DNA from: Macrocystis pyrifera
Lineage: Eukaryota; Sar; Phaeophyceae; Laminariales; Laminariaceae
Assembly: GCA_031763025.1 (NCBI GenBank)
Contig: JASSKH010000015.1
Coordinates: 1,178,001 to 1,242,000, forward strand
DNA length: 64,000 nt
Direction of reading: 5' to 3'
A model generated the notes under the pieces. It did not search any database and was not told the origin of the DNA. It was given only the letters and a program-made list of their open reading frames with translations. Position numbers and translations under genes: made by a program. Below are positions 1-64,000 of the stretch, piece by piece. Within the stretch, counting starts at the first letter, position 1. Each line of letters begins with the position of its first letter.

Positions 1-1380
1 AACTAAATCCCGCCAAAGGTAACTGTCAAGTCCAACCAATTCCTATCCTTGGGTTGTGGAGATTGTTTTTGTTGTTGGTGTTGCTGGTAGTGTTGTTTGA
101 ATGTATGTGGGTACTAGGTCCCCTTCCCCCAGATGGTACCGCGTCGTTATTATACACAAGTTCAAGGTCGCGCCCAAGGTCTTGTCGCTCCCTTCTGCGC
201 AAACCTGGGGTATCGACCCACCCTCCTCGGTGTGAACTCCACACTCGACACTACTGCCGCACGAGAGAGATACATCTGCCCGGGCCTCCGCACGTCGTTG
301 ACGTTATTTCGCTTTCTGATACTGCTTGATTAACACGTTACCGCTGTTCGATTTTCTGTGTTCGTTGGTGTTCCTGTTTTTGGTGATGTAGTTTCAAGTT
401 ATTGCCCCCTGTTAACAGTACGCGATCGATCACGCTATTTTTTTTTTGTTCCTTTCTTCTGTCTGTCTTTTGCCCTGCAGGGAAAACGGATACTCGCCGT
501 CTTACCTTTTCTCGTGCGTCGCTGACCTCCTGTCTTTCTGCGTCGGGGCTCCGATTGTCGAGTGCGCCATGATGGTAAGATGGTTGTTGCTGTTGTTGTT
601 GTTGTTGCTGCTGTGCCATTAACTCATCGCCGAAAGTATGGTCCTTGGCCACGGGACAGGCTAGGATAACACTGTGGAGTGGAAGAGTATAATGGTAAAC
701 TGCTGTTCTCACGTGGAAGTCGTCTCCAATAATACACTCTGCGGTTACAGGACAGGCTCCTTTAACACTTGGAGTGGAAGATTACCTCAGGACAAAAATA
801 AGCGTATGCTGAGTTGTTCATAAAGCAAACAATACATGGTACACATACATTCGGTCCGGGGGGGGCTGATTTGGCTCGCTTTTTCTCAATTGGGCAAGGC
901 GGCTGGCCATCATCTGGCTTCGCCAGCCGACTCTCCAACAAAAGTCAGTTGTGTTTCGCTAACGGCACAAATAGATACCGGTACTGATTGCCTGGTAGTT
1001 ATTACCTGTTAGTGGTTAAATCCTGCCGACCCACAGCTCTGGTGGTGGCGGGGTAGTTTTGGTAGTACCTGGTATGGCGGTATTGTGGTGCGATGGTTTT
1101 TAGGTACAATGGTATAACACTATCACACCTGGGTGGTAAGATAACACTCCCCGTCGGACGAATGTAATGCTATAGCTGTTTTTTTCAACGGAGGGTGCAA
1201 ACACCGAGCGTTACAGCCGTCTATGGAAAGGTCTCGTAGAGCTCTTCCCCCAAACCACACTGCTGTACGAGTACGTTGCGTGTGTCCTCCCTGCTTTGGA
1301 ATAACTCGGCTCGGGAAGTCGTCCCCGGCTTGTGTGTCATAGCATCACCCGTGCTACAGCTGTCAGGGTACGGCATGCTA

Positions 1381-1484
1381 TTACGGGGGACGATAGTAAA
1401 TAGGACCAAATATTGTAGGTAAAAAATGGAAAAATATGTAGCTTTTGGTGTGTACCGTAGGTCCTATTTACTATGGTCCCCAGA
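1381..1484. mobile_element. Palindromic MITE family A, copy 1
   Basis: Starts after a TA with TTACGGGGGACGATAG and runs through the family core (AGGACCAAATATTG ... GTAGGTCCTATTTAC) to CTATGGTCCCCAG. The right terminus has lost its CGTAA end. Non-coding; probably mobilised by a transposase encoded elsewhere. Confidence 0.85.
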
Positions 1485-1532
1485 AATCGCTTCAGGCCAC
1501 TCTGGATGTTGTAAATAGAAGGAGCGAGTCGT

Positions 1533-1704
1533 CATTAACATGAAGACTTAACCGCCCTCAACATTTCCGTCCAGCGGTAGTTTGCTATCGATGATGTGAT
1601 GGTGGCAGGGTATGAGTGTCGACGTTAGCATGAAGACTTGGCGGCCCTTAACTTTTCCGTCCAGCGGTAGTTTGCTATTAATGATGTAATGGTGGCAGGG
1701 TGTG
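1533..1704 (+). repeat. Two-unit tandem repeat, ~91 bp period
   Basis: Two diverged units begin with ATTAACATGAAGACTT / GTTAGCATGAAGACTT, and each contains TCCAGCGGTAGTTTGCTAT and GATGGTGGCAGGGT-like words. Confidence 0.8.
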
Positions 1705-2713
1705 CAGGTGGCATGGTATGGCAGGATGTATTAACGTGCGGATGTTTTCGGTGGTTTTGTGCTATCTGCCAGGTGTGATGGTACTTCGCGGTATGGTTTT
1801 ATTCCGACGTGATGGTGTGTGATGGTTTTTTTATGGTATTCTGGCAGTGCGGTTTGATGGTGAGGGCGGGGGGGGGGGGGGGCGATCGTGGTCGTGACGT
1901 TGGTTCGATCTCGACCTTCAAGGTGGCCCCGGTGATCCAATACGGGGGGCCAAAACGATGTATCCCCCTATGTTCACACGCCATGTTTTGGTGCTGATTG
2001 CTATGGTTGATAAGTTCCACCGTACTACAGTAGTGTGGTTAGCCTTACATCACTTACATTATGCACTGAAATGAAGTGCGTCACACATTCAGCTCCAAGC
2101 GCTATGCGTGTCCCAGGCAATGGTTGCAGTTCTTGAGGGGTTGGCGTCGAGTTTCACTATCACTAGCGTTAACCCTAGAGTTTGAATCTTGCCGTGGAGG
2201 GACTGCGAGTTTGCAACAACGAATCGGAATCAACTGCCGAGTGCGCGTAGCGTGGTTAGGCGCAGTTCGACGCGAGTCGACGGGGGAATAAAGGGCGGAT
2301 GAAGTCGTCTCGCTTAAAAAATGCAAGGCACGTACGTACCGTGATGGGGAGGGAGAAGAAGGGCCTGCCTGCTATGTCACCCCGGATCTGAGCGACGAAT
2401 GGAATGGGGAAAAAAAAAAAAAAAAAACGTGATTTGACTTGATTTGACTCTGACCTTGGCGGTTAACCTTTCGTTTTGATTTTTTGTTTTTTTTCGTTTT
2501 CTGATGTTTTTCATTCGTGTGTTACAATTTGTGCACTACGCAAAAACGTGCAGACCTCGTAGCACGCGTTGATCGAGATATATCACTATTATGATGCAAA
2601 CCTTGCAAAAATGGGTTTTGGTGAATTTTTCGATCTGATCACAGCTTTTTTTTTTTTTTTTTCGTTTTCGTTTTGCAAATGAATGTTCGTGTGTCGGACT
2701 TAATGCCGAGCAG

Positions 2714-2958
2714 GTGTGGATCGTGAGACGACTTGGGGCGCTGCCGAAGCGCACGGTTGCCCCCTCCCCTCCCCTCACCACCGCCACTGCCGCCGCCACC
2801 ACCACCACCTCCGGTGTTATCCACGACGAAGGATTGAACGCGGCCAGGTTCGGCGGTGCCGATGACGCTCGGGCATCACCATTGACAGCGACAGCGACAT
2901 CAGCGGCGGGGACAGAGGGGGTGGCGGGGGTGGAGGCTACTGTTGGAAAGCGGAGAAG
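2714..2958 (+). CDS. Unrecognised multi-exon gene 1, exon A
   Basis: Likely exon of an unrecognised protein. It begins after a CAG acceptor (GCCGAGCAG) and ends at a GTTAGT donor in phase 2, which matches the phase of the next exon at 4835. The 81 codons give an Ala/Thr/Pro-rich, poorly conserved-looking segment (for example VWIVRRLGALPKRTVAPSPP) ending in Gly-Lys-Arg-Arg-Arg across the junction. No start codon is seen, so the true 5' end of the gene may lie upstream. Low complexity keeps confidence moderate. The opposite strand is also open here, but it is G/V-repeat in character and has no supporting splice logic. Confidence 0.5.
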
Positions 2959-3238
2959 GTTAGTCACCCCCGACTGCATCGTTATTGGAGTGGAGGGGTG
3001 GGGGGGAGGGAGAGAGAGAGGGAGCCCCCCCTCCCGTGCTCCACCAAGATGTAGTCAACGCTTAGAAAATAAGTGTTGTCCAGATTTATGGCTAGCAACG
3101 ATGACGCTTCTTTAAGGTTTCCTTGTCTGCCTGTCCTTTTCCAACCACCGCCTCCCCCCCCCCCCCCCCCAACACAAAAATGTTGTTTTAATTGTATGTT
3201 TCGCGGACAGTCTTGAGCCTTGACGGCTACATACATGG

Positions 3239-3303
3239 CAGCACGATGACTCTGCGAAGGCTGCTTTCGCTGCTAGCGCTCGAACTAGCGCAGGAGCCGA
3301 GCC
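3239..3303 (+). pseudogene. Shadow of exon B (5' part)
   Basis: This stretch (GACTCTGCGAAGGCTGCTTT ... GCGCAGGAGCC) is a diverged copy of exon B at about 4868-4923 (GACGCTGCCAAGGCTGCCTT ... GCGCAGGAGCC). It lies in the intron upstream of the real exon, has substitutions and indels, and runs into a C tract. It is best read as a decayed partial exon duplication. Confidence 0.7.
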
Positions 3304-3316
3304 CCCCCCTTCCCCC

Positions 3317-3446
3317 TTCCCTCATGCGACCACGGCCATGACTGATATCGAATACACCCCCCCCCCCCCCCCCCCTGTCTATGGCCATACGACTACGGCC
3401 ATGCATGATAATGAGCACACCCCCCCCCCCCCCCCCCCCCCCGCCC
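3317..3446 (+). repeat. Two truncated copies of poly(C)-ended repeat family B
   Basis: Two back-to-back 3' ends of a dispersed repeat, each passing through a CGACTACGGCCATGCATGA-like word and GATATCGAATACAC or GATAATGAGCACAC before running into a C tract (about 3357-3375 and 3419-3442). They lack the 5' two thirds of the family. Confidence 0.75.
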
Positions 3447-3508
3447 CCGCCCCCTCCCAAAGTTGTATATTTATTATATGCTAAGCAATATTATGAGCCC
3501 CATATATT

Positions 3509-3599
3509 GGGGGGTGTATATTAGGAGCAGGAACGGTGCTCCGCCTCGAAAGGGATGCGTCGTCAATGGTTAAGGCAACAACAAATCAGTAAGCCCCCG
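3509..3599 (+). repeat. Short repeat family C, copy 1
   Basis: About 90 bp running from GGGGTGTATATTAGGAGCAG to AATCAGTAAG before a C tract. The same unit recurs at 4405-4503 and, inverted, at about 5089-5180 and 26364-26477, always bordered by C or G tracts. Confidence 0.7.
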
Positions 3600-4010
3600 C
3601 CCCCCCCCCCCCCCCCCCCAATCCCATCGCTGTCCCTGGAAGTGGCCACACCGGAAAAAAAAAAAATTCGACGCTGTCCTCCGTATGCAAGTCCGCCTCA
3701 CAAGGACTTCTTATTACGGAGGACCATAGGAAATAGGACCAAATATTGTTAGTAAAAATAAGTAAATATATAGGTTTTTTATGTGCACCATAGGTCCTGT
3801 TAACTATGAACCCCCGTAATAGTAGGATACAGCTCATCCTTCATGAGACTCGCCGATTACCTCACGGCGCTTCGCGTTTGGTGCAAGCAATGTCTGTCTG
3901 GTCGGTGAAAACCCGACGTGCTCCGCCCCGGCATTGTAGGGATGCGAGGGTCTATTGCCATACGGCTACGATTATGCATGATAATGAGTACACCCCCTCC
4001 CCCCCTAGTT
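3600..4010 (+). repeat. Poly(C)-bounded repeat family B with nested MITE
   Basis: Near full-length copy. It starts after a C tract with CCCATCGCTGTCCCTGGAAG, GTGGCCACACCGG and GCAAGTCCGCCTCACAAG, is interrupted by a family A MITE at 3714-3819, and resumes with GTAGGATACAGCTCATCC through GGGATGCGAGGGTCTAT to a final GAGTACACCCCC tract. Uninterrupted copies (e.g. near 28586) read TTCTTAGTAGGATG at the insertion point, so the MITE entered at TA. Confidence 0.85.
3714..3819. mobile_element. Palindromic MITE family A, copy 2 (nested)
   Basis: TTACGGAGGACCATAG ... CTATGAACCCCCGTAA flanked by TA on both sides (3712-3713 and 3820-3821), inserted in a family B repeat whose empty site is visible in other copies. 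Confidence 0.92.
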
Positions 4011-4025
4011 TCCATGTAATATTTT

Positions 4026-4391
4026 CACACCTCGGACAGATTAGCTCACGGTAGCTCGAGCCAGCTCTTTAAGGAGCTAGCTCACCGGTGAGCTACGTGA
4101 GCTACGTGAGCTATACATGCTTTCCTGGCTTGAGCTATAGGAGGGTGGCTCATCTGCACATATTTTCCAAGCTTGAGCTATGGAAGATAGCTCATCTGCA
4201 CGTATATGTCCAGAGTGAGCTATAGGAGCTACATGAGCTAGCTCATGTGCCCCCGAGATGAGCTATAGGAGCTGCATGAGCTACACATGTTTCCCCCGGC
4301 TTGAGCTATAGGCGGTAGCTCATCTGCATATGTTTTCGAAGCTTGAGCTATACGCAATAGATGAGCTAGCTCATGAGCTGTCCGGAGTGTG
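4026..4391. mobile_element. CACACCTCGG-ended foldback element with AGCTC interior
   Basis: Terminal inverted repeats CACACCTCGGACAG and CTGTCCGGAGTGTG bound ~366 bp. The interior consists almost entirely of reiterated self-complementary words (AGCTC, GAGCTA, CATGAGCT). Both ends are flanked by AATATTTT (4018-4025 and 4392-4399), an 8-bp target duplication of the kind made by hAT-type transposases. Non-coding, so presumably non-autonomous. Confidence 0.85.
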
Positions 4392-4404
4392 AATATTTTG
4401 AAAC

Positions 4405-4503
4405 AACGTCGGAGGTGTCTATTAGGAACAGGAATGGTGCTGCGTTTCGAAAGGGGATTCGTGGTCAATGACCAAATGGCTCAGGAAAGCAATAAATGAG
4501 TTC
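4405..4503 (+). repeat. Short repeat family C, copy 2
   Basis: GAGGTGTCTATTAGGAACAG ... AATAAATGAGTTCG followed by a ~30-nt C tract. Same unit as at 3509-3599. Confidence 0.7.
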
Positions 4504-4534
<31 letters not shown>

Positions 4535-4757
4535 TCCATATGCAAGTCCTCCTCACAAGCGGTTCTTAGGAGGATGCAGCTCACTCTTGATGCGACTCGC
4601 CGGACACCTCACGGCGCTTCGCGCTTGGTGCGAGCAATGTCTGCCTGGTCGGTTAAAACCCGACATGCTCCGTCCCGGCATCGTAGGGATGCGAGGGTCT
4701 ATGGTCATACGACTACGGCCATGCATGAGATCGAGTACATCTCTCCTATCGAGTACA

Positions 4758-4784
<27 letters not shown>
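4504..4784 (+). repeat. Poly(C)-bounded repeat family B, copy 4
   Basis: Opens with a ~30-nt C tract, contains GCGGTTCTTAGGAGGATGCA, CTTCGCGCTTGGTGCGAG and GGGATGCGAGGGTCTATGG, and ends in a second C tract (about 4757-4784). It stops ~50 bp before the acceptor of exon B. Confidence 0.85.
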
Positions 4785-4788
<4 letters not shown>

Positions 4789-4834
4789 TTTTTTTAAAAT
4801 GTACTATTATCAAACAAAGTTTTTTTTCTTCCAG

Positions 4835-5056
4835 GGGTTCTTCAGCGATCGCGGCAACCAGCAACACAGAAGACGCTGCCAAGGCTGCCTTCGCTGCGAC
4901 CGCGCTAGAAGCGGCGCAGGAGCCCACGCACGTCCACACCTATCTCCTCTACGTCATGGGGTCAGCGATGGGGCTCAAGGCCGCGTGCACCATGCAGCGC
5001 GTACTGGTCTACACGAAGGATTTCCAAGAACATAAGGCGTTTTTTGCGCTCGCAAG
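4835..5056 (+). CDS. Unrecognised multi-exon gene 1, exon B
   Basis: Exon of 222 nt between TTTTTTTCTTCCAG and the donor GTGGGG. It is entered and left in phase 2, completing an Arg codon at both junctions. It encodes an Ala-rich stretch (about 25 residues, TEDAAKAAFAATALEAAQEP) followed by a helical, moderately hydrophobic segment with PTHVHTYLLYVMGSAMGLKA and MQRVLVYTKDFQEHKAFFAL. Codon choice is markedly G/C-ending compared with the flanking intron, which supports coding. I do not recognise the family. Decayed partial copies of this exon lie on both sides (3239-3303 and 5216-5350). Confidence 0.72.
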
Positions 5057-5088
5057 GTGGGGAGGAGGGGAAGGGCAGGGGGGAGGAG

Positions 5089-5180
5089 GGGGGGGGGGGG
5101 GTACTCGTTTTTTGCGTACCTTAGTGATTTTACCATTGGTCATGCATCTCTTTCGAGACGCAGCGGGGGCGGGGGGTGGA
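5089..5180 (-). repeat. Short repeat family C, copy 3 (inverted)
   Basis: Begins in a G tract and reads TTAGTGATTTTACCATTGGT ... TTTCGAGACGCAGC, the reverse complement of the family C unit. Confidence 0.6.
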
Positions 5181-5215
5181 CCAATTAATGTACAGTAAAT
5201 AGAGCATGTGCGTTG

Positions 5216-5350
5216 GTGCGCGTGTAAAGTGACAATGTGGCGCGCGCTGGTCTACTGGCACAGGGTTTTCTGCGCTCTCGAGATGAGGGTTTCGAGGAGG
5301 TGGGTTGGGGCAGGGGAGAAACGGGGGGGGGGGGGTGGGGGGAGGGGAAA
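5216..5350 (+). pseudogene. Shadow of exon B (3' part plus donor)
   Basis: GCGCGCGCTGGTCTACT ... GTTTTCTGCGCTCTCGAG ... GAGGTGGGTTGGGGCAGGGG parallels the end of exon B, its donor and the G-rich start of the next intron (4988-5110). The copy is offset by roughly 240 bp and carries stop codons and indels. It is a decayed tandem duplication. Confidence 0.7.
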
Positions 5351-5409
5351 GGGAGGGGAAGAGAGCTTGTTGGGGATGTGTAAATCAGAGGGGAACGCGG
5401 GAGGAAGGT

Positions 5410-5410
<1 letters not shown>

Positions 5411-5481
<71 letters not shown>
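5411..5481 (+). repeat. 71-nt uninterrupted G homopolymer
   Basis: The longest homopolymer in the window, within a broader G-rich purine stretch (5290-5525) in the intron between exons B and C. On the transcribed-like strand it would place a poly(G) run in the pre-mRNA, a strong quadruplex former. Exact length depends on assembly quality. Confidence 0.85.
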
Positions 5482-5482
<1 letters not shown>

Positions 5483-5635
5483 GAGAGGGGGGGGAGGGTA
5501 GAGGGGAAAAAGTGTGTGTGGGGGGGTTAGGTTCATCATGTACCAGGTACTATTTGTCCAGGACCACGCTGCGCTTGATTAATAATAGCATCAAGCACAT
5601 TTTATACGAAAGATAGGAAGACGGTTCGATCATAC

Positions 5636-5870
5636 AGCGCATACGCTTCATACATGCCGTATGCAGGGGGTCTTTTCTGCTGTTTGAGCTTAGGGTTGAG
5701 CACACATTATTAGAACACCCAGTATCACATTAATATGCGAATATGGTGGCGCATGTCAGCGCATACGCTTCATATACGCCGTAAGCAACGGGGCTATTTC
5801 CGCGGTTTGAGCTTTGCGGGCCGATCATCGCCAGGAACCCAAGGAGGCAAGACACGTTGGGGGGCACAAT
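5636..5870 (+). pseudogene. Two shadows of the exon C acceptor and 5' end
   Basis: Two upstream copies of the exon C acceptor region. The first (5636-5700) reads CATACGCTTCATACATGCCG, ATGCAGGGGGTCTTTTCTGC and GTTTGAGCTTAGGG. The second (5758-5870) reads CATACGCTTCATATACGCCG, GGTTTGAGCTTTGCGGGCCG and ATCATCGCCAGGAACCCAAG, with GGCAAGACACGTTGGGGG. Both match the real junction at 5931-6050 but carry frame-breaking changes. Confidence 0.75.
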
Positions 5871-5974
5871 TTAGCAACACATACCGAGCGACAGTACTCT
5901 ACGCGCATACCGGTGACACCATTACGCTCATACAAGTCATACACCACGTACATGCATCGTGCGTGCGAAAGCAG

Positions 5975-6113
5975 GGGGTTCTTTCCGCTGTTCGAGCTGT
6001 GCGGGTCGATCATCGCCATGAACCTGGCTAGGCAAGACATTTTGGGGGATAAGATGAACAGCCTGCAGCTTCTCTTCCTGGCAGCCTGCCTTAACGCCTA
6101 CTCCGTCTTCAGG
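5975..6113 (+). CDS. Unrecognised multi-exon gene 1, exon C
   Basis: Exon of 139 nt after the acceptor GAAAGCAG, entered in phase 2 and left in phase 0 at GTGAGTG. It encodes a hydrophobic helical segment: GFFPLFELCGSIIAMNLARQ, then a short charged loop, then SLQLLFLAACLNAYSVFR. Two hydrophobic stretches could be buried helices or membrane segments; that is inference. Directly after the donor sits the T-rich end of an antisense SINE (6119 on), so the intron starts with only ~6 bp of ordinary sequence. Confidence 0.7.
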
Positions 6114-6118
6114 GTGAG

Positions 6119-6301
6119 TGTTTTTTTTTTTTTAGTGTTAACCATCACTTTTACTTTCCAGCGCTCTGGACAAGCCATGGCCGACCAAACGCATGGTCAC
6201 AGGTGTCTTGCCTTCTACCCCCTGATACTCGCCTTCAGTTATACCGCGCAGAAGGTTCAGCATTCCCACCGCTCGTCGATATTCATCCAATTTTGCGTTT
6301 T
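6119..6301 (-). mobile_element. tRNA-type SINE, 5'-truncated, antisense
   Basis: Read on the minus strand, this matches the body of the SINE at 33.66-33.99 kb (ATCGACGAGCGGTGGGAATG, CTGAACC, ACACCTGTGACCA, GGCTTGTCCAGA, GGAAAGTAAAAGTGATGGT) and ends in a run of A (a T run at 6121-6133 on the plus strand). Its 5' part is missing, cut off at the family A MITE that begins at 6302. Confidence 0.75.
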
Positions 6302-6406
6302 TTACGGGGGACCATAGTATATAGGACCTACGGTACACACAAAACCTATATGATTACCTATTTTTACTAACAATATTTGGTCCTGCTTACTATGGCCCCC
6401 CCGTAA
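6302..6406. mobile_element. Palindromic MITE family A, copy 3
   Basis: TTACGGGGGACCATAG ... TATGGCCCCCCCGTAA, with TA on the right side only. It abuts the truncated SINE. Confidence 0.88.
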
Positions 6407-6666
6407 TAGCTCACGCTTTCACGCTTTCTTTCCGCGATGAGAAAAAGGTACTGCTGTGAATCACTTTTTGGTTTGACACGTGGGCATGTCAACATGTACT
6501 CATGTGCTCTGAGCACTCCCATGTGTTTTCTTAAGTTGTTTTTCACGTGGATTACCACTTTGTACGGAAGTTATTAAAGTTTTTTTTTTTTATGTCATGT
6601 TAATATTAATACCGAAAAAGTGCTTATATTCGCACACAGCAGTTGTTACTCGTAGCTAGAACCAAC

Positions 6667-6903
6667 CTGTTCACAGGTCACGACCCGATCCGCCGGTCGG
6701 GTCAGGAGGTCTTCAAAATCTCACGGGTCGGGCCGGGCCGGGTCGGGTCGGACCAGGATGTCTTCAATTTCTCAAGGGCCAGGGTCCGGTCGTGTCGGGT
6801 GGACTCAAGAGGTCTTCAAAATCTCACGCGTCCGGTCGGGTCGGGTTAGGTGACCCGACCCGACCGGACCCGCGAGTTTTTTCCTGACCCTTGAACAGTC
6901 CTG
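6667..6903. mobile_element. CAGGG-type element filled with GGGTCGGGTC words
   Basis: The right end reads TGACCCTTGAACAGTCCTG and the left end CCTGTTCACAGGTCACGACC. The interior is largely GGGTCGGGTC and its complement, with AGGTCTTCAAAATCTCACG repeated. A related element is at 45693-45891. The CAGGGCTGTTCA-like end resembles hAT termini; the left end here is decayed. Confidence 0.6.
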
Positions 6904-7117
6904 GTTGTAAATATCGTATATCGCTACCACGTACCTGGCACCAGGGGCATGAACCTATCGCTACCACTCGGTCTATCCGGAAACATAGAGTGTGTCTCGA
7001 TATTCACGTCAAATCCGAAACAATAGGGCTTTTGAGTCGGCACGGCTTACTGCTGCGAGTCACCAGCTACCACCATGGTATCACTAGTCATTATTAATAG
7101 TATTCACTACAGTACTA

Positions 7118-7153
7118 TTACGGGGGACCATAGTAAATAGGACCAAATATTGT
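7118..7153. mobile_element. Palindromic MITE family A, 5' remnant interrupted by another copy
   Basis: The first ~36 bp of a copy (TTACGGGGGACCATAG to AAATATTGT) are broken at TA by the complete copy at 7156-7260. A short piece of the interrupted copy (GTAAAAATAGATA) continues after 7262. Confidence 0.85.
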
Positions 7154-7155
7154 TA

Positions 7156-7260
7156 TTACGGGGGTCCATAGTTAACAGGACCTATGGTATACATAAAAAC
7201 CTATATATTTACGTATTTTTACTAACAAAATTTGGTCCCGTTAACTATGGACCCCCGTAA
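7156..7260. mobile_element. Palindromic MITE family A, copy nested in copy
   Basis: Complete 105-bp copy, TTACGGGGGTCCATAG ... CTATGGACCCCCGTAA, flanked by TA at 7154-7155 and 7261-7262. Removing it plus one TA restores the family sequence ATTGTTAGTAAAAATAG. Confidence 0.93.
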
Positions 7261-7294
7261 TAGTAAAAATAGATACGAACAGTACTTATTAATA

Positions 7295-7400
7295 TTGCGG
7301 GGGACCATAGTTAACGGGACCAAATATTGTTAGCAAAAATAGATAAAATATGTAGGTTTTTATGTATACCATAGGTCCTATTACCTTTGGACCCCCGTAA
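7295..7400. mobile_element. Palindromic MITE family A, copy 6
   Basis: TTGCGGGGGACCATAG ... TTTGGACCCCCGTAA with TA at both flanks, 35 bp downstream of the nested pair. Confidence 0.9.
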
Positions 7401-7782
7401 TAGTCGTTTCTCGGCGGTGCCGACTATCCGGTCTGCTGGGTTTCCATACTTGCAGGAAGGATTGTTGAACGCGATTGTTGTGACACTCTGCAATTTTCTT
7501 TTTTCCAAGTCGGCAGGTTGGTTGGCCATCAGCTGGCTTCGCCAGCCACCTTGCTCACTACTGTGGAGTCATTCATTAGTATTAATAGTTATCTAACGAC
7601 ACCTATATACCGAGTTATTACCGTTGGTAGCCGTGAACTCCTGTCGACTCTCAGCTCTACCAAACACACTATATTTCCGAGCAGAGGGGTATGGTGATGG
7701 GTTTCGAATTATAATCTGCTGCTGTAGTTCGATAACTGGCACTATGTGCAACTGTGGACAGAAATATAATACCCGTTTGTAG

Positions 7783-8226
7783 TCTAATGTGAAAATCGAA
7801 CGGTTACTATATTAACGGCCGGAGTGATACCGAAAACCGAAAGTTCATGTGAATATCAAACGGGCCTTCTGTTACCGGCCGGAGTGATACCGATAATCGA
7901 AATTCAGTGTGAACATCGAACGGGTTTGATACTATCGGCCGAAATGATACCGATAACCGATTTTTAATGTGAATATCAAACAGGTATTGTATTGCTGGCC
8001 GGAGTGATAACCGATAAATGAAAATTTAATGTGGATATCAAACGGGGATACCTGCTACCAGGCATGAATACCGGCTGGAGTGATACCCACAACCAAAATT
8101 TTATGTGAATATCAAACGGGTACATACTGCTGTAATACCGACCAGGATGATACCGATAACCGAAATTTAGTGTGAATATCAAACGGGTACGTATGATATT
8201 TCCGGCCAGAGTGATACCGATAAACC
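7783..8226 (+). repeat. Minisatellite, seven units of ~61 bp
   Basis: Seven diverged units start with ATGTGAATATCAAACGGG or close variants (about 7787, 7847, 7907, 7967, 8029, 8101 and 8169). Each also contains CGGCCGGAGTGATACCGATA-like sequence. No coding signal. Confidence 0.88.
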
Positions 8227-8642
8227 AAGGATCATATGATATCATATAACTATCTGGTATATGAATAGGATACGATTTCGATAGTACATACATATGATAT
8301 AAATCATTCGTCGAAGCTTTTCGTCCAGTATTATATCAAAACATACGAGGATGCCAGGGAACGCGTTCGATACGATGTACCAGGTATCGAAACTTGGACA
8401 TATCGATTTATCGAATAGTACATATCAGTACCAGGTACATATATATATTCGATAATTAGTCTCTTGCGTCTTTTATTTTCACCCCACACTACCCCCCCCC
8501 CCCCCGCCTCCCCACCTCTCTCTGCAGCCGACCCACTCCCCATCCCCGCCCCCATTCCCCAGTCCAATCCACCTACTCCACCGCTCCCCACCCTCCATTC
8601 CACTCATGTAACCCCCTCCCCTCCATAATCGCCTCTGTAAAG

Positions 8643-8696
8643 GGTACAAAACCGGTGTTCAAGTGGGCGTCATCGAAGCCATGGGACGAGTTGCAG
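8643..8696 (+). CDS. Unrecognised multi-exon gene 1, exon D
   Basis: Small 54-nt exon after a long pyrimidine tract and TAAAG, ending at GTTGCAG|GTGAGT. Phase 0 at both ends fits exon C before and exon E after. It encodes GTKPVFKWASSKPWDELQ, an ordinary-looking protein segment. The clean acceptor tract and perfect donor are the main evidence. At 18 residues I cannot exclude chance. Confidence 0.5.
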
Positions 8697-9227
8697 GTGA
8701 GTCCAAGCGGTACATATCCTACTGGGAGTATTAACAGCAGCAGTAGTCATTAATCAGACTCGAAGTAGAATACTAGTATTAGTAATACAGTTGTACAGTA
8801 GAGCAGTATTAATAGTAGACTTGATACGTACAGTGATGGTAGTAGTAGAGTGCTTGCAGTAGCAGGAGCAGTAGAGTTGGTGGCCAGTAATAATAGTAGC
8901 AGGATAGTAGTTAGACATAGTAGCTATATTATTAATAGTAGTAGACCAATCGTATTGTATTGTGGTATATTGGTTAAAGCACGTACGTATCACACGGATG
9001 TTATAGCAGGCATGAAGTGCAAAACGGAAAAATTCCCCCACTGGTGTGAAGCTATGATGCTAAAGATACGTGCAACCTCGGAAATGTTTTTTACCATTTC
9101 CTAAATATCGACACACCCACTCTTTGGACTCCGCAGCTTCAGATTCTGTCTTCCTCATGTGCGGCCAGTATTCCTGCATGGGGCCATGTGAAATCCGTAC
9201 GCAGTACGCTCGATCGAAGTATCACTA

Positions 9228-9332
9228 TTGCGGGGGGGCATACTAAATAGGACCTACGGTACACACAAAAACCTATACATTTCCCTATTTTTACTCACAG
9301 TATTTGGTCCTATTTACTATGGTCCCCCGTAA
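9228..9332. mobile_element. Palindromic MITE family A, copy 7
   Basis: TTGCGGGGGGGCATAC ... CTATGGTCCCCCGTAA flanked by TA on both sides (9226-9227, 9333-9334). Confidence 0.9.
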
Positions 9333-9719
9333 TAGTATGACTAGTATGAGTAGTATGACACACAGACAGACAGACAGGTTAGGTTGCGAAGATGATGGGT
9401 TTCGAAGAAATCCTCGATCTCACTTACAGCTAGCTGTTGCTTTTTAGTTTCTTGCAGGAGTGTTGCAGCATTGTAGTACTAATAGTAGTTTGCCTCCCGA
9501 GCAAGAAAGGTGGCTAACGTGTCATACTGCTGTTAATACTGCATTACACTGCAATGCTGTCGACGACCGCATGCTATAATCGAGAGGATATCATACACAA
9601 GACACGAATTTCGGAGTCGATTTTCCTCCTGCTAATGTTAAGAAACGAGGGCCGCACACACCCGCAAACACAACGACGAAACAGCAGCGGCTTTGGAAAT
9701 ATGCTGTCAAGGTGTTTTC

Positions 9720-9750
9720 GCAGACAGACAGACAGACAGACAGACAGACG
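9720..9750 (+). repeat. (ACAG)n microsatellite
   Basis: About seven uninterrupted AGAC units. A shorter run lies near 9360-9376. Confidence 0.85.
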
Positions 9751-9854
9751 CATCGCCCGCCGTTCGCGCTGTCCCCGTTCTCGATACAATATAAAGACAC
9801 TTGTTACATCAGCTTTGAAATTCGTGGGAGGGAGGCGGGGCTTCTGTTTTTCAA

Positions 9855-9978
9855 CAACCCTTCTAAGATTCCCGCCGTTTTGTTATCTTAACCCTCATTT
9901 TTCCCCCCCGTTTTGGGGACAAACCAGTCAAATTATAAGTGATTTGTCCCCAGATCGGGACTGCAGTCGTAGAAGGGT
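9855..9978. mobile_element. Palindromic MITE family P, copy 1
   Basis: Imperfect foldback whose arms contain CCGTTTTGGGGACAAA and TTTGTCCCCAGATCGGGACT, ending in CTGCAGTCGTAGAAGGGT. The same arms recur at 34183-34276 and 38512-38600, with a half copy at 46240-46290. Confidence 0.7.
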
Positions 9979-10373
9979 CAAGTCTCATGTGCTATATATA
10001 CTGCTGCTGTACCTGGTACACTATCATCATGTTATACGCACTTTAATAGATACTATAATTACGATTTTTGAGGTCGTTGTCACTTGCTAGCTCTTGGCAG
10101 ACAGACCGACTGATAGACCGCTCTTCGCGAACAGCCCTTCTTCTTTGAAACAGCCGAACAGTCAAACAACCAAACAACCTTTCTTCTTTCTTCTTCGCAA
10201 ACTGCAACCAATAGACAGCTCTTCGCACAACGCCTAGAAGAGGCGTCTCGCCTTCGACGAACGGCATCTAGATGCAGCTGTAGGCGGCCAAGCTGCTTGC
10301 TGCTGTCTGCTGGTGCTGCAACCCCCGCCTCTCTCTTCTCCACGCCCCCTAAGCTCACCTCCCCCTCGTCGAG

Positions 10374-10644
10374 AGGCGCGTGGTCCTCGCCCTCTGGCAA
10401 GAGAGCGGCAACGACAAAGACCGACCTGGTGCCGACTGTTGTTTGCGACCGGTGCACGGACCAGCACTTACTTACTTGCCCAAGAACTCCGCGCCTGGTG
10501 GCAAAAACGTGGCCTTCGCCACCTGCGAGGATCTCATGTGCGATGGTGGCGGGATCATCCTGTATTGGCCAACCAACTGCGAGTTATGTGCTCGCCCGAT
10601 CAAGGAAGGGACTGTCTCGTACCCCCTCGAGACTGCTCACAGTG
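10374..10644 (+). CDS. Unrecognised multi-exon gene 1, exon E (Cys-rich)
   Basis: Exon of 271 nt after a pyrimidine-rich tract and GTCGAG, entered in phase 0 and left in phase 1 at AGTG|GTGAGT. It starts RRVVLALWQESGNDKDRPGA and carries a Cys-rich half: CEDLMCDGGGIILYWPTNCE followed by LCARPIKEGTVSYPLETAHS. The spacing CxxxxC...CxxC with a downstream His/Cys in exon F suggests zinc binding. The second CxxC is followed by Ile and Gly in the same order as in exon G, as if the two modules were related. The family is not recognised; function is unknown beyond a probable metal-binding fold. Confidence 0.65.
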
Positions 10645-10812
10645 GTGAGTGTCTTGGGTCTATTGTTGAATGCTGTATGTTGCCAGTACGTTTTTTTGGG
10701 GTTTTCAATTGCCTTTTTGCATACAAACCTACCTCAAAGCGTTTATCATTTTTTGGACTCATCCATGCTCGTTCTTTCCCCTTCGTGCGTTGCGTCGGCT
10801 CCTCTTACACAG

Positions 10813-10901
10813 TGCACGCGAACGCGCACATGCACAACTGTTTGCGGGACGTGAACGAAGGAACGGAGGATTCAGCTGTCGCCGTCACCGCACCGAACGA
10901 T
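10813..10901 (+). CDS. Unrecognised multi-exon gene 1, exon F (His/Cys)
   Basis: Exon of 89 nt between CTCTTACACAG and GTGAGTGC. It enters in phase 1, exactly completing the split codon from exon E, and leaves in phase 0. It encodes HANAHMHNCLRDVNEGTEDS then AVAVTAPND. The HxxxHxHxC cluster would supply the His/Cys half of the zinc module begun in exon E. The continuous phase through three exons is the strongest argument that these are real. Confidence 0.65.
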
Positions 10902-10969
10902 GTGAGTGCTGCTGCTACTGTGGTGCATTTTCGGTGCACACGATTTCTGTGTGTACATGTTTTGGTGAC

Positions 10970-13130
10970 CCTACGTACCCCCTTTGCTCGTTTTCGGCTG
11001 CTGCTGCTGCTGCTGCTGCTGCTGTCAGCGCCACGCCATGAGTGCTGCTGCTGTGCACCTGCTGCTCCTGTGCACTTGCTGCTGCTGTGCACTAGCTGCT
11101 GCTGTAGTGCTGCTGCGTTGTTGCCGTGCATCATGCTGGAAGTGTACATATTTTCGGATCGTCAATAAAATTCCGTAGGTTTCGCGATGGCGGCATACTA
11201 GGGTACATCATGCTTTTTTTCTTCCATATTTTCATATCGTTGCTATGCTGCTGCTGCTGCTGCTAATGCTGCCAACGCTGCTGCTGCCAACGCTGCGGCG
11301 ATTCATTGAAGCTTCTGCTGCTGCTAATGCTGTACCAGGTAGCTGCTTCTGCTGCTGCTAATGCTGCCGCAATATCCACTGACTGCTGAATGTTCGTATG
11401 TACTCGGATTATTGTTTTTATTGGTCGTTTTTGTACCCAAATTGGTCTTTTCATACGTGAAAAATATTTTTGTCGTTTTGCTCCTGCATTTTGCGTACGT
11501 ACTGCTTTTTCTCGTTTTTGGCTTGATTTTTTTTCCTATCGTTGCTACGTTGCTATGCTGCTGCTTGCTGCTGCTGTGGTGCTGCTGCGTGGTTGCCGTA
11601 CATCATGCTGCACTTGTGTGTGTACATATTCTGTATCGTCACTGAATTTCCGTAGGTTTCGCGATCGCGGCATACCAGGGTACATAGTTTTCTTCTTCTT
11701 TATTTTCATATCGTTGCTATGTTGCTGCTGCCAACGCGGATTATTGTTTTTGTTGGCCATTTTTGTACCCAAATGTTTTTTTTTATACGTAAAAAAAATA
11801 TTTTGGTCGTTTTGCTCCTGCATTTTGCGTACGAACTACTTTTTCTCGTATTTTAGCTTGGTTCTTTTCGTATTGTTACTTCGTATGCTGCTGCTGCGTT
11901 GTTGCCGTACAGCATGCGGGGTTGGGTCTATCTTTAGTGAGGTACCAAAAATACTTTTCGGACGGACTCGGGGTACATACTTTTTTTCTTCCTTCTATTC
12001 ATATCGTTGCTATGCTGCTGCTGCTGCCAACGCTGTGGCGATCCGTTGCTGCTTCTGCTGCTGCTGCTGCTGCTGTTATTAATAGTGGTGCCGCAATATT
12101 CACTGAATTGAGTGTTCGTATGTACTCGGATAATTGTGTTTCTTGGTCGTTTTGTCGTTTTGTGGCGCTGCTGCGTTGTTCCCGTACACATCATGCTGGA
12201 CATGATTTGTGTGCCTATTACACTTGTGCGTGTGTACATATTTCTCTATCGTCAACGATTTTTTTTGTGGTGTTGCTGCGTTGTTGCCGTACATCATGCT
12301 GGACGTGATTTGTGTGTGTATTACACTCGTGTGTGTGTACATATTTCTGTATCGTCAATAATTACCGTACGTTTTGCGATTGCGGCAGACCAGGGTACAT
12401 AGTTTTTTTCTTCCTTCTTTTCACATCGTTGCTATGCTGCTGCTGCAGCCAACGTTGCGGCGATCCGTTGCTGTTGCTGCTGCTAATGCTAATAATAATG
12501 TTGCCGCAATATTCACTGGATGTTCGCATGTACTCGGATTATTGTTTTTCTTGATCGTTTTTGTACATAAATGGTCGTTTGAGTACCTGGAAAAAATATT
12601 TTGGTCATTTTGCAGCTGCATTTTGCGTACGTACTGCTTTTTCTCGTTTTGGGCTTCGTTCTTTCCATATCGCTGCTACGCTGCTGTGGTGCTACTACTG
12701 CTGCGTTGTACATCATGTTGGTCATTTGTGTGTACATATTTTTGTTTCGCCAGTGAAATTCCGTAGTTTTTGCGGTCGCGGCATACCAGGGTACATACTT
12801 TGTTTCCTCTTTTTTATCATATATTTGCTATGCCGCTACTGCTGCCAACGCTGCGGCGATCCATTGCTGCTTCTGCTGCTGCTAATGTTGCTAATGCTGC
12901 CGCAACCACTGCTCGAAGCCGTTGCTACTGCTGCTGCTGCTGCTGCTGCGGCTGATACTGCTAATGCTGGCTCAATATCCACTGATTGTTCCTATGTATT
13001 CGGATTACTGTTTTTCTTGGTCGTTTTTGCACCCAAATGGTCGTTTTGGTACGTTAAAAAAATATTTTGGCCGTTTTCCTGCTGCGTTTTACGCATGTAC
13101 TTGCTGCTTCTGCTGCTGCTGCTGCCGTCG
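10970..13130 (+). repeat. CTG-rich array with ~400-bp higher-order unit
   Basis: This intronic array alternates CTGCTG runs with a longer unit. Recurring blocks include TTCGTATGTACTCGGATTAT (about 11394, 12116, 12525 and, as a variant, 12993), TGCATTTTGCGTACG, GCATACCAGGGTACAT (about 11191, 11668, 12786 plus variants) and CATATCGTTGCTATGCTG. At least four incomplete units can be lined up. The long Leu/Cys/Ala open frames here are by-products of the CTG runs. Confidence 0.85.
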
Positions 13131-13263
13131 TATAGCAAGCGATTACGTACTGCTGTTGTGCCGCTGTAGAGCAGTACAAATAATGAACTCTGCCCCCCTT
13201 CCCCCTCCCCCGCCATTCCCTGCACGCCACTCCCGCCCCGCGCACCCTGTTTACTTCGATCAG

Positions 13264-13426
13264 GTCGGTGGCAAGTGCTACAACTGCCGCCTGACGGACT
13301 CCACCATCAAAGACGGAGACATCATCATCAAGCGCAAAAAGACTCCCTTCCATTTCGCCTGCTCCAGGGCTTCGCGGAATTCCGAAGCAGTACGCCAAGC
13401 AGATTGTCTCCATCCAGGACGAATGA
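13264..13426 (+). CDS. Unrecognised multi-exon gene 1, exon G (second CxxC module, possible 3' end)
   Basis: Begins after a long C-rich pyrimidine tract and CGATCAG, in phase 0 as left by exon F. The first ~36 codons look coding: VGGKCYNCRLTDSTIKDGDI, then IIKRKKTPFHFAC, giving CxxC ... HxxC, a likely second zinc module. After the HFAC block the same frame turns unconvincing. The +1 frame reads LRGIPKQYAKQIVSIQDE and stops at 13424-13426, so either a frameshift has occurred near 13355-13375 or the exon ends differently. An AATAAA polyadenylation-like signal is at about 13842. The exact end is uncertain. Confidence 0.6.
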
Positions 13427-13878
13427 GGGGCAACAAATTGTTCCCACATTTCCCAAAATCACGATTATTTCTCCCTACACATACCCAACGGGTTCAACAG
13501 CGGACAGATCCACATTCTGGGCCTCCCGCCTCGTTACTACAGCAGCCTGGAAGACTATTTACGTGTCATGTCTCATCCAAACTCCTATGCTGGCTAAATC
13601 GAAATCGCGGCCGCCCAGCAACTATACAACAATTCCATAACCGTTGTCGTCGCCGGCACTGCTGCTTTCCCCTCTATCCCGAACCTTCCTTGAAACAACA
13701 GCATGTATGTTGCATATCATCCACATGCCATGCACTACTCCACTCTCTCCCCGCACTGATGAAAGATGTTATCCTTATTGTTAGACTAATGTCATTCTTA
13801 CTCTTGCGTCACCCGATCTTACGTTTCACATTTTATTCTCAAATAAACGCGATTATTACATCCTTCACCATTTCTTAC

Positions 13879-14014
13879 ACAAATACATTTAGTTTGGTTG
13901 GCTTTGGGTATTGCCCCAATTGCAATATAACTGCAATTGGCGTCAAAGCCCAAAGCCAACCAAAACTGCAATTGGCGTCATAGCCCAAAGCCAACCAAAC
14001 TAAATGTATTTGTA
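13879..14014. repeat. Long inverted repeat with a duplicated right arm
   Basis: The left arm (AAATACATTTAGTTTGGTTG, GCTTTGGG) is mirrored by a right arm ending CAACCAAACTAAATGTATTT. The right arm's inner part (TGCAATTGGCGTCA, AAGCCCAAAGCCAACCAAA) occurs twice. Probably a small foldback transposon. Confidence 0.75.
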
Positions 14015-14141
14015 CAAGAACGACGGAATACCCACTCCGAAGGAAAGCCTTGTATATATATATATTTACCTGTGGTGTCGTATTGTATACCAGGTATTGT
14101 GTACGACTCCGGCCGGAAACACAAGGAACGTTTATTTAATA

Positions 14142-14245
14142 TTACGGGGGGCCATAGTTAATAGGGCCTATGGTATACATAAAAACCTATATATCTCACT
14201 ATTTTCACCAACAATATTTGGTCCTATTTACTATGGTCCCCGTAA
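14142..14245. mobile_element. Palindromic MITE family A, copy 8
   Basis: TTACGGGGGGCCATAG ... CTATGGTCCCCGTAA, TA at both flanks. Confidence 0.9.
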
Positions 14246-14344
14246 TAGTAGTATTAATATTAATAGTAATTCATACGATACGAATACCAAGCGCTTGTAC
14301 TTGCCCATGCATACTCATATTAATATTAGTAGTGATATTACTTT

Positions 14345-14714
14345 CACACCTCGGTCAGAACATCGGTCCCCACTATAATAATAATAATGTTAACGGATGA
14401 TCTATTAGGACGGTAGACTTTCTGGGCAGATAGATCAGATAGATCATCTATGCTCGATCTGAATGATCTACCTCACGTTACTGGGTGGGACCCGTAGAAT
14501 CAGCATGATCTAGCAACATGTTTCCTTGATTTTGGGTCTGTACTTTGCAGATACTGCACAGCCTACTCCCTGCGGCAAGTGAGGAACTACTCTTGACGAT
14601 ATACAGCAGTAGACAGACCGATAGATATATAGATAGATAGATAGATAGATAGATAGATCATGATTTTTATGATCTGTATGATCTGTATGGTCTGCCTGGT
14701 GTGTCCGAGGTGTG
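14345..14714. mobile_element. CACACCTCGG-ended element with GATC interior
   Basis: Ends are CACACCTCGGTCAG and TGTCCGAGGTGTG. The interior holds GATAGATCAGATAGATCATC words, an (AGAT)n run near 14625-14657 and GATCTGTATGATCTG repeats. No clean target duplication is left. Confidence 0.72.
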
Positions 14715-16353
14715 AAAGCTTTACTGCCGTATCGTTGCTCGTGCGCGTGCATTTTGTTCGAATCTTGATCATACAGCATAGGATACTTTCCGTCCCAAGT
14801 GTGGGATGTGGTACCACCACTTACTGCTGTATCATATAATACCGGTATATGCTGCTCTTTGTATGATATAATATGATACCAGGGATTTTTTATTTGTCAT
14901 GTCGCTGAGTCGGCAACTAAACAAAATGCCGTATTCATTGAAACCCTTCATGTAGATTTTTTTTATATTTTACGTATTACGACATTTTTTGGTAGTTTTG
15001 CAGTGATGACCACGTAAGATTTCGATAGTCCACGCATTTGCTGCAGCTGCGGCTGTACTTCATGTCAACTTATGAATGCATAATTGAGTACTCGTACGTA
15101 CGCATGTCGAATAATATAATGCGCGAGTTCGAAGAGTCCAAGTTCGAATTTCCAATTTTCGAATTTCAAATTCGAGTTTTGGAAGTTCTACTCCGAGAAT
15201 GTAACATTGTACGTACCAGTACCAGGTACCTGGGGTATTCTGTGCACGCCAGATTTTTTTGGGGCCTGTACTACTGCTGTGACGACGGAGTCGATTTTTG
15301 GTGATGAGTTAATGTGAGAACATCAACCAGGTGTGCGGGTAGCAGGTTACTTTTTTTCTACCATTAAATACCAAAACACACGTCAGCTGTGAGGTCGAAA
15401 ATTGCGTCGAAACTCGCCTTCGCAAGCTGCGTGTGCTAATAGTGCTTCAATCGCGTGTGCCACGGGCTTGATATGACCTCACGAACGGTGAAGGGTACGC
15501 TATAGTTTTCTATGTGAGACGTGACGATGTTCTGCGACTGCTGACTACTGGATTTGTCCGGCCCCTCCTCCCGTCTCTATAGGAAATCGCCGGGTGTACT
15601 GAGTACTGACTGCTGTTTCGAACATTATTTAACATTTAAACAAAACAAAAACGTTTTCGCGAGTGTTCGGTGGTTTCATGTTTTTGTTTTGAACGCCTCT
15701 TTCGCGGTTCGGTGAACTTGTTACGTTGTATATTATGTATCCACGCCCTGGACAAATGCTGCTGCAATAGGCTGCTACTGCTTCTACAACTGCTTTCGGA
15801 ACTTCTATATCAGTAAAGAAGTGTTCGTACGAAAGGTTTCGGAGGCTGTCTGTTTAATTAGATTAAATTGGATGATACTGTTTTGACTCCAATTGGATGA
15901 TATACTGACATAAAATAGGCCTATTGTCAATTGTCCAGGGTGTGATAATATGATCCTTCTGTCTCGACGTAAATATTCGCTACAACCTACCCTCTGGTAT
16001 ACCTTCACTATATACCAGGTATACCATATAATATCTTGTGGTATGTGTGCCAGTCTCTCCTTTCCATCCGAAGTTGTGATCTTCGAAGAAAATAATCTCG
16101 AATTTTCTGGGTTATATAAAAAAACAATCAAAGGACGCCTCCGCTATGAGATCGATAGTTCCGTCGGCAGTCGTTATTTGCAAGGTGCGTGGGTGTGTGA
16201 TGCCTCCATCGTATGTGCTACGGGGTGCATATGACCTCATTTCGGTGTTTTTTTTTAGTTCCAATGTTCTTGCAGCGCACCTCCACGCTGTCTCCATATC
16301 GTATGGAAACATTTTCTCTACGTGAGGGTGTGTTGCCACTGTTTCTGACTGTT

Positions 16354-16958
16354 CACATGTCGGGCAGATCATCTCTGCAGATAGATCAGATAGATCATCT
16401 GGATCCTACTTGAGGTCCTTTTACAATCTGTTAGCTCGGACCTTCAGGTTAGTAGGCTATTCAGGTATTTTGGTTCCTGCTGGGATCAAGGTCCGGGCGA
16501 AGACCCAACCCAACCTCTAACCCTAACCCTAACCCTGACCCCAAACCGCAGCCAAAACGGGCCAAAACTGGCCATACACACGGCTGCGCCGTGTTTGCAT
16601 CGAACCAAGAAGTTTCTCTATTGTAACGACGATTCCGAAGTGCAGACTTCGCAACGCAATTTTCAAGTCAAAAACACCCCTATAGATCCGAGCTCACAGA
16701 TTGTAAAACCTACTCTCCTACTGTGCCGTTAGAATATCTCGTGCAGGGTCTGTATCGTACGTATCCAACCCAGGAAACCTGTCCTACAGTAAATCGTGGA
16801 GTATATCACGCGGCTCGCACCCGGCAGCATGATCTATCTATTAATACCTGGTAGGTCATACAAATCAGGATTTCATCTGCCCTGAAATATCTAGATGATG
16901 GAAGTTGGATGATCTGTTGATGATCTGTAGATGATCTATCTCATCTGTCGAAGGTGTG
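16354..16958. mobile_element. CACACCTCGG-ended element with GATC interior, larger copy
   Basis: The left end is CACATGTCGGGCAGATCA and the right end ATCTGTCGAAGGTGTG, both diverged. GATC-rich words occupy both end regions (16365-16405 and 16830-16945). The middle includes unrelated sequence and a few CCCTAA units. Confidence 0.55.
16516..16541 (+). repeat. Short CCCTAA run (telomere-like)
   Basis: CTCTAACCCTAACCCTAACC: three hexamers followed by degenerate CCCTGACCCC. Too short to indicate a chromosome end; it may be an interstitial telomeric remnant or chance. Confidence 0.5.
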
Positions 16959-17319
16959 GGTTTTTCGAGGCTTGCTCGTTGGGAACTACCACATTACGTA
17001 CACTTCTGATCCCGGAACCGTTACGAAGTCCTCGGTCGTACTTCATAGTACAATCAACACGTACTCCGTTCGGAAACACACTCGTTTCCTCGATGCGCTA
17101 CTGTCTTATTAATAGTTTTTTTTTCAATATCTCTTTTTTGTGCCGTTGACCGTGTGATACCTGGTGCACTCTACATACTATTTGTGCTAATATACCAACC
17201 GCGGTATTTGTGCTTGCGCAGGCACAACTCTTGTTTATGTCCGCGTAAAATGTACCAGGAATGCGGTTTCAACCGGATCTGATGGTGTAACCGTCACGAC
17301 ACGTACACAAACATTGCAC

Positions 17320-17588
17320 AGATGACGATCTAGATCCTCTAATCCGGATCCTCTACAGTAGATCGTAATCTGCCATTGTGAGATAGATGCTGAGCAGGAT
17401 CTGCACATACAGTACAGATCCAGTCAAGGAAACACGTACTAGATGATACAGATTAAATGACTCCCACTCCGCGACGTGGGCTGTTATATTGATCATACAG
17501 ATCAGGGATCTATCTATCTATCTGCCCTGGAATATTTATGTCAGCAAATGATCTGTAGATGATCTGCTGATGATATGTCCGAGGTGTG
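17320..17588. mobile_element. GATC-rich element, right end of CACACCTCGG family
   Basis: GATC-rich interior (GATCTAGATCCTCTAATCCG, ATCTATCTATCTGCCC, GATCTGTAGATGATCTG) ends in TGTCCGAGGTGTG at 17588. The left terminus is degraded, so the start is approximate. Confidence 0.5.
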
Positions 17589-17636
17589 CACTGGTGTGCA
17601 TTAGCGTGCCCTTCCCTCTCATGTACCCACATTATA

Positions 17637-18034
17637 TGATACCGTTGAATGATATGATATCGTTGCACGCTGACGTGGTGCGGGTGAAGGATAGGGAGAG
17701 TACTACCGTTCACTGTGGTACCGTTGAATGACATGATATCGTTGCACGCTGACGTGGTGCGGGTGGAGGATAGGCAGAGTACTACCGTTAACTGTGATAC
17801 CGTTGAATGATATGATATCGTTGCACGCTGACGTGGTGCGGGTGAAGGATAGGGAGAGTACTACCGTTAACTGTGATACCATTGAATTATATGATATCGT
17901 TACACGCTGACGTGGTGCGGGTGGAGGATAGGGAGAGTACTACCGTTAACTGTGATACCATTGAATTATATGATATCGTTGCACGCTGACGTGGTGCAGG
18001 TGGAGGATAGGGAGAGTACTACCGTCGACTGAAT
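17637..18034 (+). repeat. 79-bp minisatellite, five units, related to the next exon's acceptor region
   Basis: Five units start at about 17641, 17720, 17799, 17878 and 17957, each with CGTTGAATGATATGATATCG, CGCTGACGTGGTGCGGGTG and TAGGGAGAGTACTACCGT. The non-repeated sequence immediately before exon 18190 has the same order of words: CGTTGAATGATATAACACCG, then TTCTGACGTGATGTGGGTG. Confidence 0.9.
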
Positions 18035-18189
18035 CCAGCTCTACGGTTGGATGCTGTTGATGTGATGTGTGATACCATTAAACGGTATGATGTATAGTAC
18101 CGTTGAAGGTGCTAATATTCTGTTGAATACTATTTTACCCGTTGAATGATATAACACCGTTGTATTCTGACGTGATGTGGGTGTTCCAG

Positions 18190-18282
18190 GTGAAGGCGTG
18201 GGTGTTTCCGAGGGGGATGACCCCGTTTCAGCGCGTACGGAAGGGCTTCGCCAGCGTCGCCTGGTCGCTCATCATATTGAAG
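18190..18282 (+). CDS. Unrecognised gene 2, exon 1 of 2 seen
   Basis: 93-nt exon between GTGTTCCAG and TTGAAG|GTGCGG, phase 0 at both ends. It encodes VKAWVFPRGMTPFQRVRKGF then ASVAWSLIILK, basic with a hydrophobic end, which looks like genuine protein sequence. Together with the exon at 20996 it makes one continuous frame. It could be a further part of the gene 1 transcription unit, because all phases fit, or a separate gene. I do not recognise the family. Confidence 0.58.
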
Positions 18283-18296
18283 GTGCGGGGGAACTT

Positions 18297-18718
18297 CTGC
18301 CGGTGCTAACGCTACCGATCCTAACGGTATCGCTACTAATTACAATGCTACCCATGCTACCGCTATATACCGACGCTACACGCTACCGCTGCTAAACAAG
18401 CGCTATAATACCCATGCTCAAGCTACCGATGTCTACGCTATCTACGATAACGCTACCGATGCCTTCGCTTCCACAGTTATGTCACTAACGCTACCGATGC
18501 TAACGCTACCGCTAGTGACGCTAATGCTACCAATGCTATCGCTACCGCTAACGACGCTGAATGCTACCGCCTCTGCACGATACAGGTGCTAACACTACAG
18601 ATGCTAACGCTAACGATACCTATGTTTCCTACGTTACCACTGACGCTAACGCCGCCAATTCTAACGCTTCCGGTGTTAACGCTGCCGACGCTTACGCTAA
18701 CGATGCTAGCGCTACATA
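18297..18718 (+). repeat. GCTAAC/GCTACC hexamer array, block 1
   Basis: Degenerate six-base periodicity (GCTAACGCTACCGATGCTAA and variants) begins 15 bp after the exon donor and continues for ~420 bp with few breaks. Confidence 0.88.
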
Positions 18719-18944
18719 ATGAGTACAGGTTGGGTCCGCCAACAAGAATCAGCTAATCCGAGCAAGCCTTAGAATCATATTATGACATTATCCTTGGACT
18801 ACTGTACTGAACATGGGCTATTATGTAGGATTTAGTGTACCACTTGCCTCTTAGCACGATTTCTTGATCCAACTTTCTTAGCGTCCCCCGAAAAAATGAG
18901 CCTTATGCTCTCAGTCGTTTCTTTTTCATTCGCGGGGTACACTG

Positions 18945-19360
18945 TACCGACACTAACGCTATATACCGATGCTACTGCTACCGACGCTAGCGCTATCGAT
19001 GCTAGCGCTCGGATACTATCGCTACCGATGTTAACGCTACGGATGCGGACGTTTCTGATTCTTCACGTACTGCCGCTACCGCGTACCTATGCTGACGCTA
19101 TCTACGCGAACGCCACGTACATATTCTAACTCTTCCAATGCTACCGCCAGCGAAGCTATCGCTAACGCGCCCGATGCTAAAGCGATTGCTAGCGCCAATG
19201 CTGACGCTATCGATGCTATCACTACCGACCCTAACGCTACCGAAATGGTCATGCTATAGATGCTATCGCCATGATAGCACTCCCTCTATCGGTGCTATCG
19301 CTGCCGATGGTAACGCTATCGGTACTGCCGCTGTCGCCCATGCTGGCGATGCCGCCTAGC
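18945..19360 (+). repeat. GCTAAC/GCTACC hexamer array, block 2
   Basis: The same hexamer register with variants (ACCGATGCTACTGCTACCGA, GCTATCGCTAACGC). It is separated from block 1 by ~225 bp of ordinary sequence. Confidence 0.85.
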
Positions 19361-20174
19361 CTAAGCTGCCTCACCTCACGGTAGGGGTTGCTATTTTTGG
19401 ATCAAAACTTCCTGACCGGTTGAGGTCTTAAAATAACCGTACCGGTTAGTATGATCAGTTCACTACAGTAGTAGATTTGTTTTGCGGTAAGCGTATACCT
19501 GGTAGAAATGTTGGTCGCGTTGCGCGAACAAGCTTATTTAAAGTCGTGTTTCCGGTGAGATATTGAGCTCATGTGGCAGGTGATCTCAGAAAAAATACGG
19601 CACCACCCCTCCCATGGGATGAGTCCTAATGCTGCTGACGCTAAATGTACCGACACAACTTTTGTGCGTGCTACAAGATGGGTAGCACTATTTTGCCTTT
19701 CGCGGCAATATTTCTGACTGCAGGGGCTCCTTAGGGGCACTGAGGAACTACAGTACCCAATATCATTGGGACACCATTACAGCAGTAGTCTTTACCAGGT
19801 ATATGTTGATATTGTTAACTTTGCCCTCCCACAATGTGTTGTACATGTTCCATTCCGACGTGAATCGAATATCGTCTCCAGCCGAAGTAGTAGTCCCTCT
19901 TCTATCACTCCGAACCAACAGATGCCCCGTTTTCCCTTCTTGAAGGCTCCTGCTTGCACTTTCCTCTCTTGGCAAACCCTCGTTTATCTTACAATTCCTC
20001 GTCGACGTTCCACCCCCACGTCACTGGCAGCAGTGCTCCGGTTTCTTATGCGTTGTATGTCTTGTCCATCGGGTTTTCCTTTCTCTAACGTCAGTGTTTT
20101 GGTAATTTTATTGACAGTACAGGGCTCTCACGTCAGGAATTCCAGAATAACGTTGGTGCACTCCTATCGTAGCA

Positions 20175-20990
20175 TTTGTCACTACCGATGCCGACCTTGC
20201 CGCTACGAACTGTAAACTGCCGATGCTGACACCACCGGTTGTGTCGCTTCCGATGCTACTGCTGCCGCTATCGCTACCGACGCTCTACCGACGCTGATGC
20301 TAACGCTTACCTATGCTACCGCCACCTGTGCTACGTCTACCGGTGCTAACGCCACCCACGCTATCGCTAACGCTACTCACGCTAACGCTACGGATGCAAC
20401 GCTGGCACTACAGATGCTAGCGCTACCGCCGCTAACGCTGATGCTAGCGCTATTATAATGTTTCCTATGCTACTGCGATGCTACCGCCACCTTTGCTAAC
20501 GCTACCAACGCCAATGCTGTCGCTACTAACGCTGATGCTATCGGCATAAAAAACGCTGACAATACCGATGCTATCTGCACCGACGCTATCGCTAGTGCTA
20601 TCGCTACTCTAATAATGGCGATGCTAACGCCACCTATGCTTTTGCTATTGCTAGCGCTATGCAATCGGCTACGTATGCCAACGCTAATGCTAGCGCTACT
20701 ATAAGACGACCGATGCTAACGCTACCGACGGTAACGCTAATGCTAGCGATACGCTAACACTACCGATGCTATCGATGCCGATGGTAACGCAATTGCTAGC
20801 GCTATGCTATTGCTACCTATGCTGCTGCGATGCTGCCGCTGTCGATGCTAGCGCTACCGGTGCTAACGACGCCACCTATGCTACTGCGATGCTATCGCTG
20901 CCGATGCAAACACTACCGGTGCTAATGTCATCGATGCTCTCGCTGCCGATGTTAACGCTACCGGTGCTACCGCCACGGCTGCGGAAACCA
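20175..20990 (+). repeat. GCTAAC/GCTACC hexamer array, block 3, abutting an exon
   Basis: The longest block, ~800 bp, running up to about 20 bp before the proposed acceptor of the next exon. Open frames across it give repetitive Leu/Pro/Met or Asp/Ala/Asn/Thr peptides and are not considered genes. Confidence 0.88.
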
Positions 20991-20995
20991 ATAAG

Positions 20996-21139
20996 GTAAC
21001 GGCGCATGTGATCAAGACCTACTGGAGGCTCAACCGCCTGCACAGCTCGAGACTGCGACAACAGCACGAGAGGACCGCGGCCGCCGCGGCTGCTGCCGAG
21101 CAGAGAGCGGCCTTCGCTCTCAGAGAGGTGACGGCCATG
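20996..21139 (+). CDS. Unrecognised gene 2, exon 2 of 2 seen
   Basis: 144-nt exon after AATAAG and before CCATG|GTAGGC, phase 0 at both ends. It encodes VTAHVIKTYWRLNRLHSSRL, then RQQHERT, seven Ala, EQRAAFALREVTAM: a basic helix followed by an Ala-rich, charged, coiled-coil-like segment. The first half has an arrangement somewhat like a calmodulin-binding or IQ-type basic helix, but no full IQ consensus. The acceptor is weak (AAG without a good pyrimidine tract, right after the hexamer array). No further exon was found downstream with confidence. Confidence 0.58.
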
Positions 21140-22449
21140 GTAGGCTTACCCTGACTCTAGCGCGGCTTTGGCATGGCCTTGGCCGGAAGAAGGGTCACAC
21201 GGCGTTCAATGTGGCTAGCGTATCTATAGCGTTGTTGCTGAGTTGGCCGGTTGGTTGGATTCGATTGGGTAGGTTGGTTGATTACTCTGTTGGTTGTTGG
21301 TCGGTCGGTATCTGGTGGATGGTTTCGGTTGGTCGGGTGATTGGTGGGTGTTCATCGTACTGAAGGATGTCTCAGAAAGTTGGGGCTGCTTCATCTTCAT
21401 CATTTATATCTTGCGAGCTTGTATAATAGTTGGGGGTGGGTTGGCTGGGTGCCCTCGAACTATTGTCGTACCTCCACCCCACCCCACTCTGCCTGCTCAT
21501 CCGTGGTGGCTTGTACAAAATCAAGAGTCGGCTTGAGTGGGGGTGTGTGTGGATGGGGCCGGGTTTCTCGTCTAACTAGTGAAACCAAAACCTGCGGCAG
21601 CAGTTGACGTCATGATCCTTAAGAAAAAAACCTAAGCCATTACCGGTGGCAGGGGTGGTTGTTAGGAGAGGCGTGTTGGCAAGGGGGAAACGGGCTTATC
21701 GTTGAACTTATGGACTCGCCACAAATAACGGAACCCATTCAGAAATAGTAGGTAACGTCGTAGGTGTTATCCCTTTTGAGCCCCATGTACAGCGATAAAA
21801 AAATGAGAAGTACGGTCCTTGTGTTGTGTGAGCGGGCATCATATCTGTACCTTGCATGCTGCGCGCGTCTCGTACAACTCCTTGCTTTGGAGTCCGACCT
21901 TGCATCCCCTCACATAACAGCCCGCGTTGGTTTGTGCGGCTGATACCTTCAGTGTCATTTTTGCATGGTTTCCCCTTGGAAGTCCCAAGCTCTAGCCCTT
22001 GCCAGGGTAGCTGTTGAAAGAGGCGTATGGAGAAGGGGGGAGAAAGGTTGTCGTGTAAATGAGGGAATCATTATTCATAGTGGAACCAGATCAGGAGTAG
22101 CAGGTAACGCCGTAGTCTGTGGTAGAGAACTGTAGACCTAACCAGCTTACCAGTGGCAGGGGTGGCTGCTGGGAACGGGTTTCTCGTCTTATTGATGGAA
22201 TCGATCTAAACCACGAGTGTGGAACCAATCTTGATGATGGCACCCATCTAATGATGGATGCAACAATGGGCTTCCATATTTTATTCCCCTGGGTTTTATT
22301 CTATTTTCTGAAGGTATTTTTGGTTGACGTTCGTTCAAGTTTAGACTATGCTGCACATTGCCGCTTGTCCAATATCAGACATAATGATACGTAAATATTG
22401 ATAGTGCGAGTACTTTTCAAACAGAGTCAACCAGTCTGTTGAACCCTGA

Positions 22450-23130
22450 TATGTCCTAGCAGCAGCCTCTTGGACTTTCGCCTTGACGCGAATAATGCCG
22501 GCATAGAAAACGGCGAGTGAGATTTATTAATAGTGGTTTGATCAAGGGCCTGGGAAGTGCGTGCAGCAGTACAAGCGTAACCATGATCCGCGTATGTCGT
22601 ACTGCCCTTTTTGTTGTTTTTCTGACACATCGCTTCCCCCTGAAGCCCGGTCTTCTCGGTGTAGCCAACGCTGCAATCGTCGTTTGTTTCGGAGATTTAC
22701 TAAACTCAAGTGAAGTCCTGAAGGTTACCGTACAACATGCAAGACGACACATCCCCTCGGGCGATTTTCCCGGCTGGATTCTTGACAATAATGAGGGTGT
22801 AAACCCAGACCGACGCATCTGTGGACATATCTAGACAGACGAGATGTTTCCAAAAAGCACCATTTTCGTTGTGTGTGCCTCCCTTAACGTACCTTAAGAC
22901 ATGGTTTGGAGAACACCGGCCCTGCAATTTAGCCCAGGGGATGATGTGATGTGTCATCTTAAGTGTTATACGGTAGCCCCTTTGGGGCTCAGGTTTGGCG
23001 ACCAAAGCTAAGTTGGGTGCGAAATTAACCATATATTGGGAACGCACAGCAGTAAGACTGTGCTGTATCATGCTACGTGCATTGCCGGCGACGTCCTTGC
23101 ATTTTAGCTCGGCAACCCCGACCTCCATTT
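22450..23130 (-). pseudogene. Possible decayed retroelement RT/RNase H-like fragment
   Basis: On the minus strand two overlapping frames give stretches such as SPNHVLRYVKGGTHNENGAF and SKSPKQTTIAALATP. Their order loosely recalls the end of a Copia-type reverse transcriptase (xxxLRYLKGT) and the following RNase H (xSKKQxTVAxST). The match is short and broken by frame changes, so this is a suggestion only. Confidence 0.25.
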
Positions 23131-23197
23131 CTATAGCCTGGGCTGCTTTTCGATGTACTCGTTATTTTTTGTCGACTTTTTCTCGTCTGAAGGTTTC

Positions 23198-23497
23198 CAC
23201 ACCTCGGACAGATCTATATCTATCTACAGATAGATGATCTATTAATAGAAACTGTGATTCATCACCTGCCGTTGTGAAGGGTTGTGCAAGATCTGCCTTA
23301 TAGTACAGATCCAACCAAGGAAACGCGTGCTAGATTGTGCAGATTATACGGCTCCCACCCGGGAAACAAGAACTACAGTAGATTCTATATATCAGGATCA
23401 GGAATAGATTCTATAGATTAGGACTATATCTGCCTTTGCAAGGATAGAATTAGTAGAAAACTGTAGTAGTAGAAATCGATGATCTGTCCGAGATGTG
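23198..23497. mobile_element. CACACCTCGG-ended element with GATC interior, 300 bp
   Basis: Ends CACACCTCGGACAGATC and GATCTGTCCGAGATGTG are nearly perfect inverted repeats. The interior is rich in GATCTATC, AGATAGATGATC and TAGATTAGGA words. Flanks (GAAGGTTTC / GAAGTCTC) are only loosely alike. Confidence 0.78.
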
Positions 23498-23790
23498 GAA
23501 GTCTCTTAAGGGGTTAAGGCAACTTTTCGTCGAGATCATGCCCGATCGCAGCGGGAGGTGCTCAAGACTCCTCCCATAGGGATCGCTGGTACGTTAGCTG
23601 GCGTTGCTGTGACGATTGCACACACCAGACAAATCACGATTTATCTGTCTACAACTGTAGTATATCACCTTTTACCCTATCCTTGCCGTCATGATATGTC
23701 GTGGAAGATACATCTTGTAATGACCCCACCAGGCAAACATGTGTGCAAGAGCGGTGCCGTACAGATGCCACTCGGCAAGCAGAGGGTCTA

Positions 23791-23895
23791 TTACGGGGAA
23801 CCATAGTAAATAGGACCTACGGTACACACAAAAACCTGTATGTGTCGCTATTTTTATTAACAATATTTGGTCCTATTTACTATGGTCCCCCGTAA
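23791..23895. mobile_element. Palindromic MITE family A, copy 9
   Basis: TTACGGGGAACCATAG ... CTATGGTCCCCCGTAA, TA at both flanks. Confidence 0.9.
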
Positions 23896-24340
23896 TAGGC
23901 CGTGTAGATAATATACATTAGGTATCTAAGTCTAGATTACGATTTGGGGATCTGATCTGAGGACGATTTTCAGCGTGACAACGTGCGGTAAGAAGTTGCT
24001 TGGGAGAAACACATACCCCCTTCCAGGCTAACTCACGGGCGCGAGCTGTTTTTGTTGAACGAGCAGTGTTGTCGCTTAGACAACGAATATCCTACAGGGT
24101 TGCGATGAAAGGCCTGTACTCGTTTTTTTCACTGTTAATAAAAACAATTCTGGGCAAAGCAATTTTTTCGCATTCTGTATTCCGAAAAATCCAGGCCTCC
24201 ATCCGATCTTAAAATAATAACCTCCAGGAAAAAGTAGGCAAATGCCGTCTATTGGCGCTGCACTATAACATTATTATCCTAATGATATAATTGGGCTCCT
24301 CTGAACGGCCTAAAAAGCGAGCTGCAGTAGCCTATGCCTC

Positions 24341-24612
24341 GCCCTGAAAACCTCTTCCCTACACGAATAGACCTTCCAAGTAATACGCCATACTTTTGCC
24401 CTACGCCAAGCCGTTGATATTTAAACGCTTTCCAGGGAAATACCACAACAATAGCCCACCCTGATGAATCGTGTGTTTTTGAAAACCTGTTCCCTACGCG
24501 AATAGACCTTCCAAGTAACACGCCATACTTTTCCCTCTACCCCTGACCGTTGATATTTAAACGCCTTCCAGGGAAATACCACAACAATAGCCCACCCTGA
24601 GGAATCGTGTAC
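24341..24612 (+). repeat. Two-unit tandem repeat, ~136 bp
   Basis: Both units carry GAAAACCT(C/G)TTCCCTAC, AATAGACCTTCCAAGTAA, GTTGATATTTAAACGC and AATACCACAACAATAGCCCA. Confidence 0.85.
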
Positions 24613-25591
24613 TTTGATACAGAAGTATAGCAGATTTGAGGAAATGCCGGTGCCACGAACCATACATAGCACACGAGTCGAAGACACAGACAGTAGTTGA
24701 CACGAGTCGAAGACACAGTAGTTGCGGCTCCTTAAACCCACTCACACATGTCTAACTGGCGAGACTACGAAGCCGTTTGCAACAACACGCCAAAGAGGGA
24801 GTTGTGGTGTTCGGTGTGTTGTTTTGAGAGCTTTGTTTGGTGTTCTGGTGTTCTGGTGTTGTCTACCTCCGAAAAGGACCACGAGTATTCGTTCGATATT
24901 GGATTGTCCCTCTTCGGGACTCGAGAGGTGAAAATTGACGTTCCAAAGTGACTGCCAGGTATGACTTACAGCGACGGCCATTGCGTGATGGGGCATGACA
25001 CATATTGGTGTCCAAGTTACAATGGTTGAAAGCAAATAGACGTACGGCACGGGCGGAGCATGATCTCTGCTACCCGTACTGCTGGGTCCTGACGCTGCTC
25101 TTGTCCTCTAATAGAATAGATGGCTGATAACACCAAGCAAACGTTATTATAGCAGGTAGTTGTTTTGGTGGATATCTTCAACGCACAAATGGGTTACTTG
25201 TGCCGTGATGTACATTGCCGGAAGGGCAATACAATGCTTGTCAATCGTGCAGGGGGGAAACCACTGTACCCGCAGGGGACCCGAAAAAAGTCTGTCATCG
25301 AAGCTACCGCCACGTTTCTGTTTATTGTGGTCAAAATATAACTTATCGCCGAAATTGATGACGTGGTCACAGGACATGCTCCAAATAAGTCTGCAGAGGT
25401 AAAACACCCAAGGAAACACATGTTGTGAAACTCTACCGTGCAAGTATCTAGGCGGCGGGGGGCGGGGCAGAGATATATCGCCCAAAAATGGAACAGGAAG
25501 ACCAATACCGGTATTCTTGTGCCTACAGTATACTGTAGGTATGAGCGGCCAGATTAGCCGACGGTTGCTGCTGCTACTATTACTACTACTA

Positions 25592-25696
25592 TCACGGGGG
25601 ACCATAGTAAATAGGACCAAATATTGCTAGTAAAAATAGGTAAATATATAGGTTTTTATGTAAACCATAGGTCCTATTAACTATGGGCCCCCGTAA
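25592..25696. mobile_element. Palindromic MITE family A, copy 10
   Basis: TCACGGGGGACCATAG ... CTATGGGCCCCCGTAA, TA at both flanks. Confidence 0.9.
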
Positions 25697-26363
25697 TAGT
25701 ATTATCGCGGTAGTAAGTTTATTAATAAACAGGAGTACTGCCACTAATACTCACGCTACCCCAGGCAACGGAAAACCTAAACCTGACGAATGAAGCGAAA
25801 CCCAAAATTACGTTTACGTACGATTGTACATACTACTTGGTATGCTACTGCTTGCAAAAAAAGGTGTATATAATAACTTGGAAGTGGACAACGCGAAATT
25901 TTAGAGCGGGTTGTGATCGGAAAATTACAGTTCCAAACGGAAAATGATAGGAAAATGATTATAGAAGGATTGTGATGGGAAAATGACATCCTGCTCGTAG
26001 CTCGCCTCTCTCCAGCGACCCCCTTTCCCCCCCACGCACACTTCTGCTTCTTTCTCTCTCAACGCATGCTAGAATATCAATGAATGAAAGAAACAAAAAA
26101 ACAAAATATGTCGTGCCTGTAGTATCCAGTATGATGACATGGCATTGCATTGTCTACTCTGCTTACTGCATTACAATGTGCTCTATTAGTAGTATATCTA
26201 CTGTAACTCCACGGGTGTCGTAATTTCGATACCAGGTATCACAGAGCTTGTATCTTTCTGTTAATAGGATTGAAGAATCGGCACGGACACTATTAATAGG
26301 TGTGTGGTGGATGTCGACGGGTAGAAAGAACGGTTTAAGAACACACATACACACACCAGTCAG

Positions 26364-26477
26364 GGGGGGGGGGGGGGGGGGGTACTCACTTGTTGCTTGC
26401 CTTAGTCATTTGACCATTGACCACGGATCCCTTCCGAGACGGAGCACCGTTCCTACTCCTAATAGAGACACCCGGGG
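26364..26477 (-). repeat. Short repeat family C, copy 4 (inverted)
   Basis: G tract followed by TACTCACTTGTTGC, GACCATTGACCACGGATCC and GAGCACCGTTCCTACTCCTA, the reverse complement of the unit at 3509. Confidence 0.7.
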
Positions 26478-27171
26478 GGGGAAGGGGAACAGCGGCTTCG
26501 CCGCCATTAGGTTGCGGCTTCGCCGCAACAGCAGCACACTGAGGGAATCAACAGCAGTATGCTGGTTGCGCCGCAACAACAGCAGTATACATACTAAAGA
26601 GATATGTAGTGTATCTAGTACAGACTACTACTGGCAGCTTACACAACTGTTACAGACAGCAGAACATATTGCGTACTGGCTGTGCCCCAACCAGTATAGC
26701 CAGCCAAGCCCTACCCGTACGTAGAAGACTGTGGTATCATACTTATACTGCAGTTGTAATATCAACTCTCAGTTTATGTGTGAGTTTTCTGCAGTTACAT
26801 ATTATACCATACCTGGTACCGAATTCAATGCGATCCGTCGTTCGGTCTGCCCGTCTGACAGCCTGCCCGTCTGCCAGTCTGTCCGTCAATGAGTCTGTCC
26901 GTTAGTCTGACTGAATGACCTTTAAAAACAATTGATTTCGATCAGGTGGGAAAATGGCGCGGGGAAATGGAATTATAAAGCGGCTTGTGTGAGGTAGTGT
27001 TTTTCCAGTGCCAGCCATGCTCCTCCCGTAACACAGAGATGGTCCTGTTCGTCTCGTCGATGTCGGAAACCGTATATTTTGAAACGAACCGAACGGACCA
27101 TACTACTGTGATGGGAAAATGGCATTCTATACTTCGCCTCTCTCTGCCGACCCCCTCCCCCCCCCCCCCAA

Positions 27172-27490
27172 CAATCGGGGCGGGGTGGTGTACTCGATAT
27201 CATGCATGACCTTAGTCGTATTACCATAGAGCCTCGCATCCCTACAATGCCGGGACGGAGCACGCCGGGTTTTCACCAACCAGGCAGACATTGCTTTGCT
27301 TCGCGCTTGGGGAGCACGCCGGGTTTTCACCAACCAGGCTGACATTGCTTGCACCAAGCGCGAAGCGCCGTGATGTGAGGTGCTAGGCGAGTCGCATGAA
27401 GGGTGAGCTGCATCCTACGAAGAACCGCCTGTGAAGCGGACTTGGATATGGATGACAGCTTCATGGGTTAACAGTCGGGGGGGGGGGGGG
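27172..27490 (-). repeat. Poly(C)-bounded repeat family B, copy 5, with internal duplication
   Basis: Reverse-oriented full copy: TGTACTCGATATCATGCATG ... CATCCTACGAAGAACCGCCT ... GGATATGGATGACAGC, ending at a G tract (27478-27492). A ~55-bp internal segment containing GCACGCCGGGTTTTCACCAA occurs twice. Confidence 0.8.
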
Positions 27491-28469
27491 GCGTGGGCAG
27501 CGGTTAGGCCTCCAGTAGGTCGCGGCTTCGCCTCAACAGTATACTGAGCAGTATATAAAAGGGACTGCGCCGGCAGGCTGGACGACCAATCGGACGGCCA
27601 CCGGTCGCCGGCTAGCGTGGTGCCTAAACTCTGTCAACAGGGTTGTGGCGAAGCATGGAGGTCATACTTAGCGCCAAGATTTGAGATTACACATTGCCCA
27701 CAGGATACGTGCTGCTGCTATACTCTGTACGCAGTACTAATACGGATCTTGGTCTGATATTAACCTGCACATATGCCATATGACTGCTTGCTGTAGCACA
27801 AATATGTCTTATGCCAGGTAGCTGCTGCTGTTGTGTACGTATATAGCTCCGCCTGCTCCGCGCAAGGAGTTTGACCGCACTTCGTACCCTTCGACAGACA
27901 CGAACATGAACGTGAACAAACAGAAAATATTTACTTGTATATTAGGAATATGTTCATACAAACCCTCTCTCCCCGCTTGGGAACGCATTTTTATTTGTAT
28001 CAAAACCCTCAACGAACCTTTGCTCGATCGATCCATACTCCGGAACAACATATTTCAAAGATGTTGACTTTGCAATGCGCAGGACACCCATGCAGCTACC
28101 CAGCAGGATCCAGGGCACCATACTACTTCCTCCCTATAGTAATTAGTTGCTGTTATGGTTGTCTATGTCGCGAGCACGCCACGTACTCGTTGGTATAGGT
28201 CTTTGCGATTCTCCCCCCTTTCTCGCCCCCCCCTCCCTATTATATACTTGATATATATAGGTTGGGTTGGCGTCGGTTGGCGACGACGCTGTAAAACACG
28301 CCTCTCACTACGTGAGCTGGACAGCCAGGGTACCGTTTTTTTTTTTTTTTTTTTTGGCAGTTACCACGGCTGGAGGTCAAGTTGCACACTTTTTGTGCGG
28401 GGAGAACCTCCCCTCCGTACAAGGGGGATGATCGTATCACATATAGTGTGTATACGGCGAGGCACCCAC

Positions 28470-28800
28470 GAGGCAGTTACATAGTAAATCCATTGCTGTC
28501 TCTGGAAGTGGCCACACCAGAAATTAAATCAATTCATTGATGCTGTCATCCATAAGCAAGAAAACTCGCCTCTATAAAGCGGTTCTTAGTAGGATGGAGC
28601 TCACCCTTCATGCGACTCGCCCAACACCTGACGGCGCTTCGCGCTTGGAGCAAGCAATGTCTGCCTGGTCGGTGAAAACCGACGTGCTCCGTCCCGGCAT
28701 TGTAGGGATGCGAGGGTCTATGGTCATACGACTACGGCCATAAATGATTTTGAGTACACCCCCCCCCCCCCCCCTCCACCCCCCGCCCTCCCTCCCCCCC
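28470..28800 (+). repeat. Poly(C)-bounded repeat family B, full-length copy
   Basis: Includes the family 5' end (ACCCACGAGGCAGTTACATA, CCATTGCTGTCTCTGGAAGT), the uninterrupted MITE target GCGGTTCTTAGTAGGATGGA, CTTCGCGCTTGGAGCAAG and CGACTACGGCCATAAATGA, and ends in C tracts. Confidence 0.85.
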
Positions 28801-31429
28801 CCCGCCTCTGCCCCCCCCAAATTGTATCACACTTCATCGCAACGAGATGTGGATGAAACGTTTTGCCGGGGTTGTCTTGCGTGTCGTAGAGACGCACGCC
28901 CGCACGGACCCTCCCGACGTCGGTACCGACAGCGCAGCCGACGTTCCTGATGGATCGGAGGTCGGAGAGCACGTACCCCAAGAAATCACATGAAATACAC
29001 CTGTAGCCTGCGCGAAGCGAAAAAACGCCCCAGGGCGCTCTGAGGGCAGCATTTCGTCGAGATTCCGGCGACGAGGCCGCGCGTGGGACGCGTTCGGGCA
29101 GAGCGGGAAAAATCTGCGGCGCGGGTGGATGCAGACGAGGCGGGAGCGCATCCCGGCGAAAAAACCGCGCGGAAAGGACGTCGGCGGCGGGAGAGATGAC
29201 CAAGCTAGGTGCGCCTGATAACTATAACTATCATAGGTGTATTTATGCTGGTTGGTATGCTGGCTGCTGACGCAACTGCCTTGCACGATATGGGCGTGAC
29301 CTCACCTTGACAAGACGTTGGACAAGTTCTATAGCAAGCCCCACAAGGTGCCGACAACCTCTCGATTCGGTACCATACGCCTAATAATGGTGTGCTACGC
29401 TGGTGTTTAACGTCTCCACAATGATGTGTTTACGCCCACATCATGCAAGGGGGGATCCCGGCAACCTGTACTGGCTGCCCCGACCAGTATATTCAGTCCA
29501 GCCCTAGAAGATCGCACTACGAGTATATGTCACTCTATCTATCAAGATGCTCACAGTTTGTTCGTGGGATGTCTGCGTGTGGAACATCACACCTAGGAGT
29601 GTGTGTAGTCTGTCTGTCGGCCTGCCCGCGTGCCTGTCCATCTGTCCGTCGATCAGCCTGTCCGTCCGCCTACTATTTGCCTTTATTCTGTCGGCCGGCT
29701 CTGTCTGTCTGTCTTCGCAGCAGCAACTACTGTGTATGTATACTATGAATATCATATTCTACGATAGGCACCGCCGCTACAACCACAACAGCAGCAACGT
29801 ATTGATAGTGTGTGCGTGGTGTGGTCTCATTGCAAAAAAAACGTTTTGTTCTACTGCACGTATGTATGTGTACGTACAAGTACCCACGAAGATCTTCCAA
29901 TACTCACTTCGCTGGCCTCTGACGATGCAGGCAGTAGATAACGCACTGGCCACGCCAGCGACTTCCCAGCCCTAGATCAAGCTACACGACCGTATCTCTT
30001 TCATCATCACTCTGCCTGCCGGTGCTTGCTTGTTGTCTGACATGTCTTCTTGTATGTGTATGTGTATACCCTGGCGGACGGTTGTGTATGACATGGGTGT
30101 GGTGCATGAACAAGGTTTCTTGTTATATGCGGTGTTCTTCTGTCAGCTATAAGCTGTCATCATCAGTCAGTGTCCTTCTGTCTACAGCAGCTTGAGCAGC
30201 ACAGCCGTAAGACCGGCCATGCATCGTATCACTCTGCTGCTGTCTTGTATGTGTCCGCCTGTCTACCTGTTTGTGTCTGGCTGCTACTTGCCTGTATGTC
30301 GTCTGAGCTCTGTCTGCCTGTACGAACTGCCCGTCTGCCTGCCAAAATGTAATTATCCGTGCTGTCGGTGTATCCATCTACCTATCTATGTATGACCTCG
30401 TACTAATTTTTATACAGCAGTTTTGTACCAAGTTATTGTATGTAAAATAGGGGACTTTTCATACCAGTATATCAGAAGTCTGCTACAACAACAGCAGCAA
30501 CATCAGCAGCATTGAGCAACAGCATCAGCAATAGTTGTGGTCAGCAGCAGCAGTAGTAGCGGTTGTACTGTCTTATAGTACTGCGGTATTGCATGCTGGT
30601 GTACCGGCACTATCTTGCAATGCCGTGCGTCCGTGTGAACGCGTAAGTGTGTCAACAGCATCCATCTAAAAAAGCACGCATGCATGTGCATTATCCAACG
30701 ACTCTCAACTTTTTTTATCAAAATAACCACACATCACCATTTTCAACAATCAGCAATCCTCTCATCAAAACAGACGCGACATCTATGGTTGAACCACAAT
30801 CAACCTTAGCATTGCGATCACACCATCCACCGCCACCGCCACAGCCCTGCCTGTGCATATATATGCCCGTCGTTGCTATGCTCTGTCTTCGAATCCGTCG
30901 AACATGGACGCAAAAAAACGCCGCGCGGCATGTAATGGATCTCGTAGATCATCAATTGTCGAGGAGCTTTTATCATCGAAGAGGAAAAAAAATCAGAACT
31001 CGAATCTGTTGACGGTTGGTGCGATAAGGACGGAAATATAAGGACCGTGAAGGGATTGATACGCATACCAAACGGCTCTTAAAATTCCCTTCAAAAGGTC
31101 TTGTGTACTTGTGTACATACAAACAACAAAATAAACAGCAACAACACCATCAGTTGCTCAAAGCTGTTGACAGTGCAACCAGTAGTTGGCAGACACGCAC
31201 GCCAAGGCAGGAGAAGAGTGACCGGGGTAGGGGGTATCTCAATGTAGGCAGCAAGTCAGAAGCAGGGCATGCATGATAAATAGGAGTGTTGTTTGGGGTC
31301 CCAGCATCCAAGCAAAGCACAGCAACAGCAGATCCTCCGCATCTGCGTAGACCAGCAGTATGTACGGAAAAGCCATGTTTCCGACCTCCGACCTCCAAAC
31401 CCCAAAAGTCTCCGGCGTAATAAAATTCC

Positions 31430-31861
31430 ATGCAATTTCCGAGTCTATCTGAGCTTCGTAGATTCATAGAATTTAACCGAAATATTCATTTTGCACGAAA
31501 ATCGTGTGAAACCTCTTCAGTTTTTCGTGTCAATCTACTTCATCGAATTTGTTTGTTCGCCCGTTCGCTTTTTGCACGGCTCGATCGAGCTCGCTTGCTT
31601 GCCCCCCCTTGCTTGACTTCCGACGGCAACCCCTTGTCTCTGCGCCTCTCGAGCCTTTTCTCTCGCCTTCGAGTCCTTCGTCCTCGATCGCGACGTCTGC
31701 CTGAGCCAGCGAGAGGGAGAACTGTATCAACCTACTACGGGGCCACCGGTTCTGCATTAGCGCGGCAGATCGACTGGGTTTGCGAGATTCGGCCCCTAGT
31801 TTTGTGCGAAACAAGGGAGTGCTGCATCTACTAGGGACTAGGATCCGCATCTCTCAACACC
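31430..31861 (+). promoter_or_regulatory. Probable promoter / 5' leader of MPI
   Basis: Pyrimidine- and CpG-richer sequence (for example CTCTCGAGCCTTTTCTCTCG) just before the proposed MPI ATG. No TATA box is evident. The region up to the ATG (context AACACCATGG) is likely 5' untranslated. Transcription start not determinable by eye. Confidence 0.35.
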
Positions 31862-31888
31862 ATGGAGCTTTTGCAGAGCACCGTCCAG
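31862..31888 (+). CDS. MPI: MPI exon 1 (start, 9 codons)
   Basis: Encodes MELLQSTVQ from an ATG in good context (ACCATGG) to the donor GTGAGC, phase 0. Type I enzymes begin with a few residues before the QYAWG motif, which opens exon 2, so the join is natural even though the exons are 9.5 kb apart. An alternative first exon nearer exon 2 cannot be excluded. Confidence 0.75.
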
Positions 31889-34800
31889 GTGAGCATGGCA
31901 GGTGATAGGACGCGGTGCTGACACAGAAGTTGCTTTCATTTCCGTACGCGCTGGGTCAAGGCTCGGCGAACGCAGTGGCGGTTCGCTTTGGGTGTGGGAT
32001 AACAATAAGCAAGGCTGGCCTCGGTTTCCCCCCTTCAGCTGTGTTTTCTTTGCTGTTTTGCTCTAAGTGTGTTGTTGGGTATAGCTCCCTCTAAAATCAA
32101 GATAAAACCAATAAAATTGATAAAGCCAGACAGACCCCTGAAGTAATATAGATCACAGAACGCGCAGCAGAACCAGCTTTATCTTTCTTTTTGTTCGGTT
32201 TGATAAGCTACGCACAACGCTCTTGTCCCTGTCTGCCCAAGGCAAACCCTGACCCGCCCACGCCTGTAGCCAAACGAATACGCTTTCTAGCTGAGATATG
32301 TCAGCGTTCTAGGCTGACTCTTCGTGACACCTGCTCTGCTAAGTACAGAGAGATCGTCGATTGTCGTCCCTTTTTGTGATACATATTTTTGGTTGATACG
32401 AGTACATACGTACGAAACGTACGTACCTCGGTAGATTGGGACTTGGGACCCATAAAATATTTCTTGAACAGCAGTTTTTAGTTTTTACTGCGAATTAGTA
32501 AGTCATTTTGTGCCGAGCGCCGAAACTATTATCACTGCTGTAGTACAGAAGACTTTATGTGTAAGGAGTAAGAACCCATCTTCTGTGCTCTTTGTGTCGT
32601 TCAATTGTCCGTGTCATCATCCATCGACCTCTCTCTCCGAAGGAAAGCAATCGATTGATCGATCAAGCTTGGAGGTTGGTAGTAAGTACTCTGTGACCAC
32701 CCAGCTTGTGCGTCCGTGGTTGGAGCAGCTGTATTTTTGTATTCTAGTATATTCGATGCTCTGTACGTGGTTGCTGTGCTGCTCTGCTGCTGTGCCACGC
32801 TGCTTTGTGGTACCCGAGATGTCATCAGAGGGCACACGCCACACGCCCCCCTGGTTTCTTGTCGTATTTCTGATTTGTTCCGGTGTATATTTATGGTATG
32901 GTACTTGATTCTTAGAGCACCATGCCCACTTGTTTTTTTTTTTTTACTAAAGAACGTGCGTGGTTTGCTTCACGTATATACGAGAGCACTATACATACCT
33001 GGTATATATTAATAGCACCAGCAGCAGGTACGTATGTATTCGGCGGATGTTGGTCAACAGTTCCTGTCCTGTGTCACCCTGCATCTTTTCCATCCTCGAT
33101 CCTCGACTCTACCTCTGCTCTGTTCTTTATCTCTTCATGACACCCCTACCACCTACCACTGCTGGCTACTGCTGTACGTACGGCCTGCTTGCTGCCCATG
33201 CAAGCTGCTGCAGCAATCTATTGGCCACGATATCAGCACCTCTGTCGTTTCTTGTATTTTGGAAGGTTATATAAGTTTATACCCTGCTATTATTTGTAAT
33301 AGTCACAGCAATAAATAGCAATACAAGTATACCACAGGTATAGCACACAACCACCCGAAAACTATTCGAGCTGTTGTGGCCGAGCTGGTGTATGTGTCTT
33401 GTCTGTACTGCTGTGGTATATCTGCATTCTCGACTCTACATCTTACGAAATAGTGGGCTGCCGTGTACAGGATTCCACCGCCATAAAAAAACATCTTTGT
33501 GCAGCAGCAGCAGCAGCAGCAGTTGATATGATACTCGTATGACAGCGGTATATACTTTCGAGAGGAGAGAAGGGAGAGCTGAGAAGGTATATGTATATAC
33601 TGCTGCAATCCAGTATACTGATTGTTAACGACTGCTGTCTAATGACTGATAAATAGTATCGTCCCCGGTGGCTTGGTATACATAGGTAGGTGGTCCGCGT
33701 GCCTATTAAGGTCAATTTCGTGGGTTCAAACCTCACCGAGTGCAAACTCGTAAGGACTTTTTCTTGCATAAAAAATTGATAACGCGAAAGCGTGAGTTAG
33801 CTACATTCGATGAAAATCGACGAGCAGTGGGAATGCTGAACCCTGTGCGCGACAAAAAATAAAGGCACGTACCGGGGGAGAGATGGTGCGACACCTGTGA
33901 CCACGGCTTGTCCAGAAGATCGTCAAGGGTAAAACCTCCTACGAGTGGGCTGGAAAGTAAAAGTGATGATGAAAAAAAAACAAAAAAAAAACTGACTCAC
34001 CCAGGGCTGTCCAGCCCTAAAACAAAGTACCGGTAATGCTCCTGCTGTACCAGTTAGGTACGTAATCTGAGCAAGGATTTAGTGTAGCGCTCGGCGCTTT
34101 ACACGCTTTCTTACTCTTATCAGCCTCCTCGTAGAAGTAAGCCGTAGGTTTTTCGGGTCCTTTTGTTAACAGTTAATATTAATAGTACTGCAGTCCCGTT
34201 TTGGGGAATTGGGTACTAAAAACCACCCAAATTCTAAGTATTTTGTCTCCAAAACGTGACTGCAGTCCTAATAAATGGCTCCACCTTTGTGTGATTGTTC
34301 GTACGGACTCCTTGATTCCAGAGTTCATGTGACTACAACAACTACAGCAGTACAACAACCCTTATCATCATGTATTATTTGGTACATGATCTGGTTACAA
34401 GTATAGATTACTTGTTGTTCGTGGACCTATTCTGCCTCACCACTGCTAATACTGACTGCTGTTTCCCGCACTCGTTGAACTCTGTTGTGGTTCGTGTACA
34501 TACAGCAGCTTAGCAGCATGAATATGATACCATATGTACCGCACTTGATACTTTAGTTGTACCTGGTATACGAGTACGTACTCGTACCACACCAAGTACC
34601 GGTGTGTGGCACCAGATCCCAGACCCTACCTGGGTTTTAATTATTTTGCCTTGTTTTTTGTTGTTTGAGTGCGTACCGTATTGATCGTAGCATCAAATGT
34701 TCAGTGTTGATACTTGAAGCAGCAGGATGTACGTACGTACCTGCGCTGTGGTACCGCAGTATTTCATACCTTGGTACACGTATTTCATACCTGGTACTGC

Positions 34801-37800
34801 AGACTGACACCAACATACATCAGTAGGTTCGTATTAATTCATACCGGTATGTGTGTAGTATTTGGCCCGCTTCATCGAGCTGCGAGTTGGCACGACTCAA
34901 GTCACGAATCACGAACTACATGTTAATAGGTATTATTATTACTAGTAATTATATTAATAGTTGCTATTATTGTAATACCAGAGGGGCCGAGTTTCCGACT
35001 TGTTGGGTTTCCATACCTGTAGGAAGGTGTTATGATTCTGCTTTTATAGATAGAGGATGAAGCCGGACTACGTCAAATGTTTCCGGTAGGTATCAATAAC
35101 AGGTCCTATTATTGTAATACCAGGGGCCGAGTTTCCGACTTGCTGGGCTTCCATACCTGTAAGAAGGTTTTGTTACGATTCTGCTTTTATAACGTGTGGG
35201 TTGAGTGCGGGATACATTTCTCTTGTTCTGGGCAGGGCTCCCTTACCCTTGTTCATGTGTAACCCTTGGCCAGAGGGGCGCTGATTTTGGCTCGCTTCGC
35301 TCGCCCCATTTGAGTCGGCAAGTCTGCTTGCAATCAGCTGGAGTAGCCAGTCGACTTGCCGACTTACTGTAAGTCAGTTATTATTATTGATAGTTGGCTA
35401 GCCGCACCTTTACACCGATTGGTTATCGTTATTATTAAAATTAATAATCGTGGAATCCTGACGACTGTCCGGTATACCATACATGAATGAATGGAATTGG
35501 AATGGAATATTATAGGTGAAATATGAATATCGGTATACGTTCAGCAAGCAGTAAAACTATGGCATGTATGGTGGGTGGTGGGTGCATCGGTGCCTTCAGA
35601 GTGGTGCAAGAGTGTCAGGCAAGAGTGTCAGTGGGTTGAGAGTATTCGCTGCTGTGTTCCTTGTTCCTGTTGCGTTTCCAATCACGTGCGTAACCATTCG
35701 TTTCCATGCATCGACATTCAGCAAGCACACCCAGTGTCTGCTGTACCGATTCTTCATCCTGTAATATGTCCCTGGTCCATATAATAGCGATAGTCTGTGG
35801 TTGCTAAATGCGAGACAGATAAAAATGCATGACATGCTCGACGTACGACTTCAGGTACGAAAAGCAGGACGGATCATGCGTAAAACAGAAAACCATTGGA
35901 GTTGGGAAGACGAATTGCACAGAGGAAATCTACTCTTGAATGCTGCATACATACGAAACAATGTATCAACATTTAATATTAATAGTTCTGTGTCGTCGTT
36001 TTGTAAACAGACCACAGAGAGAGAGAGCTTGCATCTCTAGGATTGAATAATCGGCACGGACACTGGTTGTGCTGGATGTCGACGGGCAGAAATAACGGTT
36101 TGGCGTAAAGAACACAAACCCAGAGGAATTAAAATAAAACCCTGAGGTAAACAAAGGCAACAATAAAGAAACAGAACTTACCACTACTGCTGTAGAACAC
36201 AAATGCTACTGCTGGTCAGAAATAAATGAAAATGGGGAAGGAAGACCAAGACCAAGACCAAGACCAATCTGCAATAGACTGTAGATGCTGACGCACCATA
36301 AAACGATATACCGTCGACTTTTCGCGCCGGTTTACGGTATTTAGGGATCTGCTTGCATATATTATGTGACACCGCCAGAGCTCATTAGTGGCCAATGCGC
36401 GGCTGGTGTGTTACAGAAGCAAAAAACGTGCAACAATACGGTGCGCTTCAGCTGACTCGAATCCAGTTTTCTAGTTCTTCACCGTTTATTTTCCCGAGGG
36501 TTCACCGTTTACTGTCGTTCAGGACAGCAGTCGACTGATAACGCCTTGCACAGCCCGCCATTGCGCACGGGTCTCATCAGCTGGTGAACCCCGCCAACAT
36601 AAAAAAAGAAAGACAGCAGCGCATTTGATCTACTGCTGTACATAGAGTTCAGGTATATAGCCAACGCCTGTGCTTTCTGAATCTGGGGTCAACCTAAGAA
36701 ATGCGGTTCGGCCATCTGCAGCATGTCGACGCCAAATAGAACGCTGCAGCTGAGAGTTTTTGGCGTAGTAGCCACCTACCAGCAATTATGTACTCGTGCG
36801 AGTAGTAGTGTTGGAAGTCGTACCACGCTTTTCGATATATCGATATATCATATATCGATGATATATCGATATATCGATATGCCTAGACACCTGGTGTCGA
36901 ACATGGATACCTGGTATATATCGTATCGAAGGCGTTTTGCCCTCGATCCCCTGACATCCTGGCATCCCCGTTGGTTTTTTCGTGCTATTAATATCAGATA
37001 CCGGCATATGACCGCCTTGATTTTGTATTCTGGATATCATACAACCAGGTCATCGAACTCGATTCTCCTCCGGGGTCCTTCGCTACCCTGGCACCTTGTG
37101 ATGTGCCGCGCCCGCTACCCTGTGTACCGTATAACATTATCAGCTGTCACACGTGTGGCAAGATGATTATGTGGCAATTTTCTCGACGACGGGAGAGTTC
37201 ACACGCCAAGCGATGAGTCTGCGGAAGTATCTCGTCGAGAACTTTCGTTAGGCACCATTTTCCTCGAGTTTGCTCCTCTGGGTTTGGAAAATTCGGCTCG
37301 GAATTTCGTCCCAGGGGCTGTGTTGTCTTAAGTGATACACCGGGTATATTTTACGTACCTACTCGTGTTCTTGAATATCACCAATATTAATGACGTACGC
37401 TAAAGTCTTACACGGGTGATAACCTAGCACACCCACTTGAAATAATGTTGGAACCGGCTTTCTCCGTAAGGAAAGTAGCACACGCAACCTGAATCGTGGC
37501 TTTTGGGAATATGAATATTTCGTCGATACATTTCGTTCGAGGGAGCTTATGGGTCTGTTTCTTGCGTGTTGCGGGTATAGGGTAATTATGGCTGTCGAGG
37601 GGAAACTCTCGTCACACGGTCGAATAAAAATTCCCCGCGCACATGTATCGTTTGCCAGGGTGCCTGATATGATATGTACCAGGTACCAGGTACATGTCTA
37701 CGAGCTCGCATAGATCTGCCTTCCCAGCCACATGGTTCGTACGTTGCTTACTTCGTGCCCGCAACCGGCAGGATTCCATAACTAATCGGTAGGTCCCGTT

Positions 37801-40800
37801 AGCCAACTAACTGACTCTAAATGGGCAAATCAGGCGAGCTTACATCTGCCCGCCCAGGCACATGGTCCTTGGTTTGCTTACTGTGCCCGCACAACGAGCT
37901 GCCTGCTGAGAGTCTTTCCAGGCAGCGACCCCACAGCACATCCATGGATGGAACATGGAATTGCGACTCGCCAACTGGCCAACTGACTGACTTAAATGAG
38001 CGAGCGAAAGCAGCCCTTCTCAGCCAAGATGGCCCCCGCTCAAAACAGGAAAATTGTATCCCGCATTCAGCAACCCTTCCTGCAAGTGTGGAAATCCAAT
38101 AAGTTGGATAGTCGGTCTCTCCAGGAAGCGAATATAACTACTACAGTCGTCTAACTATTAACTACAGTCAGTAATTGGTGCCGGCTCACAGCTCTAACAA
38201 TCGAGCAGGCCTCTGGTTACGGTTAGTTAGGGTTAGAGTTCTGGGTTGGGGTTGTGGCCGCCGTTCGTCGAATTCGGAATCGATCTTGGTGCTGCTGTCA
38301 GGAAAAAAGTCCAGCACAGCAGTAGTCTGGTGACGAAATCCCAAGAGAGAAACACCTTATTGAATCAGCATCGATTCATGCGGGCGCAGCACATGGCTCG
38401 CTCCTGTGCAGGCAGCTTGACCGCGGCTGCTCCGTACCAGCGCAGGTACTACGATGCACGCCGGAGTTTTTTTGGTACCTGATGCTTCTCGGGCAGTATT
38501 GTCTCTTTTAGCTTTTAGCGCCGCAGTCCCTTTTGGGGGAAAAAAACAGTCAGATTCCAAGTAGTTTCTCCCCAAAACGCGACTGCGGTACTGAAAGGGT
38601 TGATAGTGTATTGTTCTCGATTATTAATAGAATACTTCTCTACTACTATTACTATGACAGGGGTCCATAGTTTAGAGGACCTATGGTATGCACAAAAACC
38701 TATATATTTACCTGTTTTTACTAACAATAATATTTGGTCTTATTTACTATGGTCCTCCGTAATATCTGTTGGGTATACGAACGTATGTATAACCGTGGTA
38801 GCACGCGCGATGGAACTCTAATACTACATATACCTGGTGCCAGGTATTATACAGCAGTACCGGCATCACACACAGCTTGCAAAGGGGGGAATATGAGTTT
38901 CTACTCGATCGCACAGCACAGCTGAGGCGTCTTTCTATTTTCGCCTTGCGAGGTGTATACTATACCTGGTAGTAGGCAACCGGTGTTCCGACCGCCATTG
39001 TTCCGTGGCTAGAAAATAATAGTCGGGGGAGCCGATTTCGCTGTGCGAGGCGCCGAGTTAGCTGTGGCGGGGGAGCCGAAATGGGAACCAAAGGGCCCGA
39101 CATTACGCAGACGGCTGCTGTTGGCTCATCCACATCGTTGTCTGGTTGGACCCCGAAAATTGCTTGTTGTTCATGTGTTGTTGCTCCCGACTTGCAGTGT
39201 TGGATATCATATCGAAAGTTCGGATATATCGAATACCGAACTGTGGATGTATCCCGTCGAATCTGTTTCGCCCTCCATCTCTAATGACACTCCAGTGTTT
39301 TTTATGCAGACACTGAAAGAAATCTTCGATCTATCAAATATGGATTCGTATCGAGTACGTTATAAGTTTTTTATTGGTCGGTATGTATCGAACTTGACTC
39401 TCAAACATACCTGGTACGTGGTACAGCAGTATACGATATCCAACACTTGGCGGTATCGGTCGATGCTATGAATGCCAGGAACAGGTGAAACGACTACGGT
39501 ACACACGGTCAACCTACAAAAAGGAAACGGCGAAAACCAACCGGAGTAGATTGACAGCGGTATACTGTAATATGTGTAGCCAAATGGCGGTGTACCGTAA
39601 ATATTGTAATATGTGTAGCCAAATGGCGGTGTACCGTAAATAGGGTGTACCGTGAATTTTGTGTCCAAATTATGGTGTACATACCATATGTATGGAAAAT
39701 CACTGTTCTACAGCTGCCTGCCAATCAGCACCGCCGATATAAGGTGCTTCATGTGACGTTTTTTTTACTGCTGTACCGTCAAGTGGTGGTATGAAACCCC
39801 CGGTTTATGGCTGATGACCTTGTTTTTTCTTGTAATGTGGATTTTGCGGATAATTTGCAAGGTTCCGCTGGTTCAAAACTAAACACTGAAAACAAAGTGG
39901 ATTTTTTCAAATGTTATTCCATGAATTATTTTTGGAATATACCTGGTATATAAGGAGTATACTTGCAACAAGTTCAAGTTACACCAGTGTATACCAACAA
40001 CCAACAAGCATCACGTACAACATCTTGCGATTATTTCTTGTTTCTTACATATAAAAAAGAAATACCAGGTAACAAAAGCGACATCAGGTCAGCTCGCTGA
40101 GGATTGATTGCTATACGTATATACCAGGATTGGCGTTGCTTGTGTTGCCCTTGTTTTCCCGGACCGCCCGCAACAAAAAACCAAGACAAGGCCAATCCTG
40201 TTGTGCATATTTTATAAATTTTGAAATACGTCAGCTGTGAGTTCGACTGATTAAATAGTTGTTTTGTGATAAACCGAGCGCGCGTATTCCATATGTGATT
40301 CCTTGTCAAAGATATAGGCCAGCGGCTCCCCTGGATGCTGCCCGGGTCAACAGGACAGTTTAAAATAATGTCAAGCAACAAGTCGGGATATTGTCTCTTT
40401 ACTTAGAATGAAAAAGCTGAAAAATCTAGGTTTTGCCGATGGCTTCCCCTGTGGTCCCATCGAACATTCTAGATTTTGCAAATAGCAAATTGTTTTTGGA
40501 TGATGGTCATGATCCCGAAGGGAAGTTATAATTTTTGTAAGGTTTGCAAAAATCTGGACGACTTCTGTAGCATAGACAGGTTGTCCCTACTTGTCGGTCT
40601 ACTTGTCGGTCGGGTATCATGGTACCCTGTCTACCCTGTCTACCCTGTCTACTTGTACCCTGTCTGTCTTGTTGTTGTGCCGGCAGAAATGTAGCGCCTT
40701 TTGCCCCTCCCCCCGCCCCTCCGCCGTACGATCGGCACCTGGCGCCCGGTGCCCTGTGCCTTTACCCTGTTCCGTCCTTTTCCGTCCGTACAGTAGTAGG

Positions 40801-43800
40801 ATCGGTGCGACCACTACACCTGTTTCCGTCGGCATTTATCGGTACTATTATTAATAATATGCCTGTGGGAAGCATTGAATCGATGGCATATCTCCACAGG
40901 TCTGTCTGCACACTCCACAGCAGTGTACAGAAATGACATTGCCACATTGCCACATTGCCACATTGCCATGAGTAAGTATCTCTGCTCGGATGAAGCTTTG
41001 TTGTCATGTATGAGCAACTAAAGCAGCAGGAGCTTTACCCCCGCGCTGTTCCGTCGGTAGCCTAAATCCCACCGTAAGTTTTTACCCTACTCCGTCGGTA
41101 ATACCAACATACCTGGGGCAATAAGGTACATCAATATACCTGGGGCGGTGAGGGTTGAGCGCCTTAATAGCCTCAGGGACTCTCTGAGTACGCCGTCATG
41201 CCCGAGGGCCAAGGACTGTGCGGAGAAGCGACCATGTCTGCGCAGCAGAAGCACTCAGATATAAACACATTTTGCCTTTTGCCCCCCCCCCCCCCCCCCC
41301 CCCCCCCCCGGCTGGTGTTCCTTCGGTGGCACCCTACCCTACCCTACCCTACCCTATGATACTCTGTCTGTCTGTCTGTCGGTAATAGCAATACGCCTGG
41401 GGCAAGAAGGGTCGCGACAGCGTAGTGGCCAAGCTGAAGGGTCTCGGGGACTCTGAGTACACCGTCATGCCCGAGGAGAACTACGCCGAGATGTGGATTG
41501 GAACTCACCCCAGCGGGCCTAGCAGGGTCATGCGGGATGGTTGCCCCGGACCCCTGCTCAAGGTGAGGCGTGCATACCGTGCAACACGAAAGAAAAATAG
41601 CAAACCCATGGGATGAACTTTTTAGCGGAGTTTGTTGATAGTAAGGGGGGCACGCAACGAAAATGGCGGCTTTGGAAGCATCTATTAACAGACGAGATCT
41701 TTCCGTAGACGCGTCGCTCGACGTTTGGAACCTTCGCCTGTTGTCGAGAAAGTCAGCTTCGAACTTCGTCCACGGCAAGAGGGTGGTTGCTATCCTTGGT
41801 AGTTCGAGGCATGCAGTAAAGTGTACCTGGTAGGCAGACAACAACAGTCAGTGCATGTTGGAGAAGGTGTTCCAACAAGCGCCGAAAAACTATCGCATCG
41901 CTCTGCGAAGACGTCAACAAACACGCTCTTGACTTTCCGGAAACACGACGTTAAATGTTGGACTTTGTTGTAGCACCCTCTGCGAAGTCAACAAACACGC
42001 TCTTGACTTTCCGGAAACACAACGTTACTAAGACTGTTGGACCTTAATTTAGCCCTTACGGTACCCTTACCTTACCCTTACCGTTGCCGTTGCCGAGAAA
42101 AACGAGCACTGAAAACTCTCGCACCTCCGTGGCAACTACCGCTCTTTTGCTGCTTTACTACGGCAGTTACGTGCGCCAATTTGGGGAGTTCTTGGTTTTT
42201 GTATCTGACTGCCGAGCGCGGTGGTGACCGGAATTTGCGTTTTTTCATCGAGTACTGACGAATACTGCCGGGTGTTTTTGAGTCGGCTGGCTTCCTTCAT
42301 CACACAGGTAGTGCTGCAGTGGCGAATATAGTGACTAGCGGTGACGTCGTTATTGTGACTAGCGGTGACGTCGTTATTTGCGGTTAGCCAATCAGTAGGC
42401 CGTGTTGCAGCTTGACTGACTTTTGTAGTTTTTAATGGCAAACCTTGCCGAGTATTTGAGTCGGCTGTTTTCCTTCATCACCCAACTACTGGTGTCGTAA
42501 GTATTAACGTTAATAAGTTATTAAGAGTAAGCCAACCAGTAGCATGTGTTGCTTGACCGACTGCTTGTGCAGCTGCTACTGCTGTTGCTGTTGTGTACGT
42601 GCGTGTTCTATTATTAATAGTAGTGCTGCTGTATGTATCCGCAGATAATTCCTTGGGTCGAAGTGAAACCATGATGATCTATTAATAAATGCTTCGTGTA
42701 TATACCCAGTTCTGATTATTTTGCTCTTTTTCTCCGAAGATATCCTTGAGTCGGCTGTTTTCCTTCATCACCCAACTACTGGTGTCGTAAGTATTAACGT
42801 TAATAAGTTATTAAGAGTAAGCCAACCAGTAGCATGTGTTGCTTGACCGACTGCTTGTGCAGCTGCTACTGCTGTTGCTGTTGTGTACGTGCGTGTTCTA
42901 TTATTAATAGTAGTGCTGCTGTATGTATCCGCAGATAATTCCTTGGGTCGAAGTGAAACCATGATGATCTATTAATAAATGCTTCGTGTATATACCCAGT
43001 TCTGATTATTTTGCTCTTTTTCTCCGAAGATATCCTTATTCAATTTTGCAGTGGTGGCAACAGCAGCCGCAGCGTTGGCCTGGCGGATGGACGCAGCGTC
43101 TTCCGCGGCCTGGCGAGCCTCGGCCGCGGCTATCCCAACACGGCGTGCGTCTACCTCCGCTTGCACAGCAGCTACAGCAGCACGAGCGTTCGCCTCAACT
43201 TCTGTTTGTGCAGCAAACCTCGCAGCCTGGGCCTCGCGCGCAATAGTAGACGCATTGGCCGTGGCCTCCGGCGACTTGCTCTCGTCGGACATCCCGAACT
43301 CAAACTAGTCTCACACCTTGGACCTGTAGCTCTGCCTCTGCTTCACTGCGCTGATACGTGTAGGTTGCGGCTACGTACCAGACAAGGTGTGTCTACCAAG
43401 GGCTACGATTCAAGCTACCGTGAATCACCGCAGTCATCTGATTGGCTTGAACTTCTTACGTACGTACAAAACTCACATTCTCTCATTCTTCCGAGAATAT
43501 TCTGCTTTTCTCCGAAGATATCCTTATTCAATTTTTTCCGTGTTGTCGGCGTTTTTTGTTTTTTTCTGTTCGAGATTGTTCTGTCACAAAACTGTAGAAA
43601 TCGGGGCGATGAATTGTCTTGTGTACTACCAGGCATCTACTTGCCTGGTACCTACTTGGTACCTACCTGGTACATATTATCAATGGTATTGCTATTAATA
43701 GGTATGTTTGATAAAGTTCTGTATATTCCTGGCGTTTGTGTGTTTTTTTCTTTAATTCCTGTAGGAAGTGCTGGACGACAACCCTCACGTTCTTGGAGCT

Positions 43801-46800
43801 ATCCGCTGGAAGGGAGACCTGCCTTTCCTCTTCAAAGTCATCTCCATCAGCAAGGCGCTCAGCATACAGGCGCACCCTGACAAGGTATTTGTTTGTATGC
43901 AGTCGTTAGTCGAGGTATCTGTTATATGGAGGCGTTACTCTTATTTTGTTTTATTGTCTTTTTGATTTTGCGTTGTTTCGTTTCTCAAGTCATCGTCTGT
44001 CACCCCCCCCTCTCTTATTGTTACCGTTGAGCATACTGCTGTGTACCTACTCGTATCGTTTTTAGCCTGCACGCCGAGCATGCAGACTTAAACCTCGTAT
44101 GCAAAAACGGCTTGGCCTGATTGTATTAGTGTGTTATTTTGTTACTGTATTGTTTGGTTGATTTATTGCATTATTGTGTTACCGATTTGCTGAGAGTTTT
44201 TTTAGTAAGAGGTACTTTTTTTTATTCTTATTTATTTTGTCGGCCCTCTAATATGTACATTTTCGCGCACGTACCTTTTGTCGTTATTTTGCCGTTTCAG
44301 CGCCTGGCGGAGAGGCTGCACGCCGAGCGCCCGGACGTCTACAAGGACGACAACCACAAGCCGGAGATGGCGGTCACCCTGTCGGACTTCGAGGGCCTCT
44401 GTGGCTTCCGACCCTTCTACGAGATCGTCTGGAACCTGCACGCCTACCCTGGTGAGTGCAACACCTTTCGTCTTTTTGTCGTTTTCCTTGCCTTTTTTGG
44501 TCTTTTTTTGCGGTTTTGCTTTTCGCCTTTCCCTTTCTTATCTTATACCTGGTACCTGGTATGTTTTTTTGCCTTTCGACCGGTCGCCTTTCGCTCCCTT
44601 GCCTTTTTTCAAATTCCCAGCCGCGTTTTTGCCTTCTGTACCTTTTGCCTCTCAGTTTTGTGCGTCTTTTGCTTTTTCTTTTTCCCTTTTGCCTGTCGTC
44701 TTTTACCTTTGGACTCTTTCACATTTCCCTTTTTCCCATTCACATTCCACCCTTCGCGTTTTTTTTTCGCTTTTCGCCTCTTGCCTTTCGCTTTTCATCT
44801 TGGTCTTTTTTTCTTCCTGGATCCTAATTGGATTCCCCCTTGCTGTATTGTCGCCGGCCCAGAGCTCCGCGGAATGGTTTCCTACTCGGCCCTCAAGGCG
44901 GTGTGCTCGGCGGGCGATGACTTGGCCCGACAGAGGATGGCCCTCAAGAAGCTTTTCGGCTCTTTCGTCAAGTGCGACAAAAACGTCGTCCGGACTCAGG
45001 TGGCCGCCCTCGTTAGCAGGCTCGAGAAAAACGCCCCCGTGGTGAACCCCGGCCGCCCCGTCTCACCACCGCCTTCCAAGAACCCCGAGCGCGCTCCGGA
45101 GCCCATCCGAGAGGCTCTTATTGCTCACAAGGCTGCTGTGGAGTCTCAGGCAGCTGATGAAGCTTCGCAGGCTCCGACTCCCATGTTGACCCCGTCGACT
45201 TCGCTGTCAGCTTCGATTTCTTCGTCTTCTAGCGCGGACGGCTGTACCATCCCGGCGGTACCTGAGGGGTGTGTTGTCGGTGGGGGTAACCTTACCCGGA
45301 ATGCTTCCATGCATTTGGGAGGCAGCATGCGGGGGGGGGCTGGGGGCAGGCACGCTATGGTTGGGACCTTGCCCTCGGCAAAACTAAGCCACGACAGTCT
45401 GGACAGAATGCTGGATGTGGATGTGGATGTGGGGATGGGGGTGGACGTGGAGGCCGTGAGCGTTAGCGGGGATGGTAGTGAATCGTCCCCGGTCAGGGCG
45501 GACCCGGGTGGTCAGTGCGCGAGGGACACTCTGGCGGACGAGACCGCTTCTGAAGAGATTTTCGGGAAGGCCTTCCGAGGGGGGCCGGAGGCTGCAACGA
45601 GATTGGCCGCCAGGCTTCAGCGTGAGGTGGGTTTGTCCGTTTTTTTTTTTTTTTTTTTTTTTTTTATTCTGGTTGTTTTGACGGGCTTTGACCAGGGCTG
45701 TTCACGGGGCGGGTCTAACCTCCTGGGTCAGGTCGGGTTGGCTCGGGTCAGGGTGACCCTACTCGGCTCGTGAGATTTTGAGAACCGTCTGACCCGACCC
45801 GACCGGCCGGACTGGACCCGGCCCGTGAGATTTCCAAAAGTTCGTGACCCGACCCTCGAATAGGGTCTTACATGACCCCTGAAGAGCCCTGGTTTCGTGA
45901 CGGGACGCGGCGTTAATGTGGGAATTTTCTGTTGGTGGGCTATGTTTCATTTGACGTGGGAGAGGGATCGTTTGTTGTGGGTCGTTCGTTGTTGCGGCGG
46001 AAATTTGTAGCGCAAGGTGATGCGTTTTTTTTTTTTGTCTCGGTGCGGGTGTTGAGGGCGCGGGGGAGGATGTTGGTTGTGCGCGTTTGGTTTCTCTTGT
46101 TATTTATTTTTGGTCCCAGGGTTTGTGTCTTTCAAGGGGGGTCGGAGGCGGCAGCAAGACTGGCCGCCAGGCTGCAGTGGGAGGCGGTCTTTTGTGTTAT
46201 ATTACAGTGCTTGTATCACGGCAAGAATGCACCGACTCTGTTTTGAAGCAGATTGTCCCCAAAACGTGGGTTCGGCTCTGAAGGGATTGATTGTTGTTGC
46301 TTCTGTTAGAGGTGTTGCTGCGGGTTCTCATGGTGCGAGGCGTGTGTGTTTTTCTTAGGTCCGTGTACGGGTGTTATATACATACGAGTATATATCAATT
46401 GAGGCAGGCGGGGGGGTTGTTGTGGCGACGAAGGATGGTCCAACAACGTTGGTTGAGCTCTTAAGGGTTGTTGACTCTGGTACAGGTGTTGCGGCGGGTT
46501 TTCATGGGGGCGAGGTATTTGTGTATTTTGTTGTCTGTGTACGGGTGCTTTTTTCTTGTCTTTTCTTGTATAGTGGTTGTTGTGAGTTGTTCTTTTTTTG
46601 TGGGTTGCTAATTTTTTCCCCCCTTGTTTCCTTCGTGGCTTGCAGGATGCGGACTCCCAGCGCGTGATGCTCCGGCTGTCGAAGGAGTATCCCGGTGACC
46701 TAGGCATCTTGATGCCTCTCATGCTCAATCTGCTCCAGCTCAAGCCCGGCCTGGCCTTCTTCATGACCGTTGACGAGCCCCACGCCTACCTTCGCGGTGA

Positions 46801-48567
46801 CATCCTTGAGGTAAGATCAGTGACAGCATATCATCAGATTGTTGACAGATGGTTGATATAAATGTACCTAAATGGTGAATATAGAAAGTCGTAGATTTGG
46901 GATTATGCAAAGGTTGTAAACGACAGATGCCTGGTGATATACACAATAACTGACCGCGTTGTGATCGATCTTACGTTTACCTTCGCGGTGACACTCTTGA
47001 GGTGAGAGATCACGACAGATCATCGACAGTCATTGACAGGTCGTCGACATATGCATGAAAACATGGTGAAAACAAGATGAGTTGAGGTGAAATCACGAAA
47101 GATTCTCGACAGATGGACAGTTCATTGACAGGTCATCGACATGTGTATGAAAACCTAGTCAAGACAACAAATATGAGTTGAGGTGAAATCACGAAGGATC
47201 CTCGACAGATCATCGGCAATCTGAACATACATCAAAATGTTGAAATACACCAAAGATTAACGGAGGCGGGGATACGACAGATACATCGACAGTTTATCGA
47301 CGTATCACTTTATTTTTTCTTCATCAGCAGCATTTCTTTTCTAACAAGCATTTCTCTTCGGGCAGTTCTCCGCGAAAGCGTTTCGCCTGTAGTATATCTA
47401 TCTCAGTTTATCTGCTATTGATGGCTTTTGTTCTCTGCTAATCTTTCTCTGGCAGTTTTCCTCGGCTAACCTTTATCTGCTACTATTTCGCTTGCCGATA
47501 TTTTTTCTGTCAACTTTTGTCTGGCACGACCAGGTCATGGCGTGCTCCAACAATGTCGTCCGAGCGGCTCTGACCCCCAAGTTCCGCGACGTGAACCTCC
47601 TGGTAGAGATGCTCACGTACAACATGGGTGCACCGGCGGTATTGCCGGCTGAAACGGTCGACGCCTGTCGCAAACGTTACACGCCTCCGATCAACGACTT
47701 CGAGATTCAGATCTTGCAGGTAGGACGCCGTGAAAAATGTGTCGAGGAAGGTGCATAGAAGGTACCCGGGTATCGAGGACCTGGTTGTATTGGGCATACT
47801 CCGGTAGGTACCCGAGCACCCGGGTACCAACTCGAGAACCTGTATTTTTTGGGCATACTCTTGTAGGTACCCGAGCACCCGGGTACCAAACCTGGTTGGT
47901 GTGATGATACTCGGGTAGGTACCCGGGTACCCTTCAGATGATTGCCTGCTGAGGGTGATTGAGACATGCGATGCTCGCCGCACGGCTCCGATGAACGACT
48001 TGGGAGATGCCGATGTTATTTTCTTGACTCCCAATATCGTAACCCTTTCATATAGCACTGCACTGCTCTACATTAATCTCCTAAATCTGAGTCTAATCCC
48101 TTTCCTTCACGACGGGAGTGCAGTCCTGAAGGCGTTTTACTTGAAAGTCCTGTTGCGTACTACTTGCAGTTTTTTTCTTGTCGACCAGATTTATGGACCC
48201 CCCGCCACCCCCCGCCGCTTTTGCCCCCTTTCGCTTCGTTCCCATCTCCTCGCCTCACAAACGCCAGGTTCCCGCAAACGAACGGTATGACCTGGAAGCG
48301 ATGGAGGTACCGGTAGTGATGGTCGCGCTAGCCGGCGGCGCTGACGGCCGCGTGATCGAGAGCGAGAGTGGCCGGGAAATTAAGGCATGTGAAGGAGGCG
48401 TGTTTTTCCTCCCAGCGTACACCGCTGTAGTGGTGTGCTCTGGTTCGAAGGGTGACGGTATTAAGATGGCCCTGGCGCACACGAACCTCCACTGGGGAGC
48501 GCTGGCGGCCCCTACTCCGAATTCTCCCAGGAGGCGCGGCTCTGCGCGTGCCCCTGCGTTCGCGTAG
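31862..48567 (+). CDS. MPI: Mannose-6-phosphate isomerase, type I (eight exons)
   Basis: Zinc enzyme interconverting fructose-6-phosphate and mannose-6-phosphate in the cytosol, feeding GDP-mannose and thus glycoprotein and cell-wall polysaccharide synthesis (in brown algae also alginate and fucoidan; that link is inference). Exons: 31862-31888, 41389-41562, 43765-43884, 44301-44451, 44863-45626, 46646-46810, 47534-47719, 48268-48567. All introns are GT...AG and the frame is continuous for ~628 residues. Zinc ligands expected of the family are present: Gln and His of SIQAHPDK (about 102, 104), Glu of NHKPEMA (129), and His of PHAYL (458). The active-site Arg lies in VVRAALTPK (477). The protein is ~200 residues longer than usual, chiefly from a low-complexity insert at about 217-387. 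Introns range from 411 bp to 9.5 kb. Confidence 0.95.
33664..33992 (+). mobile_element. tRNA-headed, A-tailed SINE
   Basis: The head has pol III A-box-like TGGCTTGGTATACATAGG and B-box-like GGGTTCAAACC (T-arm GTGGG-TTCAAAC-CTCAC), ~45 bp apart, and a near 7-bp acceptor-like pairing. The body (GACGAGCAGTGGGAATGCTG, ACACCTGTGACCACGG, GGCTTGTCCAGA, GGAAAGTAAAAGTGATGATG) matches the antisense copy at 6119-6301. The 3' end is an A-rich tail (33970-33991). It lies in MPI intron 1. Confidence 0.75.
34183..34276. mobile_element. Palindromic MITE family P, copy 2
   Basis: ACTGCAGTCCCGTTTTGGGG and TCTCCAAAACGTGACTGCAG form the arms. In MPI intron 1. Confidence 0.8.
34980..35190 (+). repeat. Two-unit repeat and dispersed-repeat cluster
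   Basis: Two units containing GGGCCGAGTTTCCGACTTG, TTGGGTTTCCATACCTGTA / CTGGGCTTCCATACCTGTAA and TTCTGCTTTTATA, ~120 bp apart. A relative lies near 7420-7455. Followed at 35262-35390 by a copy of the GGCTCGCTTCGCTCGCC / AGTCGACTTGCCGACTTAC repeat. Confidence 0.7.
36829..36880. repeat. AT-rich (ATATATCG) palindromic run
   Basis: ATCGATATATCATATATCGA and related words form a self-complementary stretch in MPI intron 1. Confidence 0.75.
37690..38000 (+). repeat. Diverged tandem duplication, ~150 bp
   Basis: Blocks such as ATCTGCCTTCCCAGCCACAT / ATCTGCCCGCCCAGGCACAT and GCCAACTAACTGACTCTAAA / GCCAACTGACTGACTTAAAT occur in the same order twice. Confidence 0.65.
38512..38600. mobile_element. Palindromic MITE family P, copy 3
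   Basis: CGCCGCAGTCCCTTTTGGGG ... TCTCCCCAAAACGCGACTGC, ending CTGAAAGGG. Confidence 0.82.
38655..38762. mobile_element. Palindromic MITE family A, copy 11
   Basis: TGACAGGGGTCCATAG ... CTATGGTCCTCCGTAA with TA flanks; diverged termini. Confidence 0.85.
39560..39655 (+). repeat. Two-unit tandem repeat, ~43 bp
   Basis: TGTAATATGTGTAGCCAAAT followed by GGCGGTGTACCGTAAAT occurs twice, with a third partial GTGTACCGTGAATTT. Confidence 0.8.
41101..41235 (+). pseudogene. MPI: Shadow(s) of MPI exon 2 acceptor and 5' part
   Basis: Upstream of true exon 2 lie two decayed copies of its start. The first (41094-41126) reads CGGTAATACCAACATACCTG GGGC. The second (41130-41235) reads TCAATATACCTGGGGCGGTG, then GACTCTCTGAGTACGCCGTC and ATGCCCGAGG. 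They match the true exon (CAATACGCCTGGGGCAAG ... GACTCTGAGTACACCGTC ATGCCCGAGG) but contain stops and indels. Confidence 0.85.
41281..41309 (+). repeat. C homopolymer (~29 nt)
   Basis: Uninterrupted C tract between the shadow of exon 2 and a (CCCTA)n run at about 41331-41356. Confidence 0.85.
41389..41562 (+). CDS. MPI: MPI exon 2
   Basis: 58 codons, phase 0 both ends, from GGTAATAG to CTCAAG|GTGAGG. Carries the N-terminal family motif QYAWGKKG, then [19 protein letters not shown], the substrate-side WxGTHP block typical of type I isomerases. Confidence 0.95.
42270..42420 (+). repeat. Diverged older copy of the 290-bp repeat
   Basis: Shares TTGAGTCGGCTGGCTTCCTT, AGCCAATCAGTAGGCCGTGT and TTGACTGAC words with the two downstream copies but is much diverged and carries its own small duplication (GTGACTAGCGGTGACGTCGT twice). 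Confidence 0.75.
42456..43035 (+). repeat. Perfect 290-bp tandem duplication
   Basis: 42456-42745 and 42746-43035 appear identical by eye, each running from TTGAGTCGGCTGTTTTCCTT to TTCTCCGAAGATATCC. In MPI intron 2. Either very recent or an assembly artefact. Confidence 0.92.
43020..43292 (-). CDS. Ala-rich coiled-coil-like ORF nested antisense in MPI intron 2
   Basis: On the minus strand an ATG at 43292 opens ~90 codons: [20 protein letters not shown], then long Ala/Glu/Arg heptad-like sequence ([40 protein letters not shown]) and a tail LNKDIFGEK shared with sequence near 43.5 kb. The composition is typical of an extended helix. G/C-ending third positions favour the minus strand, although the plus strand is also open. 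It may be a small gene, a first exon, or a fragment of a mobile-element protein such as gag; family not recognised. Confidence 0.4.
43765..43884 (+). CDS. MPI: MPI exon 3
   Basis: 40 codons, phase 0 both ends, between CCTGTAG and GACAAG|GTATTT. Contains [19 protein letters not shown], then AHPDK: the first two zinc ligands (Gln, His). Confidence 0.95.
44063..44090 (+). pseudogene. MPI: Short shadow of MPI exon 4 start
   Basis: TTTAGCCTGCACGCCGAGCA resembles the exon 4 region GAGGCTGCACGCCGAGCG, including a TAG acceptor-like flank. Only ~25 bp, so tentative. Confidence 0.35.
44301..44451 (+). CDS. MPI: MPI exon 4
   Basis: 151 nt, enters phase 0 after GCCGTTTCAG and leaves phase 1 at CCTG|GTGAGT. 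Holds [10 protein letters not shown] (zinc-ligand Glu) and [13 protein letters not shown], both strongly diagnostic. Confidence 0.95.
44863..45626 (+). CDS. MPI: MPI exon 5, with long low-complexity insert
   Basis: 764 nt, phase 1 to phase 0, from GGCCCAG to CGTGAG|GTGGGT. The first ~59 residues ([14 protein letters not shown] ... VSRLEKNAP) are the helical insertion of type I isomerases, and the last ~25 ([20 protein letters not shown]) rejoin the family. Between them are ~171 residues rich in Pro, Ser, Gly, Ala, Val and Asp (for example [26 protein letters not shown]) with no counterpart in the usual enzyme. The frame stays open throughout, so this is probably translated, but a missed intron is possible. 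Confidence 0.88.
45693..45891. mobile_element. CAGGG-ended element with GGGTC words
   Basis: Ends CAGGGCTGTTCACGGG and CCCCTGAAGAGCCCTG are inverted repeats. The interior is dominated by GGTCGGGTTGGCTCGGGTCA and TGACCCGACCCGACC. In MPI intron 5. The hAT-like CAGGGCTGTTCA terminus is suggestive; no exact target duplication. Confidence 0.7.
46121..46195 (+). pseudogene. MPI: Shadow of MPI exon 5 3' end
   Basis: GGGGTCGGAGGCGGCAGCAA, GACTGGCCGCCAGGCTGCAG and TGGGAGGCGG copy GGGGCCGGAGGCTGCAACGA, GATTGGCCGCCAGGCTTCAG and CGTGAGGTGG at 45578-45630. The donor GT has become GC and a base is altered upstream, so it is not a usable duplicate exon. Confidence 0.85.
46240..46290. mobile_element. Half copy of palindromic MITE family P
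   Basis: ATTGTCCCCAAAACGTGGGT followed by GGCTCTGAAGGGATT corresponds to one arm of the family. Confidence 0.5.
46646..46810 (+). CDS. MPI: MPI exon 6
   Basis: 55 codons, phase 0 both ends, between GGCTTGCAG and CTTGAG|GTAAGA. Encodes [27 protein letters not shown] and EPHAYLRGD, with the third histidine-type zinc ligand in PHAYL. Confidence 0.95.
46940..47300 (+). repeat. MPI: Shadow of MPI exon 6 end plus degenerate ATCGACAG repeats
   Basis: 46971-47005 (TACCTTCGCGGTGACACTCT, TGAGGTGAGAGATCACGACA) copies the last ~25 bp of exon 6 and its donor (TACCTTCGCGGTGACATCCT, TGAGGTAAGATCAGTGACA). The following ~300 bp repeat GATCATCGACAGTCATTGAC-like words, seemingly amplified from the start of the same intron. 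Confidence 0.75.
47534..47719 (+). CDS. MPI: MPI exon 7
   Basis: 62 codons, phase 0 both ends, between CGACCAG and TTGCAG|GTAGGA. Encodes [20 protein letters not shown], the most conserved block of the family with the catalytic Arg, then [11 protein letters not shown]. Confidence 0.96.
47755..47935 (+). repeat. GGTACCCGGGTACC minisatellite (MPI intron 7)
   Basis: About three ~60-bp units with TTGGGCATACTC, GTAGGTACCCGAGCACCCGG and ACCTGGTTG. Related units recur at 52680-52870. Confidence 0.85.
47939..48012 (+). pseudogene. MPI: Shadow of MPI exon 7 3' end
   Basis: GATTGCCTGCTGAGGGTGAT, TGAGACATGCGATGCTCGCC and GCACGGCTCCGATGAACGAC align, with small indels, to exon 7 at about 47640-47710 (TATTGCCGGCTGAAACGGTC ... 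ACGCCTCCGATCAACGAC). The equivalent of the donor is lost. Confidence 0.8.
48268..48567 (+). CDS. MPI: MPI exon 8 (C terminus)
   Basis: Begins after ACGCCAG and ends at TAG 48565-48567. Encodes the C-terminal cupin-like strand region: [20 protein letters not shown] ... [20 protein letters not shown], then [14 protein letters not shown] and a basic, low-complexity end ([14 protein letters not shown]). The 99 residues fit the usual end of the enzyme. Confidence 0.93.
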   Translation, partial: VPANERYDLEAMEVPVVMVALAGGADGRVIESESGREIKACEGGVFFLPAYTAVVVCSGSKGDGIKMALAHTNLHWGALAAPTPNSPRRRGSARAPAFA

Positions 48568-48589
48568 TACTTGGTTGCTTGGCGGGCTG

Positions 48590-48940
48590 CTCATAGTTTG
48601 GTCGACTGTTTGGCGGACGCTGGTATTGGCTTTGATTCGTTGGAAAACGCTGATTGGTTGAGAATTTGGCAAACCCCGATTGGTCGATTGGCGGATGGAT
48701 GTTACTGGTTGATGAATTGGCAGAGGCTGATTGGTTGATTGGTTGTCAAACGTTGATTGGTTGATGGATTTGCTGACAGTGACTGGTTGATTAGTTGTCA
48801 AACGCTGATTGCTCTATTAATTGCCAAACGCTGATTGGTTAGTGGTTAGTTTGTCGGCAGACGGTGATTGGCTGATCAATGATTGACACGCTGACTGGTT
48901 GATGGGGAGACGCTTGGTAGTTAGCGGACGCTGATTGGCG
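48590..48940 (+). repeat. Degenerate GCTGATTGGTTGATNG repeats
   Basis: About ten loosely periodic units (~30 bp) of AACGCTGATTGGTTGATGG type begin ~25 bp after the MPI stop. They would be in or just past the 3' untranslated region. Confidence 0.75.
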
Positions 48941-49489
48941 GGCGCTGTTTTTTTTTTTCTGCGACGCAAGCGTTCATAGAGTGGAGGGAGGAGAGAGAAA
49001 AAAAAGGGTTTCCATCCCTGGCTCGTTTTTTCGCGAGGGGCGTGGGGCTTCTGTTTTTTTTCGTCGTTCACTGCAACGGGGGGGGGGGGGTGTCACGTAG
49101 GGGAGGGGTATCATTTGTGGTGCCCGGCCAATCCCTCTGCTAGGCGGTATTTGCAGGTGTTTTTCGTGGGGGAAGAGGGGGGGGTGATGGTGGTAGTGAC
49201 TGGGGGATGGAGAATGAATGGAGTGATTGATGGATGGATGGCGTGATGGATGGGATGCCGTGATTGATGGATTGATGGATTGATGGATGACTGAACTGTT
49301 GTGCTGGTGAACTGAACGAGGGTGTTTTTTGTCGAGAACCTTATTGACGAGCCTTGCCATCGCCGGGTGTCGCAATGGTACGAGGGTGCTTTCTGTCGAA
49401 ACTTTTATTCGTTAGTTCGGCGTTGCCGTGTTGGAAGTCTCTTGGGAATGATGCAGCTATTTATTAGGTAGGGACGGGGGTGGTGGTGT

Positions 49490-49678
49490 TACTCATGCAT
49501 AGCATGCATGGCCGTAGTCGCACTGACTAGAGACCCTCCCATCCCTACATTGCCGGGACGGAGCACGTCAGGTTTTCATCGGCCAGGCAGACATTGCTTG
49601 CACCAAGCGTGAAGCGCAGTGAGGGGTTTGGCGAGAAGCATGCAGGGTGAGCTGCATCTTACTACGAACCGCTTGTGA
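49490..49678 (-). repeat. Poly(C)-bounded repeat family B, copy 7 (inverted)
   Basis: CATGCATAGCATGCATGGCC ... GGACGGAGCACGTCAGGTTT ... CATCTTACTACGAACCGC, ending just before the next copy. Confidence 0.8.
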
Positions 49679-49985
49679 GGGGTGGGGGGGGTGTACTCAT
49701 TATCATGCATGGCCGTAGTCGTATGGCCATGGACCCTCGCATCCCTACAATGCCGGGACGGAGCACGTCGGGTTTTCACCGACCAGGCAGACATTGCTTG
49801 CACCACGCGCGAAGTGCCGTGCTGTGTTGGGCGAGGCGCATGGAGGGTGAGCTGCATCCTACTAAGAACCGCTTTAGAGGCGGATTTTCTTGCATATGGA
49901 TGACAGCATCAATCAATTGATTTAATTTCTGGTGTGGCCACTTCCAGAGACAGCAATGGGTTCACTGTGTTAACTGCCTCGTGGG
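49679..49985 (-). repeat. Poly(C)-bounded repeat family B, copy 8 (inverted, full)
   Basis: From GGGTGTACTCATTATCATGC to CCACTTCCAGAGACAGCAAT, GGGTTCACTGTGTTAACTGC and CTCGTGGGTGC. Directly follows copy 7 head to tail. Confidence 0.85.
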
Positions 49986-52679
49986 TGCGGGCTGGGAAAG
50001 AAGGGGGGGCGTGTGGAGGTTGGTGTCATGTTTGAGATGATTTGTTCGTCGCCGACTATGTTGTTGCTGTGGGGTTGTCATGTCATAATGAGGCGGCGGG
50101 ACGAAACGAGCCCAACGGAACGACGGTTCTCAATGTCCTTCCCCCCCCCCCCCCCCCCCTCCGCCCCTTTACGTTCGGCTTTTATGATATTTAGCGTGGC
50201 GAGAGAGAGGATTGGGAGTGTTTCCGTGAGAAGTGCATGTGGAAACGAGGGGTCGTGTTGGTTTGTACTTTGGGAAAATGTGTTTTTTTTTTGTCCTTGG
50301 ACGACAGCGGGCGGGTGATGAGCGGACGGAGGACAGCATGGCGCGGTTTTGACGCGTTCTGAAGGCGTTTTCGTTCGTGTGTGCAGTGCCCACCTAGTCG
50401 GGGGTTTTGGCTCCGCTTTGTTGGGTGTTGTTTCTGTTTACCAAGTCTGGGTTGTGTTAGCACTCGACTTCGTCAGCGCTTCCGTGGCCGCTTTTTTTAG
50501 TCTGGGCTTGTTAGCACTCGACTTTGTCGTCGGTTGCGTGGCCGCTTCAAGTAGAAGCCTTGTCTCCTTTTTTTGCTTTTTTTTTATAGATATGTCCTTT
50601 CTGTCTCCCCACCGAGCTGCTACGATTTAATGGCCTCGGCGTGTTACTAGTGGCCTTTCTGAAGCACTCTGACTCATTTATTCTTGGATTCCTTATCGAG
50701 GGAGGTATCTGAAAGACTCGCGGGTATAATAGACCCTTCTCCGACTGATTCGGAAGAAAAGGACTCTGATGAAAGAGTCTCGGATTATTGACGAAGTGCT
50801 TTTGGATTGTTCGCGGGCTCTGTACAGGGGACACGACACTAGACGAGTCGCGGATTGTTGAGGGAGTACCATTGAACTGTTCGCGGACTCTCGGGAGAAG
50901 AATAGTTATTGATGTTGTGCCGTCTACGCATGTGACGTGTGAGGAAACTGCCCACAAGACGGCTTTTGCCTACAGCACGTAAGTATGTACGTACGTGTAG
51001 GGTAGCCCGCCGGAAAGGCATCGAATTGTTCGCTTGTCAGTCCTCGAGTTGTTCTCTGTCGGGCATCGAGTTGCTCGCCGCTGATTACTTATTTTTTCCC
51101 CCTTCCCCTGCTTTTCTTGGATGGTGTACTGAGTTTGGTGTTGCTGACTTGGTTCATGGTGCTCTGACCGTCGTTGGTCGTGCTGACGACTTGAGTGCTG
51201 CTACTGACATGGGTGTGCTACTGATTTGATTGTTCGTACTGATTTGATAGTGGGTTCTTTGGTGTTGATACTGGCTGCTGCATGCTTTCGGAGCTTCATA
51301 CATACATTTTAAAAACTTGTCTTTTTTGCCTTGATCGCCCTTTTATTTTCTGTTTGTTTTTTCCGTGTCGGATGGGTGGGTGCGTGCTGGGTTTTGGTAG
51401 GTCGATCTATCGACTGGGCCTGCTCTCGGTTGGTTGACTGACTGGTTGGTCCATATTATTTCGATTGGTCGGAACATTTTCGACGGGTTGAAGTCATTGA
51501 CGGATTAAATTCGTTTTGATTCGGTCGAAGTCGGTTTGGTTGGTCGAAATATTTCTGACGGGTGAAGTCATTGATGGATTGATGTCGTTTTCATTTGTCA
51601 GACTCGTTTTTCGATTGCTCGAAACCGTTTGATGAGTCGAAACCGTTTTCAGTTTTCGACACAGAACGATCCCCGTACCGTGAGGGTTTTGTGGTGGCGA
51701 GGCGGGTCGGGACAGCACTTGATAGGGCTGGACTGGACTGGACAGGTCCAAGACAGGAGGCATCTTGTTTTCATACTTTTGTTTTTTTTCGAATTATACA
51801 CAATAGAGTGCTAAGATTTATTCCCCCTTAGCATCCTTTTTTCCTCTTCTGGCTTACCTGGTACCTGGTGTATACGACCCCCTTCCTATAGGTATTGTGG
51901 GCTACTTCTACCTCTAATAGTACAGGTACTACTAACTTCTTCTATTTATACTACTAATTCTATGGGTGCGTACTAGCGATGGCCGGAAAGACGGGTGGGG
52001 GGGCGTCATCGCGGCAGCTTGAAGCTGTTTGTATCACAAGCGTACTTGCTTGCCTGGGTAGGATCCATGTACGAAGGTGGCCATGTGCTGCTGTGTCGCC
52101 GGCGTGCTTGCTTGCCTGGGTAGGGTCGAGGTATGATATGATGATTGAAAGCGTCGGTTGCTGGGCTACACGCGTGCCTGTCTAGGGCAAGATCGGGCAA
52201 ATGAAGATAGCCGGGTGTTGCTGTGTCGCGCCCTGAGTTGCCTAGGGTAAGCTCGGGGTAGTCTATTATTATAGTCCTGTGTCAGTCACACGCGTGCTTG
52301 CCTAGCTAAGATCCGATCAGAGTATTGTAGTAGTGGTCGGGTGCTGCTGGTGTTATCTACGTCACCTTTAAGGCCGACCCTTGCGCGGCGTCGCCATCAA
52401 GTAGTATCGTAGTGTCAAGTATTTCTAGTCGCCATGGTTTTGTTTGCTGTTTTTGGTGCGGTGAGGTTGGACGAATACAACCACAACGGGATGGTTGGCA
52501 GTCCTCCCCTCTTGATTTTTAGGGCGTATTTGGTCTCTTGCTTTTTTCTTGGGTGTCGGGAGGGAAAGGGTTGCCTTGTGCGCCGCACCCCCCTGATTAT
52601 TATTATATTATACGTCGTCAAGTCAATGTCTTTCGGTTCCCCTTCTTTCTTGCATTTGAAGCACGTTCCTACTTACGTG

Positions 52680-52870
52680 CCTGGCATACGTCAAGGTACC
52701 TGGCATACCTCAAGGGTGTGTTTGTAGGGTATGTACCCTGGGGTACCCAGATACCGAACTTGGTTGTGTGGCTCATAGTCGGGTAGGTACCCGGGTACCG
52801 AACCTGGTTGTGTTGGGCATACTCGGGTATGTACCCGGGTATCCCCGAGTATGTCCGGCGAAGTACCCTA
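52680..52870 (+). repeat. GGTACCCGGGTACC minisatellite, second locus
   Basis: Units with CCTGGTTGTGTTGGGCATAC, TCGGGTAGGTACCCGGGTAC match those in MPI intron 7, ~5 kb away. Confidence 0.8.
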
Positions 52871-53454
52871 CAAAATACACCCATGGTATATTTTGTGTAC
52901 GTAATATACGTTATTATCCTTTTCCTTGTATTATTTTTCTTGCGCCCGGGGGGGAGGCCGGCGTGTACAGTAGTAAGTAGTAGTAGTAGACAGCAGCAGC
53001 AGCAAATGTCACCTACCTGTTTGACCGGATTTGCGGCAGATTTGGGTCTCGGACGGATGGTTATTTGTAATACTACGCAACAACACAACGCAACATCGAC
53101 TGCAAGCAAGCGCCATGCGGGAATTTCGTTATAACCATAACCAAGACCCACGGCTTTCATTGTTTGAATTGAATGCACAAGGGTTTCGGGTATATTTCCT
53201 ACCAGGTAGGAGTCACGGATCTCTTTATAACGCAAAGTCTGAATGTGTCGAATCAACAATCAATGCTGTACGCAAGTTAAGTGGCTTCGGCAGTCGGGAG
53301 ACCAATACTGCGTAATAATGTGCGCAAGCGAGTTGTTTTGGTGGTCAACAGAGCAATACTGCCGTACGCAAGTGCTCTTGGTAAGCGACATACTGTACTT
53401 TTATTCCCTAAAGGGTTTTCCAGTAGTAGGAGCAAAATTAAAACCTTTCCGACA

Positions 53455-53720
53455 GGACAAAATGACAAAAAACGGTACACTAGTGTTTTTTTGCCAGTCT
53501 ACGGTACAAAAAAATCAACCAGGAAATAGAGCACACCAAACCCAAGTTAGATAACGTTTCCTGTCAAGGTCGACTGTTTTCAGGCAAAATACCCATGTTC
53601 GACCGTCCAAGTCGAAAAATGACACAAAACGGTACATGAGTGTATTTTTGCCAGTTTACGGCACAAAAAAAATAAAACGAGGTAATCCAGGGCACACCGA
53701 ACCCAAGTTGTATGACATTT
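53455..53720 (+). repeat. Two-unit tandem repeat, ~157 bp
   Basis: AATGACAAAAAACGGTACAC / AATGACACAAAACGGTACAT, GTTTTTTTGCCAGTCTACGG / GTATTTTTGCCAGTTTACGG and CACACC(A/G)AACCCAAGTT in the same order. Confidence 0.85.
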
Positions 53721-54473
53721 TCGGTCATGATGTACCTTTTTCTGATGGAAAACCAATGTCTGGTGTAGCTTATAATTTCAAACAAAAACCGCGTTGATGA
53801 ATACAAGCGCTTTCTCGTACTCGATTTCAGACGAATAGTCAAGCAACCGTAGCTTATATTTTCTGAAGAAATCTTTCGGTTCGTGTGTGTGCGTGTACTC
53901 AGAGCACGGTGGCGAGCCCGGTGCCGCCGCGGGTGTCAGCGGGTGCTGGCGGGTAGAGGGGGGGTTGCAAGGAGCGCGGTCGCCATTTTCGTGGCTATAG
54001 GCGTCGCGTGTGCCTCGAGACACGAGGGAAGCATGAATGGGCTGTATATATATTTGGCTTCCATCAGATGTATATGTGATATTGTGGATATAATTGTAAG
54101 GTCTATAAGGAAGGGCGTTCGGAATTGCAAAACAACATTCAAGCGGTGCTTATTTTTGACACCAAGCTGAAGTTCACAGAGAGAGCTACGCAGTCCGAGC
54201 ACCACCAACTTTGTCGAGTTCACGAACGAGGGCCACGGCGAGCACCGGGCTTCACGCGAGGCGGGCGACGGGGCTCACTGTGGCAGAGAGGGACGAGAGC
54301 TTTACCCGGACCGAATCGGTGGTGAGGTGGTCTCGAGACGGTCGGGCGGCGTACGAGGCTGAGAGGGAAGCTCTGCTGTTTTTTTCTTTTTTACCGGTGC
54401 AAGGTGTTCCAATCAGGCATAAAGTTATAACATGAGAGGGGACGGGGATTTTTGTTTCTTTCCGCGTTTTGTC

Positions 54474-55712
54474 GTATTCATACGAATAGTCAGGCGTAGG
54501 GTATAATTCTGAACAAATACCTCACGAATGAGAAAAATACCAAAAAAAGACGAAACCGAGGATAAACGTTAATAATCGGCAAAAAAACGAAAGAAAAAAT
54601 AAAAAAAATCGAAATAATTGATCGATCAAAGTTCCAAAAATTAGTGGAAAATAATCAAAACTGAGCGAGATGTTCGCGACAAACGCCGAGAAAAATCATG
54701 AAAAAATCTTCAAAATGGGGTAAACATCGTAGATCCTTCGAAAACGAACATGCAAGCGGTGCGTCACGTGCGTCCCCTTCGACAACTCATACGAATAGTC
54801 GAGCGCAGCTCATATTTTTAAAGATATACCTCACGAATGACATCAATACCAAAAACGGACGAAACCGAGGAAAAACGTTAAGAATCGGCAAAAACGCAAA
54901 CAAAAAAAAATCGAAAAATTCGAAAAGACTGATCAACCAAAACTCCCCGAAAGAATGGAAAATAATCAAAACTGAGCGAGATAATCGCGAAAAAAATGGG
55001 TAAAAAACAGTAAAAAAATCGCAAAAATGGGGTAAATGTCGTGAACTCTTCGAAAGCGAACATGCAAGCGGTGCTTTACGTGCGCCCCCTTCGACAACTC
55101 ATACTATTAGTCAAGCGTAGCTCCTATTTCTCAACAAATACCTCACGAATGACATTAATACCAAAAACGGACGAAACCGAGGAAAAACGTCGAGAATCGG
55201 CAAGAAAATGAACACGAAAAAACGTTAAAAAGTCGAAAATAAAGATGGACCAAAACTCCCCCCAAAAAAGGAATATAATCAAAACTGAGCGAGATAATCG
55301 CGAAAACGGACAAAAACGATGAAAACATCGCAAAAATGGCGTAAACGTCGTGAACTCTTCGAAAACGGACATGCAAGCGGTGCTTCACGTGCGTCCCCTT
55401 CGACAACTCATTCATACGACTACTAAATAGTCAAGCATAGCTCATATTTCTGAACAAATAACTCACGAATGACATCAATACCAAAAACGGACGAAACCGA
55501 GGAAAAACGTTAAGAATCAGCAAAAAAACGAAAACGAAAAAAAGTAAAAAAAAAATCGAAAAGACTGATCGATCAAATCTTCCCAAAAAAATGGAAAATA
55601 ATCCAAACTGTGAGCGAGACAAGCGCGAAAACCGGATAAAAATTGGGGGTAAACGTCGTGAACTCTTCAAAAACGAGCATGCAAGCGGTGCTTACGTGCG
55701 TCCCCTTCTATA
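54474..55712 (+). repeat. Satellite, about four units of ~310 bp
   Basis: Units contain CATGCAAGCGGTGC (about 54750, 55062, 55370 and 55680), CCCCTTCGACAACTCATAC, ACCTCACGAATGACAT, ACCAAAAACGGACGAAACCG and CAAAACTGAGCGAGATAATC. A-rich with frequent CGA words. A related fragment lies near 53822-53870. Confidence 0.9.
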
Positions 55713-56814
55713 ACTCTGGACCACATACGTGCGAACTGCGAGCTCGCATACGAACAATCACAAAAGCAGGACGAGACTCTACGGAATAACGTTAATAACC
55801 ATCGAAAATGCGAAAAATCTACGAAAACGAATAAAACAGGCGAAAATCTCAAAAAAATCGATCGACAAAAACTCCCAACAACATCCGATACGCGAACATC
55901 TCAGGCATGCTATCATACCGAGAAGGCCAAGAGCACTATCCATAATGCAACACGAACACCAGCCGACATGCACATCCCACGATTCCTATTGTACCAAGCA
56001 TACCAGACGTACAAGACGCACAAGAGTAGCATACCACCCCTATCGTTGTTACGTGCAAATCGGGCTGTGACAACATGAACATGTGCAAGGATGGCCACTC
56101 CCTCCTAAACAGCAGGTGTAGAATGCCGATATATTGCCACGGTTGTGCTGATCTTACGCTGTTGTTGTGGTATAATCGTTGCCAGTTCGTGCCAGGTCTG
56201 TGTGCTGTGTGTGTGGTTCAAGCTCATGTGGCTTAAGTTCATACCTGCTCCACAGTAGAAACCACAGACTAAGTTGTCAGATCATACCTTGAGTCACAGC
56301 CAGTATGTGCATCACTTCCTTTGCTTAATAGTAACATGTCTATAACTAGTGAGGACGTTTTCGTGGGTGCGTACCGGGTGTGGCCCTTTATATTTCACTC
56401 CCTTCTCTTGCACCTAGCTCAGCGAAGCACTCTTCCTGCGACTCAGCTGTGTTTCTGATATGCTACTTTGTTTTTCAGGTTTTCGAGGTTACTGCGTACC
56501 CTTTCGCGCATATTTCAGCATCAAAATTAACTTCCCACAAACATGCAATTGCTGCTTGTAGGTGCCAGCACACGTCATACACACCCAAACAAAGCATTCT
56601 ATCAACCCAGTCGTACACACCCAAACAAAGCGTTCTATCAACCCAGTCTCCCCTCTTGTTTTGTGTGCAATGACACAGCATAGGCAGGAACAAGTCTGTT
56701 TGGAGGCTGGTCCAGCTCGTAGTGTTGGTAGTAGGTAATTTAGCATGATATCCTTATACGGTACGTCCAGCAAAACATGTCCGCTCATTTTCGAATTTTC
56801 GTGTAGATGTTTGG

Positions 56815-57180
56815 GTTTTAGCTGTCGGTCGCCGGTGGACGTGTTGGTCGATACGGGAGCAGGGGGGGGGGGATTAAGCGTCGGAAGCTTTCGTTCGCTC
56901 GGTCGAGCGAAACGCAAGGGGGGGGCAGAGAATGATTAGCCCCAGGGGTAAGGGATTGCTCAGAGCGGCCAACCCCACTCGGAGTAGAGTTTCCTCCATG
57001 AACATCGTAGGATCATGTGACATTCCGTAGGTATTCATGCCCGAGGACCGGGTCCGCAGGATGACGATGAGGGTGGTGGAAGGGCTACCCTACGGACTCT
57101 CTTAAGCGCTGCATTCCTGAGACTAAACGAGAGCATCACCAATTTCGCAGAAGGGGGAGGCTTCAAGCCAGCTCCGGAAT
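56815..57180 (+). pseudogene. Retroelement aspartic protease, frameshifted
   Basis: VDVLVDTGAG at about 56835-56864 is the aspartyl protease active-site motif (D-T-G-A). A G run follows and the frame ends at 56938. A later frame near 57030 resumes with VFMPEDRVRRMTMRVVEG, consistent with the rest of the domain. Non-functional as it stands. Confidence 0.65.
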
Positions 57181-57297
57181 CGCCGTGGGTAAGGCAGGAA
57201 GTTCAGTATAGCGGCAGGGGAGGGTGACGGGCTGGCGAGCGAGGCGTAGGAAGAGCGAGGGAACGCCTACGGCGGCAACAGAAACAATGGGGAAAGC

Positions 57298-58014
57298 GTG
57301 GGATCTTTCTGCGCCGTTGCGCCGGCACCAATGACAAAGGAACCTGAGAGCCTGGCAGGGCCTGTGACTATTCCGAGAGAAAGCGAAGTGGCGTGGGAGG
57401 ACGACGGCAGCGTGCAGTGGTACCTGCGCATGGTGAAGAAGGTAGAGGTGGGAGGTTTTGTCAGTGCGCAGACGGAAGCCTTTGTGAGGGGTCCCCAGCC
57501 CCAGGACAGACAACCATTATTGGTAGCCCCGACGAGGCCATTCGATATGGAGCTCGGGGCTGAGTTGGGGGCAGCGAGGGGAGTACAGTGGTGGTACCCG
57601 GGCAACCCCCTCCAGTGCAAAGTTGTCAATCGGACGAAGGCGCCACTAGCCATCCAGAAAGATCTTGTGGTAGCGAACGTATACGCAATCAACGCGAGCG
57701 ACACCGAGAGGGTGCGGTTACTGCTGGAGCAGCCCGAGGAGAGGATCCCAGGCTCGGAGGTAGACGGAAGGGGAGCGGAGAGGCAGATGGGACACGGAGG
57801 AAGGGTTGCAGAACGCGCAGGGGTCGACCTGGCAGAAGCCAACATGGGGCAGCTCAGCCAAGGGTACAAGGCGGATTTACTCAAGCTACTGCGGATCTAC
57901 CGCGACAGAGCAATGTTTGCAGCCAACCCGAAGGTCGTCCCTGCCTGCAAAGGGGCCAAGCTTCGGCTACCCTTGATAAGAGAAGATAGCACGCCACACG
58001 CAGCCAAACAACGG
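57298..58014 (+). CDS. Retroelement protease-RT linker
   Basis: Open for 239 codons. The segment VEVGGFVSAQTEAFVRGPQP ... VVNRTKAPLAIQKDLVVANV has the alternating strand pattern seen between protease and reverse transcriptase in Ty3/Gypsy polyproteins. Ends at a TGA directly before the RT start motif YSPEEEAMI. Confidence 0.7.
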
Positions 58015-58017
58015 TGA

Positions 58018-58827
58018 TACTCGCCGGAGGAGGAAGCCATGATTCAGAGTGAAGTGGCGAAGCAGTTTGAATCCGGGGCTATCCGCAGGTCGTCATCGGC
58101 ATGGGCTGCTAACTGCGTGGTCGTCCGCAAGAAAGATGGGACGGCGAGGGTTTGCCAGGATTATCGAGCTCTCAACACGTTGCTAAAGTCGGACAGTGGA
58201 GGCCTCAGAGACATCGAAGGCATCTTCTATGGCATGAAGGGGGCAGGCTGCTTCACTTCGATATACCTAGCGTCGGGCTTCACCCAACTGGAGATCGCCG
58301 AGGAAGACAAGCACAAGACCGCGTTCCGAGACGCTCACGGGACGTTGTGGGAACTCAACCGATGCGGATTTGGATTGAAGACTTTACCAGCAGGCTTCGC
58401 CGCTTTTGTTGGTGGGGCCCTCGGCCTGCTGAAAGGCAAATGAATACAGAACTGGCGTGACGACATCATCCTCATCTACTCCAAGACGGTGGAAGGACAT
58501 CTGGCCCTTGTGGAGCAAGTGCTAGAGAAACTATCTGCGGCGGGCCTGTCGGTGAACTTTTCAAAACCCTGGTGGTGCTGCCCACAGCAGGAGTTTGTTG
58601 GCATGGTGGTGGACAGGCTGGGAGTGCGTCCGTCGCAGTCCAAAATCGACCCCGTCGCCCAGCTCACCAAGACCGATACAGTGGAGGAGGTGAGGGCCTT
58701 GTTGGGTATGACCGGTTACCTGAGGAAATTCGTACCCCGACATAGCGCCCTCGTATCTCCTATCTCGAATCTACTTCGAGACAAGAGGTTTTGGTCGAAA
58801 CGGGCGCGAAAGATGAAGGTGCCGTAG
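58018..58827 (+). pseudogene. Retroelement reverse transcriptase, with stops
   Basis: One frame carries RRSSSAWAANCVVVRKKDGT, RVCQDYRALN and FTQLEIAEEDKHKTAFRDAH, the finger and palm motifs of Ty3/Gypsy RT. The catalytic box reads WRDD in place of the usual aromatic-x-Asp-Asp. A TGA at 58441 precedes it. The thumb part continues through GMTGYLRKFVPRHSALVSPI to a TAG at 58825. Inactive. Confidence 0.88.
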
Positions 58828-59215
58828 GGGGAGGAACAAGACAGGGCGCTGGCGGGGCTGGTTCAGGCGTTGACCTCACCCCCAATCCTGGCCATGCCTG
58901 ACTGGAACACCCCATTTCAGTTACACACGGATTCCAGCGAGCTGAGAGTAGGAGCGGCACTCACCCAAGTAATCGATGACTCAGAGCACGTGGTAGCATT
59001 CGCCAGCCACAAGTGGTCACGAGCCGACTCGAGGAGGTCACCCACGAAACGAGAGGTGACGCCGGTATTGTGGGCAGTGACCCACTTCAGACTATACTTG
59101 TAGGGGAGGAGGTTCACTCGAATCACCGACTGCTCTGCGCTAATCTGGCTGTTCAAAAGCCAAAAATCTCTCCGCGAAGTTACACCGGTGGTCTCTACGC
59201 CTGAACGAATACGAC
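58828..59215 (+). pseudogene. Retroelement RNase H, with stop and frameshift
   Basis: PPILAMPDWNTPFQLHTDSS, GAALTQVIDDSEHVVAFASH and TKREVTPVLWAVTHFRLYL are the conserved RNase H blocks (first Asp in HTDSS, Glu in TKREV). A TAG at 59101-59103 and a single-base slip near 59163 break the frame before it joins the integrase frame. Confidence 0.82.
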
Positions 59216-61138
59216 ATGGAACCTCAATGGCGGCCGGGTGTCCGCCACCAACTCCCCGACGCGCTATCGAGGCTATCGCGCTCTTCACAACCATGGGAGG
59301 ACATCGATGACGCATTTCCGGACGATGGGTCGAGTCGCCAGACGTACAGGGGGCCGGAGGGACCGGTGTTGGCCAGTATCCCCCTTACGGAACTCGGGGC
59401 CGACGAGGTGGACGCTCTGGCAGCAGTGGACGCCATAGCTGCGGCAGGAGTAGCCCTCACTCCGGTAGGGGTGGAAAGCCGAATGAGTGGGGGAATCCGG
59501 CCGCTCCCGAAACTCCCGGAATTGGGCGGTGGGCGAATCAGAGACGTAGGCGAAGACGGTGGTATCCCCGGGGAACCAACAGGGCCGAGTGACAGCACGA
59601 CCGTCACCAGAGCGGTAACACGGTCATCATCTCGAACTTCGACACAAACCCCCAAGCCGGTACGACTACGGCTTCCCCCGCCCAACGCCGTATCCGAGAA
59701 CCCAACTTATGCGCCCCGGGGAGACGCGTCGAGGGACTTGGAGTCTGCAAGCCCCCCTTTGCCCCTATTAGCACGGACATCCGCTACACTGCAGGATGCG
59801 CAACGGCTAGCGGAAGCTCAGAGCAAGGACGGAGTGCTAGGACCTATCTTAGCTAAGAAAAGTTCCGTCGTAGACGGTTTGTACCTGTTGGACGATGAGG
59901 GGATCCTATGGCACACTCCAAGAAAAGAGGAACCAAAGTTGGCCATACCCAGAACCCTGGTGCCGAGGGTGTTGGCCCTGGTTCACAGCACGTTTGGTCA
60001 CCCAGGGGTGGCACGTACAACGCTGCTAGTTGAAGGGAAGTACAGCTGGTCGACTCTAATCAGGGATGTGCGCGAGTATGTGCTTTCGTTCGAGTACAGG
60101 AGAAGGAAGAGGGCCAGTAGTCAACGTGTGGCTATGATGCCGGCCCGGTTCTTACGGTCATGGGAAGTCCTCGAGGTAGATATCCAGGATCTTAAGCAGG
60201 AGTCTCTGGCGGGCCACATATACCTTTTGGTCATGGTGGATCGAGCCAGCAAGTTCCTGTTTGCATACCCGTTGCGGTCCAAGGAAGCATTAGGGGTGCG
60301 CCGCAAACTGCTAGAACTCTTCTTGACCTTCGGGGTACCGCGGTCGATCCGGAGCGATGCAGGGGGGGAGTTCACCGCGCAAGTGGTGAAACACCTGAGT
60401 CAGTGGCTAAGGGTGTCGATTGACTACGGCCCCGCTAACCACCCCCGGGCACAGGGGGCAGTCGAGCGAGCAGGGGGATGGCTTCAGGAGGTGCTGTCAG
60501 AGCTCTGTAAGTCGTGGCCCCGGTCGTGGGACAGGTACGTACTACGTGCTTGCTGGATACAGCGCGTCACCCCCGACCCCAGCCTGCCGGCGAACCTGAC
60601 CCCATTCCGCCTACTGTTTGGCCGAGATACCCGTACGCAGCTGGACTCGATTACGCCGACGATCGATGGCGTAGGGTACAGAGGAGGACTGGATGCCTTC
60701 GTGGCAGACGAACAGGAAGCCTTCCAAGAGGTGCGCAAAGCCCTGGAGGAGAGGCAAGCCGCCAAAGACCGAGCTAGGCGAAGCCACAACGGCAGCATAG
60801 GACGAGCTTCACCGGGGGGGCAAGCCAAGGCAGGGGACCACGTGCTGGTCAAGGAAGCAGCGAACGCATTGTCGAGAGAAGGAGTTCACTCGAAGTTGGC
60901 ACACCAACACTGGACGGGGCCGTGGCTGGTAAGCAAGGTGGTGCACCCGGGCCTCAGTTATGCAGTCAACCTGAATGGCCGCAGCATCAGGAAAAGGATG
61001 GTGTCGGCAGCGGACATGAAGCCCTTTCACGAGCGTCCAGCAGGTCTGCGCCACGCCTTCGAGGACGAGTTTGCACACCTGGCGTGGGGACCGGATGTGG
61101 GACTGGCAGAGGCATCTACGACTTCAGCGCCGCTATAG
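59216..61138 (+). CDS. Retroelement integrase with linker, open frame
   Basis: 640 open codons. Starts with MEPQWRPGVRHQLPDALSRL, the segment that follows RNase H, then a ~190-residue linker. The zinc domain has HSTFGHPG (His 257, 262), but the expected CxxC is replaced by SFEY. The catalytic core has Asp 322 (LEVDIQDL), Asp 381 (IRSDAGGEF) and Glu 417 (QGAVERAGG), a D-D(35)E arrangement. The C-terminal HQHWTGPWLVSKVVHPGLSY is a GPY/F-type module. The long open frame contrasts with the stop-filled RT. Probably inactive because of the lost cysteines and the upstream breaks. Confidence 0.9.
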   Translation: MEPQWRPGVRHQLPDALSRLSRSSQPWEDIDDAFPDDGSSRQTYRGPEGPVLASIPLTELGADEVDALAAVDAIAAAGVALTPVGVESRMSGGIRPLPKLPELGGGRIRDVGEDGGIPGEPTGPSDSTTVTRAVTRSSSRTSTQTPKPVRLRLPPPNAVSENPTYAPRGDASRDLESASPPLPLLARTSATLQDAQRLAEAQSKDGVLGPILAKKSSVVDGLYLLDDEGILWHTPRKEEPKLAIPRTLVPRVLALVHSTFGHPGVARTTLLVEGKYSWSTLIRDVREYVLSFEYRRRKRASSQRVAMMPARFLRSWEVLEVDIQDLKQESLAGHIYLLVMVDRASKFLFAYPLRSKEALGVRRKLLELFLTFGVPRSIRSDAGGEFTAQVVKHLSQWLRVSIDYGPANHPRAQGAVERAGGWLQEVLSELCKSWPRSWDRYVLRACWIQRVTPDPSLPANLTPFRLLFGRDTRTQLDSITPTIDGVGYRGGLDAFVADEQEAFQEVRKALEERQAAKDRARRSHNGSIGRASPGGQAKAGDHVLVKEAANALSREGVHSKLAHQHWTGPWLVSKVVHPGLSYAVNLNGRSIRKRMVSAADMKPFHERPAGLRHAFEDEFAHLAWGPDVGLAEASTTSAPL

Positions 61139-61141
61139 ACG

Positions 61142-61540
61142 TTGAGCGACCGCAGAGTCGCGTGGGAGGGCGTAGACGCGTGGTCCTGGGAGTACAAAGG
61201 AAAATACCAGGATGGGGGGGAATCTAGCTGGATGACGGAGGAGTTGGCAAGGGAGAGTTTCACCCCACTGCAAGTGGATGTATTTCACGCGCTGTGGGAA
61301 CTCTATCATGACGCGGGCTGCAGGGCTCGTCCGGCTGGGACACCGACAAAGGTGAAGAAGAGGGAGGCGGCTTCCAGGGAAGCGGCGCTCAGAGCACACC
61401 CGATAGGAACCCGAGTCAGGAGGGAGTTCACGGACATCAGAGGTCGAAGAAAAATATTTGACGGAGAGGTGTACGACTTGAGCGAACCGTACTGGCGGAC
61501 CCGGACGGGGACTGGGAGGAGCTGAATGGACAAGAGCTAA
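61142..61540 (+). pseudogene. C-terminal tail module of the retroelement
   Basis: Frame of 127 codons after the integrase stop: FTPLQVDVFHALWELYHDAG, then GTRVRREFTDIRGRRKIFDG, EVYDLSEPYW. The last part resembles small SH3/chromo/Tudor-like barrels found at the end of some Ty3/Gypsy polyproteins. Right after YWR the frame goes wrong; the neighbouring frame gives GDWEELNG, the usual end of such a module, indicating a frameshift near 61500. Confidence 0.6.
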
Positions 61541-61673
61541 CGCAAGGGAGGGCGCTGGCAACCACCCCGGCCTAAACCGTTGGTCCAAACGACGGGTCTG
61601 GCGGGGATGGGGGGGAGAAAGGGGAGGAGCTCCGTCATCCGGGGCCGCGCTTTCTTAAGATCTGGAAAATAGC

Positions 61674-61689
61674 ACCAGACTTGGGGGGG
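61674..61689 (+). other. Polypurine-tract-like site before the 3' LTR
   Basis: CCAGACTTGGGGGGG immediately precedes the LTR start TGTTGCGGC, in the position of the plus-strand primer. Confidence 0.6.
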
Positions 61690-62189
61690 TGTTGCGGCGG
61701 AGGGACGTGGGAGCAATCTTAAGTACGACGGGTCGAAGCATGCAGCCACGAGTCGTCGGGCGCAGAGTAGTGGCGGACCACTCTGTGGGTGTGGGACTTG
61801 CGTTTCATTTAGCAGACAGTTTCAGTCTGCTGAATGTCAAACGCTTGACCAAGGTGAACAACGCATGCCGCGTTGTGGCCAACACCGAGTGAGACGCTAC
61901 CCAGGCAAGGAAGAGAATACGTGCAAAACCTAAAAAGTGATTTAAACGACTAAAACCAGGATTAAAGGCTAAATCGACTGTTCGCTCGCATATACGCATC
62001 ATTCTGCGTGATAATGGGCATGGTCGAGTATCTGCATCGCTTGTAATCGGGGTTTTTGGTCATCGTTTGCTTCGCTCTCGCCTGAGCGAAGCCCTGGAGA
62101 CACTGGGACTGCCGAAGGGTCCAACGTACGAACTGAGGAGGCGAGTCAGGTGAGCGTTGACAGCTCACCTCGGGGGGCTTGCCGCAACA
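61690..62189 (+). repeat. 3' long terminal repeat, 500 bp
   Basis: Begins TGTTGCGGCGG and ends TTGCCGCAACA, so the termini form a 9-bp inverted repeat (TGTTGCGGC / GCCGCAACA) with the canonical TG...CA. It follows the polypurine tract. No matching 5' LTR was found in the window, so the call rests on the termini and position. Confidence 0.82.
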
Positions 62190-62584
<395 letters not shown>

Positions 62585-62779
62585 ACCAAGGAAGACCAAT
62601 CCACTTACTGCTGTACTAGACTACTGCATTAGACTACGGTACGAGAACGTACTTTCTACTTACTTTCTCGATACGTATCTATATTACTACGACGATAACG
62701 GCCCACGAAAGACGACAGTCAACCTACCCTGCTATCCGTCACCGTTGAGGTCGTGCGTACGTTGGTTTCTTTGGTTCAG

Positions 62780-62998
62780 GTTTTTGCACGGCGCGTCGAG
62801 GCCTGCGAGTTTTGCGCAGCTGCATTTATATATCTGTTTTGTCTACAGAGTTTTGTTTACGGGGTGCATGCACGTAACGATCATTGGCGAAAGTTCTCCT
62901 TGTATGAGTTTGGTCGTCTTGGACTTTACTGCGGCGTCTTATTTGGTATGGGTGTGTTCACGGCACGTCGAAGCCATCGCATCCTGCGTGATTTGACT
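62780..62998 (+). CDS. Possible gene 3, penultimate exon
   Basis: Phase-0 exon candidate after TTTGGTTCAG and before GACT|GTAATA. Encodes VFARRVEACEFCAAAFIYLF, then HWRKFSLYEFGRLGLYCGVL, FGMGVFTARRSHRILRDLT. The hydrophobic segments could be membrane helices. A further small intron could lie inside (GTCTACAG at about 62843-62850). Family not recognised; supported mainly by its fit with the next exon. Confidence 0.35.
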
Positions 62999-63071
62999 GT
63001 AATATTATGTTTTTGTTTTATATTTCGAATCTAAAGCACCCTTGAGACTCACGAGGACGCTGTCGTTTCAG

Positions 63072-63197
63072 TACTTTGACGTACAGTTGGACTCGGTACT
63101 TCAAAATGAGACTGGTATTCACAAGTCAAGTCAACGACTGAGTCCCGATGACTGTGGGCAATGGTACTCTGCCGACCTTTTTGCTTGCAGTATGTAG
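63072..63197 (+). CDS. Possible gene 3, last exon
   Basis: After a 73-bp intron (acceptor GTCGTTTCAG) the frame continues YFDVQLDSVLQNETGIHKSS, QRLSPDDCGQWYSADLFACS M and stops at TAG 63195-63197. The composition is clearly protein-like, unlike nearby open frames. Function unknown. Confidence 0.4.
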   Translation, partial: YFDVQLDSVLQNETGIHKSSQRLSPDDCGQWYSADLFACSM

Positions 63198-64000
63198 TTC
63201 TCGTGTCACTGCTGCATTTTCACTCCTGCCCAAAATGCACCTGACCTCTGCAGTATAGTGTTATTGTATCGCTGCTGCTTTTTTTTCGCTCCTACATAAA
63301 TGCACGTACATGTTGTTAATGTTTCTGGCCGATGTCTTTGCGAACGTATCGTTCTTGCTTTTAGGCCGCTTTTCGAAGCCCGACCAATCCCTGAAATTTC
63401 CGTACCTCCGTCCAACCTTGTATTAAATGGTAACACGTAGGGAACAGCAGGGCAACCCTTGCCCTGCCTTACAATTTAGTTTACCGTTTTTTTTTTCAGT
63501 TTAGTCATGAAATGCATCGATGATAACTCGAGTCAAATGCCGAAAGGTCAACAAAAACGCAAGCACAAAGGGCAGTGAGTGGTCGAACTGACTACTCGTA
63601 TTCGACAAGTGGTACACTAAGTCTTGTGGTCTCTCAAACGGATTCAGAAAAAGTGTCTGTCCGCATGAGGGCCACTCTATGGTCACCTACGGACAAATTT
63701 CTTTCGAAATGTTCACGCCCGTGTCGCACGCATCAGGGCGAAGCCCTCGCGGAGGCGATCGTCATGGTCCAAACCACACCACATTGGATGCCCTGTGTTG
63801 TGGAGTTATCAGAGTTGACTTCCAGCATCCCACAGCAGGGTGGAGGACAGAGCAGCAGCAATCGCTCGCCCGAGGCCAGCGGAAAATGTGTTTATCAACT
63901 CTATTTTCAAATTGGAAAGGGTTGGGATGAAATTCATTCATGTACTGCTTTGCTCGTACGCGCGATCAACGGCACAGCAGTGGCAAAGGCTTTCCTCCGT
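63198..64000. other. Window end, no gene seen
   Basis: After the possible gene 3 stop, two partial repeats of a CACTGCTGCATTTTCACTCC-like unit (63208-63300), a T run (63488-63497) and unremarkable sequence. A GC-richer patch at 63720-63890 is open on the plus strand without other support. Confidence 0.5.

Follow-up and report, generated by a model that had tools for sequence, protein, structure and literature searches.

The window examined here is a stretch of 64,000 nucleotides from the kelp Macrocystis pyrifera (contig JASSKH010000015.1, positions 1,178,001 to 1,242,000). A gene for mannose-6-phosphate isomerase type I (MPI) lies at 41-48.6 kb. It carries Pfam family PF20511, matches solved isomerases with E down to 1.5e-67 (PDB), and has a single open frame through exons 2-8, which are the exons that we traced, exon 1 not being located. 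In a second gene, gene 1 (2.7-6.1 kb), the frames stay open across exons A, B and C. A Pfam scan of 1-10001 on the plus strand gave no family for it, and comparison with the PDB gave nothing confident and two weak matches (E 0.13 and 0.16). At E 0.01 no Pfam family was found on the plus strand of 10000-20000, on either strand of 20000-30000 or on the minus strand of 30000-40000, and a phage-collection search came back empty. The open frames at 57250-61522 look like a retrotransposon polyprotein, to judge by apparent motifs of the reverse-transcriptase kind.

Two dispersed repeat families are scattered through this DNA. One, about 110 bp long, has copies that match one another both directly and inverted, and in this it resembles a small inverted-repeat transposable element; copies of the other are mostly 80-88% identical and often stand beside a long C run. 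Gene 1 includes an 88-base G run (5411-5498, 90% matches) with many long C or G runs nearby, and a long (ACT)n microsatellite of 132 units occupies 62189-62583. On the minus strand of MPI intron 2, an alanine-rich open stretch of 83 codons (43053-43301) shows coding-like codon use.

Both genes have short, worn copies of exon ends in the noncoding DNA beside their exons. The eight candidate copies, which we call shadows, are listed in Table 1 together with the parent exons and the other local repeats.

Table 1. Parent exons, shadow copies and repeats in the window.
Feature	Position	Strand	Basis or remarks
Gene 1 exon B	4835..5056	+	open frame with splice sites
Gene 1 exon C	5975..6113	+	alignment, open frame
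MPI exon 2	41389..41562	+	Pfam, open frame, structure match
MPI exon 5	44863..45626	+	open frame, solved-isomerase match
MPI exon 6	46646..46810	+	open frame, solved-isomerase match
MPI exon 7	47534..47719	+	open frame, solved-isomerase match
Shadow, exon B acceptor end	3142..3298	+	blastn limits; 140/221 columns matched
Possible shadow, exon B donor end	5180..5336	+	marginal; 113/180 columns
Shadow copy 1, exon C acceptor end and upstream intron	5578..5702	+	acceptor AG kept
Shadow copy 2, exon C acceptor end	5706..5911	+	acceptor AG to AC
Shadow, MPI exon 2 acceptor end	41091..41230	+	94/141 columns; AG to AC
Shadow, MPI exon 5 donor end	46129..46203	+	blastn 76%; GT to GC
Shadow, MPI exon 6 donor end, with long intron homology	46973..47292	+	donor GT kept
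Weak shadow, MPI exon 7 donor end	47906..48017	+	78/121 columns; stops short of donor site
Degenerate intron-only tandem array, gene 1 between exons A and B	4088..4389	+	
Intron-only tandem duplication, MPI intron 2	42456..43037	+	2 x 290 bp, 100% identical, off any known junction
Degenerate intron-only tandem duplication, MPI intron 5	46251..46547	+	offset about 183 bp
Copies of the ~110 bp element	3712-3824, 6302-6409, 7154-7402, 9225-9335, 14140-14248, 23788-23898, 25590-25701, 38652-38764		blastn
Copies of the second repeat family	3820-4006, 4567-4739, 28587-28771, 27177-27296, 49476-49864		blastn

The first alignments of the shadows, made within hand-set intervals, recovered all eight copies, some of whose ends coincide with an interval edge. 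Within these intervals the two exon C copies match the exon in 90/145 and 105/157 columns, the exon 5 copy in 83/136 (46127-46242) and the exon 6 copy in 115/169 (46973-47130). In the exon B acceptor copy the signal lies in the exon part, at about 3239-3303. Each alignment spans a single exon end, and the exon part is gapped in six of the eight copies. The initial annotation held that the copies usually include the splice site; the splice dinucleotide in fact survives in just three of the eight (exon B acceptor, exon C copy 1 and exon 6).

We measured these resemblances against two kinds of null. The first test compared exon-only queries from 18 exon ends (17 distinct) with 2 kb of local noncoding DNA; the null came from distant 2-kb blocks, searched on both strands, which supplied 104-110 scores. 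Five copies stand out clearly. Direct scores, with the null maximum in brackets, were 238 (135) for the exon B acceptor, 254 (119) for the exon C acceptor, 214 (134) for the exon 2 acceptor, 195 (129) for the exon 5 donor and 172 (124) for the exon 7 donor. The exon C donor (202) and exon 2 donor (165) likewise top every null value, because these exons are short and the query spans the acceptor-side copy; in all, seven of the 18 queries beat every distant-block value, and these seven represent the five copies. The exon 6 donor, with only about 30 matched exon bases, scored 131, a value reached by 4 of 104 null scores, and the exon B donor was marginal (118, reached by 6 of 106).

The second test took 60 exon and 60 intron bases straddling each junction and compared them with 200 dinucleotide shuffles. 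Here the exon 5 donor (z 13.3), exon C acceptor (12.3), exon 6 donor (9.7) and exon B acceptor (6.6) were prominent. The exon 2 acceptor reached z 4.3 with a score of 140, below the shuffle maximum of 148, and the donors of exons 7 and B gave z 2.2 and 2.4. Such an alignment of exons with their own introns under shuffled controls is what the initial annotation had proposed as a check on its claim of worn exon-end copies beside the exons of two genes. The claim largely held up: one or both tests place six junctions above the null, and seven of the eight listed copies are supported. We take these six junctions and seven copies to be real; the eighth copy, of the exon B donor (placed by that annotation at 5216-5350), is marginal.

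For comparison we used a gene from the same assembly that was found by a coding scan. It encodes mitochondrial aconitase, has 15 exons and matches solved aconitases with a reported E of 0. Its introns after e1 (L007 2944-2945) and e13 (L010 4680-4681) begin with apparent GC rather than GT donors. Only one of its 28 exon-end queries (24 distinct) beats the distant-block null, the e4 donor (239 against 156); in the shuffle test the e4 donor scored 320, and the e13 acceptor also exceeded its shuffles (133 against 126).

Three of the copied junctions have a tandem layout with homology that extends into the intron. In a wide-window alignment the exon C copies occupy 5578-5702 and 5706-5827, with four bases between them, and the match to the real exon end covers the full offset of 166, giving a three-copy tandem array. 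At exon 6, blastn aligns 46782-47112 with 46973-47292; this covers the offset of about 191 bp, the repeat continues through the intron, and further tandem copies of about 95 bp lie inside it. At aconitase e4, 5446-5639 aligns with 5605-5781 (144/200), covering the offset of 159 and running through the donor, whose dinucleotide is kept. When the intron part was masked and tested alone, the exon 6 score was reached by 0 of 300 shuffles and that of exon C by 9 of 300. A retrocopy of spliced RNA would end at the splice junction and lack intron sequence, unlike these three copies, which carry intron homology.

At the other junctions the masked intron part is not above chance. Its score was reached by 56 of 300 shuffles for exon 5, 113 for exon 7 and 193 for the exon B acceptor, where the intron part is rich in poly-C, and for exon 2 by 199 of 300 upstream and 293 of 300 downstream. 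Faster decay of introns also predicts an absence of intron homology, so these results decide nothing on tandem origin. We infer that the copies of exons B, 2, 5 and 7 arose in tandem too.

The side and orientation of the copies are regular. Across 46 junctions in the three genes, all matches that rose above the shuffles are in direct orientation and on the side predicted, upstream for acceptor ends and downstream for donor ends; six junctions did so (exon B and exon C acceptors, exon 5 and exon 6 donors, the aconitase e4 donor and the e13 acceptor). No inverted match exceeded the shuffles at any of the 46. The initial annotation had noticed the same rule of sides, and it holds at every junction that passes a test. 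In the exon-only comparison, an inverted score of 127 at the aconitase e10 donor ties the null maximum. Sliding 60-mers over nine exons point the same way: 18 of 90 exceed the null on some side or strand, and 15 of these belong to the copied ends, with acceptor-end matches upstream and donor-end matches downstream; exons C and 2 are so short that these 60-mers take in much of their length. The other three are exon 5 at offset 40 (downstream, 87 against 85), exon 8 at offset 80 (downstream, 110 against 101) and exon 5 at offset 220 (inverted, 91 against 83). These strays are about what chance would give, because two sides and two strands were compared for each 60-mer.

We think that each shadow is probably the exonic half of an old tandem duplication, in most cases of about 100-600 bp, that happened to straddle a junction. 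Short tandem duplications would arise irrespective of exons. Where one crossed a donor, the upstream copy would keep the exon whole and its donor functional, and the downstream copy would strand a piece of exon and a spare donor within the intron; an acceptor would give the mirror image. Only such arrangements spare the protein, so those would survive: selection would remove duplications that break the frame, leaving the straddling ones with their spare on the intron side. The position of the copies at exon ends, and the side on which they fall, would follow because selection would leave just these from tandem duplications placed at random. The shadows themselves are presumably neutral, and slippage, template switching or repair may have produced the duplications.

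A rival possibility is that breaks were filled, in the course of end joining or synthesis-dependent repair, with short pieces copied from nearby DNA. The lengths of the shadows and their close templates would fit such templated insertions, and for exons B, 2, 5 and 7, where flanking intron homology is not demonstrated, adjacency is unproven. Templated insertions are expected in both orientations, however, whereas no inverted junction copy rises above the shuffles and most of the window's local pairs are direct. Moreover, a tandem arrangement is seen in the copies of exon C, exon 6 and aconitase e4. We therefore regard this explanation as unlikely.

Local duplication in the window is by no means confined to exon ends. 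We surveyed 926 noncoding segments of 120 bp for a match within 2 kb scoring at least 170, noncoding here meaning everything except the ten known exons and so including the retroelement-like stretch. Direct matches were found for 202 segments, inverted matches for 27, and matches in the reversed control for two; with segments that have a distant match removed, 157 direct and five inverted matches are left. The excess over the reversed control becomes smaller at lower thresholds (direct, inverted and reversed: 252, 40 and 18 at 150; 350, 122 and 103 at 130). The offsets of the noncoding pairs have a median of 256 and quartiles of 138-596. Eight 10-kb stretches chosen by position gave 107 direct, 27 inverted and two reversed matches among 1198 segments, although two of the eight break the direct excess (L009 with two direct and six inverted, L006 with ten of each).

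We compared exon ends with the DNA in and around the introns of gene 1 and MPI (2900-6500 and 41000-48300). Of 112 segments there, 35 have a local direct copy and lack a distant match, eight of these 35 lying within shadows; among exon ends the count is five of 18, or six counting exon 6. The two rates do not differ (Fisher p = 1.0), and against all noncoding DNA of the window the p values are 0.21 and 0.11. In the aconitase gene just three of 149 intron segments have a local copy without a distant match; with the distant-match filter off, there are seven direct, one inverted and two reversed. The window is richer in local duplications than the aconitase gene. Exon ends differ between them at p = 0.028 (5/18 against 1/28), the shuffle counts do not differ significantly (4/18 against 2/28, p = 0.19), and segments give a Fisher value of 1e-11, in which adjacent segments are not independent.

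These comparisons bear on the interpretation offered by the initial annotation, in which a mutational process centred on junctions, such as splice-site-focused repair or slippage, repeatedly copies them. Supported copies do lie at exon ends, at six of the 18 junctions of the two genes. But duplication is just as frequent among segments in and around the introns of these genes, copies of either kind are few in the aconitase gene, and selection acting on random tandem duplication predicts both the end position and the side. Local, tandem duplication is the likely source; a process aimed at junctions is rejected as the leading reading because nearby segments are equally often duplicated, and we consider it quite improbable.

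Could the shadows be alternative or poison exons that arose by duplication and serve in regulation? Full tandem exon duplication, as seen in mutually exclusive exons, yields whole exons with usable splice sites. The kelp shadows resemble it in that exon sequence is duplicated inside a gene, and three of eight, together with the aconitase e4 shadow, keep their splice dinucleotide. Unlike such duplicates, they are single exon ends in decay: no shadow forms a whole exon with two usable splice sites, five of eight have lost the dinucleotide, and the gaps in the exon parts add to a picture that makes a regulatory role highly improbable. Clusters of exon-like fragments in introns, then, need not imply alternative exons or a special mechanism.

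It is scarcely credible that the shadows reflect chance resemblance, low sequence complexity or dispersed repeats. The region is rich in homopolymer runs and dispersed repeats, and the weak copies of the exon B donor (a distant inverted match at 8482-8664) and exon 7 donor (first 27 bases shared with a repeat near 52.7 kb) do match elsewhere. But after masking, distant-block nulls and shuffles, six junctions still surpass the null in one test or both, and the copies of the exon B acceptor and of exons C, 2, 5 and 6 have no distant blastn match within the window, which refutes this explanation for these five as far as the window goes.

The reading of the shadows as exonic halves of straddling tandem duplications has precedents. 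In the RdRp gene of potato, a tandem duplication across an intron-exon boundary is described as having made a new intron through a cryptic donor (PMC4974935). As in that account, the duplication crosses one boundary and a formerly exonic piece ends in an intron; unlike the potato case as described there, the kelp genes keep the old splice site, and the piece sits within an existing intron (PMC4974935). A survey of 20 eukaryotes reports partial or intronic exon duplications in more genes than full-exon ones (PMC12343006), and the kelp copies agree with this in being exon sequence, some of it degenerate, in introns of the same gene. To what the survey sets out in the portion drawn on here, our analysis adds the rule of sides, the comparison with intron-only duplications and the brown algae (PMC12343006). 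Among brown algae, Ectocarpus is described as having large introns with many intronic transposable elements (PMC12477816); our search of the open-licence literature found no paper on exon-end shadows in this group. The shadows are thus an instance of boundary duplications that have already been described, in a region rich in local duplications. Random tandem duplication with selection predicts where the copies lie and on which side, and so turns a striking pattern into a simple expectation.

Under the same reading, the spare copy would decay while the exon copy, held by selection, would hardly change, so that the exon half should be recognizable for longer than the intron half. We simulated exon-shadow and intron-intron pairs of equal age under assumed rates of indels and silent change. 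Exon-shadow pairs averaged 184-224 and scored at least 170 with a probability of 0.60-0.90, against 0.01-0.04 for intron-intron pairs. In the simulation, exon-anchored pairs stay detectable far longer, so copies linked to exons would seem unduly common. The model therefore suggests that the exon half is lost more slowly. Divergence within the alignments is less clear-cut. Mismatches at codon positions 1, 2 and 3 were 18.1, 18.4 and 27.4% in the interval alignments (p = 0.009) and 20.1, 23.9 and 24.9% in wider windows (p = 0.38), where two of eight rows were unusable (the alignment of the exon B acceptor shifted to a dispersed repeat, and exon 6 was paired with itself); the excess at third positions varies with the alignment limits and so gives no firm support for slower divergence of the exon copy. 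Intron columns within the alignments differ at 23.9% (92/385), which is not twice the 18.2% of codon positions 1 and 2.

If slower loss of the exon half held genome-wide, exon-anchored copies could gauge old intron duplication. It is possible, though doubtful on present evidence, that exon ends are a long-lived record of past tandem duplication. Were that true, straddling duplications in large-intron, duplication-rich genomes such as this one could be counted and dated further back than intron-only ones, and tandem microduplication might prove a leading source both of intron growth and of decoy splice sites that are later disabled. The complete identity of the intron-only pair in MPI intron 2 marks that duplication as very recent and indicates that duplication here is recent as well as old.
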